Source: Marinobacter orientalis (lineage in GTDB: Bacteria > Pseudomonadota > Gammaproteobacteria > Pseudomonadales > Oleiphilaceae). Taken from it: 64,000 nt of DNA. Location of the stretch: NCBI RefSeq assembly GCF_004792665.1, contig NZ_SRZX01000001.1, positions 248,001 to 312,000 of the forward strand. Reading direction: 5' to 3'. Below the pieces are notes generated by a model, which saw only the letters and a program-made list of their open reading frames with translations, made no database searches and was not told where the DNA came from. A program made the position numbers and the translations under genes. Position 1 is the stretch's first letter, and the number at the start of each line of letters is the position of its first letter. Shown in pieces: positions 1 through 64,000 of this stretch.

Positions 1-403
1 CCGCCGCCATGGCCAGCTCCAGGTTTTCGAACACGGTGAGTGCTTCGAACACGGTGGGTTTCTGGAACTTGCGGCCGATGCCCAGGGAGGCGATGTCCGG
101 CTCGTTCATGGTGAGCAGGTTGTGGCGGCTGCCGAACCATACCGAGCCGGTGTCTGGCCGGGTTTTACCGGTGATGATGTCCATCATGGTGGTCTTGCCC
201 GCGCCGTTGGGGCCGATGATGCAGCGCAGCTCGCCGTCGTCGATGGTGAGGTTGAGGTTGTTGATGGCCTTGAAGCCATCAAAGCTCACGTTTACGTCTT
301 CCAGGTACAGAATGGGGCCGTGGCGCACGTCCACCGGGGACTGTACCTGGGTAAGAAACTCGAACACATGCTCGCGGTCGGCCAGTTCCTGAAAAATGCT
401 CAT
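1..403 (-). CDS. urtD: Urea ABC transporter ATP-binding protein UrtD, 5' part
   Basis: The first 134 codons are present and the rest runs off the left edge. The start ATG (401-403) overlaps the urtC stop as ATGA. A Walker A motif GPNGAGKTT lies at residues 64-72 and a Q-loop-like RKFQKPTVF at 111-119. This is the pattern of LivG-type ATPases of branched-chain amino acid and urea importers. In the UrtABCDE family this subunit sits on the cytoplasmic face and powers high-affinity urea uptake together with UrtE, whose gene should follow outside the window. The approximately 28-residue N-terminal extension before the ABC fold is usual for UrtD. Assignment rests mainly on the urtABC genes directly upstream. 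Confidence 0.93.
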   Translation of the reverse strand, partial: MSIFQELADREHVFEFLTQVQSPVDVRHGPILYLEDVNVSFDGFKAINNLNLTIDDGELRCIIGPNGAGKTTMMDIITGKTRPDTGSVWFGSRHNLLTMNEPDIASLGIGRKFQKPTVFEALTVFENLELAMAA

Positions 404-1539
404 GCGGTGGCCTCCTGCCCGGTGGGTGTGTCGTCATCAGTTTTGGCTTTGCGGCGTTTCTGCAATAACCCGGCGATGCCCTTGGGCAGGAACACGGTCA
501 CCAGCACGAACAGACCGCCGAGGAGGAACAGCCAGGCGTCCGGCATGACGCCGGTGAACACGGTTTTGGCGTAGTTCACCAGGATGGCGCCGATCACCGC
601 GCCGTAGAGGGTGGCGCGGCCACCCAGTGCCACCCACACCACGATTTCAATGGAGAACAGCGGCGAGAATTCGCTGGGGTTGATGATGCCCACCTGCGGC
701 ACGTACAGCGCCCCGGCCACACCCGCCAGCATGGCGGATACCACGAACACGAACAGCTGCACCCGTTCCACCCGGTAACCCAGGAAGCGGGTGCGGGCTT
801 CGGCGTCGCGGCAGGCGATGCTGACACGGCCCAGCTTGCTGGCCACGATGGCACGGCAGACCACGTAGCCAATGGCCAGCGCAATGCCGGTGGCGATGAA
901 CAGCCCCAGCCGTGTGGCGTCGGTGCGCAGGTTGAAGCCGAGGATGTCGCGGAAGTCGGTCAGGCCGTTGTTGCCGCCGAAGCCCATTTCGTTGCGGAAG
1001 AAGGCCAGCATCAGCGCAAAGGTCAGCGCCTGGGTGATGATCGACAGGTACACCCCTGTCACCCGTGAGCGGAAGGCCAGGAAGCCGAACACCAGCGCCA
1101 GTATGCCCGGTGCCAGCAGCACCATGATGAAGGCAAACCAGGCCATGTCGAAGCCCAGCCAGTACCAGGGCAGCTCCTGCCAGTTCAGGAACACCATGAA
1201 GTCCGGCAGCACCGGGTCGCCGTAGGTGCCGCGGTCGCCGATCTGGCGCATCAGGTACATGCCCATGGCGTAGCCGCCGAGGGCAAAGAAGGCGCCGTGG
1301 CCCAGGCTGAGGATGCCAAGGTAACCCCACACCAGATCCACCGCGACCGCCAGCAGCGCGTAACACAGGTATTTACCCAGCAGGGTGACGGTATAGGCGC
1401 TGACATGCAGGGCGCTGTCCTGGGGCATGAACAGGTGGAGGAAAGTCACCACTACCAGGGCGGCGAACAGTACGCCCAGGAATATCTGTGTGGAACGCTC
1501 CTGAAAAGGCCGGAGCAGCCAGTTCTGTGATGACGACAT
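400..1539 (-). CDS. urtC: Urea ABC transporter permease UrtC
   Basis: A 379-residue multi-span inner-membrane permease of the LivM family. Visible features are hydrophobic helices through most of the chain, a LGHGAFFALGGYAMG segment typical of LivM/UrtC, and a cytoplasmic coupling-loop stretch ACRDAEARTRFLGY near residue 240. The C-terminus is basic and hydrophilic. It pairs with UrtB to form the urea channel. It lies 3 bases after urtB and overlaps urtD by 4 bases, so the three genes are translationally coupled in one operon. The length is normal for UrtC. Confidence 0.95.
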   Translation of the reverse strand: MSSSQNWLLRPFQERSTQIFLGVLFAALVVVTFLHLFMPQDSALHVSAYTVTLLGKYLCYALLAVAVDLVWGYLGILSLGHGAFFALGGYAMGMYLMRQIGDRGTYGDPVLPDFMVFLNWQELPWYWLGFDMAWFAFIMVLLAPGILALVFGFLAFRSRVTGVYLSIITQALTFALMLAFFRNEMGFGGNNGLTDFRDILGFNLRTDATRLGLFIATGIALAIGYVVCRAIVASKLGRVSIACRDAEARTRFLGYRVERVQLFVFVVSAMLAGVAGALYVPQVGIINPSEFSPLFSIEIVVWVALGGRATLYGAVIGAILVNYAKTVFTGVMPDAWLFLLGGLFVLVTVFLPKGIAGLLQKRRKAKTDDDTPTGQEATA

Positions 1540-1542
1540 AAC

Positions 1543-3141
1543 TTATCCTTCTGCCGCTCGGCCTTTCTGGGGGAAAAGCCCCTTCGGCCGTTTCTGGATA
1601 AACAGGATGATAAACACCAGCACGATGATCTTGGCGAGTACGGCACCGGCCCAGGGTTCCAGCAGCTGGTTGATGGTGCCCAGGGACAACCCGGCGATAA
1701 GGGTGCCCCAAAGATTGCCCACGCCACCGAACACCACCACCATGAACGAGTCGATGATGTAGTTCTGGCCCAGGTTGGGGCCCACGTTGGTGAGCTGGGA
1801 AAGCGCCACACCGGCCAGGCCGGCAACGCCGGAGCCCAGGGCAAAGGTCATGATGTCCACCCGGGTGGCGCGAATGCCCATGGAACGGGCCATGTTGCGG
1901 TTCTGGGTAACGGCGCGCACTTCCAGGCCCAGGCGGGTCTTGCGCATGATCAGCATCAGTGCCGCGAAAACCACCAGCGCGAAGCCCAGCACATACATGC
2001 GATTGAGAGTAAGGGAGAGGGCGTCGTTGATCACCAGCGAGCCGCTCATCCACTCCGGCGTCACCACGGTGCGGTTCTGGGGAGAGATGACGGTACGCAC
2101 CAGTTGCTGCAGGATCAGGCTGATGCCGAAGGTGGCCAGCAGGGTTTCCAGCGGGCGCCCCTTGAGGAACTGGATAACGCTCCGTTCGATGATGATGCCG
2201 GCGGTGGCGGCGACCATGAAGCCGGCGGGAATAGAGAGGATCAATGCCAGGCCGGGCTGGCCCGGTAGCAGCTGCTGCATGCCCCAGGTGGTGTAGGCAC
2301 CCAGCATGATCAGTTCGCCGTGGGCCATGTTGATGACACCCATCACGCCGAAGGTGATGGCCAGGCCGATGGCGGCGAGGACCAGCACCGAGCCGAGAGA
2401 GAGCCCAAAATACAGGGTCTCGGCGGCGCGGTTCAGTTTCAGTTTCTGTTCGATGGTGCCCAGCGCCTGGCCGGCCTTTTTCGCCAGTACCGGGTCATCG
2501 CTGCGGACGGCCTGGTTCAGGGCTGCACGGGCCCGGGGATGCAGGCTTCCGGCCAGTACATCCACGGCCTCGATATCGCCCTCTCCTACGCGGTAGATAG
2601 CCAGGGCTTCCTCAATACGGTTGCGTACCTGTGCGCTCTCTTCCAGTTCCAGCCGCGCTTCCAGCGGCTCGATTAGTGAGGCATCGACTTTGCCCATCAT
2701 GTCCTGTGCAGAGGCTTCACGCACATCCGGGTCCGGGGCGTTCAGGTCCAGCATCGCGAGTATGCCCTCAAGCTGGCCCCGAATGGCGTTGTTGATGGCG
2801 ATTCTGTCCAGCTCACGGCGGGACATTTCGCCCATGTTCTCTCCGGTCAGCGGGTTGGCAATTTCCCAGTCCCGGCCCCGGTTATTCAATACCACGACCA
2901 CCTGCCCCGTGTCTTTTACCCGGCTCAGGCGATTGTTGCCATAGGCTTCAAGCCAGCCCCTGGCTCTTGGGTGGCCGCTGCTGACGATGGCATTGAGGGC
3001 CTCTTCCACCCCGCTGTTCGGCGCTTCGGCAAGATTCACCAGCAGTTCCCTGCCGGGATCGTCGTCCTGGGCGCTGGCAGGGAGCGACGACACCGAAACC
3101 AGGGCAATAAGCAGCAGAGTGAGCGATCGGATGATGCCCAT
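1543..3141 (-). CDS. urtB: Urea ABC transporter permease UrtB
   Basis: A 532-residue LivH-family permease with an N-terminal signal-like helix, then a periplasmic region of about 200 residues rich in charged and HEAT-like helical segments, then the membrane part. This extra N-terminal domain is characteristic of UrtB and absent from LivH. Motifs include MAHGELIMLGAYTTWG and ALGSGVAGLAGVALS. I place the start at 3141 (MGIIRSL), because AGGACA precedes it and a hydrophobic leader follows; an in-frame upstream start at 3183 adds only 14 non-leader residues. It lies about 100 bases after urtA. It forms the urea-conducting heterodimer with UrtC. Confidence 0.95.
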   Translation of the reverse strand: MGIIRSLTLLLIALVSVSSLPASAQDDDPGRELLVNLAEAPNSGVEEALNAIVSSGHPRARGWLEAYGNNRLSRVKDTGQVVVVLNNRGRDWEIANPLTGENMGEMSRRELDRIAINNAIRGQLEGILAMLDLNAPDPDVREASAQDMMGKVDASLIEPLEARLELEESAQVRNRIEEALAIYRVGEGDIEAVDVLAGSLHPRARAALNQAVRSDDPVLAKKAGQALGTIEQKLKLNRAAETLYFGLSLGSVLVLAAIGLAITFGVMGVINMAHGELIMLGAYTTWGMQQLLPGQPGLALILSIPAGFMVAATAGIIIERSVIQFLKGRPLETLLATFGISLILQQLVRTVISPQNRTVVTPEWMSGSLVINDALSLTLNRMYVLGFALVVFAALMLIMRKTRLGLEVRAVTQNRNMARSMGIRATRVDIMTFALGSGVAGLAGVALSQLTNVGPNLGQNYIIDSFMVVVFGGVGNLWGTLIAGLSLGTINQLLEPWAGAVLAKIIVLVFIILFIQKRPKGLFPQKGRAAEG

Positions 3142-3242
3142 GAGTGTGTCCTGTCTGTTGAAAGCGGATTGCGGGGGCGACAACCGGGGGCAGCGTGGCT
3201 ACCCCCGGGGATTGCCTGTATTGCTATATCAGCTGCTATGGC

Positions 3243-4553
3243 TTATTCGGCTTCTTCAGCCGCCATTTCACCGGCGGAAGCGCCGCACTTGCCGGTGGCA
3301 GTGTTGAAGGTTCCGCAGAACATCGGCTTGCGCCAGTCGGCGATCATGTCCCGTGAACCGGGCAGGTAATCAGACCAGGCATCACCAGCCACAGTGGACG
3401 GGGTTTCCCAGACTACGGAGAACTGCCCGTTGTCCTGGATTTCGCCAATCAGCACCGGTTTGGTGATGTGGTGGTTGGGCATCATGGCGGCGTAACCACC
3501 GGTGAGGTTGGGCACGGTGACACCGATGATGGCGTCTTTCACCGCATCCACGTCGGTGGTGCCGGCTTTCCTGACCGCCTCAACGTACATGTTGAAGCCG
3601 ATGTAGTGGGCCTCCATCGGGTCGTTGGTGACCGCTTCGTCGTCTCCGGTGTGCTCGATCCACTGGTCGATGAAGTCGTAGTTGGCGTCGCTGTCCACGC
3701 TCATGAAGTAGTTCCAGGCAGCCAGGTGACCAACCAGCGGTCCGGTGTCGATGCCGGAAAGCTCCTGCTCACCCACGGAGAAGGCAACCACCGGGATATC
3801 AGAGGCGGAGACGCCCTGGTTGCCCAATTCGCGGTAAAAAGGCACGTTAGCGTCGCCGTTGATGGTGGACACCACGGCGGTCTTCTTGCCGGCCGAGCCG
3901 AAGCTCTTGATGTCAGAGACAATGTTCTGCCAATCGGAATGGCCGAAAGGCGTGTAGTTGATCATGATGTCTTCGCTGGCCACGCCCTGGTCCATCAGGT
4001 AGGTCTCAAGGATCTTGTTGGTGGTGCGCGGGTAGACATAGTCGGTACCGGCCAGAACCCAGCGTTCAACGCCGATGTCGTTCATCAGGTAGTTCACCGC
4101 CGGAATCGCCTGCTGGTTGGGCGCGGCGCCGGTGTAGAAGACGTTCTCTGAAGACTCTTCACCTTCGTACTGAACCGGGTAGAACAGCAGGCCGTTGAGT
4201 TCTTCCACCACCGGCAATACCGATTTGCGGGAAACCGAGGTCCAGTTACCGAAGATCACATCCACTTCTTCCTGGGCCAGCAGTTCACGGGCTTTCTCAG
4301 CAAACAGGGGCCAGTTGGAGGCCGGGTCTACCACCACCGCTTCCAGCTGGCGGCCCAGAACCCCGCCTTCGGCATTCTGCTTTTCGATGAGCATCTCCAC
4401 GGTGTCTTTCAGGACCGTTTCACTGATGGCCATGGTGCCGGAGAGGGAGTGGAGGATACCGACCTTGATGGGGTGTTCGTCGGCCATGGCATTAAGGGAT
4501 ACAGAGAGGGCCAGCGCTGACAGGCCGATTTTCACGTGTTTTTTGATCGTCAT
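3243..4553 (-). CDS. urtA: Urea ABC transporter substrate-binding protein UrtA
   Basis: A 436-residue periplasmic binding protein of the LivJ/AmiC type, with a Sec signal peptide at residues 1-24 ending in NAMA. The early motif VGILHSLSGTMAISE and the region around GNWTSVSRKSVLPV match urea/short-amide binding proteins. The C-terminus has a conserved-looking CGTFNTATGKCGA pair of cysteines followed by an acidic tail. I choose 4553 as the start because the signal peptide begins there; the reading frame continues upstream to 4622 without leader character. It is the first gene of the urt operon and diverges from the urea carboxylase operon, which fits joint nitrogen control. Confidence 0.95.
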   Translation of the reverse strand: MTIKKHVKIGLSALALSVSLNAMADEHPIKVGILHSLSGTMAISETVLKDTVEMLIEKQNAEGGVLGRQLEAVVVDPASNWPLFAEKARELLAQEEVDVIFGNWTSVSRKSVLPVVEELNGLLFYPVQYEGEESSENVFYTGAAPNQQAIPAVNYLMNDIGVERWVLAGTDYVYPRTTNKILETYLMDQGVASEDIMINYTPFGHSDWQNIVSDIKSFGSAGKKTAVVSTINGDANVPFYRELGNQGVSASDIPVVAFSVGEQELSGIDTGPLVGHLAAWNYFMSVDSDANYDFIDQWIEHTGDDEAVTNDPMEAHYIGFNMYVEAVRKAGTTDVDAVKDAIIGVTVPNLTGGYAAMMPNHHITKPVLIGEIQDNGQFSVVWETPSTVAGDAWSDYLPGSRDMIADWRKPMFCGTFNTATGKCGASAGEMAAEEAE

Positions 4554-4668
4554 GTTTGTGCGTCCTTGTTTGCAGGTTGGTTCGTGCCATTCGCTTGAGT
4601 AAACGCACTTCTGCCACTGCATCTGTCGTTCCAGCTTTCATCAATCCCCATTAAGAACAATAAGTTAT

Positions 4669-4680
4669 CTAGTATACAAG
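4669..4680. promoter_or_regulatory. GTATAC operator-like site 1
   Basis: CTAGTATACAAG, a near-palindrome centred on GTATAC (4672-4677), about 116 bases upstream of urtA. It shares the string GTATACAAG with a second site at 4868-4879. GntR/FCD regulators often bind palindromes of this general form, and such a regulator is encoded at 10833. On the minus strand the site includes TATACT, which could double as a -10 box for urtA. Function is inferred. Confidence 0.5.
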
Positions 4681-4743
4681 CTATCAGAAGGCGCCTTTAG
4701 CAGACACGGGCGCCCGTAAATCTCCGGATCAGGAGCCTTTTTC

Positions 4744-4769
4744 TGGTGCGTCTGCCCATCAGTGGTGCG
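4744..4769 (+). promoter_or_regulatory. Possible NtrC enhancer sites
   Basis: Two TGGTGCG half-sites in direct orientation (4744-4750 and 4763-4769), 19 bases apart. The second belongs to TGCCCA-N5-GGTGCG (4753-4769), which matches the NtrC palindrome TGCACY-N5-GGTGCA at 9 of 12 positions. The left half of the first is poor. They lie about 105-130 bases upstream of the predicted sigma-54 transcription start, the usual enhancer distance. Inferred from sequence only. Confidence 0.45.
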
Positions 4770-4845
4770 CCCCGAAAATACCGAGACACTTCCCGCGAAC
4801 TCATATCTATCTGTTTCTATTGGTTATTTCCTGAAGCGTTCCGAA

Positions 4846-4860
4846 TGGCACGGGCATTGC
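4846..4860 (+). promoter_or_regulatory. Sigma-54 (RpoN) promoter of the urea carboxylase operon
   Basis: TGGCACGGGCATTGC is an exact match to the -24/-12 consensus TGGCACG-N4-TTGC, with GG at 4847-4848 and GC at 4859-4860. The expected start point is near 4871, about 33 bases before the ATG at 4905. A sigma-54 promoter fits nitrogen-limited expression of urea-degrading enzymes. Confidence 0.85.
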
Positions 4861-4867
4861 CATGGCT

Positions 4868-4879
4868 CATGTATACAAG
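4868..4879. promoter_or_regulatory. GTATAC operator-like site 2, over the predicted start point
   Basis: CATGTATACAAG shares GTATACAAG with site 1. GTATAC occupies 4871-4876, exactly where transcription from the sigma-54 promoter should start. A repressor bound here would block the promoter, giving substrate or intermediate control on top of NtrC activation. The GntR/FCD protein at 10833 is the obvious candidate ligand; this is inference. Confidence 0.5.
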
Positions 4880-4904
4880 TTGATAACGCACATGAGGACG
4901 AACC

Positions 4905-6758
4905 ATGCCCGCAACACCCGGATGGACCATTGAGGATTGGCGGAAGGCCTACCACTCGGGCGCGAAACCCGAGGAACTTATTGGCGAACTGGTGGCCCGC
5001 CTGGACACAACCGACAACGCCTGGATTGCACTGTCAGACAGCACGCAGTTGCAGGCGGCCCTGTTCGACCTGGCGGGCAGCCTTAACAAGGTAGGTGGCG
5101 ATATCAGCCGCCTGCCTCTGTATGGCGTTCCTTTTGCGGTCAAGGACAATATTGATGCCACCGGGTTCGATACCACCGCCGGCTGCCCTGGCTACGCCTA
5201 CCAGCCGAAACAGGATGCCAACACCGTGGCCCGGCTCAAGGCCGCTGGCGCTGTACTGATTGGCAAGACCAACCTCGACCAGTTTGCCACCGGGCTGGTG
5301 GGGACTCGATCGCCCTACGGTGCGGTCCCCAACAGCTTCAGGCCGGAGGTGGTGAGCGGCGGTTCCAGTTCCGGTTCTGCCTCGGTGGTGGCCCGTGGCC
5401 TGGTGCCTTTTGCGCTGGGTACGGACACCGCCGGCTCCGGCCGCGTGCCTGCGGGGCTGAACAATCTGGTGGGATTGAAGCCCACCCGGGGGCTGTTCAG
5501 CATTCAGGGCGTGGTACCCGCCTGCCGTTCCCTGGATTGTGTGTCCGTGTTTGCCCTGACCGTGAACGATGCCGGGCTGGTAGCCGGGGCCATCGCCGGC
5601 TTTGATGCCGACGATGCCTTCTCCCGCAGGGCGCCCTACGCGCTGCCCCTGGACGGCCCGGCCATCCGGCGGCCCGGCCCGGTGAAACGCATAGCCATTC
5701 CCGAGCACCCGCAATGGTTCGGCGACCAGCAGGCGGAAGCGGCCTGGAACACCTCCGTCAGCCTGTGGCGGCAGCAGAATGTGGAGCTGGTGCCGCTGGA
5801 TTTCAGCCCCATGCTAGAGCTGGCGGCCCTGCTTTATGACGGCCCCTGGGTGGCAGAGCGACACGCCGCGGTGGAATCTTTCATGGCCAGCCACGGCAAT
5901 GAGATGAACCCGGTGGTGAAAGGCATCATCAGCAATGCCACCCGATTCACCGCCACCGATACCTTCAGGGCCCGGTACCGCAAGGAAGAGCTGCAGCGCC
6001 AGATTGACGAACTGCTGGCCGACATGGATGCCCTGCTGGTGCCCACTGCGCCCACGGCGCCGACGATTGAAGCGGTCAACAATGACCCGGTCACCCTCAA
6101 CAGCCAGTTGGGCACCTACACTAACTTCGTAAACCTGGCGGATTTCTGCGCCCTGGCCATCCCCGCCGGCTTCCGGGACGACGGCCTGCCCTTCGGCGTT
6201 ACCCTGATCAGCGGCGCCTGGAAAGACACCGAACTGCAACACCTGGCCTGCCAGTGGCTGAATGCCCAGCCCACCCCCCTGGGTGCCACCGACAGACCCC
6301 GGCCGCAGGAAACCCCCGGCGCCGAAATTTCCACGCCGACGGTCCAGGTGGCGGTGGTCGGTGCCCACCTCAGCGGCATGCCCCTGAACACCCAGCTGAC
6401 CGAGCGTTACGCCGCACTGCTGGAGCAGACCACCACGTCTGCCAACTACCGGCTCTGCGCCCTGCCCAACACCACACCGCCCAAACCCGGGCTAAAGCGG
6501 GTCGCGGCCGGCGGGGGCAAGGCGATCATCGTGGAAGTGTGGGAAATGCCCGCCTCGGCTTTTGGTTCATTCGTCGATCTGATTCCGGCACCGCTTGGCA
6601 TCGGCAAGGTGGAACTGGCCGACGGTCGCTGGGTGAACGGGTTTATCTGCGAAGGCTACGGCCTCGAGGGTGCGCGGGATGTGACCGGGTTCGGCGGCTG
6701 GCGGGCTTTTGTTCAGGGGTCTGACCTCGCGGGTCTGACCCCAACTACGGGAGTTTAA
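4905..6758 (+). CDS. atzF: Allophanate hydrolase (AtzF/Dur1 type)
   Basis: A 617-residue amidase-signature enzyme that hydrolyses allophanate to ammonia and CO2, the second step of the ATP-dependent urea amidolyase route. The Ser-cisSer-Lys triad is visible: Lys80 in FAVKDN, Ser154 in GGSSSGSAS and Ser178 in GTDTAGSGR. The spacing equals that of characterised AtzF. Residues from about 470 to 600 form the C-terminal domain specific to allophanate hydrolases. The start is set by AGGACG upstream and a conserved-looking N-terminus. It is 5 bases upstream of urea carboxylase. The last roughly 14 residues come from a duplicated GGGTCTGACC string and look like a non-native tail. Confidence 0.95.
   Translation: MPATPGWTIEDWRKAYHSGAKPEELIGELVARLDTTDNAWIALSDSTQLQAALFDLAGSLNKVGGDISRLPLYGVPFAVKDNIDATGFDTTAGCPGYAYQPKQDANTVARLKAAGAVLIGKTNLDQFATGLVGTRSPYGAVPNSFRPEVVSGGSSSGSASVVARGLVPFALGTDTAGSGRVPAGLNNLVGLKPTRGLFSIQGVVPACRSLDCVSVFALTVNDAGLVAGAIAGFDADDAFSRRAPYALPLDGPAIRRPGPVKRIAIPEHPQWFGDQQAEAAWNTSVSLWRQQNVELVPLDFSPMLELAALLYDGPWVAERHAAVESFMASHGNEMNPVVKGIISNATRFTATDTFRARYRKEELQRQIDELLADMDALLVPTAPTAPTIEAVNNDPVTLNSQLGTYTNFVNLADFCALAIPAGFRDDGLPFGVTLISGAWKDTELQHLACQWLNAQPTPLGATDRPRPQETPGAEISTPTVQVAVVGAHLSGMPLNTQLTERYAALLEQTTTSANYRLCALPNTTPPKPGLKRVAAGGGKAIIVEVWEMPASAFGSFVDLIPAPLGIGKVELADGRWVNGFICEGYGLEGARDVTGFGGWRAFVQGSDLAGLTPTTGV
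6716..6742. repeat. Duplicated GGGTCTGACC string inside the atzF 3' end
   Basis: GGGTCTGACC occurs twice, at 6718-6727 and 6731-6740; the second copy continues to GACCCC. The near-palindrome GGGGTCTGACCCC also occurs outside genes at 37898-37910. Here it supplies the terminal codons of allophanate hydrolase. Confidence 0.6.
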
Positions 6759-6763
6759 ACATC

Positions 6764-9700
6764 ATGTTCAACAAAGTACTCATCGCCAACCGCGGCGAAA
6801 TCGCGGTGCGCACCATCCGCACTCTCAAAGCCATGGGCATTGCCAGCGTGGCGGTGCACTCCTTTGAGGACCGCCACAGCCTGCATGTGACAGCGGCGGA
6901 CGAAGCCGTGGCGCTGGCAGGCAACGGCGCCAGCGAAACCTACCTGGACAGGGCCCAGATACTGGCCGCGGCCAGGCACACTGGCGCCGAAGCCATCATT
7001 CCCGGTTATGGTTTTCTGTCCGAGAATGCGGATTTCGCAGAGGCCTGCGAGGCGGACGGCATTGCCTTTATCGGCCCCACGCCCGGCCAGATGCGCGAGT
7101 TCGGCCTCAAGCACCGGGCCCGGGAACTGGCAGAAGCCGCCGGCGTGCCACTGGCTCCCGGCAGCGGCCTGCTGGAAAGTCTCGGGGAGGCAGTGGCGAC
7201 CGCCAACCGGCTGGGCTACCCGGTGATACTCAAAAGCACCGCCGGTGGTGGCGGCATCGGCCTGACCCGCTGTAACAGCGAAAGCGAACTGCGGAAAGCC
7301 TTTGAAACCGTCCGTCGTCAGGGCCAGAGCTTCTTCAACGACAGCGGCGTGTTCCTGGAGCGCTTCATCGCCCGCGCCCGCCATGTGGAAGTGCAGATGT
7401 TCGGTGATGGCGAAGGCAATGTCGTTGCCCTCGGTGAGCGGGACTGTTCCCTGCAGCGCCGTAACCAGAAAGTGGTGGAGGAAACCCCGGCCCCGAACCT
7501 GCCGGCCGCGACCCGCCAGAAAATGCTGGATGCTGCAGTTTCCCTCGGCCAGTCGGTGAATTACCGCTCTGCCGGCACCGTGGAATACATCTACGACGCT
7601 AACCGGGATGAATTCTACTTCCTGGAAGTGAATACCCGCTTACAGGTTGAGCACCCGGTAACCGAGTCTGTCACCGGTCTGGACCTGATCGAATGGATGC
7701 TGAAAATCGCCGCCGGCGAGAGCCCGGACCTGGCCAGCTTTGAGCCGGAGCTGAACGGCGCGTCCATGGAGGTTCGCATCTACGCCGAAGACCCGCTGAA
7801 AGATTTCCAGCCCTCCCCCGGAGAACTGACCGATGTGCACTGGCCGGAAGAGGACGTTCGCGTGGATACCTGGGTGGAAAACGGCAGCCAGGTATCCGCC
7901 CACTACGACCCGATGATCGCCAAGCTGATTGTCCACGGCAAAGACCGCGCCGATGCCCTGGCGAAACTGAAAGCTGCCCTGGGCGAAACCCGGCTGATGG
8001 GCATTGCCACCAACCTGGATTACCTGCGCCAGGTGGTGGGCCAGCAGAGCTTTGCCGACGGCATTGTCTCCACCCGTGCGCTGGAGGAATTCGAGTTCAG
8101 GCCCTCGGTGGCGGAAGTGGTCAAACCCGGCACATACACGACCGTGCAGGATTATCCCGGCCGCATGGGCTACTGGAACATCGGCGTGCCCCCCAGCGGC
8201 CCGATGGACGACTACGCCTTCCGTATCGCCAACCGTATTGTGGGTAACCACCACGAGGCGGCAGGCCTGGAAGCTACCCTGATCGGCCCCAGCCTGAAGT
8301 TCCATAAGGAGTCGGTGGTGGCGCTGACCGGTGCGCTGACCGAAGCGACCCTGGACGACAAGGCGGTCGAGTTCTGGAAGCCAATCAGGATCAAAGCCGG
8401 CCAGGTTCTGGCAGTAGGCAAGGCCATCAAGGGCTGCCGCACCTACCTGGCGGTGCGGGGTGGGTTTGATGTGCCGGTGTACCTGGGCAGCCGCTCCACC
8501 TTCGCCCTCGGCCAGTTTGGCGGCCACGGTGGCCGGCCCCTGCGCCCCGGGGACATGCTGGGCATCAGCCAGGTCAGCCTGCCTGCGTGTACCACCACTG
8601 CCCCGACCCATGATCCTGCGCCAGCTGATCCTGACCTCGTACCCGATTATCCCGACCACTGGCAAATCGGCGTGCTCTATGGCCCCCATGGCGCCCCGGA
8701 TTTCTTTACCGAGAAGTCCATCGGGAAGTTCTTCGAGCAGGACTGGCAAGTGCACTACAACTCCAATCGCCTGGGCATTCGCCTCAACGGTCCCAAGCCG
8801 GAGTTCACCCGCGCCGACGGCGGTGAAGCGGGCCTGCATCCCTCCAACATCCACGACTGCGAATACGCCATCGGCTCCATTAACTTCACCGGCGACATGC
8901 CCGTGATCCTCACCAGGGACGGCCCCAGCCTGGGGGGCTTTGTATGCCCGGTGACCATCGCCAGGGCAGAGCTGTGGAAAGTCGGCCAGGTCAAACCCGG
9001 CGATACCATTCGCTTCGTGGCCATCGACAATAACACCGCCGTCAAACTTTCCCAGCGCCAGGAACTGGCCATCAGGAGTCTGATGGCACCGCCGCTCCCG
9101 GAACTGGTGGCGCCAGACCTCGCACCCCTTAACGGCCTCTCCGCCACCATCCTCGCGCACCTGGAAGAAACCGACGGCCGCCCGGAAGTCACCTACCGCC
9201 AGGCCGGCGACCAGTACATCCTGATGGAATACGGCCCCAACGTGATGGACCTGGGCGTGCGCCTGCGCATCCATGCGCTGATGGAAGCCATTGCCGATGT
9301 GCAGCCCTCCGGATTGCTGGAACTGTCCCCGGGTGTGCGCTCCCTGCAGCTGAGATACGACGCCCGCATCCTGCCGCAGGAATCACTGATGACTTACCTG
9401 CTGGACCTGGAAGCCACGCTGCCGCCCACTGACGAACTGAAAGTCCGCAGCCGCGTCATCCACCTGCCCATGGCCTTCGAAGACACCGCCACCCTGGAAG
9501 CCGTGGACAAATATCGCCAGTCCGTCCGCGACACCGCCCCCTGGCTGCCCAACAACGTCGACTTCATAAAACGCATCAATGGCCTGCCGAGCCGCGAGCA
9601 AGTGCGCGATGTGCTGTTCTCCGCCCGCTATCTCGTGCTCGGCCTCGGCGACGTCTACCTGGGCGCCCCCTGCGCCGTACCCCTGGACCCGAGGCACCGA

Positions 9701-10396
9701 CTGCTGACCTCCAAATACAACCCGGCGAGAACCTACACCGCCGAAGGCACCGTCGGCATCGGCGGCGTCTACATGTGCATCTACGGCATGGACTCCCCCG
9801 GCGGCTACCAGCTGGTAGGCCGCACCCTGCCGATCTGGAACAAATACCTGAAAAACCCCCAGTTCGACGACGGCGCGCCCTGGCTCCTGCAGTTCTTCGA
9901 CCAGGTGTGCTACTACCCCGTGTCCGAAGCTGAGCTGAATGAAATGCGGGACCAGTTCCGCGCCGGCCAGCTGACGGTGAAAATCGAAGAAGAAACCTTC
10001 GACCTCAAATCCCACCAGGCCTTCCTCGACGCCAACACCGACTCGATCGCCGAATTCCGCAAACTTCAACAAGCGGCGTACGCAAAAGAGGTCGCCCTGT
10101 GGAAAGACAGCGAAGCGGCAGAACTCGACAAACTCGCCAAGGCCCCGCCGAAAACGGATGTGTCTGACCTGGAGAAGTTCGGCGAACTGGTCAGTGCAGA
10201 GATTGCCGGCAATATCTGGAAGTGCCTGGTGAAGGCCGGGGATACGGTGGCAGAAGGCGATCCGCTAGTGATCGTGGAGGCCATGAAAATGGAGTTCGAG
10301 ATCAACGCCACCCAATCCGGGGAGATCAGTGCCATGCATGTTGAGCCTGGCAAGGCTGTAACTCCCGGGGAGCCCTTGTTGAGCATCAAGATCTGA
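6764..10396 (+). CDS. uca: Urea carboxylase, biotin-dependent
   Basis: A 1210-residue enzyme that carboxylates urea to allophanate using ATP, bicarbonate and biotin. Domains in order: biotin carboxylase (about 1-450, with the ATP-grasp loop TAGGGGIGL near 160 and EVNTRLQVEHPVTE near 288), the AHS2/KipA-like and AHS1/KipI-like halves of the carboxyltransferase (about 460-1070), and a biotinyl domain with VEAMKME, whose biotinylated lysine is Lys1175. The size is normal for stand-alone bacterial urea carboxylase. Relatives act on guanidine instead, but those operons usually carry two DUF1989 proteins, which are absent here, and a urea importer lies next door. So urea is the likely substrate. 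Confidence 0.95.
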   Translation: MFNKVLIANRGEIAVRTIRTLKAMGIASVAVHSFEDRHSLHVTAADEAVALAGNGASETYLDRAQILAAARHTGAEAIIPGYGFLSENADFAEACEADGIAFIGPTPGQMREFGLKHRARELAEAAGVPLAPGSGLLESLGEAVATANRLGYPVILKSTAGGGGIGLTRCNSESELRKAFETVRRQGQSFFNDSGVFLERFIARARHVEVQMFGDGEGNVVALGERDCSLQRRNQKVVEETPAPNLPAATRQKMLDAAVSLGQSVNYRSAGTVEYIYDANRDEFYFLEVNTRLQVEHPVTESVTGLDLIEWMLKIAAGESPDLASFEPELNGASMEVRIYAEDPLKDFQPSPGELTDVHWPEEDVRVDTWVENGSQVSAHYDPMIAKLIVHGKDRADALAKLKAALGETRLMGIATNLDYLRQVVGQQSFADGIVSTRALEEFEFRPSVAEVVKPGTYTTVQDYPGRMGYWNIGVPPSGPMDDYAFRIANRIVGNHHEAAGLEATLIGPSLKFHKESVVALTGALTEATLDDKAVEFWKPIRIKAGQVLAVGKAIKGCRTYLAVRGGFDVPVYLGSRSTFALGQFGGHGGRPLRPGDMLGISQVSLPACTTTAPTHDPAPADPDLVPDYPDHWQIGVLYGPHGAPDFFTEKSIGKFFEQDWQVHYNSNRLGIRLNGPKPEFTRADGGEAGLHPSNIHDCEYAIGSINFTGDMPVILTRDGPSLGGFVCPVTIARAELWKVGQVKPGDTIRFVAIDNNTAVKLSQRQELAIRSLMAPPLPELVAPDLAPLNGLSATILAHLEETDGRPEVTYRQAGDQYILMEYGPNVMDLGVRLRIHALMEAIADVQPSGLLELSPGVRSLQLRYDARILPQESLMTYLLDLEATLPPTDELKVRSRVIHLPMAFEDTATLEAVDKYRQSVRDTAPWLPNNVDFIKRINGLPSREQVRDVLFSARYLVLGLGDVYLGAPCAVPLDPRHRLLTSKYNPARTYTAEGTVGIGGVYMCIYGMDSPGGYQLVGRTLPIWNKYLKNPQFDDGAPWLLQFFDQVCYYPVSEAELNEMRDQFRAGQLTVKIEEETFDLKSHQAFLDANTDSIAEFRKLQQAAYAKEVALWKDSEAAELDKLAKAPPKTDVSDLEKFGELVSAEIAGNIWKCLVKAGDTVAEGDPLVIVEAMKMEFEINATQSGEISAMHVEPGKAVTPGEPLLSIKI

Positions 10397-10442
10397 CTTG
10401 GGAGTTTGACTCCTTACTGCACTGTCCGCTTGTTCGGTGGTA

Positions 10443-10550
10443 GGTCGATGGGGGAAGGGGTGTACCAGAAACGCCGTGAACCCATCCTTGGGGGCTTGAG
10501 CGCAGCGTCCCTGCTGCGCACATTCTGGTACACCCCTTCCCCCACCGACC
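10443..10550 (-). repeat. Palindromic element A
   Basis: Outer arms 10443-10470 and 10523-10550 are complementary over 28 bases with one mismatch. They enclose a 52-base core (10471-10522). The reverse of the core matches the core of element B at about 48 of 52 bases although the arms are unrelated. The core contains an inner hairpin GCGCAGC/GCTGCGC and a CCCATCCTTGGG hairpin. It lies between urea carboxylase and the GntR gene. The minus strand carries the GGA loops, so it is the only element whose GGA strand is antisense to its upstream gene. Confidence 0.9.
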
Positions 10551-10661
10551 GGCCAACTATTGGTGCATGCAAGTTTAAAAACAGAAATGGCGGCGTTTCG
10601 CTGAAGGCCCGCTACAAACATGGTGCCTGAACATATGCAGGCAAAGGGAGTCGGGGACGGA

Positions 10662-10759
10662 TGTTGGGAGGGGCTATTCAAAAGTGTGCGCAGCAGGGAT
10701 GCTGCGCTCAAGTCCCCATGGATGGGTTCACGACGTCTTTTGAATAGCCCCTCCCAACA
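10662..10759 (+). repeat. Palindromic element B
   Basis: Perfect 22-base arms (10662-10683 and 10738-10759) surround a 54-base core that is nearly the reverse complement of element A's core. The plus strand presents two hairpins with GGA: GCGCAGC-AGGGAT-GCTGCGC and CCCATGGATGGG. It is 73 bases upstream of the GntR start codon, so it may form part of that gene's leader. No target duplication is visible at its borders. Confidence 0.9.
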
Positions 10760-10832
10760 GCCGGCCCCAGAGGCCAAACACCAACAGATGAGGCCCCGGA
10801 AACAAAGGGAACCAGAGGGAATCAGGAAAAAA

Positions 10833-11567
10833 ATGGCAACAAACACCAAAAGAAAAGAGTCCATGGCAGACAGGGTTTACGAGGCCCTGAAGGACGACAT
10901 CTTTGAGTTCCGGCTGATCCCCGGCGACAAATTCAGCGAGGGGGATGTGGGTTTGCGCCTGAGTGCCAGCCGCACGCCAGTGCGGGAGGCGCTTTACCGA
11001 TTGCAGCGGGAAGGTTTTGTGGAAGTGCTGTTCCGCAGCGGCTGGCAGGTTAAACCGTTCGATTTCCAGCAGGTGGAAGAACTCTACGACCTGCGGATTA
11101 CCCTTGAACGGGCGGCGATGCACAAGATCTGTCAGTTGCCGGCAATGCCCCAGACCGTAAGGACTCTCACCGCCATCTGGAACCCCGACCACCCCTCCGA
11201 ACGTGCCGTTGGCAGCACGGTAAGGGCACTGGATGAAAGCTTCCACTGTGACCTGGTGGCCGCCGCCGGCAACCGGGAGATGACGCGGATTCACCGGGAG
11301 ATCACCGATCGGCTGCGGATTATCCGCCGGCTGGACTTCACCCGCGATGACCGGATAGACGCTACCTACCGGGAACACGCCGACATACTCGACGCGCTTC
11401 GTGCGGGCCGTGCTCTCGATGCGGCGAACCGGTTAACACGCCATATTCGTATCAGCCAGAAGGCCGTTCGCGAAATCACCATGGTGAAGATTCGCGAAGC
11501 CGCGGAAGCCCATCAGGCATCATCCAGAAGCTTTCCCGGCACTGCAGAAACACCAGCAAAAACCTGA
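10833..11567 (+). CDS. GntR-family (FCD) transcriptional regulator
   Basis: A 244-residue regulator with an N-terminal winged helix (about residues 12-75, with SASRTPVREALYRLQREG, the classic GntR recognition segment) and a C-terminal all-helical FCD ligand domain containing the expected Asp, Arg and His positions (LYDLRITLERAA; LDESFHCDLV). FCD regulators usually sense small organic acids and act as repressors. I choose ATG 10833, preceded by AGGA at 5-base spacing; the frame extends upstream to 10620 through palindromic element B and is unlikely to be translated there. Its location just after the urea genes suggests control of them through the GTATAC sites, but this is not shown. Confidence 0.85.
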   Translation: MATNTKRKESMADRVYEALKDDIFEFRLIPGDKFSEGDVGLRLSASRTPVREALYRLQREGFVEVLFRSGWQVKPFDFQQVEELYDLRITLERAAMHKICQLPAMPQTVRTLTAIWNPDHPSERAVGSTVRALDESFHCDLVAAAGNREMTRIHREITDRLRIIRRLDFTRDDRIDATYREHADILDALRAGRALDAANRLTRHIRISQKAVREITMVKIREAAEAHQASSRSFPGTAETPAKT

Positions 11568-11607
11568 ACTTATATTCATTTTATGGCTGTGAAAATGATT
11601 ACATATC

Positions 11608-11625
11608 TGTAAGAAATATCGCACA
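11608..11625. promoter_or_regulatory. GacA-box-like upstream activating site
   Basis: TGTAAG-N6-CGCACA matches the GacA target TGTAAG-N6-CTTACA at 10 of 12 defined positions. Its centre is about 65 bases before the predicted start of the small RNA, similar to the placement in Pseudomonas rsmY and rsmX genes. Confidence 0.65.
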
Positions 11626-11646
11626 AACCACAGAGCGAATGTCCCA

Positions 11647-11674
11647 TTACCTGAAAATGGCTCACGCGTAGAAT
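11647..11674 (+). promoter_or_regulatory. Predicted promoter of the Csr/Rsm small RNA
   Basis: A good -10 box TAGAAT (11669-11674) with a weak -35 TTACCT (11647-11652) at 16-base spacing. A weak -35 is expected where an upstream activator is needed. The predicted start is near 11681. Confidence 0.5.
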
Positions 11675-11680
11675 GAGGAG

Positions 11681-11858
11681 CGTCAGGGATGAGAAGCCGG
11701 CATGGAAAGCTGGCACAGGGAAGATAACCCCACGGATCAGGGGTTGCCCAGGGAATCAGGGCTTACAGGGAAGACGCGCTCAGGACGATGCGCAGCCTGA
11801 AGGATCAGGCATGGGGTCAGCCACGGGCAGAATCACACGGAAAGTGGTTCTGCCCGTG
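11681..11858 (+). ncRNA. CsrB/RsmZ-type regulatory small RNA
   Basis: About 178 bases with nine GGA motifs, six of them in hairpin loops. Stems: 11696-11701/11709-11714 (loop ATGGAAA), 11726-11731/11740-11745 (loop ACGGATCA), 11746-11749/11759-11762 (loop AGGGAATCA), 11776-11779/11790-11793 (loop TCAGGACGAT), 11795-11799/11806-11810 (loop AAGGAT), and a 15-base terminal stem 11822-11836/11844-11858 (loop ACGGAAA). Unpaired CAGGGA motifs lie at 11684, 11716 and 11766. RNAs of this design bind several CsrA/RsmA dimers and relieve translational repression. The terminal stem lacks an immediate T-run; a T-rich tract follows at 11871-11893, so the 3' end is uncertain. A short reading frame across it (11673-11876) has no protein character. 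Confidence 0.85.
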
Positions 11859-11965
11859 CACCTGCCAACGGTTTGACCTTTCCTTTTCTTTTCCAACCAG
11901 CTCCGCCGCTTTTACGTCCTGACCAACAATCAGAAACGTAAATACACTTTCAGGAGCAAGCTATA

Positions 11966-12247
11966 ATGAAATCCACCCCGAAACCCACCCAGTTCATGGC
12001 CATGCTGGTCCTTCTGTTCAGCCTGTTTGCCGGTTTTGCCCACGCCGAGCCTGCCGCCATCAATATCAACACCGCCGACGTCGCCGCCCTGGCCAGCCTC
12101 AATGGCATCGGGCAAAGCAAGGCCGAAGCCATCGTGGCCTATCGCGATGCCAACGGCCCTTTCCAGTCCAGCGAGGACCTTGCCAACGTCAAGGGCATTG
12201 GTGAGCGCACGGTTGAAAAGAACGCCGAGCGCCTGACGGTCGAGTAA
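11966..12247 (+). CDS. ComEA-like helix-hairpin-helix protein
   Basis: A 93-residue secreted protein: signal peptide 1-27 ending in AHA, then two helix-hairpin-helix motifs (LASLNGIGQSKAEAIV and LANVKGIGERTVEKN). The family includes ComEA, a periplasmic DNA-binding protein used in natural transformation. Small stand-alone versions like this are common in gammaproteobacteria and may have the same DNA-uptake role. The start is supported by AGGAGC upstream. It lies downstream of the Csr/Rsm RNA and has its own short context; a weak hairpin follows at 12258-12276. No competence operon is nearby. Confidence 0.85.
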   Translation: MKSTPKPTQFMAMLVLLFSLFAGFAHAEPAAININTADVAALASLNGIGQSKAEAIVAYRDANGPFQSSEDLANVKGIGERTVEKNAERLTVE

Positions 12248-12378
12248 CCCTGCCGGGCAGTGGCCTGGCGCCGCTGTCCAGCTTTCCTCAAAAATTTCCC
12301 ATAAAGTCGTCTGGCAACACATGCTCCGCCACCCTATAGTTGTGGGTTACAGTCAACGATAACCCCGGCGGCAGCAAT

Positions 12379-13158
12379 ATGGTTGATCCCATCAAGGTTT
12401 ACCCGGCCAAACCTCCCAAAGTCTATTTCTACGGCACCTGTCTGGTGGACATGTTCTACCCGGACGCAGGCATGGCCGGCATTCAGTTACTGGAACGGGA
12501 AGGCGTCGAGGTGATCTATCCCGAAGACCAGACCTGTTGCGGCCAGCCTGCCTACACCTCCGGCTACCACGACCAGGCCCGCGCGGTTGCGAAGGCCCAG
12601 CTCGGGCTGTTTCCGGAAGACTGGCCGATTGTGGTTCCTTCCGGGTCCTGTGGCGGGATGATGCGCAAGCACTACCCGGCTCTATTCAAGGACACCGCCG
12701 ACGAGGTGAAGGCGGCGGAGATTGCCGGCCGGGTATGGGAACTGACGGATTTTCTGGTAAACGTTTGCCACATCAGGCTGGACGATCTGGGCGAACCCAC
12801 CACCGTAGCCATGCATACTTCCTGCACGGCCCGCCGGGAAATGGGCGTGGCGGAAGTAGGGCCGAAACTGCTGGGTCAGCTGAAGAATGTAAACCTGGTG
12901 GAACAGGTGCGGGCTGAGGAGTGTTGTGGTTTTGGCGGCACCTTTGCGGTGCGCCACCCGGAGATTTCCGGTGCCATGGTCAGTGAAAAAGTGGATACCC
13001 TGGTGAATACAGGCGCGAAGGAATTCGTCACCACGGATTGCGGCTGCCTGATGAACATTGACGGCTACGCCGAGAAAAACCACAAGCCTGTCACCGGCCA
13101 GCACATTCTCAGCTTCCTCTGGGAACGCACCAACGGCGATGGGAGTAAACGCTCATGA
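12379..13158 (+). CDS. lutA: L-lactate utilisation protein LutA (LldE)
   Basis: A 259-residue protein with two CCG domains: TCCGQPAY early and EECCGFGGTF followed by DCGCLMNI late. These cysteine motifs bind iron-sulfur clusters or heterodisulfide-like centres. With LutB and LutC it forms the respiratory L-lactate dehydrogenase complex in bacteria lacking LldD. I choose ATG 12379 (MVDPIKVYPAKPP); the frame continues upstream to a TTG at 12340 without conserved character. It overlaps lutB by 4 bases. No lactate permease or regulator is adjacent. Confidence 0.92.
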   Translation: MVDPIKVYPAKPPKVYFYGTCLVDMFYPDAGMAGIQLLEREGVEVIYPEDQTCCGQPAYTSGYHDQARAVAKAQLGLFPEDWPIVVPSGSCGGMMRKHYPALFKDTADEVKAAEIAGRVWELTDFLVNVCHIRLDDLGEPTTVAMHTSCTARREMGVAEVGPKLLGQLKNVNLVEQVRAEECCGFGGTFAVRHPEISGAMVSEKVDTLVNTGAKEFVTTDCGCLMNIDGYAEKNHKPVTGQHILSFLWERTNGDGSKRS

Positions 13159-14594
13159 GTGAAACCGCGCAACAATCACCCCATCACATTGATGTGAAGG
13201 AATTCCACCCACGCGCCCGGGCGGCCATCCATAACCCTCAGATTCGCCAGAATTTCCGCAAGGCAATGGACGGGCTGATGACCAAGCGCAAGTCCGCATT
13301 CGAGGGCTGGGACCTGGAAACGCTGCGGGACCTGGGCGCCAATATCCGCCTGCGGGCGCTGGCCAACCTGCCGGACCTGCTGGAGCAGCTGGAACAGAAA
13401 CTGACCGAAAATGGCATCACCGTTCACTGGGCGGCCGATGGTGATGAAGCCTGTGAGATTGTACGGGACATTTGTGTAGCCCGTAACGCCAGCAGCGTGA
13501 TCAAGGGCAAGTCCATGGTGTCCGAGGAAATGGAACTGAACCATTACCTGGAAGAACAGGGTATTGAAGCCCTGGAGTCGGACCTCGGCGAATACATCGT
13601 GCAACTGGCGGAAGAAACGCCGTCCCACATCATCATGCCGGCGATTCACAAGAACACCGAAGAAATTTCCCAACTGCTGCATGACAAGACCGGCACCGAC
13701 CTGTCCCACGATGTCGAGTACCTGACCGCCAATGCCCGCCTGCAGCTGCGCGAGAAATTCATGAATGCGGATGTCGGCGTTTCCGGTGTCAACTTCGCCG
13801 TTGCCGAAACCGGCACCCTGTGCCTGGTGGAGAACGAAGGCAACGGTCGCATGACCACCACCGTGCCGCTATGCCATATTGCCGTGACCGGCATCGAAAA
13901 GGTGGTGCCCAACCTGGAAGATGTTACCGCCCTGCTGGCGCTGCTGACACGCTCCGCTACCGGGCAACATATCACTACCTATTTCAACATGATTTCCGGC
14001 CCCCGCAAGGCGGACGAACTGGATGGCCCCGAAGAGGTCCACCTGGTGCTGGTGGACAACGGCCGCTCCACCATTTACCAGGATGACGAACTGCTGGATA
14101 CCCTGCGCTGCATCCGCTGTGGCGCCTGCATGAATCATTGCCCGGTCTACACCCGCGTCGGTGGCCATGCCTATGGCACCACCTACCCCGGCCCCATTGG
14201 CAAGATACTGATGCCCCACATGGTCGGCCTGGACGAAGGGCGGCACCTGCCCACGGCTTCGAGCCTCTGTGGTGCCTGTGGTGAAGTCTGCCCGGTGAAA
14301 ATCCCGATACCGGACCTGCTGGTGCGCCTGCGCCAGGAATCCGTGGACGGTGACAAGTTGCACCCGGCAAAGGTCCGCGGCCATGGTGCCAAGCGCAGCA
14401 GTATGGAAGCGATGATCTGGAAGGGCTGGAGCTGGATGCACGCCCGCCCCGGCATGTACCGGATGGGGACCAGCCTGGGCGCCCGCTTCCGCAAACTGCA
14501 GCCAGGCAAATTCGGTGGCTGGACCCGATACCGCACGGCGCCAAAGCTGGCTGCCAGAACTCTCCACGAACGGATGAAGGAGCGCAGCCAGTGA
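13155..14594 (+). CDS. lutB: L-lactate utilisation iron-sulfur protein LutB (LldF)
   Basis: A 479-residue protein with a LUD domain over the first roughly 300 residues and a ferredoxin-like region with two 4Fe-4S motifs: CIRCGACMNHCPVY near residue 318 and CGACGEVCPVKIP near 372. The C-terminal about 90 residues are basic, as in other LutB proteins. It transfers electrons within the LutABC lactate-oxidising complex. ATGA overlaps with both neighbours indicate tight translational coupling. Length is normal for the family. Confidence 0.95.
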   Translation: MSETAQQSPHHIDVKEFHPRARAAIHNPQIRQNFRKAMDGLMTKRKSAFEGWDLETLRDLGANIRLRALANLPDLLEQLEQKLTENGITVHWAADGDEACEIVRDICVARNASSVIKGKSMVSEEMELNHYLEEQGIEALESDLGEYIVQLAEETPSHIIMPAIHKNTEEISQLLHDKTGTDLSHDVEYLTANARLQLREKFMNADVGVSGVNFAVAETGTLCLVENEGNGRMTTTVPLCHIAVTGIEKVVPNLEDVTALLALLTRSATGQHITTYFNMISGPRKADELDGPEEVHLVLVDNGRSTIYQDDELLDTLRCIRCGACMNHCPVYTRVGGHAYGTTYPGPIGKILMPHMVGLDEGRHLPTASSLCGACGEVCPVKIPIPDLLVRLRQESVDGDKLHPAKVRGHGAKRSSMEAMIWKGWSWMHARPGMYRMGTSLGARFRKLQPGKFGGWTRYRTAPKLAARTLHERMKERSQ

Positions 14595-15250
14595 GTTCCC
14601 GTGACGCCATTCTCCAACGCCTGCGCCACCGTACCGGTGGCGAGCTGACCGCTCCGGAATGCGACTTCTCGGTTCTCAACCGGCCCGAGTGGAGTACTGC
14701 AGAAAAGCTGGACATGTTCGAGCGGACCATTGAGTCCGTCCATGGCGAAGTGCATCGCACCACGGAATCCGGCTGGATTGACCGTCTGGCCGAAATTCTG
14801 CAGACCCGGGGCGCCGGGACATTGCTGATTGCGAAGGAGCACGAGATCGGCAAGGCGTTGCAAAGCGCCACGAAAAGCCGCGAGGACCTGCCGCAGCTGC
14901 TGATTTATGACGAGCCGGTGGAAAGCTGGCAGGAAGCGCTGTTCAGTGAAGTGGATGCCGGCATTACTTCAACCCGTGGCGGCATTGCCGAAACCGGATC
15001 ACTGATTCTGTGGCCTTCCGTCGATGAACCGCGGTTGATGAGCCTGGTGCCGCCGATCCATATTGCAGTGCTGAAGGCCAGTGAGCTTTACACCACCTTC
15101 CACCACGCCATGCAATCCCAGAACTGGGCCGCTGGCATGCCAACCAATGCGCTGTTAATCTCAGGGCCGTCGAAAACCGCCGATATCGAGCAGACCCTTG
15201 CCTACGGTGTCCACGGTCCCAAGGAACTCATCGTACTGGTTATTGAATGA
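14591..15250 (+). CDS. lutC: L-lactate utilisation protein LutC (LldG)
   Basis: A 219-residue LUD-domain protein starting with GTG that overlaps the lutB stop. The region GGIAETGSLILWPSVDEPRL is the conserved LUD core shared with LutB. It is the third part of the lactate-oxidising complex. Its stop overlaps the start of the DMT transporter gene, so all four genes may be cotranscribed. Confidence 0.93.
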   Translation: MSSRDAILQRLRHRTGGELTAPECDFSVLNRPEWSTAEKLDMFERTIESVHGEVHRTTESGWIDRLAEILQTRGAGTLLIAKEHEIGKALQSATKSREDLPQLLIYDEPVESWQEALFSEVDAGITSTRGGIAETGSLILWPSVDEPRLMSLVPPIHIAVLKASELYTTFHHAMQSQNWAAGMPTNALLISGPSKTADIEQTLAYGVHGPKELIVLVIE

Positions 15251-16167
15251 TTCAAGGCGCATTACTGATCGCCCTGGCAGCCCTGCTCTGGGCGACCACG
15301 GGTATTGTCGCGAAATTCCTGTTTACCGGCACCGAGCTGCAAGCCGTAACCCTTGGTTTTTTACGTTTGGTGGTAGCCCTGCCGTTTTTCTTTGCACTTA
15401 TGCGCAGAGAGCAGCGGGCGCTGGCTCGAAGCGCTACTGCGCTGCCGAAATTCACACGCAAGGCACTGGCTCCGCTGGTCGCGCTGGGATTGTTCCAGGC
15501 CGTCTACCAGGGCAGTTACCTGGTGGCCGTGGATATGACCGGCGCGGGCATCGCCACACTGATTGCTCTGTGCCTGGCACCGGTACTGGTGGCCATCCTC
15601 GCGGCGCCCCTGCTGGGGGAAAAACCCGGAGTGGTCACTATTCTGGCGCTGGCGGCAGCCATTGCCGGCACTGCCATGCTGGTGGTCAGTGATATGGACA
15701 GTGCCGGCAGGCTGCGCCTGGCGGGCATTCTGATGGCGGTTCTGGCAGCGCTGGTTTACGCCGGGTTCACCCTCACCAGCCGTCATACGTCCACTGGCAC
15801 GCCGGTATTTACCACAGCGTTTGTCTGCTTCTTTACCGCAGCGCTGATCCTGTTGCCCGTGGTGGCAGCCAGCGGTGGTTTCGACGGGCTTGAAAGTCTG
15901 GGGTTCGGGCAATGGCTGATGGTGGGTTATATCGGCGTTGTGCCGACCTGCCTGGGGTATATGTGCTTTTTCAGTGGCATGAAGACAACGCCGGCGACCC
16001 TGTCCAGCATTATCGTGACCCTGGAGCCGCTGTTCGTGGCACTGCTTGCGTGGATTTTCCTGGGCGAGGAACTGGGTGTGATCGGGCTCACCGGCGCACT
16101 GATTCTGACGGCAGCGGTGATCGTGGCATCCAGAAGCAGTGCCGGGAATCGGCCCGACACTGCCTGA
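15247..16167 (+). CDS. DMT-superfamily (EamA) transporter
   Basis: A 306-residue inner-membrane protein with about ten predicted helices arranged as two EamA repeats. The second repeat ends with the conserved-looking VTLEPLFVALLAWIFLGE. Such proteins export amino acids or other small metabolites; the substrate cannot be read from sequence. The ATG overlaps the lutC stop (ATGA), suggesting membership of the lut transcript, possibly to export a metabolite linked to lactate. It converges on the glyoxalase gene with a 15-base gap that includes a short ACAGCA-GGA-TGCTGT hairpin. Confidence 0.88.
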   Translation: MIQGALLIALAALLWATTGIVAKFLFTGTELQAVTLGFLRLVVALPFFFALMRREQRALARSATALPKFTRKALAPLVALGLFQAVYQGSYLVAVDMTGAGIATLIALCLAPVLVAILAAPLLGEKPGVVTILALAAAIAGTAMLVVSDMDSAGRLRLAGILMAVLAALVYAGFTLTSRHTSTGTPVFTTAFVCFFTAALILLPVVAASGGFDGLESLGFGQWLMVGYIGVVPTCLGYMCFFSGMKTTPATLSSIIVTLEPLFVALLAWIFLGEELGVIGLTGALILTAAVIVASRSSAGNRPDTA

Positions 16168-16182
16168 TACAGCAGGATGCTG

Positions 16183-16743
16183 TCAGTCACCTTCCTCCTG
16201 CAAACGGCGCTGTTTTTCAAGCATGTCCGGTTGCAGGATCTCGATCCAGTAGCCATCGGGATCCTTGACGAACGCCAGCCCTTTCATTTTGCCATCGTCC
16301 GGTTTCTTGACGAACTCGACACCCAGCTTTTCCAGCCGCTCACTGGCGTAATAGACATCCGGAACGGCAACGCCTATATGGCCGAAGCCCTGGGGTTCAT
16401 CGTTACCATTGTGGTAGCTGAAATCCGGGTCGTTTTCGGTGCCCCAGTTATGGGTCAGCTCGAGCATGGCTTCGCGGCCAAAGATGAAGGTGGTGCGATG
16501 GCTATCGTCATTGGGAACCATGTTGGCCTGGCGGTCATCCAGGTAGGCGAGAAAGTAGAGGGTGAATTTCATTTCCGGGAAGTCGAGTTTTCGGACCAGC
16601 CGCATGCCCATTATCCGGGTGTAGAAGTCCATGGAGCGCTCCGGGTCCTTTATACGCAGCATGGTCTGGTTGAAGACATAGCCTTCGGTGTCAGGCACGG
16701 GTGCTTCGTGCAGGCCTGGGGCTTGTTCGAAGTGCTTGGGCAT
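16183..16743 (-). CDS. gloA: Glyoxalase I (lactoylglutathione lyase)
   Basis: A 186-residue vicinal-oxygen-chelate enzyme that isomerises the methylglyoxal-glutathione hemithioacetal to S-lactoylglutathione. The likely metal ligands are visible: Gln in [10 protein letters not shown], Glu in [10 protein letters not shown], His in [10 protein letters not shown] and Glu in GYWIEIL. The longer form, with inserts between the strands, resembles the zinc-type glyoxalases found in Pseudomonas and eukaryotes. The start at 16743 (MPKHFEQAP) is backed by GGGAGT upstream. Confidence 0.93.
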
Positions 16744-16833
16744 GGGAACTCCCTTATTTATGCGTCGAGGATTCAACCATTATACCTGTGTACCTTTCCG
16801 GAAGATTTCAAGGGCGCCGTTTTTTGATTGGTC

Positions 16834-17970
16834 CTACGCCAGTTGGTGTTCTTCGCCATCGTAGTAGGCCTCCACTTTCGGGTTCATAACCTTCCTCCAC
16901 AGTGGCGGGATCATTGCCAGGACGATCATGGCTGAGTAGCCGGCGGGTAATTGGGGCGCGACCTCGTGATGGCGAAGCACCTGGTAGCGGCGTTTGGGCC
17001 AGGCGTGATGGTCGCTGTGGCGCTGGAGGTGGAACAGGAACACATTGGTCAGGAAGTAGTTGGAGTTCCAGCTGTGCTCCGGGCCGGTGCGTTCGTAGCG
17101 GCCATTGGCGAGTCTGCGCCGGTGGAGACCGTAGTGTTCCAGGTAGTTGACGATTTCCAGCAGGTTGAGGGCAATGAAGCTCTGACCCAGGAAGAAGACG
17201 GCGCCGAGCCAGCCGAAAGCAATAGTGAAGGCGGCGAACACCAGAGCGGAGATGCCGTACCACCAGATCAGCTGGTTGCGCCAGCTGAAGGCTTTGTGGC
17301 CTTTTTTCTGCAAGCTTCTGGCTTCCAGTTTCCAGGCGTTCATGAAGTTGCGGGCCCAGGCCCGGGGCAGGAAGTTATAGAGGGACTGGTTGTAGCGCGA
17401 GGACGAGGCGTCTTCCGGTGTCGAGACGTGCACGTGATGGCCGCGCAGATGTTCGACCTTGAAGCCGGCGTAGCAGACCAGTGACAGCAGGAAGCCGCCA
17501 GCCCAGGTTTCAAGTTTGCCGTCTTTATGGATGAGTTCATGGGCGACATTGATGCCCAGGCCACCGACGATGCCGACGGAAAAAATCCAGCCGATGCCAC
17601 CGGCCACACTGAAAGTGCCGGAGGCCAGCACGAACATGCTCCATACCAGCAGCACCACGAAGGCTGTAACCCAGCCCAGGGTGATGAACTTGTAGAAAAT
17701 TTCGCTGTTCATGCGGGGCGTATCTGTTTCCTCGTCCGGGTTGAGGGAGTCTTGGCCCAGCAGCAGGTCAAGGATGGGGATGATGCCGAAAACCACGACG
17801 GGAACGCCCCAGGCGAACAGGTTTACCCATCCGCTGGCCTGCCCGGCCGCCAGCAGTAATGGTGGCAAGACAAGAGGCACCATGGCAATCAGGTAGCTGT
17901 ATTTCTTCAGTGTCAGCAGCACTTTCCGGCGTGTGGATCCGGGGTCCGGGGTCACTGATTTGCTACTCAC
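16834..17970 (-). CDS. alkB: Alkane 1-monooxygenase AlkB
   Basis: A 378-residue integral membrane di-iron hydroxylase that oxidises n-alkanes to 1-alkanols with electrons from rubredoxin. All histidine boxes are present: HELIH 144-148, EHLRGHH 173-179, the alkane-hydroxylase signature NYLEHYGL 275-282, and LQRHSDHH 315-322. About six transmembrane helices are predicted. Trp54 sits near the position that limits chain length in the Pseudomonas putida enzyme, which hints at medium-chain preference. The start is GTG (17968-17970) preceded by GAGGAAA. No rubredoxin gene or AlkS regulator is next to it, so those partners must be elsewhere. Confidence 0.95.
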   Translation of the reverse strand: MSSKSVTPDPGSTRRKVLLTLKKYSYLIAMVPLVLPPLLLAAGQASGWVNLFAWGVPVVVFGIIPILDLLLGQDSLNPDEETDTPRMNSEIFYKFITLGWVTAFVVLLVWSMFVLASGTFSVAGGIGWIFSVGIVGGLGINVAHELIHKDGKLETWAGGFLLSLVCYAGFKVEHLRGHHVHVSTPEDASSSRYNQSLYNFLPRAWARNFMNAWKLEARSLQKKGHKAFSWRNQLIWWYGISALVFAAFTIAFGWLGAVFFLGQSFIALNLLEIVNYLEHYGLHRRRLANGRYERTGPEHSWNSNYFLTNVFLFHLQRHSDHHAWPKRRYQVLRHHEVAPQLPAGYSAMIVLAMIPPLWRKVMNPKVEAYYDGEEHQLA

Positions 17971-18027
17971 GGATTTTTCCTCATCGGCAGTTACACTGAA
18001 TTCTGGTGATCGCTTTTTGCTGCCTGA

Positions 18028-18057
18028 ATTATTGTCCTACAATACGACAATCGTCAA
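18028..18057 (-). promoter_or_regulatory. alkB promoter with internal palindrome
   Basis: On the minus strand, -35 TTGACG (18052-18057) and -10 AATAAT (18028-18033) are 18 bases apart. The spacer contains the inverted repeat ATTGTC-N9-GACAAT (18031-18051), well placed for a repressor. The predicted start gives a leader of about 50 bases to the GTG. Confidence 0.55.
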
Positions 18058-18195
18058 CCCGTTGTTGGTCATTATGGGTTTTCAGACCGGGATCTGTCTT
18101 TTGGAGATGGCCGACTCTGCGACCCAACCCACTGACTCCAGTGACTATCTGGCTCATTACCAGTAAACTGCCAGTCTCCTGATGGCAGGCAGCCC

Positions 18196-19254
18196 ATGAC
18201 CAGAATTCCGGATCAAGATTATCAACAGCGCGCGTCCTGGCGCAGGCTGACTGTGTTCAGCCTGATCTTTGTTGTCATGACAGCAGCCGGGCTCTACGCC
18301 GTGTACGACCAGTTCGCCGGGCGCAGTGTCAGCTTTGACCAGCGCCTGGTTTCCCCACAGGCTGTTGTCTCGATTGTCGCACTGCTGACCGTTTACTTTG
18401 CAGCCGACGGGCTGCGGCTGTACTTCACCCTGCGGGCGCTGGGCCACCGCTTGCCCTTCCCGGTGATATTCCGGCTGGTATTCATCAATCTGTTTTTCTC
18501 CAACGTCACACCCATGGCCACCGGTGGCGGTTTTGCGCAGATCTGGTACCTTCAGCATCACGGCGTGCCGGTGGGCCGTGCCACGGCAGCAACGACTATC
18601 CGCACGGTCATTGCGGTGATCTTTATCTTCTCTCTGACGCCGGTTTTCCTGCTCACTCTCGACGCACTGGACAACCAGCCCATCGTTGGCGAACTGGGGC
18701 CGATACTGGCAGTGCTCATCCTCCTCTACCTTGGTTTCTTCATGGTGGTTCTGTTCCGCACACATTGGCTGATCGGCCCGCTGGGGCGACTGCTAAGCCT
18801 GTTGCACCGGTTCCATCTGATCGGGGAGCGACGGCACAGACGCTGGCAGTTCAAGGCCAAGCGGGAAATGCTGCGCTTCGCCCTCAGCTTTGGCCACTAC
18901 CTCAACGGGCCGAAACAGTATGTGGCATTGTCGGTCGTATTTACCTTTGTGTTCCTGATCAGCCTGTTCAGCTTTCCGGCGTTGCTGATATCGTCTCTGG
19001 ATTACGAGGTAGACTACATCGTCAGTACCGGGTTGCTGGTGGTAACCACCTTTGTGATGTATTTTTCACCAACACCCGGCGCGTCCGGCATATCGGAAGG
19101 GGTATTCGGCATTTTCTTCCGGGACATACTCACGGCCAATCATCTGGTGCTGGTGACCATCAGCTGGCGATTCATCACCATTTACATCGGCATGCTTCTG
19201 GGCCTGGTGATTCTGCAGAGGGAACTGATGAGGAACGGTAAGGAAACTCCATGA
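18196..19254 (+). CDS. UPF0104 / lysylphosphatidylglycerol synthase TM-region family protein
   Basis: A 352-residue inner-membrane protein with about eight predicted helices, belonging to the family of the MprF flippase domain and AglD. Motifs include NLFFSNVTPMATGGGFAQIW, cut short as the family's conserved TP..TGG segment, and a second PTPGASGISE segment. Members are thought to move lipids or lipid-linked sugars across the membrane. The ATG of the next gene, a glycosyltransferase fusion, overlaps its stop, so the pair likely makes and translocates a glycolipid; this is inferred from context. Confidence 0.82.
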   Translation: MTRIPDQDYQQRASWRRLTVFSLIFVVMTAAGLYAVYDQFAGRSVSFDQRLVSPQAVVSIVALLTVYFAADGLRLYFTLRALGHRLPFPVIFRLVFINLFFSNVTPMATGGGFAQIWYLQHHGVPVGRATAATTIRTVIAVIFIFSLTPVFLLTLDALDNQPIVGELGPILAVLILLYLGFFMVVLFRTHWLIGPLGRLLSLLHRFHLIGERRHRRWQFKAKREMLRFALSFGHYLNGPKQYVALSVVFTFVFLISLFSFPALLISSLDYEVDYIVSTGLLVVTTFVMYFSPTPGASGISEGVFGIFFRDILTANHLVLVTISWRFITIYIGMLLGLVILQRELMRNGKETP

Positions 19255-21467
19255 AAAGCCGTCACCCGTTAAAGGTGTTGTTTTACATCAATCTGGCGAT
19301 TGTCCTGCTGCTGATCGGGTACAAGGCTTACCTCAACCTGTTCGCACCAGAGTTCGAGGCCCTGCACACGGAGCAGGTGGCCAGGATCAGTGACAAGCTG
19401 TCGGGGCCCGGTGGGTTCAGCTTTGCGGTTGTGGGCAACATCAACAACTCCGTTGGCGTGTTCGAAGAACGCATGATTCCGGTACTCAACCAGGCCGACC
19501 TGGACTTTGTCGTTTCTGCCGGTAACGCAGTCAGCGGGGGCGGGGAAGACAAGTACCGGGCCATCCAGGGCACCCTGTCCAACCTGGACGTGCCCTACCT
19601 GCTTACTTTTGGTGAAAATGAGTACGACAACTTCGGCAGTTACCGCTTTTATGACCACTTTGGTCCGCATTTCTTCAGCATAAAAGCAGGCGACGCCCGG
19701 CTGATCTTCCTCGACAGTACCGGCAAAACACCCTGGCAGTGGCAGATTCGCTGGCTGAATGACCTGTTGAATCAGGAGCCCGACCGAGCTCGGTTTCTGT
19801 TTATCGGCCACCCGGTACTGGAACCGGAACAGGAGGCCCCGTTTGAACAGGACGACGATTTCCTGCAGCCTGCGGAATTCCGGCAGGCCCTGCTCGAGGC
19901 CATCGCCAGGCACGATGTGGATATGGTGTTCTCGGCCAACCTGTCCCTGTATTCGGACCAGGTAAGGGGCAACACGCGATTCATCACCACTGGTGGGGCC
20001 GGGGGGCTGATACTCAACGACGACACCAGCTTCTACCATTACGTGCGGGTGGATGTGAGCGAAGACGGTGAAATCAGCCATTCCCTGGAGCGGCTGGAGG
20101 CCGGGCAAAATCCGGTACTGAGCACACTGGAATCCCTCTGGTTTTTTATTTACTCCCTGTTCTATGTCGGCTACGTCAACTTCATCCTGCTGGTGGCCGT
20201 GTTTGTGATGATCAGCATCAAGCTCTACACCGCCATTTTCGTGGAGAAAGACTACTACCCGGACTATGATCTGGACCCGCAGCCATGGCTGTCGCGACCA
20301 CTGCGGGTTGCCATGTTCACCAACAATTATCTGCCTTTCATTGGTGGTGTACCCATCTCCATCGAACGATTGCGAAAAGGCCTGGAAACCCTCGGCGATG
20401 TCGTCCTCATCGTGTGTCCCAGATACCGTGACCAGCCCCCGCATGAGGCCCGGGTAATTCGGGTTCCGTCCCTGCTGTCCATGGGGGAAGATAGCGAATT
20501 CCGGCTCGCCAATATTTTCCTGTCACGTATCCGCAAGCAGCTGAGGGCCTTCAAGCCAGACATCATCCACTTGCACCATCCCATCTGGCTGGGATCCCTC
20601 GGGCTGTTCATCGCCCGGCGCCTCAAGGTGCCGGCGGTGTATACCTACCACACGCGCCTGGAGCACTACGCGCATTTTGTGCCCCTGCCGGGCAACCTGT
20701 TCCGCAACCTCATCTCCCATGAACTGGTCAAGCACTTCGCCAACAAATGCGACGGCGTTATTGTGCCCACCTACTCCACCGAAGAGTACCTGCGGATGAT
20801 CGGCGTCAAGAGCCCCGTGTTCATTCAACCCACCGGCATCGAGTATCAGCGGCTCCAGGAGGTTGACGACGAAGACATCCGCAAGCTGCGGGAATCCCTG
20901 AACATCGGCGAGGAAATTGTATTTGTCAGCGTCTCGCGGCTGTCGAACGAAAAGAACATCGACTTCATGATCGATGCCATCGACGAGCTGCGCAGGCGTT
21001 CCGAACGCCCTTTCCGTTTCCTGATGATTGGCGAGGGGCATCAGCATGAGCGACTGCAGGAGCGGATCGACAAACTGGCATTGCAGGAGCACTTTACTCT
21101 GGTTGGATCCATTCCTCCGGAGGATATGGCCACCTGGTATCATCTGGGCGATGCCTTTCTGTTTGCCTCCAAATCAGAAACCCAGGGCATGGTGATTCTG
21201 GAAGCCATGGCCGCGGGGCTGCCGGTGGTTGCTGTGCGTTCCAGCGGCATAGACGATGTCGTGCGCCACGGTTTCAATGGATTCAAGACCCCGGAGAAGC
21301 AGGACCAGTGGTGTGAGCGGGTGCAACAACTACTGGAAGATGACGGGCTGCGCAAGGAACTGGCCGACCACGCTCTGGAGTTCGCGGCAGATTATTCCGT
21401 CGAGCAGTTTGCCCGGGATGTGCGGGAAATCTATGCCCTTACCCTGGCGAGCGTCTCTTCCCGATAG
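19251..21467 (+). CDS. Metallophosphatase-like / glycosyltransferase family 4 fusion
   Basis: A 738-residue fusion. Residues 1-28 form a membrane anchor. Residues 55-280 have a calcineurin-like phosphoesterase layout, but the metal-binding motifs are degenerate: VGNINN 61-66, SAGNAV 89-94, GENE 120-123 and GHPV 186-189 replace the usual Asp/Asn/His residues. A transmembrane pair follows at about 285-335. From about 350 comes a GT-B glycosyltransferase: TNNYLPFIGGVPISIERL near the donor domain start and the EX7E motif in ETQGMVILEAMAAG near 643. This half resembles diacylglycerol or phosphatidylinositol glycosyltransferases. It is coupled to the flippase-like gene upstream. Confidence 0.85.
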   Translation: MKSRHPLKVLFYINLAIVLLLIGYKAYLNLFAPEFEALHTEQVARISDKLSGPGGFSFAVVGNINNSVGVFEERMIPVLNQADLDFVVSAGNAVSGGGEDKYRAIQGTLSNLDVPYLLTFGENEYDNFGSYRFYDHFGPHFFSIKAGDARLIFLDSTGKTPWQWQIRWLNDLLNQEPDRARFLFIGHPVLEPEQEAPFEQDDDFLQPAEFRQALLEAIARHDVDMVFSANLSLYSDQVRGNTRFITTGGAGGLILNDDTSFYHYVRVDVSEDGEISHSLERLEAGQNPVLSTLESLWFFIYSLFYVGYVNFILLVAVFVMISIKLYTAIFVEKDYYPDYDLDPQPWLSRPLRVAMFTNNYLPFIGGVPISIERLRKGLETLGDVVLIVCPRYRDQPPHEARVIRVPSLLSMGEDSEFRLANIFLSRIRKQLRAFKPDIIHLHHPIWLGSLGLFIARRLKVPAVYTYHTRLEHYAHFVPLPGNLFRNLISHELVKHFANKCDGVIVPTYSTEEYLRMIGVKSPVFIQPTGIEYQRLQEVDDEDIRKLRESLNIGEEIVFVSVSRLSNEKNIDFMIDAIDELRRRSERPFRFLMIGEGHQHERLQERIDKLALQEHFTLVGSIPPEDMATWYHLGDAFLFASKSETQGMVILEAMAAGLPVVAVRSSGIDDVVRHGFNGFKTPEKQDQWCERVQQLLEDDGLRKELADHALEFAADYSVEQFARDVREIYALTLASVSSR

Positions 21468-21570
21468 TCAACGGAACGCAACTTTTTACCCCATTTTTTA
21501 ACTCCGGAGATGATCGGTCTAGACTGTGAAAACGTACTTACAGTGTACCTTTTCAATCCGGAGACAGACT

Positions 21571-22518
21571 GTGACAGGCATTCCCGTTGGTATCAGCACC
21601 TGCCTGCTGGGCAAGGAAGTCCGCCATGACGGCGGCCACAAACATTCCCGCTTCTGCACCCAGGTACTTTCCCGCCACTTTGATTTCCGTTCCATATGCC
21701 CGGAGCTGGAAGCAGGTCTGGGCGTGCCCCGGCCTGCCATCCACCTGCGGGAATACAGGGACGGCCTGAGACTGATCGAAACCAGGGGCACGGCAGACCA
21801 TACGGACGCCATGCACGGCTTTATCGATGAAGTAATGCCCTCACTGGCAGATCTGCGGGGGTACATCCTGATGGCCAAGTCCCCCAGCTGCGGCATGGAG
21901 CGCATCAAGGTGCATAACGAAAACGGCAACGTGACCCGCCGCGATGGCCGGGGGCTGTTTGCCGAGGCCCTGATGCAGCACTACCCCCTGATGCCGGTGG
22001 AAGAGGAAGGCCGCCTGAACGACGATACGCTGAGGGAGAACTTCATTGAGCGCGTGTTCGCCTACGACGACTGGATGCAGAACGTAGCCGGCGACCGTCT
22101 TACAGGCCGTGCGCTCATCGAGTTTCACACACGCCATAAATTCCAGCTTCTGGCCCACTCCGAAAAAATCTACCGCCAGCTGGGCCCAATGCTGGGGGAT
22201 CTGAAGTCAGAGCCGCTGGCAGACATTGCCGACCGATACATCACCTTGTTCATGGAAGCGATGACCCAACGCGTGCGCCGGGGCTCTCATGTGAATGCCA
22301 TGCAGCATCTGATGGGGTATCTGCGGGATTCCATGGCGGATGAGGACCGCAAAGTGCTGATGGAGCAGGTGCAGGCCTATCACCGGGGAGAAGTGCCGCT
22401 GGTCGTGCCCATGACCCTGCTGCGGATGGCCCAGCGGAGGGAGCCGGTGGACTACCTCCACAGCCAGAAGTACCTGACCCCCTACCCCGACGAGCTGGGG
22501 CTCAGGAACCGGGTCTGA
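21571..22518 (+). CDS. DUF523/DUF1722 protein (YbgA-like)
   Basis: A 315-residue two-domain protein. The N-terminal DUF523 part has GISTCLLGKEVRHDGGHK and SPSCG, with paired cysteines that could bind a metal or cluster. The C-terminal DUF1722 part contains HMLMAHS-like FQLLAHSEKIYRQLG. The E. coli relative of the second domain is YbgA, and in many genomes the gene neighbours photolyase, which is not seen here. I prefer GTG 21571 because GGAG precedes it; an ATG at 21526 in the same frame lacks a ribosome site. Biochemical function is unknown. Confidence 0.85.
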   Translation: MTGIPVGISTCLLGKEVRHDGGHKHSRFCTQVLSRHFDFRSICPELEAGLGVPRPAIHLREYRDGLRLIETRGTADHTDAMHGFIDEVMPSLADLRGYILMAKSPSCGMERIKVHNENGNVTRRDGRGLFAEALMQHYPLMPVEEEGRLNDDTLRENFIERVFAYDDWMQNVAGDRLTGRALIEFHTRHKFQLLAHSEKIYRQLGPMLGDLKSEPLADIADRYITLFMEAMTQRVRRGSHVNAMQHLMGYLRDSMADEDRKVLMEQVQAYHRGEVPLVVPMTLLRMAQRREPVDYLHSQKYLTPYPDELGLRNRV

Positions 22519-22525
22519 TGCCCTG

Positions 22526-23257
22526 TCAGAATCCGTAAAGCAGCGACAGCGAGATTTCGGTATCGGTGGCTTCCGCACCTGCAGGCTCATCCGACAGGTG
22601 CTGTACAAGGTAGGCCACTTTCATTGAAAGGTTGCTCACCACCGTGGCCTGCAACGAGGTTTCAGACTCTGTAATGGTGTCGTTTTCATCGAGTCCGACT
22701 TCGGTGCTCAGCTTCTGGCGGAACAGGGCATTTTCCGACAGCGAGTAATCGAACTGGGCTGCCAGACGGCCGATGGCTTTCTCGTCGTCCCGGTTACCGT
22801 CTTCATCCGGCTCTTCGAGCTTGTTGAACCGGTAACCGACACCGGCTGACAGGTCCAGAAAGGAGGCCTCGCCGCGCTGCCAGACCCGGTTACCATAACC
22901 GGTGGTCGCGGATGACTGGAAATCAAAGCCCGAGAAGCGGTCGTCCTCATAGGCGCCGCGGAGAAACAGGTACTGGCTCCCCTCAAATTTGTAATCGGTC
23001 TGCAGCTCTGCCCGGTACTTTTCGGCAGTGGTTTCATCCTCTGACTCGGAGAAGTTGGAGCGGAATTCGCCGGTATGACGCCACTCAGGCACTTCGTAAA
23101 TGAGCCCGAGACGGCTGTTGGTGTTGGTTTCCTCGGTGTTGCCTGAGGTTATCAGGACACCGAGCTCACCTTCACCCTCCCAGTTCTCGAAGTCTTGACC
23201 AGGCACCAGCGGCGATATGGCCAGCGTGACAATGGCAAGGGTTGCTCTGAACTGCAT
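22526..23257 (-). CDS. DUF481 outer-membrane protein (YdiY-like)
   Basis: A 243-residue protein with a signal peptide (residues 1-20) and alternating beta strands ending in LSLLYGF, the aromatic terminus typical of outer-membrane barrels. The GELGVLITSGNTEETN start of the barrel matches the DUF481 family, whose E. coli members are linked to salt or acid response. The start at 23257 is set by AGGAGA and the leader; the open frame runs upstream to 23443 across the next gene's end without meaning. It is 7 bases from the convergent gene's stop. Confidence 0.85.
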   Translation of the reverse strand: MQFRATLAIVTLAISPLVPGQDFENWEGEGELGVLITSGNTEETNTNSRLGLIYEVPEWRHTGEFRSNFSESEDETTAEKYRAELQTDYKFEGSQYLFLRGAYEDDRFSGFDFQSSATTGYGNRVWQRGEASFLDLSAGVGYRFNKLEEPDEDGNRDDEKAIGRLAAQFDYSLSENALFRQKLSTEVGLDENDTITESETSLQATVVSNLSMKVAYLVQHLSDEPAGAEATDTEISLSLLYGF

Positions 23258-23279
23258 GAAGTCTCCTTGGTTTTGACGG

Positions 23280-24290
23280 TCAGGATTTCGCACGACGCTC
23301 GCCGATGGCACTTTTGCGGGCCTGCTGTTCACGCTCTGCCTTTTTGCGGGCTTTTCGCTCCGCAATGATACGCGCCGCTTCGCCACCCACATGGGCCTCA
23401 CCGCGCTGCTCTGCCAGACGCATCTGGCGTTCACGCTCGGCAAAACGGGCTTTCTGCGCTTCCGTCAGCGAGGCGACACAGCGATGACAACTCACGCCCT
23501 GCTCGTATTCCGGGCGCTGCTTGTCTTCCTCGGTGATCGGCCGGCGGCAGGCGTGGCACTGGTCGAACTCGCCCCGTTCCAGCTTGTGGTTCACGGTTAC
23601 CCGGTCATCAAACACAAAGCATTCTCCCTGCCAGAGGCTCCGGGACTCGGGAACCTCTTGGAGGTACTTGAGAATGCCGCCCTTCAGGTGATACACCTCT
23701 TCAAAGCCCTGTTCTTTCAGGAAAGCCGTGGATTTTTCGCAGCGAATGCCACCGGTGCAGAACATGGCTACCTTCTTGTGCTTTGAAGGGTCCAGGTTCT
23801 CCTTCACGTAATCCGGAAACTCGCGGAACGTATCCGTGGCCGGGTTTCTGGCATTCCGGAAGGTTCCAATTTCCACTTCGTACTGGTTACGGGTGTCAAC
23901 AACCAATACGTCCGGGTCAGAGATCAGATCATTCCACTCTTTGGGCTCGACGTAGGTGCCCACGATGCGCTTCGGATCGATACCCTCCACGCCCATGGTG
24001 ACGATCTCTCTCTTGAGCTTCACCTTGGTGCGTTTGAACGGCTGGATATCCACAAAGGATTCCTTGTAGTCGATACCTTCAAACCGGGGGTCGGCATCCA
24101 GCCAGTTTTTGATGGCATCGACGCCTTCACGGCTGCCGGCAATGGTGCCATTGATGCCCTCACGGGCAAGCAGCAGGGTGCCGTGCACGTCTTTCTCAAG
24201 CATCAGGTCCAGCAGGGGCTGGCGAAGGGTTTTGTAATCATTCAGGACTGCGAACCTGTAGAGGGCGCAGACAACAACATCCTGGCTCAT
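23280..24290 (-). CDS. trhO: tRNA uridine hydroxylase TrhO (rhodanese family)
   Basis: A 336-residue protein, YceA family, that makes 5-hydroxyuridine at the tRNA wobble position, the oxygen-dependent route to ho5U and cmo5U. The rhodanese domain spans about 118-215 with catalytic Cys178 in [11 protein letters not shown]-terminal zinc-like cluster is visible in CHACRRPI and SCHRC. The basic C-terminal tail is rich in Ala, Arg and Lys. Length is normal for the family. Confidence 0.93.
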
Positions 24291-24413
24291 ATGTCGGGAT
24301 ACTCCTGCGGGCCGGACCGTAAATCCGGAGCATGGTTAATGATCGCCAAAGGCGTGAGGCGGCCATTCTAACGGATCCGGGCGCAGGAGAGTATTACGGG
24401 GAATTACCTGCCT

Positions 24414-25136
24414 TCAGTCAGCCAGCTCGCGCTCGACAACGGCAGACAGCTGTCCCCAGCCCGGGCGTGTCAGGCGGACGTTGTCCACCAGGACGGTGGG
24501 TGTGCTGGTGACACGAAGCTGCATCGCTGCACGACGACTCTGTTCGATATCATCGATATGAAGGCCGGTATTCATACAACGGCGGAATCTGCGCTCGTCC
24601 AGCCCCAGGTCATTGACGTAACGGCTGAAGGTGTCCACGGGGCTGCCGGAACCGCTCCACTCGGTTTGCATATCAAACAACTCGTCATGCATTTCCCAGT
24701 AGGCGCCCTGATCTCCCGCACAACGTGCGGCCTGGGCAGCAGGCACGGCGTTGTCGTGTTGATCCAGCGGCAGGTCAAAATATACAAAGCGGACCTTGCC
24801 GGATTCGACGTACTCCTGTTTCAACTGCTTGCTGGCATCTGAAAAGCGGGCGCAGGCGGGGCACTGGTAGTCTGCGAATTCTCTCACTACCACGGGCGCA
24901 TCGTCTTCGCCTACCGATACCCCGTAACGATCCAGTTGTGCCGGGAAGGGGTCGGCGTTGGAGGCGGCAACCGGCAGTCCGTCGGACGTAGGGTCCGGAC
25001 TTGCGGTGAGGAAAAAAACACCAACAGCAACAAACACCAGAATAATAACACCAAGGCCGGCATACAGCGGTTTACGGTCTTTCTGCTTGCGGGGCGGCGG
25101 GGCACCGGTTTCTTTTCTTCTTTTTGCTTCGCCCAT
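24414..25136 (-). CDS. Membrane-anchored DsbA-family thiol oxidoreductase
   Basis: A 240-residue protein: a very basic cytoplasmic N-terminus (MGEAKRRKET), one membrane helix at 25-44, then a periplasmic thioredoxin-fold domain with the active site CPAC at 92-95 and the cis-Pro loop STPTVLV near 215. The layout matches the DSBA/BdbD-like group of extracytoplasmic oxidoreductases rather than classic DsbA (CPHC). It could form or reshuffle disulfides in envelope proteins. It is divergently placed from the nitronate monooxygenase gene with a 108-base gap. Confidence 0.85.
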   Translation of the reverse strand: MGEAKRRKETGAPPPRKQKDRKPLYAGLGVIILVFVAVGVFFLTASPDPTSDGLPVAASNADPFPAQLDRYGVSVGEDDAPVVVREFADYQCPACARFSDASKQLKQEYVESGKVRFVYFDLPLDQHDNAVPAAQAARCAGDQGAYWEMHDELFDMQTEWSGSGSPVDTFSRYVNDLGLDERRFRRCMNTGLHIDDIEQSRRAAMQLRVTSTPTVLVDNVRLTRPGWGQLSAVVERELAD

Positions 25137-25244
25137 GATGGAGCTCCTTGTTGTTTATTCGTTTCTGATCATTCTCAGGCGGTCGCGGGCACGTTAAGAT
25201 CCCCTATATCGTACAAAAATTCCAACGGAAATTAAGGAATTCTC

Positions 25245-26210
25245 ATGGCCTTGCCTGAATCGCTGAAGAACTCGCTGACCCTGCCGCTGGTCGCAGCTCC
25301 CATGTTTCTCATCTCCGGCCCGGAAATGGCACTTGCATGCTGCCAGCAGGGCATTATTGGCAGCTTTCCGGCTCTGAACCAGCGCTCCAGCGAAGATTTC
25401 GAGCAATGGGTGATTCAGATGAACGAAGGCCTGGAGGACTTCCGCCAGACCCATCCGGACCGGAAAACCGCGCCCTATGCCGTTAACCTGATCGTTCACC
25501 GCACCAACCCGCGCTGGGAGGCCGACCTGGAACTGTGCGTGAAACACCAGGTACCCATTGTGATCACTTCCCTCGGTGCTGCAACCCGCGTGACGGAAGC
25601 GGTGCATGGTTACGGTGGCCTGGTGTTCCACGACGTCACCAACCAGAAACATGCCCGCAAAGCGGCCGAAGCGGGGGTGGATGGCATCATCGCGGTTTCC
25701 GCCGGCGCAGGCGGCCATGCCGGCACTATCAATCCGTTCGTGCTGGTGCACGAGATTCGGGAAGTGTTTGACGGCATTATTCTGCTCGCCGGCGGACTCT
25801 CCAAAGGCGAGGACATACTGGCAGCCCGGGCCATGGGCGCGGACCTGGTCTATATGGGTACCCGTTTTATCAATACCGCCGAATCACAGGCGGAAGCGGG
25901 TTATCAGAACATGGTCATTGAGGCGGTATCCGGCGACATTATCCACACCCCCGCGGTTTCCGGCATCCCCGCCAACTTCATGCGCCAGAGCCTGGAGGCG
26001 GCAGGTTACCCCATGGACAAACTGAACGAGGCCGGCAAGCTTGATTACGGCGAGAAACTGAAACCGGTGGACGACGAAGCAAAAGCCTGGAAAACCGTAT
26101 GGTCTGCCGGCCAGGGTGTGAGCCAGATTACCGATGTTGTGGCGGTCAGTGAGCTTGTCGGGCGACTGGGCATCGAATACCGTGAAGCCCGCTCGCGGGT
26201 TTGTGGGTAG
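25245..26210 (+). CDS. Nitronate monooxygenase family protein
   Basis: A 321-residue TIM-barrel flavoprotein of the 2-nitropropane dioxygenase family. Visible motifs include PLVAAPMFLISGPE at the start, HDVTNQKHARKA, the FMN-binding glycine loop SAGAGGHAG, and GADLVYMGTRF near the phosphate site. Enzymes of this family oxidise nitronates, though many members have unknown physiological substrates. The start is preceded by a weak AAGGA. A strong hairpin separates it from the convergent DUF5666 gene. Confidence 0.87.
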   Translation: MALPESLKNSLTLPLVAAPMFLISGPEMALACCQQGIIGSFPALNQRSSEDFEQWVIQMNEGLEDFRQTHPDRKTAPYAVNLIVHRTNPRWEADLELCVKHQVPIVITSLGAATRVTEAVHGYGGLVFHDVTNQKHARKAAEAGVDGIIAVSAGAGGHAGTINPFVLVHEIREVFDGIILLAGGLSKGEDILAARAMGADLVYMGTRFINTAESQAEAGYQNMVIEAVSGDIIHTPAVSGIPANFMRQSLEAAGYPMDKLNEAGKLDYGEKLKPVDDEAKAWKTVWSAGQGVSQITDVVAVSELVGRLGIEYREARSRVCG

Positions 26211-26227
26211 GACTGCCGCCGTTACCG

Positions 26228-26247
26228 GGGTGCCCGAAAAGGCACCC
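26228..26247. terminator. Bidirectional hairpin between convergent genes
   Basis: GGGTGCC (26228-26234), loop CGAAAA, GGCACCC (26241-26247): a perfect 7-base GC-rich stem, framed by weaker GCCGC/GCGGC arms. It lies in the 56-base gap between the nitronate monooxygenase and DUF5666 genes. No T-run follows on either side, so its terminator role is inferred from position. Confidence 0.5.
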
Positions 26248-26266
26248 ACGTTGCGGCTATTGCTGA

Positions 26267-27817
26267 TCAATCGTCTTCATTTTCTTCGAGTTCAATGTCA
26301 GTAGCCTCGTAAGGGTATTGCCCTACCACAACCGGCAAATAATCAACTTCAACTACCGGAAATTCGCCGGTTACCGGATTTACCAACTGCTCGATTTCCC
26401 ACCTGGGAGCATCATCGTCAAAGGCACTGGCATCTGCGGTCATCCTCACGCCCAGAACAGTGATAGATAGATCATCTATACCACGTAACTTTCCTTCCAG
26501 CTCAAACTCGCGCTGTTCCTCGCCATCATCTTCAGACTCTTCACGCTCTATCTTGAGGGCTTCAAGAAAAATACGCCCACTGCTGTCTTCCCGTTCGACA
26601 CCCTCTACCTCGACCTGATCGCCGGCAAACAGATTTTCCAGGCTGGTACGGCTATCGTTATCGTTGTCAGTGATGATGGTAAACGACGTCACTTGCACCC
26701 AAACTCCGCCAACCTCAAAGGTGCCGGCAGTGCGATCAACGACCGAAGTGATAACGCCTGTAACTTCCGCGTTAGCCTCCCTGAGCGTGATTTCTTCAGC
26801 CAGAATTGTTCTCGCACCGGTGAACTCGCCCTCGACCTGCACCAGGATTCCCTGCTGCAGATCGCTGACCGCAAGATCATCATCAAGCCCGGTATCGTCG
26901 GTCACCCGAACGATAAGGCCACTGATCACGAAGGTTCCTTGCTGGCTACCGGATCCGTCCGGGCTGAAAGGATCCTGAATAATGCTGGTGAATTCGATGT
27001 CTGCATCAGTATTGCGGCCATAGCGGCGGAAATCATCGCGCTCAATCTCCCGCGCCTGCAGTGTTCCCGTCGAATAATCGCCCTCAACCTCAAAGAAACG
27101 CCCCGCAACCAGATCGCTTACGCCAAGCCCTTCCCCGAAAACAACGGTACTGGCGTCGTACGTCACCTCAATGTCACCGATGGTGAAACTGCCCTGCTGA
27201 ACAGAACCTTCTTCAATGACGCCTTCCAGTTCCACATCTGCTTTGGTGTTCCGGGTGAGTACGCCAACATAACTTGCGCGGAATGAGCCATCCGCCTGCC
27301 GCCATGCACTGACCCTGACATTCAGGCCTGTACCATTGCCAGCCAACAGATTTGCGAACGTTGTGCCATTGACCACGGTCTGTTTTTCGATAATTACGGT
27401 CTGGCCCATCACTACGAGTTCAACATACCCGCCAGCGCCAGATCCGTCAGGCGCCACACTCTCAACCTCACCCCTGAGCGTATCGTCATACTCAACGACA
27501 TTCGCCGTGCCTGTGCCATCATCCTGCCATTCACCATCAATCCGCAGGATCATTCCCTCTTCCAGCTCCGACTCCGCGGCAATACCGTCATCGCTCTGAA
27601 CCTGGCCGTTCAGACCCCCGGTATCAAACCGGACGCCATTGACAAACACACTGCCGAATCCGGAAACCGGCCCCACGCTGGATCCCGTCCCGCGAATGCC
27701 ACCATCGGTGATATCAATGCTTGCGCCGCTGCCCCCGCCTCCACATGCGGTCAATATGCTCACAGCCAATGCGCTCAATGCGAACCCGATAGTTGATTGA
27801 ATGGTCATCCGTTTCAT
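26267..27817 (-). CDS. DUF5666 lipoprotein, copy 2
   Basis: A 516-residue secreted lipoprotein with a lipobox LTAC about residue 24, then a Gly-rich linker and the conserved start GPVSGFGSVFVNGVRFDT. The body consists of repeated beta modules of about 80 residues, each with a VEVEG-like strand and an acidic stretch; these are DUF5666 repeats. The C-terminus is highly acidic. It is a paralogue of the gene at 28806. It follows the DUF6502 gene by 49 bases on the same strand and is probably cotranscribed. Function is unknown. Confidence 0.83.
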   Translation of the reverse strand: MKRMTIQSTIGFALSALAVSILTACGGGGSGASIDITDGGIRGTGSSVGPVSGFGSVFVNGVRFDTGGLNGQVQSDDGIAAESELEEGMILRIDGEWQDDGTGTANVVEYDDTLRGEVESVAPDGSGAGGYVELVVMGQTVIIEKQTVVNGTTFANLLAGNGTGLNVRVSAWRQADGSFRASYVGVLTRNTKADVELEGVIEEGSVQQGSFTIGDIEVTYDASTVVFGEGLGVSDLVAGRFFEVEGDYSTGTLQAREIERDDFRRYGRNTDADIEFTSIIQDPFSPDGSGSQQGTFVISGLIVRVTDDTGLDDDLAVSDLQQGILVQVEGEFTGARTILAEEITLREANAEVTGVITSVVDRTAGTFEVGGVWVQVTSFTIITDNDNDSRTSLENLFAGDQVEVEGVEREDSSGRIFLEALKIEREESEDDGEEQREFELEGKLRGIDDLSITVLGVRMTADASAFDDDAPRWEIEQLVNPVTGEFPVVEVDYLPVVVGQYPYEATDIELEENEDD

Positions 27818-27866
27818 GTGAAGTGCTCCCAGCATTGCCCGGCTTGTGAACAGGCTGCACGATGTG

Positions 27867-28724
27867 TCATTCCGGTTCTCTGTCTGCGTCTGGCTGAACC
27901 GGATCTTCGAAGTAGAAAATACCGACCCCGGTCCTTACCGCCTCCCCGGTTGCCTCAGCTTCACCATGGCCGGCAATATCGCGGTCGTGGGGCCCCAGCC
28001 ACCTGTCCATCTGTTCCAGCATAGCCTGTGACTGTTGCGCCGCATACCGGCGCCAGCGTGCCATGACTTCCGGGGGTATGTTGTTGTAGACCAGTGTTCT
28101 CTGGAAAAGTGGCTGACTGAACTCTTCGCTGCTCACCAGATTGTGATCAATGGTCGCTACAAGATCGGACACATCCTCACCGAAGATCTGCAGCATTTCT
28201 TCACTGTCGCCCGCCGGCACATAGGCCCGTTGACGCAAAACCAGCTTTCCGGATGCATCTGTTGCTACAACGCCCACCCGCGCCAGCTCTTCCAGCACCG
28301 CCCGCGGCGTCATATCGCCACTGTAGCGTTTGACCAGTTCGGTGAAACTGAGCGGGCCGTCAAAAGGCAGATCGGCAGGTTCGCCATCACCGGTCTGGAA
28401 TGCGGAATCATGAACCCAGCCAGAAACCACACGCGCCGCACGGTTCTCATGGCGGGCGCCAGCGCTGCGCCCCTGTTCACCTGCCAGAATCCCGCGCTGT
28501 TTTCTGACCTCCTTGCGTGTAAGCCCTGTCATCACCGCGGCACGGGAATCGGTTGGCTTTTTACGCCCGTCGGAAAAGTCTTCCAGGGCAGCGTCCACAT
28601 AGGCGCGCCTGACCAGCTCCGCGAACTCCGCAAACGGTATACCGTTGCGAAGCAGCAGGCGTGCCAGGGGGCGAAGAATGCGATACAGCGCCCGGTGCAG
28701 GGAATTTGTCTTTGAATCTGTCAT
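27867..28724 (-). CDS. DUF6502 family protein
   Basis: A 285-residue soluble protein, N-terminus RALYRILRPLARLLLRNG followed by FAEFAELVRRAYVDAA and a segment TGLTRKEVRKQRG that looks like a winged-helix DNA-recognition region. This layout fits DUF6502, an uncharacterised proteobacterial family. It is flanked by the two DUF5666 paralogues. A palindrome with an embedded TACAAT box sits 3 bases upstream of the ATG, with no ribosome-binding site between, so the mRNA may be leaderless. A regulatory role over the DUF5666 genes is possible but unproven. Confidence 0.78.
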   Translation of the reverse strand: MTDSKTNSLHRALYRILRPLARLLLRNGIPFAEFAELVRRAYVDAALEDFSDGRKKPTDSRAAVMTGLTRKEVRKQRGILAGEQGRSAGARHENRAARVVSGWVHDSAFQTGDGEPADLPFDGPLSFTELVKRYSGDMTPRAVLEELARVGVVATDASGKLVLRQRAYVPAGDSEEMLQIFGEDVSDLVATIDHNLVSSEEFSQPLFQRTLVYNNIPPEVMARWRRYAAQQSQAMLEQMDRWLGPHDRDIAGHGEAEATGEAVRTGVGIFYFEDPVQPDADREPE

Positions 28725-28726
28725 CT

Positions 28727-28744
28727 TTGGGATTGTATTCCCAT
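28727..28744 (-). promoter_or_regulatory. Palindromic promoter element of the DUF6502 gene
   Basis: TTGGGATTGTATTCCCAT is an imperfect palindrome. It matches the perfect palindrome at 30290-30307 at 15 of 18 positions. On the minus strand it contains TACAAT (28732-28737), a good -10 box. The start point would then fall at or next to the A of the ATG at 28724. Confidence 0.6.
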
Positions 28745-28805
28745 GGTGACATCAAAACCAGAACGGGGGCCCGGGAACGCCAGGGCCGCGCCGGTGTTCA
28801 GCTGA

Positions 28806-30248
28806 TCAGTCATCTGCCTCAATCTTGCCGATGACGTAATCACCGCCGTTATTACGGAAGTAATCCACCTCTACCTGGTTACCCACGCGGATATCAGAGA
28901 TCTCCCCGTCACCAATGAGCAATGTAAGGCCCAGGACCGTGACAGAGCTGTCAGTGACCGCCGTTACCCGCCCCTCCATTTCAAAGTCGTCGTCATCGTC
29001 ATCTTCACGCTCTATTTTGATGGCTTCGAGGAAGCCATCATCGGATGTGCGCTGGCGACCTTCAATTTCGACATAATCACCCACATCGAGGCTTTCAACA
29101 TCCTGAGTACGCATGGTGATGCGGTCGTCGTTTTCATCATCGTCATCGTCATCTTCGATCAGCGTGTTTCCGGTCAGCACCACACGGACGCCACTGACAA
29201 CCAGTTCGTCGCCATTTTTCGATTCGATCACACCTTCCAGCTCTGCATCACCTTCGCGAGGTTCAATTTCTTCGGCAACAAGGATACCGTTACGGAAGCG
29301 GCCCTCGACTTTTACCAGTAGGCCATCGCCCAGATCGCTTTCGCTCAGACCATCGTCGAATTCGGTATCGCCATTTACCTGAACAGTGATGCCGTTCAGG
29401 CTGAACTGACTGTCGGCGTCGTAGTCGCCGGCAATCGCGCCGGCAATTTCGACATCGTCTTCGTCGTCGAAAAGATCGTCTTCCCCTTCAATCTCTTCGG
29501 CAATCAGAACACCGTTTTCGATGATCCCCTCGACCTCAATGATCAGGCCGTCAAAGAGATCATCCCGGTCCAGATCACCATCGAACCCGGCATTCTGATA
29601 ATCCACATCGATGCCATTTATCCGAAAGGTCTGTAACTCGGCATCGAGACCGCTGATTTCGCCTTCGATTTCGACCTCACTGACGTCATCAAAGTCATCA
29701 TCGATAAGCTTCGCGCCCACATAACTGGCGCGGAAGCTGCCATCATCCAGGCGCCAGGCACTGACACGCACCCGGTAGCTGTTAGCCGAGGCGTCAGCCA
29801 GTGCCACAGGCGTAGCGCCCTTGAACACCGTCTGATCGTCTACATGGATATACTGGCCTGCAACCTGAACAGAGCCCACGCCTTCTGCCTCATTCCAGAC
29901 AGCAGACTCCAGGGGTCCGCGAACACTGTCGTCATAATCCAGGCGATCTGCCTCGCCCCGGCCATCGTCACCCCAGCGACCACGGACCTTGAGAATCATG
30001 CCTTTCTCGAGCTGGGTCTCCCGCTCAATGCCATCGTCACTGTTAACGCTGCCGTTGGTATCGAACCTGGTCCCGTTTACAAACACACTGCCAAAGCCGG
30101 ACACCGGCCCGACACTGGTACCAGAGTATGGCGCATTCTCAGTAGACGAGCCGGTTCCGGAACCACCACCGCCACAGGCGGCCAGGGAGCCCGCGATAGC
30201 GCCGGCCAGGGCGAGTTTGACGGCGGTTGCCAAAGCATTGCGTTTCAT
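28806..30248 (-). CDS. DUF5666 lipoprotein, copy 1
   Basis: A 480-residue lipoprotein with signal and lipobox LAAC about residue 24, a GGGGSGTGS linker and the GPVSGFGSVFVNGTRFDT motif shared with the paralogue at 26267. DUF5666 beta modules repeat through the chain, separated by runs of Asp and Glu, including stretches of five or more Asp. The start at 30248 is set by AGGAGA and the lipoprotein leader. The Asp-rich turns suggest calcium or metal binding on the cell surface or in the periplasm; this is inference. Confidence 0.83.
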   Translation of the reverse strand: MKRNALATAVKLALAGAIAGSLAACGGGGSGTGSSTENAPYSGTSVGPVSGFGSVFVNGTRFDTNGSVNSDDGIERETQLEKGMILKVRGRWGDDGRGEADRLDYDDSVRGPLESAVWNEAEGVGSVQVAGQYIHVDDQTVFKGATPVALADASANSYRVRVSAWRLDDGSFRASYVGAKLIDDDFDDVSEVEIEGEISGLDAELQTFRINGIDVDYQNAGFDGDLDRDDLFDGLIIEVEGIIENGVLIAEEIEGEDDLFDDEDDVEIAGAIAGDYDADSQFSLNGITVQVNGDTEFDDGLSESDLGDGLLVKVEGRFRNGILVAEEIEPREGDAELEGVIESKNGDELVVSGVRVVLTGNTLIEDDDDDDENDDRITMRTQDVESLDVGDYVEIEGRQRTSDDGFLEAIKIEREDDDDDDFEMEGRVTAVTDSSVTVLGLTLLIGDGEISDIRVGNQVEVDYFRNNGGDYVIGKIEADD

Positions 30249-30264
30249 CGGTCTTCTCCTTTTA

Positions 30265-30282
30265 CCGGGATTATATTTCCAA
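30265..30282 (-). promoter_or_regulatory. Promoter element of DUF5666 copy 1 with perfect -10
   Basis: On the minus strand TTGGAAATATAATCCCGG contains TATAAT (30270-30275) and matches the DUF6502 promoter palindrome in the same register, with the -10 inside. The leader would be about 15 bases, carrying AGGAGA. Confidence 0.55.
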
Positions 30283-30289
30283 GCTTTAT

Positions 30290-30307
30290 TTGGGAATTTA
30301 TTCCCAA
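30290..30307. promoter_or_regulatory. Perfect palindrome upstream of DUF5666 copy 1
   Basis: TTGGGAAT-TT-ATTCCCAA, perfect 8-base arms with a 2-base spacer, 15 bases upstream of the TATAAT box. Closely related to the sites at 28727 and 30265. Likely a binding site for a dimeric regulator. Confidence 0.6.
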
Positions 30308-30405
30308 TTTTTGAGCCTGTCCAGTTCCTGAACATGATATTTTGTGAACTTTCCTGCCTGACAGGCGTAAGCTACTGAACACACAAATGAAAACAGGTGA
30401 AGAAA

Positions 30406-30576
30406 ATGTTGGGTTTTCTGAAGGGCGATCCGAAGAAAAAACTGCAGAAAGCGTATGAAGCCAAGCTACAGAAGGCGCTGAATGCCCAGCGCAACGGCGA
30501 CTTGCGCACCCACGGTACGTTGATGGAAGAAGCGGAAAAGATTTATGCGGAACTGCAGAAGATGGATAAGGAGTAA
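30406..30576 (+). CDS. Small DUF6435-like protein
   Basis: A 56-residue highly charged helical protein starting MLGFLKGDPKKKLQKAYE and ending QKMDKE, too short to appear in long-ORF lists. It has a coiled-coil-like pattern with lysines and a central GDLRTHG turn. It resembles the small DUF6435 (Lacal_2735-type) family. AGGTGAAGAA precedes the ATG. Its stop is 20 bases before palindromic element C. Function is unknown. Confidence 0.75.
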   Translation: MLGFLKGDPKKKLQKAYEAKLQKALNAQRNGDLRTHGTLMEEAEKIYAELQKMDKE

Positions 30577-30595
30577 GGCTCCGAGTTTGGCGGGA

Positions 30596-30705
30596 GGTCC
30601 GGCTGGTATCCCCTGTTCAAAACCGTGGAGCGCCAGGCATGGCGCGACGAGCCCTACATGGAGGTATTTACGGGCGTTTTTTGAACAGGGGGTACCAGCC
30701 GGACC
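30596..30705 (+). repeat. Palindromic element C
   Basis: Arms 30596-30622 and 30679-30705 pair over 27 bases with one mismatch. The 56-base core is homologous, on the reverse strand, to those of elements A and E. The plus strand carries CTACATGGAGGTA and a GCGCC-AGGCAT-GGCGC hairpin. It fills the gap between two convergent genes (the small 30406 gene and cbpM) and may terminate both. Confidence 0.88.
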
Positions 30706-30709
30706 GGTA

Positions 30710-31054
30710 CTAGAAGTCTCCCATCAGATGGCGAAGTTGCCGATTCAGACGATCGACTTCACGCCGCATCTGCTGGACTTCATCAAGAAGCTCCAGCGAC
30801 ATGGCCAGGCCCGGCAGGTTCAGTTTTAAGTCGCGCTGAAGACGCTGGGCCTTGCGCAAACGGGCCAGGGCCTGGAGATCAAACTCCCATTGCCGCGTCT
30901 CCGGCGACTCCTCCACCGGTGCGATCACACCGTAGCTCACCAGCTTGATAACGAACTCGGCATGGCAGTCTCCACGCTCGCAAATCTCACGCAAGGTGAA
31001 TGTAGCGGTGGGTTCCACCAGTTCGACGCTCAGAATCCGGTCTTTGTCAGTCAT
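30710..31054 (-). CDS. cbpM: Chaperone modulator CbpM
   Basis: A 114-residue MerR-like helical protein that in E. coli binds the J-domain of CbpA and inhibits it. The N-terminus has a FTLREICERGDCHAEFVIKL segment of winged-helix type, the C-terminus an LNRQLRHLMGD coiled coil. The gene starts 12 bases after the cbpA stop, the usual cbpAM order. Its stop is 4 bases from element C. Confidence 0.88.
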   Translation of the reverse strand: MTDKDRILSVELVEPTATFTLREICERGDCHAEFVIKLVSYGVIAPVEESPETRQWEFDLQALARLRKAQRLQRDLKLNLPGLAMSLELLDEVQQMRREVDRLNRQLRHLMGDF

Positions 31055-31066
31055 CCTTCACCCCGC

Positions 31067-32044
31067 TTACACGTGCAGTTTGCTGCGTGGATTGAACCCT
31101 TTTTCAGCCTCTGCCAGCTGTTTGTACAGCTCCTCGGCCTCTTCACTGTGCTGCTCGGGCATCACGATCTGAAGTACCACCAGCTGGTCTCCCGGATGCT
31201 TGCCAGGCAGGCCCTTGCCCTTGAGCCGCAGTTTGCGGCCGCTGGAGGAGCCCTTGGGCACTTTCACATTCACCTTCGAGCCCACGGTTGGAACGGTAAC
31301 GGACGCACCGAGAGCGGCTTCCCAGGGTGCAATGGGAATGGTCACTACTATATCCCGGCCTTCCACCGTAAACAGTGGGTGCGGTGCGTATTCCACTTCG
31401 ATGAAAAGATCGCCATTCTCCGCGCCACCAACGCCGGGCGCACCCTGGCCTTTCAGGCGGATATGCTGCCCTTCCCTCATGCCGGCGGGTATTTTCACGT
31501 TCAGGGTTTTCTGGCGCGGCACTATCCGGCCATTGGCATCAGGCTCGTGAACGTTGAACGAAACCTGTTTATCGCAACCCTTGAATGCTTCTTCCAGGAA
31601 CAGTGCCAGCCGGGCGTGAACGTCTTCACCCCGCATGCGCATGGAGTGACGCTGGCCACCGAAACCGCCTCCGAATCCCGGACCGCCTCCCCGGCGCCGG
31701 CCACCACCGAAGATTTCCTCAAAGAAGTCGCTGAACTGGGCGGCATCGGCTTCGGTATAACCACCGCCGCCAAATCCGGATGCGCTCTCCCAACCGGGAG
31801 GACGCTCAAACGATCCGTCTGCCCGGGCGCCATACTTGCGTAATTCATCGTATTCGGCGCGTTTTTCAGGGTCTTTCAGTACTTCATAGGCCTCGCCGAT
31901 GTCTTTGAATTTCTCATCGGCGTTCTCCTCCTTACTGACATCCGGATGGTATTTCCGGGCCAGCTTGCGGTAAGCCTTTTTGATCTCCTCGGGGGAGGCA
32001 GACTCGCTCACACCGAGTGCGGCGTAATAGTCTTTGAAGTCCAT
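31067..32044 (-). CDS. cbpA: DnaJ-like co-chaperone CbpA
   Basis: A 325-residue J-domain protein. The J-domain is residues 1-70 with the HPD motif in [10 protein letters not shown]; a Gly/Phe-rich linker follows ([28 protein letters not shown]), then two beta-sandwich substrate-binding domains with [13 protein letters not shown] and a short dimerisation tail. There is no zinc-finger domain, which separates it from DnaJ. It stimulates DnaK ATPase and can bind curved DNA. The start at 32044 ([11 protein letters not shown]) is the J-domain N-terminus. It forms an operon with cbpM. Confidence 0.93.
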
Positions 32045-32289
32045 TCTTGTCCTCACACCTGTTTAAAAATGCTGGGCGTCATTTGCCCGGTTACTACCAC
32101 TATATTTGATGAGGAAGTGGAAATTACAAGGTGGAAGCGTATCAGAATTGACGCGTATCAGCTGTCTGGCTGTGTCTGTACCCTTGTTTTCACCCCCTGG
32201 CCTATCCTAGGCTTGACAGGATAACAGCAACATTTCAGGCATGGCATGCCACTCATTTTCGTTTTCGTTGCGGGAGGACACCTTCCACC

Positions 32290-33042
32290 ATGCAAGAAGC
32301 AGAGCTGGAACGGAAAGCCGGCTGGAAAAGTTCTCCCATTCTCGGGATGCTGGCCAGCATCGCTTTTGTCGGCGTTATTCTTGCGGTTCTTTATTCCCTG
32401 GGCATCCATGAACAGGTCGTGGCCCTGCTTCAGTGGTTTGAAGCTCAGGGAGCCTGGGCTGCCCTGTTGTTTATTCTGCTGATGACTGTGACCGTGGCGG
32501 CCCTGCTGCCCGGCTTTCTGTTTACCACCGGCGCGGGCTTCGTATTCGGGGTGGTGGAAGGCACCATCTATGTGGTCACGGGAACAGTGCTGGGGGCTTC
32601 CCTGGCGTTCCTGATAGCGCGCTATCTTTTTGGCGACCGGGCCAAAGAATTTGTAATGGCGAGAGCGCGCCTGCGGCTGATGAGCGAAGAGCTGACGCCC
32701 CATGGCTGGAAAATCGTCCTGCTGACCCGGCTGATTCCGTTTTTTCCGGGCAAGCTTTCAAACTATTTCTTCGGCCTGACCCGGTTTTCGTTTCGTGGTT
32801 TTGTCGGGGGCTCCGTCATTGGTTTCATACCTTTCTCTCTCCACAACGTTTATCTGGGGTCTATCGCAGCCGACCTGACCGTTCTGGGTGTGCGCGAGAC
32901 CGGCCGCTCCCCTCTGGAGTGGGCCATATACGGCGCCGGGTTTGCGGGTACCCTGGCCGCTGTCATTTACCTGAACATTCTCTCGCGCCGTGCCCTGGCC
33001 AAATACACAGACGAAGAACATACCCTGGAGATCAAACAGTGA
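32290..33042 (+). CDS. TVP38/TMEM64 (SNARE-associated, DedA-like) membrane protein
   Basis: A 250-residue inner-membrane protein with about six helices and the VTT-domain core: FLFTTGAGFVFGVVEG, an ASLAFLIARYLFG segment, and LLTRLIPFFPGKLSNYFFG with the conserved Arg and Pro. Relatives act as lipid scramblases or undecaprenyl/phospholipid flippases. The stop overlaps the next gene's GTG, so the two are coupled. The upstream 245-base region (32045-32289) shows GGGAGGA before the ATG and no clear structure. Confidence 0.88.
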   Translation: MQEAELERKAGWKSSPILGMLASIAFVGVILAVLYSLGIHEQVVALLQWFEAQGAWAALLFILLMTVTVAALLPGFLFTTGAGFVFGVVEGTIYVVTGTVLGASLAFLIARYLFGDRAKEFVMARARLRLMSEELTPHGWKIVLLTRLIPFFPGKLSNYFFGLTRFSFRGFVGGSVIGFIPFSLHNVYLGSIAADLTVLGVRETGRSPLEWAIYGAGFAGTLAAVIYLNILSRRALAKYTDEEHTLEIKQ

Positions 33043-35270
33043 CCTGGATGAAATGGCTACCCTGGCGCTTTGTGATAAAAAGCGTCGCCCGTAAACACGG
33101 CTTTCTTGATCCTATTGCCCTGCTCTCCAAAGTCCATGGTTTCGCTCAGCCCTCGGAGGTTGGCGAGCCCATCGAGCTGCTGCGCGCCGGTGTGGTTTTC
33201 CATGCCCGGGGCCTGATCAACAGCCGGGTCATCCAGCACAACCTGGACTGGGTCTGGCCCTACTGGATCGAGCGGCAGTTTGACCCAAAGGATCCTTCGT
33301 TCATCCCCCGGGCCTTTTCCATTACCCACATCAACCTAAGCAACCGGAACTGGACCGCTGTGGGGCACCCTGACTGCGACGAACTGCCGATCGTGGACCC
33401 GAGGGGTCTGCTGACACCGTTTTTTGACAGTTGGTCACTGGACGGATGGCTGCTGGCGGAAGACGGCCGCTGCCTGCTGCCCTCGCGGATGAAAGATTCC
33501 CGCCAGTGGCAGGAACTCGGGGATGTGATCAGCGTGGATACGGAGTCATCCATGGAGGGCCTGGAGCTGAGCAGCCGCTCCTGGGTGGAGCTCGAAGATG
33601 GCATTCCGGTCTGCAAATTCCGGGTGCGCGCAAAGTCGGAAGTGGCAGGCTCATTGGTGCTTGCCCTGCGGCCCGCCAATCCGGAGGGGGTCAGCTTCAT
33701 TAACAGCGTCAGCCTCTCCGACAAACGGGATGGCTGGACTGTAGACGGCAACCGTTCAGTGACCTTCAGTGCCCCTGCCGAGCGGCATCATATTTCGGAT
33801 TACCGGAATGGCGATGTGCACATTCACCTGACTGATCGCGAGGATCAGAAAGAGGGTGTCTGTGACGTAGGCATGGTAACGGCGGCAGCGCTGTTTTCTG
33901 TCGAGGCCGGCAAGACCCGCGAGATCACCGCCAGCATTCCACTCAGCCAGAACCCAGCAGATCTGCCGGAGGCCGATGCCTGGCAGACGGAGCAGGAGGG
34001 CCATGCCCGGCTGGTGTGCCCGGAACCCCGGTACCAGTTTCTCTATGATGCGGCGGTGGCATCCCTGATTCTTCATTCGCCGGATGATGTCTATCCCGGC
34101 CCGTTCACCTACAAGCGTTTCTGGTTCCGCGACGCCGCCTTCATCATCAACGCATTGCTGAGCATCGGGCTGACAGCCCGGGCTGGAAGGGCGCTGTCGC
34201 GCTTTCCCCAGCGCCAGACCAAAGGCGGTTATTTCCGCTCACAGGAGGGTGAGTGGGACGCCAATGGTGAAGTGCTGTGGATACTCAAGCGCTTTTTCGA
34301 CCTGACCGGCCGCCGCCCGGAAAAACACTGGCATGAGCCCATACGCCGTGGCGCCAGGTGGATCACTAACAAACGCCTGCGCAAGGAAACGGAAGCACCC
34401 CACGCCGGCCTGCTGCCGGCAGGTTTCAGCGCTGAACATCTGGGTCCCAATGACTACTATTACTGGGATGACTTCTGGGGAATCTCTGGGCTTCACTCTG
34501 CCGCGGACATGCTGGCGGTCGACAGCCCTGACGATAGCCGGACTTTCCGGAACGATGCCGTCGATTTCGCGAAAGCCGTCGATCGCAGCCTTGAGGGCTG
34601 CCAGCAGCGCCTGAAACGGCCAGGCATGCCAGCCTCCCCCTACCGTCGCCTGGATGCAGGCGCCATCGGTTCCCTGGCCGTGGGCTACCCGACCCAGCTC
34701 TGCGCTCCCGATGACCCGCGCCTGCTGGACTGCGTTGAATTTCTGCTGGAGCGGTGTTTTGTCGACGGAGCCTTTTACCAGGACATGATCCACTCCGGGT
34801 TGAACGCCTACCTGACCCTGCACGTGGCCCAGATACTTCTGCGGGCCGGTGACCCCCGCTACCTGCAGCTGATGGACTCCGTGGCCGAGCTGGCCTCCCC
34901 TACCGGCCAGTGGCCCGAAGCAATCCATCCCGGCACCGGAGGCGGTTGCATGGGAGACGGACACCACGTCTGGGCATCGGCCGAATGGGTGCTGATGGTC
35001 CGCAACTGCTTTGTGCGGGAGGAGGGCGAACGCCTGGTGCTCTGCGGTGGCATACCGGAACGCTGGCTGGAACAGGGCGAGACCATCAGCTTCGGGCCGG
35101 CACCAACCGCCTTTGGCACTGTCTTCGTGAGTGTAACGCCCGACTCGGAAGGTTCTCCAACAGTGGCGTGGACCGCCGACTGGCACACAGAAGAGCCACC
35201 CATTGATGTGAAGCTGCCAGGGTATGAGCCGGTAGTGGCGAACCCGGGAACAAACTCCACCAAACTGTAA
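33039..35270 (+). CDS. Six-hairpin glycosidase-like protein, function unknown
   Basis: A 743-residue predicted cytoplasmic protein. The second half (about 340-660) looks like an alpha/alpha toroid of the GH15/amylo-alpha-1,6-glucosidase type: YKRFWFRDAAFIINALL near 360 and GEWDANGEVLWILKRF near 405 are aromatic and acidic motifs placed like substrate-binding segments. The first half is beta-rich. The start is GTG 33039, overlapping the upstream stop, with GGAG ahead; ATG 33048 is an alternative. The link to a DedA-like membrane protein suggests an envelope or storage glycan, but no substrate can be named. Confidence 0.68.
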   Translation: MTWMKWLPWRFVIKSVARKHGFLDPIALLSKVHGFAQPSEVGEPIELLRAGVVFHARGLINSRVIQHNLDWVWPYWIERQFDPKDPSFIPRAFSITHINLSNRNWTAVGHPDCDELPIVDPRGLLTPFFDSWSLDGWLLAEDGRCLLPSRMKDSRQWQELGDVISVDTESSMEGLELSSRSWVELEDGIPVCKFRVRAKSEVAGSLVLALRPANPEGVSFINSVSLSDKRDGWTVDGNRSVTFSAPAERHHISDYRNGDVHIHLTDREDQKEGVCDVGMVTAAALFSVEAGKTREITASIPLSQNPADLPEADAWQTEQEGHARLVCPEPRYQFLYDAAVASLILHSPDDVYPGPFTYKRFWFRDAAFIINALLSIGLTARAGRALSRFPQRQTKGGYFRSQEGEWDANGEVLWILKRFFDLTGRRPEKHWHEPIRRGARWITNKRLRKETEAPHAGLLPAGFSAEHLGPNDYYYWDDFWGISGLHSAADMLAVDSPDDSRTFRNDAVDFAKAVDRSLEGCQQRLKRPGMPASPYRRLDAGAIGSLAVGYPTQLCAPDDPRLLDCVEFLLERCFVDGAFYQDMIHSGLNAYLTLHVAQILLRAGDPRYLQLMDSVAELASPTGQWPEAIHPGTGGGCMGDGHHVWASAEWVLMVRNCFVREEGERLVLCGGIPERWLEQGETISFGPAPTAFGTVFVSVTPDSEGSPTVAWTADWHTEEPPIDVKLPGYEPVVANPGTNSTKL

Positions 35271-35301
35271 AAACACAGGCGTTATCGAGAAGCTGAGACA
35301 A

Positions 35302-35405
35302 GCAGTGGCGGGGCTGCCTTCCGGGAACGTCAAAAACATGGATGTTTTTGTCGAGCGTACAGGGCCGTATTCACAGCGTGTCCCGGAAGGCAGCCCCGCC
35401 ACTGC
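35302..35405 (+). repeat. Palindromic element D
   Basis: Perfect 25-base arms (35302-35326 and 35381-35405) around a 54-base core. The plus strand shows AAAAACATGGATGTTTTT, a hairpin exposing ACATGGATGT, and a second GTACAGGGCCGTA stem. It lies between convergent genes (glycosidase-like and fba). Confidence 0.9.
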
Positions 35406-35448
35406 GAAGCCCCCATAACCAACAGGCTACAGAGGCAAACTCCGAAGC

Positions 35449-36513
35449 TTACTTAACCTTGGGATCCAGCTCCCCGGAAGCATAACGCTCAAACATGCGT
35501 TCAAGGTTAACCGGCTTGATCTTGCTGGCGTTGCCGGCAGTGCCGAAAGCCTCGTAGCGCGCCACGCAGACTTCCGTCATCGCCTTCATGGTTTCCTTGA
35601 GGAATTTGCGCGGGTCGAACTCGGCCGGATTCTGGGCCAGGAAGCGACGGACCGCGCCAGTACTGGCCAGGCGCAGATCGGTGTCGATGTTGACCTTGCG
35701 AACACCGTGCCTGATGCCTTCCACGATTTCCTCGACCGGCACGCCATAGGTTTCCGGAATCTCGCCACCGTATTCATTGATGATCTTCAGCCACTCCTGG
35801 GGTACGGAGCTGGAGCCGTGCATAACCAGGTGAGTGTCCGGAATGCGGGCGTGGATGGCCTTGATCTGGTCGATGGCCAGGATGTCACCGGTCGGTGGAC
35901 GGGTAAACTTGTAGGCCCCGTGGCTGGTACCAATGGCAATGGCCAGGGCATCCACGTGTGTTCTCTGGACAAAGTCCGCCGCTTCTTCCGGGTCGGTCAG
36001 CATCTGGCTGTGATCCAGGGTGCCCTCAGCGCCGATACCATCTTCTTCACCGGCCTGGCCCGTTTCCAGAGAACCCAGACAGCCCAGCTCGCCTTCCACC
36101 GACACGCCACAGGCATGGGCCATTTCCACGGTGCGGCGGGTGACGTTGACGTTGTAGTCGAAGTCGGTGGGAGTTTTACCATCTTCACCCAGGGAACCAT
36201 CCATCATCACCGAGCTGAAGCCCAGCTGGATGGAACGCTGGCACACAGCCGGGCTGGTGCCATGGTCCTGGTGCATCACCACCGGAATATGGGGAAACTC
36301 CTCAATGGCTGCCAGAATCAGATGGCGCAGGAAAGGCGCACCCGCGTATTTGCGGGCTCCGGCAGAAGCCTGAACGATCACCGGGGAGTCGGTCTTGTCA
36401 GCCGCTTCCATGATGGCACGCATCTGCTCCAGATTGTTCACGTTGTAAGCCGGCACTCCGTAACCATGCTCGGCGGCGTGGTCCAGCAGTTGCCGCATCG
36501 AAATCAGGGCCAT
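35449..36513 (-). CDS. fba: Fructose-bisphosphate aldolase, class II
   Basis: A 354-residue zinc aldolase that interconverts fructose 1,6-bisphosphate with dihydroxyacetone phosphate and glyceraldehyde 3-phosphate. Visible motifs are [11 protein letters not shown] (zinc His and catalytic Asp), [10 protein letters not shown] (Glu ligand), [20 protein letters not shown] and the KVNIDTDLR substrate loop. It belongs to the type used in gluconeogenesis and the Calvin cycle in proteobacteria. It follows pgk, with palindromic element E in the 183-base gap. Confidence 0.95.
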
Positions 36514-36579
36514 TGGGTTTGTCTCCTTGGTTTATTAAATATCTTTGACAGACTTCCGGGTTTGGAGCCTGCTTCGGAT

Positions 36580-36674
36580 GGCCGAGAAGCTCTTCCGGGA
36601 CACGCCGTAAATACGTCCATGTAGGCTCGTAAAAACATCCCTGTTTTTTACGGTCCCGGAAGAGCTTCTCGGCC
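36580..36674 (-). repeat. Palindromic element E
   Basis: Perfect 22-base arms (36580-36601 and 36653-36674) around a 51-base core. On the minus strand, which is the sense strand of pgk and fba, it presents AACAGGGATGTT within an A/T-rich hairpin and CTACATGGACGTA. The first contains ACAGGGATGT, an exact match to the conserved part of the CsrA SELEX consensus. It lies between pgk and fba. Confidence 0.9.
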
Positions 36675-36696
36675 CTCCTCGCGATTTTACAATGTG

Positions 36697-37857
36697 CTAT
36701 GCGCCGCGCTCTTCGAGTACGGCAACTGCCGGCAGCGTCTTTCCTTCCATGAACTCCAGGAATGCACCGCCGCCGGTGGAAATGTACGAGATTTTGTCGT
36801 TCACACCATACTTGTCGATGGCGGCGACAGTATCACCACCACCGGCCAGTGAGAAAGCATCGCTTGCGGCAATGGCTTTCGCCAGGGACTCGGTGCCTTT
36901 GCCGAACTGGTCATACTCGAATACGCCCACCGGGCCATTCCACAGAATAGTCCTGGAGGACTTCAGCAGGTCTTCAAATTTTGAGGCGGTTTCGGGGCCG
37001 ACATCGAGGATCATGTCGTCGTCGGTTACGTCGTCGATTTTCTTGACCGTGGCTTCCGCCGTTTCCGACAGCTCGCTGGCAACCACAACATCCACCGGCA
37101 GCGGGATTTCAACGCGGGAGGCGATGTCCCGGGCGCTGTCGATCAGGTCATGCTCGCACAGGGACTTGCCTACGGGGTGGCCCGCGGCCGCCAGGAAGGT
37201 GTTGGCAATGCCTCCGCCAACGATAATCGAGTCACAGACCTTTTCCAGGGCGTTGAGCACGTCCAGCTTGGTCGAGACCTTGGAGCCGCCAACGATGGCT
37301 ACTACCGGTTTGACGGGATTATCCAGGGCCTTGCCGAGTGCTTCCAGTTCCTTCGCCAGCAGCGGCCCGGCACACACCTCGGGGGCGAAGCGCGCAACAC
37401 CATGGGTGGAGGCCTGGGCGCGGTGAGCAGTGCCGAAGGCGTCCATGACGTAAACGTCGCACAGGGCTGCATACTTTTTGGAGAGCACTTCGTCGTCTTT
37501 CTTTTCACCCTTGTTGAAGCGCACGTTTTCGAGCAACACGACTTCGCCTTCGTCTACTTCAACGCCGTCCAGGTAATCCGTGATCAGGCGAACTTCCTGG
37601 TCCAGCAGGTTCCCGAGATGCCGGGCCACCGGCTTCATCGAGGATGCCTCGTCGTAAACGCCCTCTTCCGGGCGGCCGAGATGGGACATCAGCATTACCC
37701 TGGCGCCGGCGTCCCGGGCAGCCTTGATGGTGGCCAGTGAGGCGCGGATGCGGGCGTCGCTGGATACTGCGCCATTCTTTACCGGTACGTTGAGATCTTC
37801 ACGGATCAGCACCCGCTTGCCTGCCAGGTCCAGATCGCTCATTCTCTTGATAGCCAT
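36697..37857 (-). CDS. pgk: Phosphoglycerate kinase
   Basis: A 386-residue monomeric kinase that converts 1,3-bisphosphoglycerate and ADP to 3-phosphoglycerate and ATP. The N-terminal motif [16 protein letters not shown] with substrate Arg and Asn, [12 protein letters not shown], and the hinge-region WNGPVGVFE and nucleotide loop [10 protein letters not shown] are all present. Length is normal for bacteria. Part of the tkt-epd-pgk-fba block common in gammaproteobacteria. A 139-base gap upstream holds a repeat. Confidence 0.97.
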
Positions 37858-37897
37858 AACATTTCTCCCTAAATTTTCGTGAACATGGCATGGGCTT

Positions 37898-37910
37898 GGG
37901 GTCTGACCCC
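37898..37910. repeat. GGGGTCTGACCCC short near-palindrome
   Basis: An intergenic copy of the string whose parts are duplicated at the 3' end of atzF (6718-6742). Located upstream of pgk. Confidence 0.5.
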
Positions 37911-37930
37911 GTCCTAGATCGGGTATGGGT

Positions 37931-37995
37931 GTCGAATTACGGCTTCACCTAATCCGACCTACGGTAGGTCGGTTAGAGCGCAGCGAAAACCGACA
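37931..37995. repeat. REP-like palindrome between epd and pgk
   Basis: TCGAATTACGGCTTCACC-TAATCCGACCTACGG followed by TAGGTCGGTTAGAGCGCAGCG forms an interrupted inverted repeat. It is a diverged relative of the TCGGATTACGGCTTCGCC repeats at 45958-46171. Confidence 0.7.
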
Positions 37996-37996
37996 A

Positions 37997-39031
37997 TCAA
38001 CCACTGGTTTTTTCCAACCAGCAATGGCTGACATCCAGCATCCGGTTTGCGAATCCCCACTCATTATCAAACCAGCACAACACCTTTACCATAGTGCCAC
38101 TGGTTACACGAGTCTGTCCTCCGTCCACGATCCCGGAGTGGGCGTCGTGGTTGAAATCGGAACTGGCGAGAAGCTCGTCGGTGTAGCCCAGAATGCGTTT
38201 CAGCGGCCCGTGCGCGGCATTTTTTAACAGGGTATTTACCGCCGCAACCGACGTCTTCTCCCGAACGTTGACCACCATATCGATCGCCGACACATTCATC
38301 GTGGGCACGCGCATGGCCACTGAGCTGAACCTGCCCTCCATGTGGGGAAGCAGGCGCTCGATACCCCTGGCCAGCCCGGTGTTCACGGGAACAATGTTAT
38401 GCAGGGCGCTGCGGGTACGGCGCAGGTCCTGGTGGTGGTAGGCATCGATCACCGGCTGGTCGTTCATGGCAGCGTGGATGGTAGTGGTGCTGCCTTGCTC
38501 GACACCGAAGGCGCCGTCCAGTATCTGGATGACGGGCACCAGGCAGTTGGTGGTACAGGAGGCTGCCGCCACGATGCGGTCGGCAGCAGTCAGCTCTTGA
38601 TGATTCACCCCGTAAACCACCGTGCGGTCGACGTCCGACTCCGCCGGCTGCGAGAAAAGCAGGCGCTCGGCCCCGGCCTTCAGGTGCTGCTCCGCAGTGG
38701 CCCTGTCAGTGAAGGCACCGGAGCATTCAAGCACCAGCTCCACCCCCAGGTCGCTCCAGGGCAGCTCCGAGGCATCCGCATGGCGCACCACGCGGATCCG
38801 GTCACCGTTTACCAGCAATGAATCCCCCTCAACCGTTACTTCGCCCTGGAACCGCCCATGGGTGGAATCGTAACGGGTCAGGTGGGCAATGGTGTCGATA
38901 TCCGCCAACTCGTTAATCGCCACTACCTGCAGGTAGTCGCGAAACCGATTTTCATAGAGCGCCCGCAGGACGCACTGGCCGATACGGCCGTATCCATTGA
39001 TGGCGATGCGATACGGTGCAGAGGTGCTCAT
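37997..39031 (-). CDS. epd: Erythrose-4-phosphate dehydrogenase
   Basis: A 344-residue GAPDH-fold enzyme. Catalytic Cys159 is in SCTTNCLVP. The motifs INELADIDTIAHL near 40 and HAAMNDQPVIDAYH near 190 separate Epd from glycolytic GapA, which has different residues in both places. Epd oxidises erythrose 4-phosphate to 4-phosphoerythronate for pyridoxal phosphate synthesis. The start overlaps the tkt stop (TGATG), and transketolase supplies erythrose 4-phosphate, which supports the call. A GAPDH side role cannot be excluded. Confidence 0.88.
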   Translation of the reverse strand: MSTSAPYRIAINGYGRIGQCVLRALYENRFRDYLQVVAINELADIDTIAHLTRYDSTHGRFQGEVTVEGDSLLVNGDRIRVVRHADASELPWSDLGVELVLECSGAFTDRATAEQHLKAGAERLLFSQPAESDVDRTVVYGVNHQELTAADRIVAAASCTTNCLVPVIQILDGAFGVEQGSTTTIHAAMNDQPVIDAYHHQDLRRTRSALHNIVPVNTGLARGIERLLPHMEGRFSSVAMRVPTMNVSAIDMVVNVREKTSVAAVNTLLKNAAHGPLKRILGYTDELLASSDFNHDAHSGIVDGGQTRVTSGTMVKVLCWFDNEWGFANRMLDVSHCWLEKTSG

Positions 39032-41031
39032 CAGGCTTCCAGCAACTCCCCGGCTACGGCGATGACGTTATCCACGGTAAAGCCGAACTCTTTGAACAGC
39101 TCACCCGCGGGTGCGGACTCACCGAAGGTGCTCATGCCCACCACGCGTCCATCCAGGCCAACGTACTTGTACCAGTAGTCTTCGATGCCGGCTTCGATGG
39201 CAACGCGATTGGTCACTTCCAGCGGCAGCACTTCCTGCCTGTAGGCAGCGCTCTGGGCATCGAAGGTATCCGTCGACGGCATGGACACCACGCGAACCCT
39301 GGAGCCTTTATCACGCAGTGCCGCGGCTGCATCCTGGGCCAGCCCCAGCTCGCCGCCGGTGGCAATCAGGATCAGATCCGGTGTGCCTTCGCTGTCAGAC
39401 AGAATGTAGCCACCTTTGGCCACGTTCTGCAGTTGCGTTGCATCACGCTCCTGGTGTGGCAAAGCCTGACGGGAAAAGACCAGGGCGGTCGGGCCATCAG
39501 TGCGCTCCAGCGCCGCTTTCCAGGCAACCGCGGATTCCACCGTGTCGGCCGGGCGCCAGGTGCTCATGTTCGGTGTAGTGCGCAGGCTGGCCATCTGCTC
39601 CACCGGCTGATGGGTAGGGCCGTCTTCGCCCAGGCCGATGGAATCATGGGTGAACACATAGATCGTGCGCTGCTTCATCAGAGCCGCCATGCGCACGGCG
39701 TTACGGCAGTATTCCATGAAGATCAGGAAGGTGGCGCCGTAGGGCACAAAGCCACCGTGCAGGGCCACGCCGTTCATGATAGCGGCCATGCCGAATTCAC
39801 GAACGCCGTAGTAAACGTAGTTACCGCCGGCATCCTCCCTGGTCAGCGGCTTGCTGCCATTCCAGATAGTGAGGTTGGAACCGGCCAGGTCGGCAGAGCC
39901 GCCCAGCAGTTCCGGCAGCAGCGGGCCATAGGCGTTCAGGGTGTTCTGGGAGGCCTTGCGGCTGGCGATGGTTTCGCCCCTGCTCTGGCACTCCTGGATA
40001 TAGGCCTCGGCCTTTTCGGAGAAGTCTTGCGGCAGCTCGCCAGCCATGCGGCGCCTGAACTCTGCAGCCAGTTCCGGCTCGGCCTTCTCGTAGGCGGCAA
40101 AAGCCTGTTCCCACTCGGATTGCGCGGCTGCGCCCCTGTCGCGGGCATCCCAGCCGCTGTAGATTTCCGACGGGATCTCGAACGCGCCGTGGTTCCAGCC
40201 CAGTTTTTCCCGGGTCAGGGCGACTTCATCCTCACCCAGTGCAGCGCCGTGGCAGGCTTCGGTACCCTGCTTGTTGGGGGAACCGAAACCGATAATGGTC
40301 TTGCAGCAGATCAGCGTGGGCTGGGAGGTATTCGCCCGGGCTGATTCGATGGCACTGCGGATCGCTTCGGGATCATGCCCGTCGACCGCGGGAACAACCT
40401 GCCAGCCGTAGGCTTCGAAACGCTTCGGTGTATCGTCGGTGAACCAGCCTTCCACATCGCCGTCGATGGAAATGCCATTGTCATCATAGAACATGACCAG
40501 CTTGCCAAGCCCCAGTGTGCCGGCCAGCGAAGCCACTTCGTGGGAGATGCCTTCCATCAGGCAGCCATCGCCAAGAAATGCATAGGTGTGGTGATCCACG
40601 ATGTTGTGGCCGGGGCGGTTGAACTGCTCCGCCAGGGTTTTCTCCGCCAGCGCGAAACCGACCGCATTGGCAACGCCCTGCCCCAGCGGGCCGGTCGTTG
40701 TCTCAACCCCTGGTGTATAACCGTATTCCGGATGCCCCGGCGTTTTGGAATGCAGTTGACGGAAGTTCTTGATGTCGTCGATGGAGACGTCATAGCCACT
40801 CAGGTGCAGCAGGGAGTACTGCAGCATGGAGCCATGGCCGTTGGACAGCACAAAACGGTCCCGGTTGGCCCACTGGGGGTTGGCCGGGTTGTGGCTGAGG
40901 AAATCATTCCAGAGTACCTCGGCGATGTCCGCCATACCCATGGGCGCGCCCGGGTGGCCGGATTTGGCTTTCTGAACCGCATCCATGCTCAGCGCGCGAA
41001 TGGCGTTGGCGAGATCTGTGCGAGATGGCAT
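39031..41031 (-). CDS. tkt: Transketolase
   Basis: A 666-residue thiamine-diphosphate enzyme of the pentose phosphate and Calvin pathways. Motifs: [12 protein letters not shown] near the start, [12 protein letters not shown] with the ThDP-magnesium site, the glycine-rich [16 protein letters not shown] and the His-rich [11 protein letters not shown]. The start at 41031 ([14 protein letters not shown]) is the family N-terminus; the frame extends to 41190 through the regulatory gap. It shares an upstream region with the divergent SahR-like gene, whose operator lies 172 bases from this start. Confidence 0.97.
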
Positions 41032-41202
41032 TGACGTTTTCTCCAGTTTTGGTCGGCAAAAAGGTGAACTGATAAAAAGAAGGCGCGTATTTTCGCCGAT
41101 TAGTGACCACCGGGGCAAATCGGCGTCACTCTTTTCCTGCCGCGATCCAACGATGGATTTTGTGCACTCGAACTTTGGCTGATATTTCAAACAGATCCAT
41201 CT

Positions 41203-41226
41203 CTATATCAATTTATTTTGATATAG
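41203..41226. promoter_or_regulatory. SahR-like operator 1
   Basis: CTATATCAA-N6-TTGATATAG, a perfect inverted repeat with 9-base arms, 41 bases upstream of the ArsR-methyltransferase regulator gene. A second, nearly identical site precedes metK. Probably autoregulatory. Confidence 0.75.
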
Positions 41227-41266
41227 ATATTGATTGACCAGCCAGAGACCCTTAAACTTCTTTCCC

Positions 41267-42268
41267 ATGACTCCTCCAACGACACACGCAGATGAACAGT
41301 CTTCAGTCGACGCTCTGGCTCCGATCTTCAAAGCGAGCGGCGATCCGTTGCGCCTGGAAATTCTGCGAGTGTTGCGCCGGGATACCTTCGGCGTACTGGA
41401 GCTGAGCCAGCTGTTCGATATGCGCCAGTCCGGCATGAGCCACCACCTGAAAGTGATGCACAAGGCAGGGTTGCTGGAACCCCAGCGCGAGGGCAATGCC
41501 ATTTTCTACCGGCGCCCCCTGAACCTGGAAAACGCCAGACTCACGGACCAGACCATTCGCCAGGTGTTTGAAACCGTGGACCGTATCCCTCTGCCCGGGC
41601 CTCTCCAGGTAAAAATAGAGGCCATCCGTAACCAGCGTGCTGACCAGTCCCAGGCCTTCTTCGCCCGTTACGCAGAAAAATTCCGCGAACAGCAGGAACT
41701 GATTGCTGCATTCGACCTGTACGCAGCACCGGTGGCAGACCTGATCCGCAACCGCTCCACCCGGCACGACTGGAACACCGCACTGGAAATCGGCCCCGGC
41801 GAAGGCGCATTCCTGCCGGTGCTGTCGAAACTCTGCGAGCACGTCGTGGCACTGGACAACTCCCGCGACATGCTGGCCAAGGCCAGCCGCACCTGCATTG
41901 ACGAGCACCTGAACAACGTTGAGCTGATTGAAGGGGTGACTGACAACCTGCTGGCCCGGGGCGACGATTTCGACCTGGTGGTAGCCAACATGGTGCTGCA
42001 CCATGTTCCCAGCCCCGCGGACATTTTTCTGGACGCTTCGGCACTGATGAAAACCGGCGGCTGCCTGGTGGTCAGCGACCTGTGCAGCCACGACCAGGAC
42101 TGGGTCAAGGATAACTGTGGTGACCTCTGGCTGGGCTTTGAACCGGAAGAGCTCACCAGCTGGGCTGTCGATGCCGGCCTGGTCCCCGGCGAGTCTCTGT
42201 TTATAGGCCTGCGCAACGGATTTCAGGTGCAGGTGAGAGAATTCTGGAAAAATCCGGAGGCTGCCTGA
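41267..42268 (+). CDS. sahR: ArsR-family regulator with methyltransferase domain (SahR-like)
   Basis: A 333-residue protein. An ArsR winged helix covers about residues 12-95 (GDPLRLEILRVLRRDTFG, QSGMSHHLKVMHKAGLL), and a class I SAM-type methyltransferase fold covers about 150-320, with glycine motif ALEIGPGEGAFLP. SahR proteins of this architecture sense S-adenosylhomocysteine and repress genes of its recycling. The neighbours metK, ahcY and metF are exactly such targets, and a shared palindrome lies before this gene and before metK. I choose ATG 41267; TTG 41234 in frame is an alternative. Ligand identity is by family analogy. Confidence 0.85.
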   Translation: MTPPTTHADEQSSVDALAPIFKASGDPLRLEILRVLRRDTFGVLELSQLFDMRQSGMSHHLKVMHKAGLLEPQREGNAIFYRRPLNLENARLTDQTIRQVFETVDRIPLPGPLQVKIEAIRNQRADQSQAFFARYAEKFREQQELIAAFDLYAAPVADLIRNRSTRHDWNTALEIGPGEGAFLPVLSKLCEHVVALDNSRDMLAKASRTCIDEHLNNVELIEGVTDNLLARGDDFDLVVANMVLHHVPSPADIFLDASALMKTGGCLVVSDLCSHDQDWVKDNCGDLWLGFEPEELTSWAVDAGLVPGESLFIGLRNGFQVQVREFWKNPEAA

Positions 42269-42285
42269 GCTCAGAAACCAAACCT

Positions 42286-42307
42286 GTATCAATCTTTTTT
42301 GATATAG
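42286..42307. promoter_or_regulatory. SahR-like operator 2, upstream of metK
   Basis: GTATCAA-N6-TTGATATAG matches operator 1 with the same 6-base spacing. It ends 110 bases before the metK ATG, and its right arm runs into TATAGAAT, a possible -10 region. It would let the regulator control the metK-ahcY-metF transcript. Confidence 0.75.
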
Positions 42308-42417
42308 AATTATGCAGACTCTGAAAACTGATTTACGATACCGACATCAATACTATCGGCCGCAGCTCAAGATCCACCGCCGGCCAGAATATGCAACGTT
42401 CACAGTGGAGCAACCCT

Positions 42418-43608
<1,191 letters not shown>

Positions 43609-43667
43609 TTTCAGAACTGGTCGTACAAAGACAGCGATCACCAGAATTTTAATGACAGGAGAACACC

Positions 43668-45062
43668 ATGAGCACTCCAGCAGAGAAACTGAAGCAATTC
43701 GACGACTACAAAGTTCGCGATATTTCACTCGCGGCCTGGGGCCGTAAGGAAATCAACATCGCTGAAGGCGAAATGCCCGCGCTGATCAAGCTCCGTGAAA
43801 AGTACAAGGGCGAGCAGCCGCTGAAAGGCGCCAACGTCATGGGCTGTATCCACATGACCATCCAGACCGCCGTACTGATCGAAACACTGATCGAACTGGG
43901 CGCCAACGTACGCTGGTCATCGTGCAACATCTTCTCCACCCAGGACCAGGCTGCCGCCGCCATCGCCGCCGAGGGTATTCCGGTGTTTGCCTGGAAAGGC
44001 GAAACCGACGAAGAATATGAATGGTGTCTTGAGCGCACGGTCGGTGTCGATGTTGAAGGCTGGGAGCCGAACATGGTCCTGGACGACGGCGGCGACCTGA
44101 CAGCGCTGCTGCACGAGAAGTATCCGGAGGTTCTGGCCAAGTGCCACGGTGTGACCGAGGAAACCACAACCGGTGTACACCGCCTGCAGGAAATGCTGCG
44201 CAACGGCACACTGAAGGTACCGGCCATCAACGTCAACGACTCGGTAACCAAGGCCAAAAACGACAACAAGTACGGCTGTCGCCACAGCCTCAACGACGCC
44301 ATCAAACGCGCCACCGACCACCTGATGGCTGGCAAGAAGGCGCTGGTGATCGGTTACGGCGACGTGGGCAAGGGCTCTGCTGCTTCCCTGCGCCAGGAAG
44401 GCATGATTGTGAAAATCACCGAAGCCGACCCGATCTGTGCCATGCAGGCCTGCATGGACGGTTTTGAAGTGGTGTCTCCTTACCTTGACGGCGTTAACAC
44501 CGGCACCGAGTCGGGGGTGGACAAGGCGCTGTTGCAGAACACCGACCTGCTGGTCACGTCCACCGGCAACATGAACGTGTGTGATGCCAACATGCTCAAG
44601 GCGCTGAAGACCGGCGCCGTGGTGTGCAACATCGGCCACTTTGACAACGAAATTGACACTGGCTACATGCGCAAGAACTGGGAGTGGGACGAGGTCAAAC
44701 CGCAGGTGCATGTGGTGTATCGAGACAAGGCTACCAACGACCACCTGATCCTTCTGTCCGAAGGCCGCCTGGTGAATCTGGGCAACGCCACCGGCCACCC
44801 GTCGCGGATCATGGACGGCTCGTTCGCCAACCAGGTGCTGGCACAGATGTACCTGTTCGAGCGCAAGTTTGCCGATCTTCCGGAAGATGCCCGCGAAAAG
44901 GGTATCTATGTGCAGGTTCTGCCCAAACAGCTCGACGAGGAAGTGGCCCGTGCCATGGTGGAAGGCTTTGGTGGCGTGATCACCAGGATGACACCGGAGC
45001 AGGCGAATTACATTGGTGTACCGGTCGAGGGCCCGTACAAGCCGGAAAGTTACAGATACTGA
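43668..45062 (+). CDS. ahcY: Adenosylhomocysteinase
   Basis: A 464-residue NAD-dependent enzyme that hydrolyses S-adenosylhomocysteine to adenosine and homocysteine. Motifs: [17 protein letters not shown], the NAD-binding [14 protein letters not shown] and the C-terminal [10 protein letters not shown] with the lysine and tyrosine that close the NAD site. It has the bacterial long form with an insert of about 40 residues. AGGAG lies ahead of the ATG. It is in the metK-ahcY-metF operon, 59 bases after metK. No SAH riboswitch is visible in that gap. Confidence 0.97.
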
Positions 45063-45074
45063 TCAGGTAGCAGC

Positions 45075-45944
45075 ATGGAAACCCAGAAACAGTTCAGACG
45101 CCGTTTCAGCTTCGAGTTTTTCCCGCCCAAGACCGACAGGGGCTGGGAAAAGCTGCAGGGCGTGCGCAATACCCTGGCCGGGGTTGATCCGGATTTCTTC
45201 TCGGTCACCTTTGGCGCCGGCGGGTCCACCCGGGACCGCACTGTGCAGACAGTGCTGGATCTGCACAAGCGGGGCGTGTCCACTGCGCCGCACCTGTCCT
45301 GCGTGGGCGCCAGCCGGGGCAGCATTGCGGAACTGCTGGATGTCTACCGTGACAACGGTATCAACCGCATCGTCGCCCTGCGGGGCGACATGCCTTCGGG
45401 CATGGGCGCTGCCGGTGAACTGCGCCATGCCAATGAGCTGGTTAGTTTCATTCGCGAGCACAGCGGCGATACCTTCAACATCGAAGTGGCGGCCTACCCT
45501 GAGTTTCATCCCCAGGCCCGCACCGCGGAAGACGACCTGAAGAACTTCGCCCGCAAGGTTGAAGCCGGCGCCAACAGCGCCATTACCCAGTACTTCTTCA
45601 ACGCGGACAGCTACTTCTACTTTATTGACCGGCTGGAAAGGATGGGCGTTACCATTCCGGTGGTTCCGGGCATCATGCCTATCGTCAACTTCTCCAACCT
45701 GACCCGCTTCTCCGACATGTGCGGCGCGGAAATCCCCCGCTGGATCCGCAAGCAGCTGGAAGCTTACGGCGACGACAGCGACAGCATCCGCCAATTCGGT
45801 GAGGAAATGGTTACCGGCATGTGCGAAAAACTGCTCGCCGCCGGGGCCCCGGGGTTGCACTTTTATACCCTGAACCAGGCTGAGCCGAGTCTTAGCATCT
45901 GGAAGAATCTGGGACTTGGGGAGCGGCAGAAAATTGCTTTTTGA
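45075..45944 (+). CDS. metF: 5,10-methylenetetrahydrofolate reductase
   Basis: A 289-residue FAD-dependent TIM-barrel enzyme that makes 5-methyl-THF for homocysteine remethylation. Motifs: SFEFFPPKTDRGWEKL with the catalytic Glu, TFGAGGSTRDRT, ALRGDMPSG, and ITQYFFNADSYF for FAD binding. Twelve bases after ahcY, closing the methyl cycle operon. Downstream lies a REP cluster that could end transcription. Confidence 0.96.
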   Translation: METQKQFRRRFSFEFFPPKTDRGWEKLQGVRNTLAGVDPDFFSVTFGAGGSTRDRTVQTVLDLHKRGVSTAPHLSCVGASRGSIAELLDVYRDNGINRIVALRGDMPSGMGAAGELRHANELVSFIREHSGDTFNIEVAAYPEFHPQARTAEDDLKNFARKVEAGANSAITQYFFNADSYFYFIDRLERMGVTIPVVPGIMPIVNFSNLTRFSDMCGAEIPRWIRKQLEAYGDDSDSIRQFGEEMVTGMCEKLLAAGAPGLHFYTLNQAEPSLSIWKNLGLGERQKIAF

Positions 45945-45957
45945 GGAGCCGGCTTTG

Positions 45958-46171
45958 TCGGATTACGGCTTCGCCTGATCCGACCTACGCAAACCAGGGT
46001 TGTGGATTTTATTTTGGTGTCGGATTACGGCTTCGCCTAATCCGACCTACGCAAACCGGGGTGTGGATTCGATTCTGGTGTCGGATTACAGCTTCGCCTG
46101 ATCCGACCTGCATTGATACGCCCATGGCGGCTACGGTAGGTCGGATTAGGCCCAACGGGCCGTAATCCGAC
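45958..46171. repeat. Cluster of four REP-type palindromic repeats
   Basis: Three direct copies of TCGGATTACGGCTTCGCC plus TGATCCGACCTACG variants start at 45958, 46020 and 46081, about 61-62 bases apart. An inverted copy ends at 46171 (TAGGTCGGATTAGG...CGTAATCCGA). Each unit is itself a palindrome (TCGGATTA...TAATCCGA). REP units of this kind are common in proteobacterial intergenic regions. The apparent reading frame at 45941-46165 only reflects the repeats. The remaining part of the gap (46172-46357) shows only the ribosome site of the next gene. Confidence 0.88.
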
Positions 46172-46357
46172 AACTCCCTCTGAACTCTCTCCCCACACCC
46201 AACCACTTGATTTTCTGTACTTCTCCGCCCAATGGTCTAAAGTATAAAAGTTGCAGTTCCATTAACCGCCCCCGGAGAGAAACCAGGCTTGATCAGCCTT
46301 TATTTCCGGCGCATCCGACCAGGTGCGAGGGCGAACACAGAAGAAAAAGGAGATTGT

Positions 46358-47116
46358 ATGAGCACAAAATGGCTTAAAACGGTTGGCGCAACCCTGGCAT
46401 TCACCGTAGCAGCAGGAACCGCCAGCGCAGAGACCCTGCGTGTTGTTACCGACCCCAGCTTCGTGCCTTTCGAAATGATGGACCAGGAAACCGGTGAGAT
46501 GATCGGGTTCGACATGGAGATCATCCGCGAAGTGGCAGACCGTGCCGGTTTTGAGATCGACCTGAACACCATGGACTTCAACGGCATCATCCCGGCGCTG
46601 CAGACGGGCAACGTGGATATCGCCATCGCCGGCATCACCATCACCGAGGCGCGTGAGGAGATCGTTGATTTCTCCGACCCGTATTACGATTCCGGTCTGC
46701 GCATCCTGGTGCGCGAGAGCAACGATGACGTGAAAGAGATCTCGGATCTCGAAGGCCTGAAAATCGGCACCAAAATCGGCAGCACCAGTTACGACTACCT
46801 GGTGGCAACCCTGGATGAGGACGACGGTGTCACCCCGTATCCGGGCAGTTCGGACATGTACATGGCGCTGATGTCAGGTGCTGTTGATGCGGTCTTCTAC
46901 GATGCGCCCAATGTGGGCTACTTTGCCAGCACCAAGGGTGAAGGCAAGGTTAAAACCGTTGGCAAGCTGTACGAAGGCCAGCAATACGGCATTGCGCTGA
47001 AAGACGGCAGCGAGTGGGTGGATGACGTAAACGACGCCCTGGCGTCCATCAAGGAAGACGGCACCTACGAGGAAATCTACGAGAAGTGGTTCGGCCCCAT
47101 GCCGGAAGACAAGTAA
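46358..47116 (+). CDS. Polar amino-acid ABC transporter, substrate-binding protein
   Basis: A 252-residue periplasmic protein of the HisJ/GlnH type with a signal peptide at 1-25 ending in ASA. Motifs: DPSFVPFEMMDQETGEMIGFD, IAGITITEAREEIVDFSDPYY (both family landmarks) and LKIGTKIGSTSYDYL. The substrate is probably a polar amino acid; glutamine is likely by similarity to GlnH but not certain. A strong AAAAGGAG precedes ATG 46358. It leads a three-gene importer operon, and a stable stem-loop follows its stop. Confidence 0.9.
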   Translation: MSTKWLKTVGATLAFTVAAGTASAETLRVVTDPSFVPFEMMDQETGEMIGFDMEIIREVADRAGFEIDLNTMDFNGIIPALQTGNVDIAIAGITITEAREEIVDFSDPYYDSGLRILVRESNDDVKEISDLEGLKIGTKIGSTSYDYLVATLDEDDGVTPYPGSSDMYMALMSGAVDAVFYDAPNVGYFASTKGEGKVKTVGKLYEGQQYGIALKDGSEWVDDVNDALASIKEDGTYEEIYEKWFGPMPEDK

Positions 47117-47128
47117 AACTGAAAACCA

Positions 47129-47155
47129 CAGCCGCGGCGCAAAGCGCCCCGGCTG
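47129..47155 (+). terminator. Intercistronic stem-loop after the binding-protein gene
   Basis: CAGCC-GC-GGCGC-AAA-GCGCC-CC-GGCTG, 13 bases after the stop. Such stem-loops behind binding-protein genes often stabilise the upstream message or attenuate the permease part, raising binding protein over membrane components. No T-run follows. Confidence 0.55.
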
Positions 47156-47185
47156 GCAACGCCCCACCCGACGGAGACACCCACT

Positions 47186-47857
47186 GTGGAATTCCAGTTT
47201 CAGTTTGACTGGCAGGCAGCCATAAACTCGATTCCCTACCTGCTCAAAGGCATTCCCTACACTCTTCTTATTTCCTTTGGCGGCCTTGCCATCGGTTTCA
47301 TACTCGGCATCTTTTTTGGCTTGCTGAGCATCAATAAAAGGTGGTTTTTACGCTGGCCAGCCACGGCGTATATTGAAATTTTTCGCGGCACCCCGATTCT
47401 GGTACAGGTGCTGTTCATCTTCTATGGCTTGCCAGATCTGATTGGCGGCCCCATTGATCCGCTGACCGCCGGTATCGCAGCCATCGCCCTGAACTCCGGC
47501 GCCTATATCTCCGAAGTTGTCCGTGGCGGCGTGCAGTCGATCGACAAGGGCCAGACCGAAGCCGGCCTTTCCCTGGGCCTGTCACGGTCCCAGACCTTCT
47601 GGTCGATCATCTGGCCACAGGCCTTCCGCCGCATGATCCCGCCTCTGGGCAATCAGGCGATCGTGAGCATCAAGGACACCTCGCTGTTCTCGGTCATTGG
47701 TGTGGGTGAACTGGTCCGTCAGGGCCAGGTGTATATCGCCAATACCTTTACCGCCTTCGAGGTCTACTTCGTGGTGGCGCTCATGTACCTCGCGATTACC
47801 CTCTCCCTCTCTCTCGTGCTCCGCTACATAGAGCGGCGCGGACTGGTTTCTGTCTGA
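47186..47857 (+). CDS. Polar amino-acid ABC transporter, permease
   Basis: A 223-residue inner-membrane protein of the HisMQ/GlnP family with about five helices. The LIYxEXxRG-type motif AYIEIFRGTPILVQVLF and the EAA loop EAGLSLGLSRSQTFWSIIWPQAF are clear. It starts with GTG after a CGGAGA site. It forms a homodimer or pairs with itself in the importer encoded by its neighbours. Confidence 0.92.
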   Translation: MEFQFQFDWQAAINSIPYLLKGIPYTLLISFGGLAIGFILGIFFGLLSINKRWFLRWPATAYIEIFRGTPILVQVLFIFYGLPDLIGGPIDPLTAGIAAIALNSGAYISEVVRGGVQSIDKGQTEAGLSLGLSRSQTFWSIIWPQAFRRMIPPLGNQAIVSIKDTSLFSVIGVGELVRQGQVYIANTFTAFEVYFVVALMYLAITLSLSLVLRYIERRGLVSV

Positions 47858-47870
47858 AGGATAGGTACTC

Positions 47871-48617
47871 ATGACACAGATCGTGCAAATGCGGGGCATG
47901 AACAAGTACTTCGGTACCCTGCATGTCCTCAAGGAAATTGACCTGACCGTTGAAGCCGGCGAAGTGGTGGTGATCATCGGCGCCAGCGGTTCCGGCAAGT
48001 CCACTCTTATCCGTTGCGTCAATGGCCTGGAAGAATTCGAATCCGGCAAACTGGTAGTGGACGGCAACGAACTTGCCCCGAAAAGCGGGAACCAGAAAGC
48101 CCTGGCGAAAATCCGCAAGGAAGTGGGCATGGTGTTCCAGCAGTTCAATCTTTTCCCCCACCTCACGGTGAAGAAGAACATCATGCTTGCTCCCAGGAAG
48201 GTCAAGGAAGCGCCCGAGCCCATTGCCAGCGCCACCGCCGACCGGTTACTGAACCGCGTGGGCATTGCCAGCCAGGCGGACAAGTACCCCTCCCATCTGT
48301 CCGGAGGCCAGCAACAACGGGTAGCCATTGCCCGCGCCCTGGCCATGGAGCCAAAGCTGATGCTGTTCGACGAACCCACCTCGGCACTGGACCCGGAAAT
48401 GATCGGTGAAGTGCTGGACGTAATGCGTGAACTGGCCAAAGAGGGTATGACCATGATGGTGGTAACCCACGAAATGGGCTTCGCCCGGGAAGTAGCCGAC
48501 CGCGTGATTTACATCCACGAGGGCAGGATTGTCGAAGAAGGCAAGCCTGCGGACGTGTTCGACAACCCGCAGAATGAACGTACCCAGGCGTTCCTGAGCC
48601 GGGTGCTCGCGCACTGA
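47871..48617 (+). CDS. Polar amino-acid ABC transporter, ATP-binding protein
   Basis: A 248-residue ATPase of the GlnQ/HisP family. Walker [10 protein letters not shown] at 37-45, signature LSGGQQQR about 143-150, Walker [14 protein letters not shown] about 163-175 and the switch His in VVTHEMGFA. It is 13 bases after the permease gene and ends the importer operon. A GC-rich hairpin follows. Confidence 0.94.
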
Positions 48618-48636
48618 ACCACAGCGAAAGGGAGAC

Positions 48637-48669
48637 AGCCGCCCTGCCCCCGGTGAGCGCGGGGCGGCT
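48637..48669 (+). terminator. Hairpin after the amino-acid importer operon
   Basis: AGCCGCCC (48637-48644) and GGGCGGCT (48662-48669) form a perfect 8-base stem with a 17-base loop, 19 bases after the stop. There is no T-run, so factor-independent termination is uncertain. Confidence 0.4.
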
Positions 48670-48692
48670 CAGCAGGCGGTGGTCAGCGGGCG

Positions 48693-48724
48693 CTGTTAAC
48701 TGTAATATCCGCACAGGTTAACCG
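48693..48724. promoter_or_regulatory. BirA-operator-like inverted repeat upstream of bioA
   Basis: CTGTTAACT, a 14-base spacer, then GGTTAACCG, 39 bases upstream of bioA. The layout and spacing resemble BirA boxes (TTGTAAACC, about 15 bases, GGTTTACAA), with the core GTTAAC in both halves. A TAATAT -10-like box lies in the spacer (48703-48708). Confidence 0.45.
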
Positions 48725-48763
48725 CCGAGAATCCTGAACCTGACCGTCTCATGGAGATTTATC

Positions 48764-50116
48764 ATGCGCAACGCTGACCTCGTCGCCCGCGGCCTCAAAT
48801 CCGTATGGCATCCCTGCACCCAGATGAAAGACCACGAAGGGGCTGTGCCGCTGGTTCCGATCAAGCGGGGTGAAGGCGTCTGGCTGGAGGATTTTGAGGG
48901 CAACCGCTTCATCGACGCCGTGAGTTCCTGGTGGGTCAACCTGTTCGGTCACGCCAACCCGAGAATCAACGCGGCGATCCAGGAACAGATTGGCCAGCTG
49001 GAGCATGTCATCCTGGCCGGATTCACCCACGAGCCTGTGGTTAACCTGTCCGAGCGACTTATCGAAGTCACCCCTGACGGCCTCAACAAGTGCTTTTACG
49101 CCGACAACGGTTCTTCGGCGATTGAAGCGGCACTCAAGATGAGTTTCCATTACTGGAAAAACCACGGCAAACCGGGCAAGAAAAACTTCGTCAACCTGGG
49201 CAACAGCTATCACGGAGAAACCCTGGGAGCCCTGGCTCTTGGCGATGTTGCCCTCTACAAGGACACCTATCAGCCACTATTGATGGAAGTGCTGACGGCG
49301 CCCTCTCCGGATGCCTTCAACAAAGAGCCCGGCGAAACCGATGAGGAATACGCCCTGCGCCAGTTCGAAGCCATGGACGCACTGCTGGCGGAAAAACACG
49401 ACGAGATCTGTGCCGTGGTAGTAGAACCCCTGGTTCAGTGCGCCGGCGGCATGCGCATGCACCACCCGATCTACCACACCAGACTTCGTGAAGCCTGCGA
49501 CAGATATGGCGTACACCTGATCGCCGACGAAATCGCTGTTGGCTTCGGCCGCACCGGCACCCTGTTTGCCTGCGAGCAGTCGGGCATCACCCCGGACTTC
49601 ATGTGCCTGTCTAAAGGCCTGACCGCCGGCTACCTGCCACTGTCCGTGGTGCTCACCACCGATAATGTCTATAACGCCTTCTACGACGACTACGAAACCC
49701 TGAAGGCTTTCCTGCACAGTCACAGTTACACCGGCAACCCTATTGGTTGCGCCGTGGCACTGGCGACTCTGGACATCTTCCGCGATGACAAGGTGATCGA
49801 GAACAACAGACGTCTGAGCGCCTGCATGGCAGACTCCGTGGCCCACCTGGCGGACCACCCCAACGTTGGCGATATCCGCCAGCACGGCATGACCCTGGCG
49901 GTGGAACTGGTCAGGAACAAAGCCACCAAAGAGCCCTTCCCCTGGCAGGAACGCCGTGGCATCCGCGTATACCAGCACGCCCTTACCCGCCAGTCCCTGC
50001 TGCGCCCCCTGGGCAACGTGGTCTACTTCATGCCACCCTACGTGATTACTGAAGAGCAGATCCGCCACCTGGCCCAGGTAGCCACTGAAGGCATCGAAAT
50101 CGCTGTACGGGACTGA
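48764..50116 (+). CDS. bioA: Adenosylmethionine-8-amino-7-oxononanoate aminotransferase
   Basis: A 450-residue PLP enzyme that makes 7,8-diaminopelargonate using SAM as amino donor, in biotin synthesis. The BioA N-terminus HPCTQMKDHE and the substrate motif AVSSWWVNLFGHANP are present. The PLP lysine is Lys284 in CLSKGLTAGYLPLS. Other class III aminotransferases lack the WHPCTQM segment. It stands apart from other bio genes here, possibly under its own BirA control. Confidence 0.95.
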   Translation: MRNADLVARGLKSVWHPCTQMKDHEGAVPLVPIKRGEGVWLEDFEGNRFIDAVSSWWVNLFGHANPRINAAIQEQIGQLEHVILAGFTHEPVVNLSERLIEVTPDGLNKCFYADNGSSAIEAALKMSFHYWKNHGKPGKKNFVNLGNSYHGETLGALALGDVALYKDTYQPLLMEVLTAPSPDAFNKEPGETDEEYALRQFEAMDALLAEKHDEICAVVVEPLVQCAGGMRMHHPIYHTRLREACDRYGVHLIADEIAVGFGRTGTLFACEQSGITPDFMCLSKGLTAGYLPLSVVLTTDNVYNAFYDDYETLKAFLHSHSYTGNPIGCAVALATLDIFRDDKVIENNRRLSACMADSVAHLADHPNVGDIRQHGMTLAVELVRNKATKEPFPWQERRGIRVYQHALTRQSLLRPLGNVVYFMPPYVITEEQIRHLAQVATEGIEIAVRD

Positions 50117-50126
50117 CGAAAACACC

Positions 50127-50861
50127 ATGCGCACCCCTCGTATCTACACTGACTCTCCGCTGAGCGAGGGAGCCACCGCTGCACTGGACGACAACGCGGC
50201 GCAACACGTCGGCCGCGTATTGCGCATGCAGCCCGGGCAGGAACTGCTGCTGTTCAACGGCGATGGCAACGACTACCCCGCCACGATCAACGAATCCGGA
50301 AAAAAACGGGTGGAAGTGCAGGTTGGCAGCCCGGTGGCAAACACCAACGAATCCCCTCTGGACATCGTCCTCGGCCAGACCCTCTCCAAGGGCGACCGCA
50401 TGGACTATGCTGTGCAGAAAGCCGTAGAAATGGGCGTCACCCGCATCGTTCCCCTGACCACCGAACGCTGCGACGTAAAACTCAAAGGCGACCGCGAAGA
50501 CAAACGCCTGCGCCACTGGCAGTCCGTCGCCACCAGCGCCGCCGAACAATGCGGCCGCGCCCGGGTGCCGGAGATATTGCCGGTTATGGCGCTGACGGAC
50601 TGGTTCGACCACACCAGCGACTGCGACCTGCGCCTGGTCCTCCACCACCGCACCGAACGGTCCCTGAACACGCTGGCAAAACCAGGTCGGGTGGCCCTGA
50701 TGATCGGCCCGGAAGGCGGCCTCAGCCCGGACGAAATCACCGCCGCCGAAACCGCCGGCTTTCTCCCTGTAGCCCTCGGCCCCCGAGTCCTCAGAACCGA
50801 AACCGCCCCGGTCGCGGCCATAGCTCTGTGCCAATGGTTGTGGGGAGACATCGGAAGCTGA
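50127..50861 (+). CDS. rsmE: 16S rRNA m3U1498 methyltransferase RsmE
   Basis: A 244-residue SPOUT-class enzyme with an N-terminal PUA-like domain (AAQHVGRVLRMQPGQELLLFNG) and a C-terminal knot with GPEGGLSPDEI and LGPRVLRTETAP. It methylates U1498 of 16S rRNA. Ten bases downstream of bioA and probably cotranscribed. Palindromic element F lies about 115 bases past the stop. Confidence 0.95.
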   Translation: MRTPRIYTDSPLSEGATAALDDNAAQHVGRVLRMQPGQELLLFNGDGNDYPATINESGKKRVEVQVGSPVANTNESPLDIVLGQTLSKGDRMDYAVQKAVEMGVTRIVPLTTERCDVKLKGDREDKRLRHWQSVATSAAEQCGRARVPEILPVMALTDWFDHTSDCDLRLVLHHRTERSLNTLAKPGRVALMIGPEGGLSPDEITAAETAGFLPVALGPRVLRTETAPVAAIALCQWLWGDIGS

Positions 50862-50975
50862 CAGATTCCGACCGTGCCGCCGTCTCAGGCTGGCAGGCAA
50901 GTCATTGACAGCAGCGACGCCTAACAACATTATCCCTGTCGAGTAAAAAGCGTCGAGGGTAGCTCTCTAGCCGAG

Positions 50976-51087
50976 GCTGCATTACGGGGAGGCGTTTCCA
51001 AAACTGTGCGGAGCCATGGATGGCGGAGCTCAAGCGCCACATGGATGTGCTTGAGCGTGTTTTGCAAACGCCTCCCCGTCATGCAGC
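50976..51087 (+). repeat. Palindromic element F
   Basis: Arms 50976-51004 and 51059-51087 pair over 29 bases with two mismatches. The 54-base core has two strong hairpins on the plus strand: GAGCCATGGATGGC with its flanks, and CTCAAGCGCC/GTGCTTGAG enclosing ACATGGATGT. Both loops show GGA. It lies between rsmE and the DUF445 gene, both on the plus strand. Confidence 0.9.
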
Positions 51088-51117
51088 AAACTCCAGAAGA
51101 AAATAAGCGAACACCAG

Positions 51118-52347
51118 ATGACAAGCCTGTTTAGCAACCCTGAATTCTGGCAATACCTCAGTATCCCGGTGATTGCTGCCCTGATCGGCTGGATCACCAA
51201 CTGGCTGGCCATCAAAATGACCTTCTACCCGCTGGAATTCGTCGGCAAACCGCCATTGCTGGGCTGGCAGGGCATCATTCCCTCCAAGGCCCGGAAAATG
51301 GCCGCCATCAGCGTCGACGCTACCATTTCCAAGATCGGCACCGTGCGGGAAATCTTCCAGCAGATCGACCCCGAGGTCCTCGCCGCCCACATCATCTACA
51401 CCGTCGAGCCCCGTATCGAAGAATACGTCGACGAACTGATGCTCAAGGAACACCCCACTTTCTGGGAAAACCTGCCGGCCTCTGCCAGGAGACTGGTCTA
51501 TGAACGGGTACGAAAATCTGCCCCGCAACTGGTAGACAACCTGGTAGACGACGTATCGAACAATATCGAAGACCTGCTGGACATCAAAAGCATGGTCATC
51601 GAACGCCTGGCGAAGGACAAACTCCTGCTGAACCGGATATTCATCGAGTGTGGCGAGGCGGAATTCCGCTTCATCATCAACTCCGGATTCTATTTCGGCT
51701 TTCTGTTCGGCCTGATACAGATGACCGTCTGGTACTTCTACCAGAACTGGTGGGTACTACCCTTCTTCGGCTTGCTGGTGGGCTGGGCCACCAACTGGAT
51801 TGCACTGAACGTGATCTTCCGCCCGCTGCACGAGAAAAAAATAGGGCCGCTGCGGCTGCAGGGGCTGTTTCTCAAGCGCCAACCCGAAGTGGCCGAATCT
51901 TTCTGCCACATCGTGACCCATGAAATCCTCACCGTCGGAAATATCGTTAACGCCATCATGGAGGGCCGGAAAAGCGACCGTGCCCGCAACATGGTCAGGA
52001 AGCACATCAAGCCCCTGGTGGATGAGACGGCCGGCATGGGCAAAGCCCTGACTCAGGTAGCCTTCGGACCAACAGGATTCGCCACCCTTAAAAACCAGGT
52101 GGGCCAGAAAGCCATCGACATTTCGCAAACCTCGTTCAACAACGCCATTTTCGAAACAGACCGGGCGCGGGCGGTAGAACGCATCATGGTTAAACGCATG
52201 ACTGCCCTGTCCTCGGAGGAATTCCAGGACCTGCTGCGCCCCTGCTTCCAGGAAGACGAAATCAAGCTGATCATAGTCGGAGCCTTCCTGGGTTTCACCG
52301 CTGGCATCTGCCAACTGATCTTCGTGTTCGGTGGTTCGGTTCTGTGA
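51118..52347 (+). CDS. DUF445 family membrane protein
   Basis: A 409-residue protein with an N-terminal helix and motif IGWITNWLAIKMTFYPLEF, a central helical region, a second pair of membrane segments around 205-240 repeating GWATNWIALNVIFRPLHEK, and a C-terminal hydrophobic helix. The duplicated TNWxAxxMxFxP motif is the hallmark of DUF445 (YheB/YjiN group). Function is unknown; a role at the membrane is likely. The start follows element F by 30 bases with GAAAATAAG, a weak ribosome site. Confidence 0.85.
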   Translation: MTSLFSNPEFWQYLSIPVIAALIGWITNWLAIKMTFYPLEFVGKPPLLGWQGIIPSKARKMAAISVDATISKIGTVREIFQQIDPEVLAAHIIYTVEPRIEEYVDELMLKEHPTFWENLPASARRLVYERVRKSAPQLVDNLVDDVSNNIEDLLDIKSMVIERLAKDKLLLNRIFIECGEAEFRFIINSGFYFGFLFGLIQMTVWYFYQNWWVLPFFGLLVGWATNWIALNVIFRPLHEKKIGPLRLQGLFLKRQPEVAESFCHIVTHEILTVGNIVNAIMEGRKSDRARNMVRKHIKPLVDETAGMGKALTQVAFGPTGFATLKNQVGQKAIDISQTSFNNAIFETDRARAVERIMVKRMTALSSEEFQDLLRPCFQEDEIKLIIVGAFLGFTAGICQLIFVFGGSVL

Positions 52348-52471
52348 TTTTAATTCAGGGAAACCCGAGGTTATATGCCGGCTTACGCTGGGAATAATCG
52401 CTACCGGGCTCTATACTCGCGCAGTACGGGTGCGCATTTCCCGGCTACAATTTCTTTCCCGGAGGCATCGG

Positions 52472-53512
52472 ATGCCAGGCTTTCTTTCCTGGATTTCAGG
52501 GTTATTTTCTTCCGACAAACCAGGAACCGTCTCAGCACCTGAGTCCCGCCTGCTTAACTCGGCGGTGGCAACAGAAAACAACTCGACCACTGATCCCGCG
52601 CTCATCGACCAGCTGGAAGAGCATCTGTTTAGCTGGCTTCTGGACTCACCGCCGACAGCGCTGCACTCAGAACCGGGGCAATGGGAACCTATACTGGAAA
52701 ATCTGCGTGGGCGGATTGCCAGGCGGGAGCTGGACGAGTTACCACGCCAGCCAATGACGCTGCCGAAGTTGATGCGGGCGCTCTCGGATGACACATCGGA
52801 CCGGAACCACCTGACCGAAATCATCCTCAATGACCCGGCACTGACCGAACAGTTGCTGCAGATTGCCAACAGCCCCTATTTCCGGCCCGGCGACCAGTCC
52901 ATAGACTCGGTGGATCAGGCGGTTTTTGTGCTGGGTCTGGACGGTATTCGCAATGTAATTTCCGCTTCGATCATGCGCCCGATGATGGCCGCGCGAAACA
53001 GCCGCGAGGCCCTGTTTGCCCAGAGAGTATGGCGCTGGGGCCTTACCTGCGCCCGCAGTGCAGAGCTGATCGCGAAAATCCAGGGCCAGGATAGCAGCGT
53101 CTTCTTCATGACGGGGTTACTGCCTGCACTCTCCTATATCACCCTGAGGAGAGAACTGCAGCGAATCTGCCGGATGGAACCGGGGATGGCGGAGCCTTCC
53201 CCCTCGCTGATACACGACGCCCTCTCACGCTACCAGTGGGCAACTTCGCAATTGCTGGCCAATGAGTGGAATCTTCCGCCCAAATACCATGCCCAGCTGC
53301 TGGCGGCGGAGCGACCTGCTCCGGGGCAGAAGCTCTCCCCGCTTAATGACGGTATCATTGTCGGCACCCGGGAAGTCCTGCGCCATGCCCACCAGCGCAA
53401 CATGCCGGAGGAAGACGTGCTCAGCATCATTCATATTTCCGGGGAACAGTTTACACGGGTGCGAAAAGTCATACTTGAGGTGTTGGAAGCCGGCTCCAAA
53501 GCCCGTGCCTAG
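52472..53512 (+). CDS. HDOD-domain signalling protein
   Basis: A 346-residue cytoplasmic protein with an HDOD domain at about 95-290: MTLPKLMRALSDDTSDRN, ILNDPALTEQLLQIANSPYF and VDQAVFVLGLDGIRNVISAS are typical. HDOD proteins lack HD catalytic residues and act in signalling or stress regulation. The start at 52472 (MPGFLSW) has GGAGG 6-7 bases upstream; the open frame extends to 52331 without support. Its stop shares CTAG with the convergent yihY stop. Confidence 0.85.
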   Translation: MPGFLSWISGLFSSDKPGTVSAPESRLLNSAVATENNSTTDPALIDQLEEHLFSWLLDSPPTALHSEPGQWEPILENLRGRIARRELDELPRQPMTLPKLMRALSDDTSDRNHLTEIILNDPALTEQLLQIANSPYFRPGDQSIDSVDQAVFVLGLDGIRNVISASIMRPMMAARNSREALFAQRVWRWGLTCARSAELIAKIQGQDSSVFFMTGLLPALSYITLRRELQRICRMEPGMAEPSPSLIHDALSRYQWATSQLLANEWNLPPKYHAQLLAAERPAPGQKLSPLNDGIIVGTREVLRHAHQRNMPEEDVLSIIHISGEQFTRVRKVILEVLEAGSKARA

Positions 53513-54831
53513 GAGCGCTCCTTGCCGTCCTCTTCCTGCCTCAGCAATTCGGCGAAGGAGACTGACTCGTCTTCAGGAGCCCTGGCCAGAAGGCGTCGCG
53601 GCACTACGTAGGGCAGGCGGTCCACCACACGATCCTCATCGTGACGAATGGCCTGCAGCACACCTCCGATTGTAATCCGATCCAGAGACTGTCCGGGAAC
53701 AAGACAATCCCCGTTACGCCCCGCCAACTCCAGCAGGCGTGCACGAATAAGCTTGTCGCTCACGCCACGGGTTATCTCGCCGGGCACTCGCAGCTTATGC
53801 TCGACTTCCTCCTGCTGGGGTGCCGGCCGACCTTCACTGAAGGGCTTTGCCACCAGCCACATCAATGCCAGAGCGGTATTTTCCTGCAGCTCCGGTGACA
53901 ACCTTACCTCTCTGCGTTTGGCCACCGCGCCGGGATTCTGCAGATAGAACGCAATACTGGAGCCCAGCAAAAGGATTATCCAGTTCAGATAGAGCCAGAT
54001 CAGCAGGATGATACCGATGGCGAAACTGGAATAAATGGCTGCGTATTTCGCCGAACCCGCCACAAAAGATGCAAACAGCATTCCCGCGAACTGCCAGGAG
54101 ATACCTGCCACCAGGCCACCGACCAGGGCGTAACGAACCTTCACTCTGGTATTGGGAATAAACACATACACGAAGGTGAATGCCGAGACCACGAGCAAGA
54201 AGGGAGTGAAACGGGTGGCAAAAATAACCGCTGACCCCAACGGTTCAACTTCCATCAAAGCCTGGACAAACGCAGACGAGAAGATGGTGGCGCTGATACC
54301 AATGGCCGACACCATCAACAACGGACCAATCATGATAACACTGAGGTAGTTGCTGAAACGCTGGGCCATGGAACGCATATCCGGCACTCGCCAGATCATG
54401 TTGAAGGAGCGCTCGATTTTCTGCACCAGCGAAATCACCGTATAAACCAGCAAAGCCAGGCCCACCGAACCCAGCACACCGACCTTCATATTGTCCACGA
54501 ACCCGAGAATCTGCTCGGCAAGCTGCACGCCCTGCGGCCCCATGGGCTCAAAGAACTGGAACAGGAACGGCTCCATACGCTCATGCACGCCCAGCGCCTT
54601 GAGCACCGAAAAGCTCAGCGCCAGCAGCGGCACAATGCTCAGCAGGGTGGTATACACCAGGCTCATGGCATGCAGGGTCAGGTTGCCGGCAGTGATGTCC
54701 CGCACCAGTGCATAGGCCGTACGCCCGGTTTTATACAGCCAGGTCCATGGCCAGCTTTGCGGTGGGTTGGGATTGGCCAGAATCCAGGTTTCAGCTTTCT
54801 GGAGCCTGTCTTTCAGTTGTAACGAAGCCAC
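53509..54831 (-). CDS. yihY: YihY/RbnB-family (UPF0761) inner membrane protein
   Basis: A 440-residue protein with about six helices in the first 300 residues: LTLHAMSLVYTTLLSIVPLLA, FNMIWRVPDMRSMAQRFSNYL and IWLYLNWIILLLGSSIAFYLQN are family landmarks. A soluble C-terminal domain of about 130 residues follows, with a MarR-like winged-helix feel. Once called RNase BN, the family is now regarded as membrane proteins of unknown function. Converges on the HDOD gene with a 4-base overlap. Confidence 0.9.
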   Translation of the reverse strand: MASLQLKDRLQKAETWILANPNPPQSWPWTWLYKTGRTAYALVRDITAGNLTLHAMSLVYTTLLSIVPLLALSFSVLKALGVHERMEPFLFQFFEPMGPQGVQLAEQILGFVDNMKVGVLGSVGLALLVYTVISLVQKIERSFNMIWRVPDMRSMAQRFSNYLSVIMIGPLLMVSAIGISATIFSSAFVQALMEVEPLGSAVIFATRFTPFLLVVSAFTFVYVFIPNTRVKVRYALVGGLVAGISWQFAGMLFASFVAGSAKYAAIYSSFAIGIILLIWLYLNWIILLLGSSIAFYLQNPGAVAKRREVRLSPELQENTALALMWLVAKPFSEGRPAPQQEEVEHKLRVPGEITRGVSDKLIRARLLELAGRNGDCLVPGQSLDRITIGGVLQAIRHDEDRVVDRLPYVVPRRLLARAPEDESVSFAELLRQEEDGKERS

Positions 54832-54891
54832 TCGACATCCTGCTTGAAAGTGTTTTTTTACAGATTATAATTCAGGAGAGTAACCGTTAAA

Positions 54892-55824
54892 TCAGGCAGA
54901 TGACAGATTACGCGCGGTAATCTCCACAATCCTCTGCCTCGCTTCCCGGCTTGCCCAGGCGGAATGGGGCGTCACAATCAGATTGGGGATGTCATCCGCC
55001 AGCAGCGGATTGCCATTGCGCGGCGGCTCTTCTGTCAGCACATCAAATCCGGCACCGCCAATGGTCCCGGCCCGCAGAGCATCGGCCAGCGCCTGCTCGT
55101 CCACCAGGCCGCCGCGGCTGGTATTGATCAGCAGTGCCTCCTTTTTCATCATCTTCAGCTCCCGGGAGCCGATCATGTTGCGGGTTTCGTCGGTCAGCAG
55201 GCAATGCAGCGAGAGTACGTCTGCCCGGGGCAATAACTCATCCATGGGAACCCTGGGGTAACCATCCACCTCGCCAGCGGCCTGACCCGGCCTCGCCCCC
55301 AGCAGAATATTCATACCGAACGCTTTCGCCCGCTCAATAACCCCCTGGCCGAGATCGCCATAACCAAAAATCCCCAGCGTGCGTCCTTCCAGCTCCATGA
55401 TCGGGTGATCCATCAGGCAGAACATCGGGCTCTGCCCCCAGCGCCCGGCCCGCACGTCCCTGTCGTAATCCAGCAACCGCGTGGCCAGCGCAAGCATCAG
55501 CGCCATGGTGTGCTGCGCCACCGTGGAACGCCCATAGTTGGTCACATTCATCACCCTGACCCCGTGGGCCCGGGCCGCTTCCTGGTCAATATTGTTCAGC
55601 CCCGTGGCTACCACCGCAATGGTATTCAGTTCCGGGCACGCCTCAAAATGCTCCCGCGACAGCACCACCTTGTTCACCAGCACTGTATCGAAACCCCGGA
55701 TACGTTCCTGTACCTCGTCCGGCGAGGTTTGCGGATACTTCACCAATTCTCCGGTCACTGCCTCAATCGGCGAGAGGTCCACGTCGTTACCCAGTGTGTC
55801 TGCATCCAGAAATACGGCTTTCAT
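54892..55824 (-). CDS. D-isomer-specific 2-hydroxyacid dehydrogenase
   Basis: A 310-residue NAD-dependent dehydrogenase of the glycerate/phosphoglycerate dehydrogenase family. The Rossmann motif LGIFGYGDLGQGV lies near 150, the catalytic Arg in NTSRGGLVDEQAL near 235, and the catalytic His in VTPHSAWAS near 285. The likely reaction is reduction of hydroxypyruvate or glyoxylate, as in HprA, but substrates in this family overlap. Divergent from tpm with a 98-base gap. Confidence 0.87.
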   Translation of the reverse strand: MKAVFLDADTLGNDVDLSPIEAVTGELVKYPQTSPDEVQERIRGFDTVLVNKVVLSREHFEACPELNTIAVVATGLNNIDQEAARAHGVRVMNVTNYGRSTVAQHTMALMLALATRLLDYDRDVRAGRWGQSPMFCLMDHPIMELEGRTLGIFGYGDLGQGVIERAKAFGMNILLGARPGQAAGEVDGYPRVPMDELLPRADVLSLHCLLTDETRNMIGSRELKMMKKEALLINTSRGGLVDEQALADALRAGTIGGAGFDVLTEEPPRNGNPLLADDIPNLIVTPHSAWASREARQRIVEITARNLSSA

Positions 55825-55922
55825 TTATAAATCCCTATTCGCGATGTTTTCGGTCAACCAACAGTCCCCAAGATTAAGTTAGACTGAACAAAACCTCCAA
55901 CCGGTGAACAAGAGGACTGCAC

Positions 55923-56576
55923 ATGGAACACGAATTCTGGCATGAGCGCTGGGCCAACAACGAAATCGGCTTCCACGAAGGTACGGTCAACCAATACCTC
56001 TATGACCACTGGCCCGAACTTTCCGGCAATGCCACTGGCGCCGTCTTTGTTCCCCTGTGCGGCAAAGCCCACGATATGTGGTGGCTCCATGACCGTGGCC
56101 ACCCCGTCATCGGCGTGGAACTGAGCGAAGTGGCCTGCAAAGACTTCTTCGAGGAAGGCGGCGAAAAAGCCAGTGTCCACCCCGGCGAGCCCTTCACCGT
56201 CTTCAAACATGACGACCTTGAGCTGTGGCGCGGCGATTTCTTCCAGTTGGTGCCGGACGACCTGAAACATGTGAAGCTGGTCTACGATCGCGCTGCCCTG
56301 ATCGCGCTGCCACCCCACATGCGCAAGGACTACGTCGATCACCTGACAGCGGTCATCCCGGACGGCACGCGAATCCTGCTGATCACCCTGGACTACGATA
56401 CCGAGATCAAGGGCCCGCCCTTCAATGTCAGCGATGACGAAGTCCGGGAACTGTACTCCGGAGATTACGAAATAGAACACATCCTGACCAACACCCTGGC
56501 GAAGGATCATCCGTTTACCAAGCGCAGGGGGCTCGACGGAGCTACGGAGAGTGTGTTCCGGCTCAGGAAACTCTGA
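55923..56576 (+). CDS. tpm: Thiopurine S-methyltransferase
   Basis: A 217-residue class I SAM methyltransferase. The family signature FVPLCGKAHDMWWL replaces the usual glycine motif I, followed by GVELSEVACKDFF and YDRAALIALPPHMR. Bacterial Tpm methylates thiopurines and, in Pseudomonas, selenium and tellurium oxyanions. Length is normal. AAGAGGA precedes the start. Confidence 0.94.
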   Translation: MEHEFWHERWANNEIGFHEGTVNQYLYDHWPELSGNATGAVFVPLCGKAHDMWWLHDRGHPVIGVELSEVACKDFFEEGGEKASVHPGEPFTVFKHDDLELWRGDFFQLVPDDLKHVKLVYDRAALIALPPHMRKDYVDHLTAVIPDGTRILLITLDYDTEIKGPPFNVSDDEVRELYSGDYEIEHILTNTLAKDHPFTKRRGLDGATESVFRLRKL

Positions 56577-56646
56577 TACACAATTTAATGAACCTTAATC
56601 TTTATCCCCCTGTCCAACTCCCCAAGCTTGAACTAAGCTCAAAATA

Positions 56647-56685
56647 ACCAGACCGAGATGACGCTCCAGCGTAAATCGGTCTGGT
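56647..56685. promoter_or_regulatory. Strong inverted repeat upstream of prkA
   Basis: ACCAGACCGA (56647-56656) and TCGGTCTGGT (56676-56685) are perfect 10-base arms. A smaller GACGCT-CC-AGCGT hairpin lies inside. It ends 5 bases before a sigma-S-like -10 box. It could be an operator for prkA or a terminator for tpm. Confidence 0.5.
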
Positions 56686-56690
56686 ACTCC

Positions 56691-56698
56691 CTATACTT
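56691..56698 (+). promoter_or_regulatory. Sigma-S-like extended -10 of the prkA operon
   Basis: CTATACTT matches the RpoS-preferred -10 consensus, about 112 bases upstream of the prkA ATG. No good -35 is visible. The E. coli orthologues yeaGH are sigma-S dependent, which supports the reading. Confidence 0.45.
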
Positions 56699-56809
56699 CC
56701 ACCCATAACCATAGCAACCGTCCGGAGTGGCGGATCCAACAGCAACGGGGAAATTGCGTGAACTAAAAGCTGTCTATTAAACAGTAAGAGAGCAAGCGAG
56801 GGGCCATCT

Positions 56810-58732
56810 ATGACCATCATGCAGCACTTCAAAGACCGGTATGAAGCGACTCAGGAGGAAGAATACACTCTTGAGGAATACCTGGAGATCTGCAAAAAGG
56901 ACCCGGCGGCATACGCCACTGCCGCAGAGCGGATGTTAATGGCTATCGGCGAGCCGGAACTGATCGACACATCCCGCGATTCCAGACTGTCGCGCATCTT
57001 TTCCAACAAGGTAATCAAGCGCTATCCGGAGTTCGCCGAATTCTACGGCATGGAAGACGCGGTTGAAAATATCGTCTCCTTCTTCCGCCATGCTGCCCAG
57101 GGCCTGGAAGAGAAGAAACAGATCCTTTACCTGCTCGGCCCCGTCGGCGGCGGCAAATCCTCCCTGGCAGAAAAACTCAAGTCACTGATGCAGAAAGTCC
57201 CCTTCTATGCCATCAAGGGGTCACCAGTAAACGAGTCCCCGCTAGGCCTGTTCGATCCGGCAGAAGACGCCGCGATTCTGGAAGAGGAATACGGCATCCC
57301 GTCCCGCTATCTGAAATCGATCATGTCACCCTGGGCGGTAAAGCGTCTGCACGAATACGGGGGCGACATCAGCGAGTTCCGGGTAGTCAAGATGTACCCT
57401 TCGATTCTGGACCAGATCGGCGTTTCCAAGACCGAACCGGGTGACGACAACAACCAGGATATTTCGGCACTGGTGGGCAAAGTGAACATCCGCATGCTGG
57501 AAGACTATTCCCAGGATGATCCGGACGCCTACAGCTTCAGCGGGGGTCTTTGCAAGGCCAATCAGGGCCTGCTGGAATTCGTGGAGATGTTCAAGGCGCC
57601 CATCAAGGTTCTGCACCCGCTGCTGACCGCCACCCAGGAAGGCAATTACAACACCACCGAGGGTATGGGTTCCGTGCCCTTCGACGGCGTCATTCTGGCC
57701 CACTCCAACGAGTCTGAATGGCAGACCTTCCGCAACAACAAACACAACGAGGCCTTCCTTGACCGGGTTTACATCGTCAAGGTGCCCTACTGTGTACGTG
57801 TAACGGAAGAGATTGATATCTATCGCAAACTGTTGCGTGACAGCTCTCTGGCAGGCGCGCCCTGCGCACCTGACACCCTGGATATGCTGGCGCAGTTCTC
57901 CATCCTGTCGCGCACCAAGGAGCCGGAAAACTCCAGTATTTTCTCCAAGATGCGCGTCTACGACGGCCAGAACATCAAGGATACCGATCCCAAGGCCAAG
58001 TCGATCCAGGAGTACCGGGATGCGGCTGGGGTGAATGAGGGCATGGAGGGGCTGTCAACACGCTTTGCGTTCAAGATCCTGTCCAAGGTGTTCAACTTCG
58101 ACACCACGGAAGTGGCCGCCAACCCGGTGCACCTGCTGTATGTGCTGGAAAAACAGATAGAGCAGGAACAGTTCCCGGCGGAAATCCAGGACCGCTACCT
58201 GCGGTTCATCAAGGAATTCCTGGCGCCCCATTACGTGGAATTTATCGGCAAGGAAATCCAGACAGCGTATCTGGAAAGCTACAGCGAGTACGGCCAGAAC
58301 CTGTTTGACCGTTACGTGACCTATGCCGATTTCTGGATACAGGATCAGGAATACCGCGATCCGGAGACCGGGGAAATCCTCAATCGCTCGGCCATCAACG
58401 ATGAACTGGAAAAAATCGAGAAACCGGCCGGTATCAGCAATCCGAAGGACTTCCGTAACGAAGTGGTCAACTTCGTGCTGCGGGCACGGGCGAACAACCA
58501 GGGGCGGAACCCGTCCTGGCTCAGCTATGAAAAGCTGCGCAGCGTGATCGAGAAGAAGATGTTCTCGAACACCGAGGACCTGCTGCCGGTTATTTCCTTC
58601 AATCCGAAGGCCAGCCAGGAAGATCAGAACAAACACAAGCAGTTCGTCGAGCGCATGGTCGATCGGGGCTACACGGAAAAACAGGTCCGTCTCCTTGCGG
58701 AATGGTACCTGCGGGTTCGTAAGTCTCAATAA
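56810..58732 (+). CDS. prkA: PrkA-type serine protein kinase (YeaG)
   Basis: A 640-residue protein: an AAA+-like domain with Walker A GPVGGGKSS at 110-118, a long central region, and the PrkA C-terminal domain. E. coli YeaG acts in the response to sustained nitrogen starvation and stationary phase. The length is normal. GAGGGG lies ahead of the ATG. It heads a prkA-yeaH-spoVR operon, the usual order in gammaproteobacteria. Confidence 0.96.
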   Translation: MTIMQHFKDRYEATQEEEYTLEEYLEICKKDPAAYATAAERMLMAIGEPELIDTSRDSRLSRIFSNKVIKRYPEFAEFYGMEDAVENIVSFFRHAAQGLEEKKQILYLLGPVGGGKSSLAEKLKSLMQKVPFYAIKGSPVNESPLGLFDPAEDAAILEEEYGIPSRYLKSIMSPWAVKRLHEYGGDISEFRVVKMYPSILDQIGVSKTEPGDDNNQDISALVGKVNIRMLEDYSQDDPDAYSFSGGLCKANQGLLEFVEMFKAPIKVLHPLLTATQEGNYNTTEGMGSVPFDGVILAHSNESEWQTFRNNKHNEAFLDRVYIVKVPYCVRVTEEIDIYRKLLRDSSLAGAPCAPDTLDMLAQFSILSRTKEPENSSIFSKMRVYDGQNIKDTDPKAKSIQEYRDAAGVNEGMEGLSTRFAFKILSKVFNFDTTEVAANPVHLLYVLEKQIEQEQFPAEIQDRYLRFIKEFLAPHYVEFIGKEIQTAYLESYSEYGQNLFDRYVTYADFWIQDQEYRDPETGEILNRSAINDELEKIEKPAGISNPKDFRNEVVNFVLRARANNQGRNPSWLSYEKLRSVIEKKMFSNTEDLLPVISFNPKASQEDQNKHKQFVERMVDRGYTEKQVRLLAEWYLRVRKSQ

Positions 58733-58765
58733 GTCAGCCGTCTTGCGCTGAACTGGAGTGAAACT

Positions 58766-60061
58766 ATGGGTATGACCCACGTAGTCGACCGGCGACTGAA
58801 CGGTAAAAACAAGAGCGCGGTAAACCGGGAACGGTTCCTGCGCCGCTATCGCCACCACATCAAGAAAGCGGTTGCGGATGCGGTTCACCGTCGCTCTATC
58901 ACAGATATTGAACGCGGTGAGAACGTCAGTATCCCTTCCCGGGATACTGACGAGCCGATCTTTCATCACGGCCAGGGTGGCAAACGCGAGGTAGTACACC
59001 CCGGTAACAAGGAGTTTGTGACGGGTGACACCGTGCCCAAGCCCCAGAGCGGTGGTGGAAAGGGCCAGGGTCAGGGCCAGGCCAGCCCGGATGGTGAAGG
59101 CATGGACGAATTTGCCTTTCAGATCACCCAGGAAGAATTCCTGGATTTTCTGTTCGATGACCTGGAATTGCCCAATCTGGCCCGCAAGAAGCTGAAAGAT
59201 ACCGAGGCGTTCAAGTACGTTCGCTCCGGTTTCTCCACCCAGGGCGTCCCCGCCAAGCTGGATGTAGTGCGCTCATTAAGAGGTGCCCATGCGCGGCGGC
59301 TCGGGCTCGGTGGTGCCCGCAAGAAGAAGATCCGTGAGATGGAGGCGCAGTTGGCGGCGCTGAAGAGTGCGCCCGAAGATCTGGATCCGGCCTTCAGCCA
59401 CGAGGAACAGATCAAGGCACTGGAAGATGAGATAGCCGAGCTCAAGGCCAATGTCCGTCGCATCCCGTTTATCGACGAGATTGATCTGCGCTACCGCCAG
59501 CACCTGAAGCAGCCACAACCGGCCACCAGTGCGGTGATGTTCTGCCTGATGGACGTGTCCGGTTCCATGACCCAGATGCACAAGGACATTGCCAAACGCT
59601 TCTTTATTCTGCTGTACCTGTTCCTGAAGAAGAACTACAAGAAGATCGAAGTGGTCTTTATCCGCCACCACACCAGCGCCAAGGAAGTGGACGAGGAAGA
59701 ATTCTTCTATTCAAGGGAGACTGGCGGCACCATCGTTTCCAGTGCTCTGAAACTGATGCACAAGATCATTGAGTCCCGCTACTCTCCCTCTGAATGGAAT
59801 ATCTACGCAGCCCAGGCATCGGACGGCGACAACTGGAACGATGATTCTCCCATCTGCAGCAAGTTGCTGGCCGACAGCATCCTGCCGCTGGTGCAGTATT
59901 ACGCCTATGTGGAGATCACCCCCCAGGATCACCAGATGCTGTGGTACGAGTACGAGAAGATCCAGGAGCAATTCCCCCAGAGCTTTGCCCTGCAGCAGAT
60001 CGCCGACCCCGGTGAAATCTATCCGGTCTTCCGTCAGTTGTTCGAGAGGAAAGCCGCATGA
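58766..60061 (+). CDS. yeaH: YeaH/YhbH family protein (UPF0229)
   Basis: A 431-residue protein with a von Willebrand A-like fold in the C-terminal half: the MIDAS-type motif DVSGS starts at residue 263 in [15 protein letters not shown]. The N-terminal half is basic and partly disordered, with a Gly/Gln-rich stretch around 95-110. Works with PrkA in starvation responses. Its stop overlaps the spoVR start (ATGA). Confidence 0.94.
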
Positions 60062-61602
60062 CCGACACCATGGACAGACCCAACGAGCCCAAAACCCGGG
60101 AACCGATTTCCACCAGTTCCGAGTGGACTTTCCCGCTGCTTGAAAAATACGACGAGGAAATAGCCAGGTGTGCGGCAGAGTTCGGGCTGGACACCTATCC
60201 CAACCAGGTGGAAGTGATCAGTGCCGAGCAGATGATGGACGCCTACAGTTCCGTGGGGATGCCGGTGGGTTACCACCACTGGTCCTTCGGCAAGCAATTC
60301 CTGTCGACCTCCAAAGGCTACCAGCGGGGCCAGATGGGGCTGGCGTACGAGATTGTGATCAACTCCAACCCCTGCATCGCCTATCTGATGGAAGAAAACA
60401 CGCTGCCCATGCAGGCACTGGTGATTGCCCATGCCTCTTATGGTCACAATTCTTTTTTCAAGGGTAATTACCTGTTCCGCACCTGGACAGATGCCAGTGC
60501 CATTATCGATTACCTGGTCTTCGCCCGTGATTTCGTAGCCGAGTGCGAGGAGCGTCATGGCGTGGATGCGGTCGAGCAGATTCTGGACTCCTGCCATGCG
60601 CTGATGAATTACGGTGTCGACCGTTACAAACGCCCCGCGCCCATTTCCGCTGCGGAAGAAGCGCGCCGGCAAAAAGAACGGGAAGAGTACCAGCAACGCC
60701 GGCTCAATGACCTGTGGCGAACCATTCCAAAAATGGAGGATGATGAAGACCCGATCAGGCGCAGGCAGCGTTACCCGGAAGAGCCCCAGGAGAACATTCT
60801 CTACTTCATTGAAAAAAATGCACCGCTACTGGAAACCTGGCAACGGGAACTGATTCGCATCGTGCGCAAGCTGGCGCAGTATTTCTACCCCCAGCGACAG
60901 ACCCAGGTAATGAACGAAGGCTGGGCCACCTTCTGGCACTATACCCTTTTGCACCGCATGTACGACAAGGGCCTGGTGAACGACGGCTTCATGCTCGAGT
61001 TCCTGCAGAGCCATTCCGCGGTGGTCTATCAGCCACCATTTGACAGCCCCTGGTATTCAGGCATAAACCCCTACACTCTGGGCTTTTCCATCTTCACCGA
61101 CCTGCGTCGCATCTGCGAGAACCCGACCGACGAGGACCGGGAATGGTTCCCGGACATTGCCGGTACGGACTGGGTGGAAACCCTGCATTTCGCCATGAAG
61201 AACTTCAAGGACGAAAGCTTCATCCAGCAGTTCCTGTCCCCCAAGGTCATGCGCGACCTGAAATTCTTTGCCATCCAGAACGATGATGAAGAAGATGTGT
61301 ACCGCATCACTGCGATCCACGACGATCCGGGTTACCGGGCGCTCAGGGAGAAGCTGGCGCGGCAGTACAACCTCAGCTATCGCGAGCCCAACATCCAGGT
61401 ATGGAATGTGGATGTACGTGGTGACCGTTCTCTCACCCTGCGGCACATTCCCGTGGACCGGGTACCGCTGGGTGAGGACACCGAAGAAGTCCTGCGCCAT
61501 GTCCATCGGCTGTGGGGCTTTGATGTGCATCTGGAAAGTGTGGATGACGGAGCCGTTGTCGAAGCATGCCATTGCCCACCCAGAGAGTTCGAGGAGGACT
61601 GA
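60058..61602 (+). CDS. spoVR: SpoVR family protein (YcgB)
   Basis: A 514-residue soluble protein of the SpoVR/YcgB family. Motifs: [19 protein letters not shown], the His-rich [19 protein letters not shown] and [19 protein letters not shown]. In Bacillus, SpoVR affects spore cortex; in gammaproteobacteria it always travels with prkA and yeaH. Its function is unknown. It ends right before the PhoD-like gene, which uses GAGGAGG inside its last codons as ribosome site. Confidence 0.95.
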
Positions 61603-61603
61603 C

Positions 61604-63526
61604 CTGGAATCCGATGGCGTACCCGGGCCGGTTCTGGCCGGTCCGGTTTTGCGGCATGTCTCGCCTTCATCACTGGTTCTCTGGCTGGCGACCAGCGCGC
61701 CATTAGCGGTTTCTGTCCGGCTCTTCGATGGAGAGAAAGCTCTGCTGGACAGGACGGTGAACCCTCACGAGATTATCCGGCTCAGGATTGGTACCCGGGC
61801 GTGGCTGAATCTCCTGGCCATCGAACCCGACTCTCCGTTGCCCCGGGATACCCGGCTTGACTATGACCTCGGACTGGCCAGCGATGAGGTGCAATCCCCG
61901 ACATGGATCCGGGACTGGGCTCCCCATCTCTGTCCAGAAGGCAGGACTCGTCCGGGTTTTACCCTGAAATCAAAACTGGACCGCATTCTCCATGGCTCCT
62001 GCCGAAGGCCCCACCATCCTGCCCGCGACGGACTGGTGCGGGTTGATGAGGAATTACACCAGGCAGAACAACTGGCAGACGTTCCGTCCCTGCTGCTGCT
62101 GACCGGCGATCAGGTCTATGCCGACGATGTCGCAGGCCCGATGCTACATGCCATTCAGTGCGTCATTCACCAGCTTGGCCTCTATCAGGAAACGCTGGAA
62201 GGCGCCTCTATCAGGCATAGCCGTGAACTGACGTCGATGGAGAAAGCCTACTATCACCGGCAGACCCTGCTACCGGAATCCGAATCCAATGAAGACCTGA
62301 CCGAGCGTTTCTTTGGTGGCGTCCGCAAACCGGTATTTACCACCGCCAACGCCGGCAATCACCTGATCTCTTTCGCCGAGATGATGGCCATGTATCTGCT
62401 GGTCTGGTCACCGGAACCCTGGGCCCTGGTCACAAATTCTGAACCGGTCAATATGCCGGAGGAACTGGCCCTTTACCGTAAAGAACAGGTCGCCCTCGAT
62501 GGCTTTCGCGACAGTCTTCCACAGGCCGCCCGGGCGCTTGCCAACCTGCCGGTGTATATGGTCTTTGATGATCACGACGTTACTGACGACTGGAACCTCT
62601 CCGCGCTATGGGAGACCACTGCCTACGCGCATCCTTTTTCCCGGCGCATCATCGGCAATGCGTTGCTGGCTTATCTTCTGTGCCAGGGGTGGGGCAATCA
62701 GCCTGCAACGTTCACAGACCTCATCGGCCAGTGCCAAGCGCTGTTTGATGCCGACAAAAAGCAGCACGAACTGGACAAGAAAACCCAGGACACTTTGATC
62801 GATCAGCTGCTCGATTTTGACCATTGGCACTACAGCCTGCCGACCTCACCCAAGCTTGTCGTGCTGGATACACGCACCCACAGGTGGCGAAGCGAGATTC
62901 GCCGGAGTCACCCTTCCGGACTGATGGACTGGGAATCACTGACCGATTTTCAACAGGAAATCATGGGGGAGGACGCCGTGGTTGTGGTCTCGCCACCACC
63001 GATGTTCGGTGTCAAGCTGATCGAGATGATCCAGAAGGTATTTACCTTCATTGGCAAGCCGCTGCTGGTGGACGCGGAAAACTGGATGGCACACCGGGGA
63101 GCAGCCAGCGTGCTGCTCAATATCTTTGGGCATACCAGAACCCCGCGCCACTTTGTGATCCTGTCCGGGGATGTACACTATTCCTTCGCCTACGACGTGA
63201 GGCTTCGCCACAAAAGCAACGGACCCCACGTCTGGCAGATCACCAGTAGCGGTATCAAGAACGAGTTTCCCACCTCCCTGCTGGAATGGCTGGACCGCCT
63301 CAATCGCTGGTTGTATGCGCCATGGTCTCCGCTGAACTGGTTCACCAAAAGGCGGCGGATGTGGGTTTCTCCCAGGCTGCCCGAGGGCCGGGACGCCGGC
63401 GAGCGACTCTGGAATCACTCGGGGATCGGAGATCTGAGACTTGATGATGAGGGTGCACCGACCGCCATCCGACAACTGAACGCCGGCGGCGGGGGTACCA
63501 TATTCCAGCAGCGGAACGACGACTGA
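61604..63526 (+). CDS. PhoD-like metallophosphatase family protein
   Basis: A 640-residue protein (from 61604) with the PhoD-type phosphatase layout: LLLLTGDQVYADD near 160, MVFDDHDVTDDWN near 315 and FVILSGDVHYSFAYD near 515, all metal-ligand motifs intact. No signal peptide is visible, unlike secreted PhoD enzymes, so it may act in the cytoplasm. The start is odd: GAGGAGG (61591-61597) precedes a CTG at 61604 with 6-base spacing and no ATG, GTG or TTG follows for many codons. An in-frame ATG at 61544, inside spoVR, is the alternative. Coupled to the prkA operon. Confidence 0.82.
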   Translation: MESDGVPGPVLAGPVLRHVSPSSLVLWLATSAPLAVSVRLFDGEKALLDRTVNPHEIIRLRIGTRAWLNLLAIEPDSPLPRDTRLDYDLGLASDEVQSPTWIRDWAPHLCPEGRTRPGFTLKSKLDRILHGSCRRPHHPARDGLVRVDEELHQAEQLADVPSLLLLTGDQVYADDVAGPMLHAIQCVIHQLGLYQETLEGASIRHSRELTSMEKAYYHRQTLLPESESNEDLTERFFGGVRKPVFTTANAGNHLISFAEMMAMYLLVWSPEPWALVTNSEPVNMPEELALYRKEQVALDGFRDSLPQAARALANLPVYMVFDDHDVTDDWNLSALWETTAYAHPFSRRIIGNALLAYLLCQGWGNQPATFTDLIGQCQALFDADKKQHELDKKTQDTLIDQLLDFDHWHYSLPTSPKLVVLDTRTHRWRSEIRRSHPSGLMDWESLTDFQQEIMGEDAVVVVSPPPMFGVKLIEMIQKVFTFIGKPLLVDAENWMAHRGAASVLLNIFGHTRTPRHFVILSGDVHYSFAYDVRLRHKSNGPHVWQITSSGIKNEFPTSLLEWLDRLNRWLYAPWSPLNWFTKRRRMWVSPRLPEGRDAGERLWNHSGIGDLRLDDEGAPTAIRQLNAGGGGTIFQQRNDD

Positions 63527-64000
63527 TCAGGTATTGACCGACGGCAGGCCGGACAGCGCCATCGCCAGTTCCTGCTCATCGTATTCATAATCGCTCAGAT
63601 CACCGGCAAAATACGACGTGTAGGCCGCCATATCAAAATGGCCGTGGCCACACAGGTTGAACAGGATTACCTCTTCCCTGCCTTCCCGCTTGCAGCGCAG
63701 GGCCTCATCAATGGCTCCCTTGACCGCGTGATTGGCTTCCGGTGCCGGCACAATGCCTTCGTTGCGGGCGAACAGCACGCCAGCCTCGAAGCATTCGCGC
63801 TGGGTGTAGGAAACGGCCTCAAACAGACCCAGTTCCATGGCGTGGGACACCATGGGGGCCATGCCGTGATAACGCAGGCCACCGGCATGGAATCCCGGCG
63901 GGGTGAAGTCGGATCCCAGGGTATGCATCTTGGTGAGCGGCGTCATGTGTGCGGTATCGCCGTAATCGTAGGCGTACTTGCCACGGGTCAGGGTCGGGCA
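63527..64000 (-). CDS. TrpB-like pyridoxal-phosphate enzyme (TrpB2), 3' part
   Basis: The last 157 codons are present and the frame stays open to the right edge. The segments GKYAYDYGDTAHMTPL, DFTPPGFHAGGLRYHG and the C-terminal VILFNLCGHGHFDMAAY are characteristic of the TrpB2-type tryptophan synthase beta subfamily rather than the standard TrpB that pairs with TrpA. Such enzymes condense indole and serine. The ATG inside the window at 63946 is internal. Converges on the PhoD-like gene with no gap. Confidence 0.88.
   Translation of the reverse strand, partial: CPTLTRGKYAYDYGDTAHMTPLTKMHTLGSDFTPPGFHAGGLRYHGMAPMVSHAMELGLFEAVSYTQRECFEAGVLFARNEGIVPAPEANHAVKGAIDEALRCKREGREEVILFNLCGHGHFDMAAYTSYFAGDLSDYEYDEQELAMALSGLPSVNT

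Follow-up and report, generated by a model that had tools for sequence, protein, structure and literature searches.

Palindromic elements in the window and their distribution

Six large palindromic elements (E1 to E6) lie in the 64 kb window analysed here, a stretch of a 4.0 Mb Marinobacter genome, each consisting of two self-complementary arms that enclose a related core. E1 and E2 form a doublet in opposite orientations, E4 is flanked by the 3' ends of a predicted gene (33072-35270) and the class II aldolase gene, and E5 is located between the phosphoglycerate kinase and aldolase genes. The elements are as follows, strand B being the strand on which the loops containing GGA are read.

E1, 10443-10550, strand B on minus: arms 10443-10470 and 10523-10550 with one mismatch (22 bp uninterrupted); core 10471-10522; GGA loops 10506-10513 (CAGGGACG) and 10483-10490 (CAAGGATG)
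E2, 10662-10759, strand B on plus: uninterrupted arms 10662-10684 and 10737-10759 (23 bp), pairing continuing a few bases beyond these with mismatches; GGA loops 10694-10701 and 10717-10724
E3, 30596-30705, strand B on plus: 27-bp arms 30596-30622 and 30679-30705 with one mismatch; loops 30634-30641 (CAGGCATG, GGA lost) and 30657-30664 (CATGGAGG)
E4, 35302-35405, strand B on plus: arms 35302-35326 and 35381-35405, 25 bp uninterrupted; loops 35337-35344 (CATGGATG, intact) and 35360-35367 (CAGGGCCG, damaged)
E5, 36580-36674, strand B on minus: uninterrupted arms 36580-36601 and 36653-36674 (22 bp); loops 36636-36643 (CAGGGATG) and 36614-36621 (CATGGACG)
E6, 50976-51087, strand B on plus: mismatched arms at about 50977-51004 and about 51059-51086 (29 bp with mismatches, the longest uninterrupted run in the scan being 14 bp); core at about 51005-51058; loops 51015-51022 and 51040-51047, each CATGGATG

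All six palindromes reported in a preliminary description of the window were recovered, together with the core lengths of 51-56 bases given there (E6 being counted with its mismatches). The near-perfect arms of 21-29 bases were also found, uninterrupted over 22-25 bp in E1, E2, E4 and E5 and with mismatches in E3 and E6. One GGA loop is damaged in two of the six elements, at 30634-30641 in E3 and at 35360-35367 in E4.

The 64 kb were scanned from perfect 12-base seeds, with gaps of up to 120 allowed; only two further inverted repeats emerged, and the six elements are therefore not a product of chance. Over the whole genome, the core pattern gave 21 matches, every one of them with long arms, against none for a reversed-pattern control, and a covariance model identified at least 92 copies (150 of 1469 candidates scored); the outcome that would have counted against an element family, namely six copies only, did not occur. 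With orthologous loci in many species added to these numbers, the probability of chance palindromes or of an assembly artefact is negligible.

The element is present in all 37 genomes of the genus in one sample, the model giving 3 to at least 83 copies per congener; within the class, 71 of 369 genomes have it. Searches with E3 against plasmids and with E5 against phages gave no match. Between pgk and fba, no element was seen by eye at loci such as L033, L039, L041, L042, L044 and L045, where gain is not polarised against loss. The detailed arm and core statistics that follow refer to 89 elements of the Marinobacter genome, three of the 92 (one at a contig end and two degraded) having been dropped for arms shorter than 14 bp.

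Arm pairing and paired changes

Across the 89 elements, the paired fraction is 0.70-0.99 at positions 1-28 from the core and 0.17-0.36 at positions 29-45. The arms were originally held to be unrelated between elements; they do differ widely, two copies agreeing on average at 25.2 of 56 arm positions, but a weak consensus is common to them (84% G at -18, TTCC at -9 to -6, and purines followed by A from -5 to -2). There are no near-identical copies among the 89, the best pair agreeing at 47 of 56 arm positions. Flanks outside the arms carry little information between copies, no position exceeding 0.48 bits, and the stems within the core are variable too, contrary to its description as fixed.

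The idea that the arms arose when flanking DNA was duplicated in inverted form on insertion is unsupported, given that pairing stops at 28 bp and that the arms hold a weak consensus; it is also disfavoured by the element-free pgk-fba species, which by eye seem to be without both arms. Insertion into the loops of existing terminators was rejected because T tracts are absent and the arms at one locus differ between species.

Orthologous loci bear out the expectation that both arms change together. Arms pair at 24.9-26.9 of 28 positions within a species and at 15.2-19.4 of 28 when taken across two species, averages in which a mis-anchored row for our own E6 was kept and lowers the E6 value; this row was excluded from the paired-change analyses and used in a shortened version in the covariation test. 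The ortholog set for E4 was hand-picked (seven loci), and that for E5 consists of 18 elements from 27 loci, kept by flank. A search of the orthologous loci for arms diverging without compensation found none. The covariation score at two loci was reached by none of 500 shuffles, and arm pairs had changed on both sides at 16 of 28 and 24 of 28 positions (two loci); the pair-type count for E2, one of five covariation measures, did not stand out from the shuffles (162 of 500). Covariation thus backs the fold proposed in the preliminary description, a three-way junction of one outer stem and two inner hairpins.

Double changes per arm site amount to 0.13-0.38, counts in which the recombinant pair G018/G074 was retained (it supplies 7 of the 18 in the first bin), against a four-fold divergence of 0.10-0.46. 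Paired changes thus proceed at about the rate of single changes at four-fold sites, a result in favour of template switching that copies one arm into the other, together with selection for pairing. The precise swap of both arms at E2 between the close species G018 and G074 was rejected as evidence of copying, a recombination breakpoint lying at the arm. Paired changes have a transversion share similar to that of four-fold single-site changes and one-arm changes are fewer, which suits arm copying; the strand-specific G-U bias and the conserved loops described below suit selection on RNA. The two processes had been offered as an either/or, and each has support, so that they look to be acting jointly rather than as alternatives. 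Monttinen and Loytynoja (2022, PMC8794818) proposed template switching as a source of perfect RNA stems and of paired changes spanning several bases. In the passages of that paper used here, the reconstruction deals with genes for RNAs such as rRNA, whereas in our case many scattered copies of a single element would be affected.

Strand asymmetry, conserved loops and genomic context

The orientation in which the core was first presented did not prove to be the meaningful one, since it is the reverse strand, B, that carries the double loops and the G-U bias. Two CANGGANG loops, a motif which we take to be the CsrA/RsmA recognition consensus, occur on strand B in 84 of the 89 cores and a single loop in the remaining five; the double motif is found in 0 of 89 cores on the opposite strand and in 2 of 17,800 shuffled cores. 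The loops are spaced 22-25 nt apart, within the range that one CsrA dimer can bridge, and the base preceding GGA is mostly T or G, giving ANGGAN rather than a strict AYGGAY. They are kept across orthologs with differing arms, and cores also change in places (E5). Six of 60 distant loci, chosen from the listed high-scoring matches, are without the double loop, a count that is circular in that the loops served to find the elements.

Arm mismatches are G-U on strand B in 80 cases and on the other strand in 21 (89 elements), with 38:6 in the inner 20 bp; counted per element, 45 favour strand B, 8 oppose it and 36 are ties. The bias recurs in 55 elements from 21 other genomes (42:11) and is independent of the direction of neighbouring genes. 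Alternatively, it might stem from C-to-T mutation favoured on strand B.

Tolerance of such mismatches on one strand would also fit G-T pairs in DNA, were strand B to form a single-stranded DNA hairpin recognised by an HUH transposase or another enzyme acting on DNA. REP/REPIN and ERIC sequences are dispersed intergenic hairpins, as are the present elements, and REPs occur in doublets with GTAG or CGTC tags; our doublets, all eight in one arrangement, are reminiscent of these. A REP-type tetranucleotide is absent at the stem base of the 89 elements, where all positions outside the arms are at or below 0.48 bits, and the loops match the consensus of an RNA-binding protein and the RNA model RF01731, leaving a DNA hairpin very improbable.

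Gene context raises another explanation. No predicted gene is overlapped by 85 of the 89 elements, and elements are under-represented in divergent gaps (11 of 87; among gaps as such, 54 of 182), as might be expected of an mRNA 3'-end stabiliser or a terminator that depends on the long hairpin alone, the GGA loops being incidental; the Yersinia repeat YPAL has been suggested, in a passage of PMC2229807, to influence upstream RNA stability. Flank composition of the 89 elements, however, revealed none of the T tracts typical of intrinsic terminators directly beside the arm on either strand, the strand bias does not track gene direction, and a roadblock needs no pair of conserved loops at a set spacing. 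We consider this role unlikely. An element of 3' UTRs always in sense to its gene is also unsupported, tandem gaps holding 31 sense and 24 antisense copies (p=0.42), and sigma-70 promoters for strand B showed no enrichment over the mirrored flank.

YPAL, or RU-2, is a Yersinia palindromic sequence of about 168 bp (De Gregorio 2006, as cited in passages of PMC2759123 and PMC2229807). Its core agrees with one of ours on strand B in 45 of 50 aligned columns (score 37, against a maximum of 14 in 500 shuffles), with CAAGGATG and CATGGATG as GGA loops. As far as these passages describe it, YPAL is likewise dispersed, intergenic and palindromic, and is a full-length 168-bp element; the copies studied here resemble one another in the core and in part of the arm alone. 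For YPAL, the same portion of PMC2229807 gives target duplications of 3-26 bp; none was detected at our elements within 40 bases on each side (flank repeats score 5.38 at the same locus and 5.41 between loci), and old duplications could have decayed. That review calls YPAL recently mobile in the part used here, and a mobile miniature DNA element of this type, spread by a transposase, with arms that later diverged while being matched by template switching alone and no regulatory role, would accord with copy numbers that vary between congeners from 3 to at least 83. The preliminary description had judged the arms to be unlike simple transposition; in some other genera, copies do seem to have spread together with their arms, the inner arms being common to the three analysed copies in G148, four of five in G182 and four of five in G319. 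Against a purely mobile element are the loops kept in 84 of 89 otherwise divergent copies and across orthologs with differing arms, the strand-specific G-U bias, and the lack of near-identical copies in our own genome (best pair 47 of 56). We therefore regard it as rather doubtful, though less so than the terminator.

Proposed CsrA binding and relation to known RNAs

One csrA gene is present in our genome (G000), its product being identical at 55 of 58 residues, counted by hand, to the solved Carbon storage regulator homolog 1vpz. In a cross-table compiled by hand from two lists, csrA occurs in 66 of 71 element-bearing genomes and 247 of 298 others (p=0.04); of the five element-bearing genomes without a match, one (G276) is 98% complete.

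We favour, with some reserve, the reading that the palindromes are a dispersed, much-multiplied RNA element of the CsrA-binding type, in which template switching and selection for pairing keep the arms matched. Points that weigh against it are the lack of a preferred orientation of strand B towards genes, the absence of sigma-70 enrichment, RF01731 scores below gathering level, the five element-bearing genomes without a csrA match, the Ysr224 model lying on the other strand, and the damaged GGA loops in two window elements. We infer from the sequences that strand B is transcribed and that CsrA binds and clamps the product. The strand B RNA would form a 28-bp outer stem bearing a three-way junction and two hairpins, each displaying a CANGGANG loop, and one CsrA dimer would hold both. 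Clamping CsrA in this manner, a transcribed element may serve as a decoy over about 90 loci, as a 3'-end hairpin, capped by protein, on transcripts from adjacent genes, or as both. A change in one arm would soon be copied to the other through template switching at the hairpin and mispaired RNA stems would be selected against, arm sequence being otherwise nearly free. A wider and more speculative proposal, possible but to our mind not the probable case, is that a class-wide CsrA-clamping family at tens of loci per genome buffers CsrA as a distributed network instead of through a few sponge genes, its stems kept perfect by continual arm copying and its paired substitutions arising about as fast as neutral single ones.

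If the favoured reading is right, it joins YPAL repeats, TwoAYGGAY RNA and CsrA sites, which are treated apart in the literature passages considered here, and provides a large predicted set of CsrA sites missed by target lists built on ribosome-binding regions (the method as outlined in part of PMC9788540). The arms also offer a way of testing whether compensatory changes in RNA stems arise by selection of double mutants or by template switching, each genome having tens of near-perfect 28-bp stems to trace across many species.

Judged by sequence comparison, the core is already known: it matches YPAL and resembles TwoAYGGAY (RF01731). The likeness to the latter lies in two adjacent hairpins with A-N-GGA-N loops within a longer outer stem. 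At least 34 matches with E≤1 were obtained in our genome (150 of 204 candidates scored), all sub-threshold, and all 34 lie over elements and on strand B; the best of those scored reached 40.2 bits against the gathering score of 43, and the window holds no match at gathering level. Unlike TwoAYGGAY, the present element occurs in tens of dispersed copies per genome with a near-perfect outer stem that differs by locus. TwoAYGGAY RNA is described in Weinberg 2010 (PMC2864571, in the excerpt used here), and its binding by CsrA was predicted from the loops according to a passage of PMC4333381. The Yersinia sRNA Ysr224 (RF02770) covers the same core, with a best score of 31.2 bits, far under its gathering score of 70, and its model represents the strand opposite to B.

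CsrB, CsrC and RsmX/Y/Z are sponge RNAs of CsrA, and the elements resemble them in having paired GGA-in-loop sites for a CsrA dimer. A passage of PMC4383904 credits CsrB and RsmY with several CsrA sites each. The sponge RNAs are single genes with many sites, whereas here each copy has two sites and the copies are many.

Copies, setting and distribution

Re-examination confirmed the six palindromes of the window at the coordinates assigned in the preliminary description, each a core with two hairpin loops enclosed by long paired arms:

10443-10550: E1
10662-10759: E2
30596-30705: E3
35302-35405: E4
36580-36674: E5, between the phosphoglycerate kinase and aldolase genes (pgk-fba gap)
50976-51087: E6

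Strand A denotes the orientation used in that description (core start ACGCYGTRAA) and strand B its reverse. A 22-letter core pattern had 21 matches in the whole genome, all flanked by long arms, compared with none for a reversed-pattern control. A covariance model (R1) was derived from an alignment of 28 elements taken from this genome and its relatives, and the genome search proposed earlier, carried out with R1, returned 92 copies in 4.0 Mb (150 of 1469 candidates scored), including all six window palindromes. The element is real, widely dispersed and structured, and probably of RNA type. Arms were analysed in the 89 of 92 copies with arms of at least 14 bp.

Gene predictions came from a simple purpose-made gene finder; 85/89 elements lay clear of them, with an overlap of up to 20 bases tolerated. 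By type of gap, 21 elements lay between convergent genes and 11 between divergent genes; in tandem gaps strand B was sense for 31 elements and antisense for 24, and the last 2 were at a stretch end. Divergent gaps were under-used: they hold 11/87 elements but make up 54 of the 182 gaps that measure 100 bp or more on these stretches (p=0.002). Strand B had no preferred direction relative to genes (31 sense versus 24 antisense, p=0.42). Neither a sigma-70 promoter signal nor a target duplication was found at the elements. All eight doublets less than 200 bp apart had convergent A orientations (e.g. C1:452436/452624, C6:232976/233161 and E1/E2).

The genus is inferred to be Marinobacter, from which the best phosphoglycerate kinase matches come (identity up to 92%). 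The element was present in all 37 genomes sampled from this genus, the present one included, where counts ran from 3 to at least 83 matches per genome. It was also present in 4/21 genomes from other genera of the order. The class sample gave at least 71/369 genomes and at least 64/272 genera, these being lower bounds because up to 13 candidates were scored per genome; the 19 positive genomes among 299 in the phylum sample all belonged to this class.

Several individual loci were also recorded. In L344 (2288-3652, genome G620), six tandem 227-bp units carry one element each, all in the same direction, together with a short GTAGGAGCGGCTTCAGCCGCGATAAGC hairpin which we take to resemble Pseudomonas REP. 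At the pgk-fba gap (~5195-5400) of three relatives (L023, L029, L048), the orthologous element has a long insert in its second hairpin. The insert starts directly after the GG of that hairpin and itself contains hairpins, an arrangement that would result if another element had entered the GGA loop. In two others (L025, L036) the element after pgk lies in the opposite orientation with different flanks, which suggests independent arrival at one site. A further palindromic repeat of TAATCCGACCTAC / GTAGGTCGGATTA type, unrelated to E1-E6, lies at 46035-46151 of the window, with a similar palindrome at L022 3826-3953; palindromes of GGGGTCAGATGAAAGC / GCTTTCATCTGACCCC type occur near relatives' window genes (L155 2212-2340, L031 3862-3969).

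The meaningful strand and CsrA

Loops, wobble pairs and Rfam matches all point to B as the meaningful strand. Two CANGGANG motifs, spaced 22-25 nt apart, occur on strand B in 84/89 cores and one in the remaining five, compared with none on strand A in any of the 89; two were seen in 2/17,800 shuffled cores. This motif is reportedly the RsmE/CsrA consensus, in work attributed to Schubert in 2007. Arm mismatches were G-U on B in 80 cases versus 21 on A (p=3e-9; 89 elements), 38:6 within the inner 20 bp, and by element 45 leaned to B, 8 to A and 36 were tied. The bias was 41:14 where the gene 5' of B runs along B and 39:6 where it runs opposite; it recurred in other species' loci around window genes (44:21) and in 55 elements from 21 other genomes (42:11). 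A C-to-T mutational bias on strand B could alternatively produce it, and even that would favour B as the sense strand of transcription. The Rfam family TwoAYGGAY (RF01731) matched this genome 34 times at E<=1; every match lay over an element and on strand B, and none reached the gathering score. The Yersinia sRNA model Ysr224, however, aligns to strand A (best 31.2 bits), which counts against B.

Cross-counts read off two match lists placed csrA in 66/71 element-bearing versus 247/298 other genomes (p=0.04), and in 58/59 versus 222/255 among genomes at least 90% complete (p=0.009), an association that genome reduction could confound. Genome G276 (98% complete, 270 contigs; L324-L326) has nine element matches and no csrA match. 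The single csrA copy of the present genome encodes a protein identical at 55/58 residues (hand count) to the solved Carbon storage regulator homolog 1vpz. The element would most probably serve as a clamp for CsrA, carried on a long stem.

Pairing and change of the arms

Counting outward from the core, pairing of the arms ran at 0.70-0.99 over positions 1 to 28 and fell to 0.17-0.36 over positions 29 to 45 (89 elements); stem length is therefore fixed. Beyond the arm, the strand-B 3' side has a weak C- then A-rich consensus at +31 to +38 (highest at +35, 62% C), and that of the 5' flank (-42 to -35) is weaker. The arms had been described as sharing no sequence between elements. They are indeed particular to each locus, yet that wording is too strong because a weak consensus is common to the copies, two of which agree on average at 25.2/56 and at most at 47/56 positions.

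Five of the six window elements were followed in relatives, at the E1/E2, E6 and E4/E5 loci. The suggested comparison of orthologous loci for joint arm change bore out such change: arms of one species paired on average at 24.9-26.9 of 28 positions, versus 15.2-19.4 when combined from two species. In the E2 set (13 rows, 12 distinct) 97.2% of cells were paired versus 80.3 in shuffles, with both-sided change in 16/28 arm pairs; corresponding values for E6 (21 rows) were 98.7%, 74.4 and 24/28. No shuffle of 500 reached the covariation score in either set, and sliding the partners lowered it from 0.463 to <=0.077 (E2) and from 0.656 to <=0.132 (E6). The number of pair types exceeded chance at E6 (0/500 shuffles as high) but not at E2 (162/500). 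In places the hairpins inside the core covary too.

Two-arm versus one-arm changes numbered 678 and 26 at E1 (66 pairs), 625 and 81 at E2 (78), 2107 and 267 at E6 (190), 1710 and 325 at E5 (153), and 112 and 53 at E4 (21), a comparison resting on five loci and non-independent pairs, with recombination present. Measured against four-fold sites of a neighbouring gene, double changes per site were 0.129 at a divergence of 0.095, 0.199 at 0.172, 0.173 at 0.228, 0.249 at 0.278, 0.310 at 0.358 and 0.380 at 0.463. The first bin (5 pairs) held 18 double and 4 one-arm changes, or 11 and 4 minus the recombinant pair G018/G074, versus ~1 and ~24 expected by hand arithmetic under independent neutral change. 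Selection through G-U intermediates should give an excess of transitions and a pace below neutral; the transversion share was 0.46-0.83 in double changes versus 0.49-0.67 at four-fold sites. Copying of one arm into the other would account for this rate and spectrum, and the arms probably stay matched through such copying together with selection. Template switching is documented at quasipalindromes in E. coli (PMC7202029) and has been proposed for RNA stems (PMC8794818). At E2, G018 and G074 show a recombination breakpoint at the arm, and block-like change is therefore partly allele exchange.

Relationship to known repeats

PMC2229807 describes YPAL, the Yersinia palindromic repeat, as 168 bp long, mobile in the recent past and accompanied by target duplications of 3-26 bp. 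Inner arms of the present element are common to all 3 copies in genome G148 and to 4/5 analysed copies in each of G182 and G319, the pattern expected from recent spread. CsrA binding has been proposed for TwoAYGGAY (PMC4333381). No paper treating YPAL together with CsrA was found in the open-licence literature, and in the accessible parts of the Rfam 12 paper CsrA and 'miniature inverted' both occur, with no link found between them. Formal membership of YPAL/TwoAYGGAY is withheld because no match reaches the Rfam threshold, the full YPAL length is not conserved and no target duplication was found; the element is likely of this kind. The Y. pestis RU-2/YPAL repeat, as printed in PMC2759123, matches one core of this genome on strand B with a score of 37 (45/50 columns) versus a shuffled maximum of 14, and also has both of its GGA loops.
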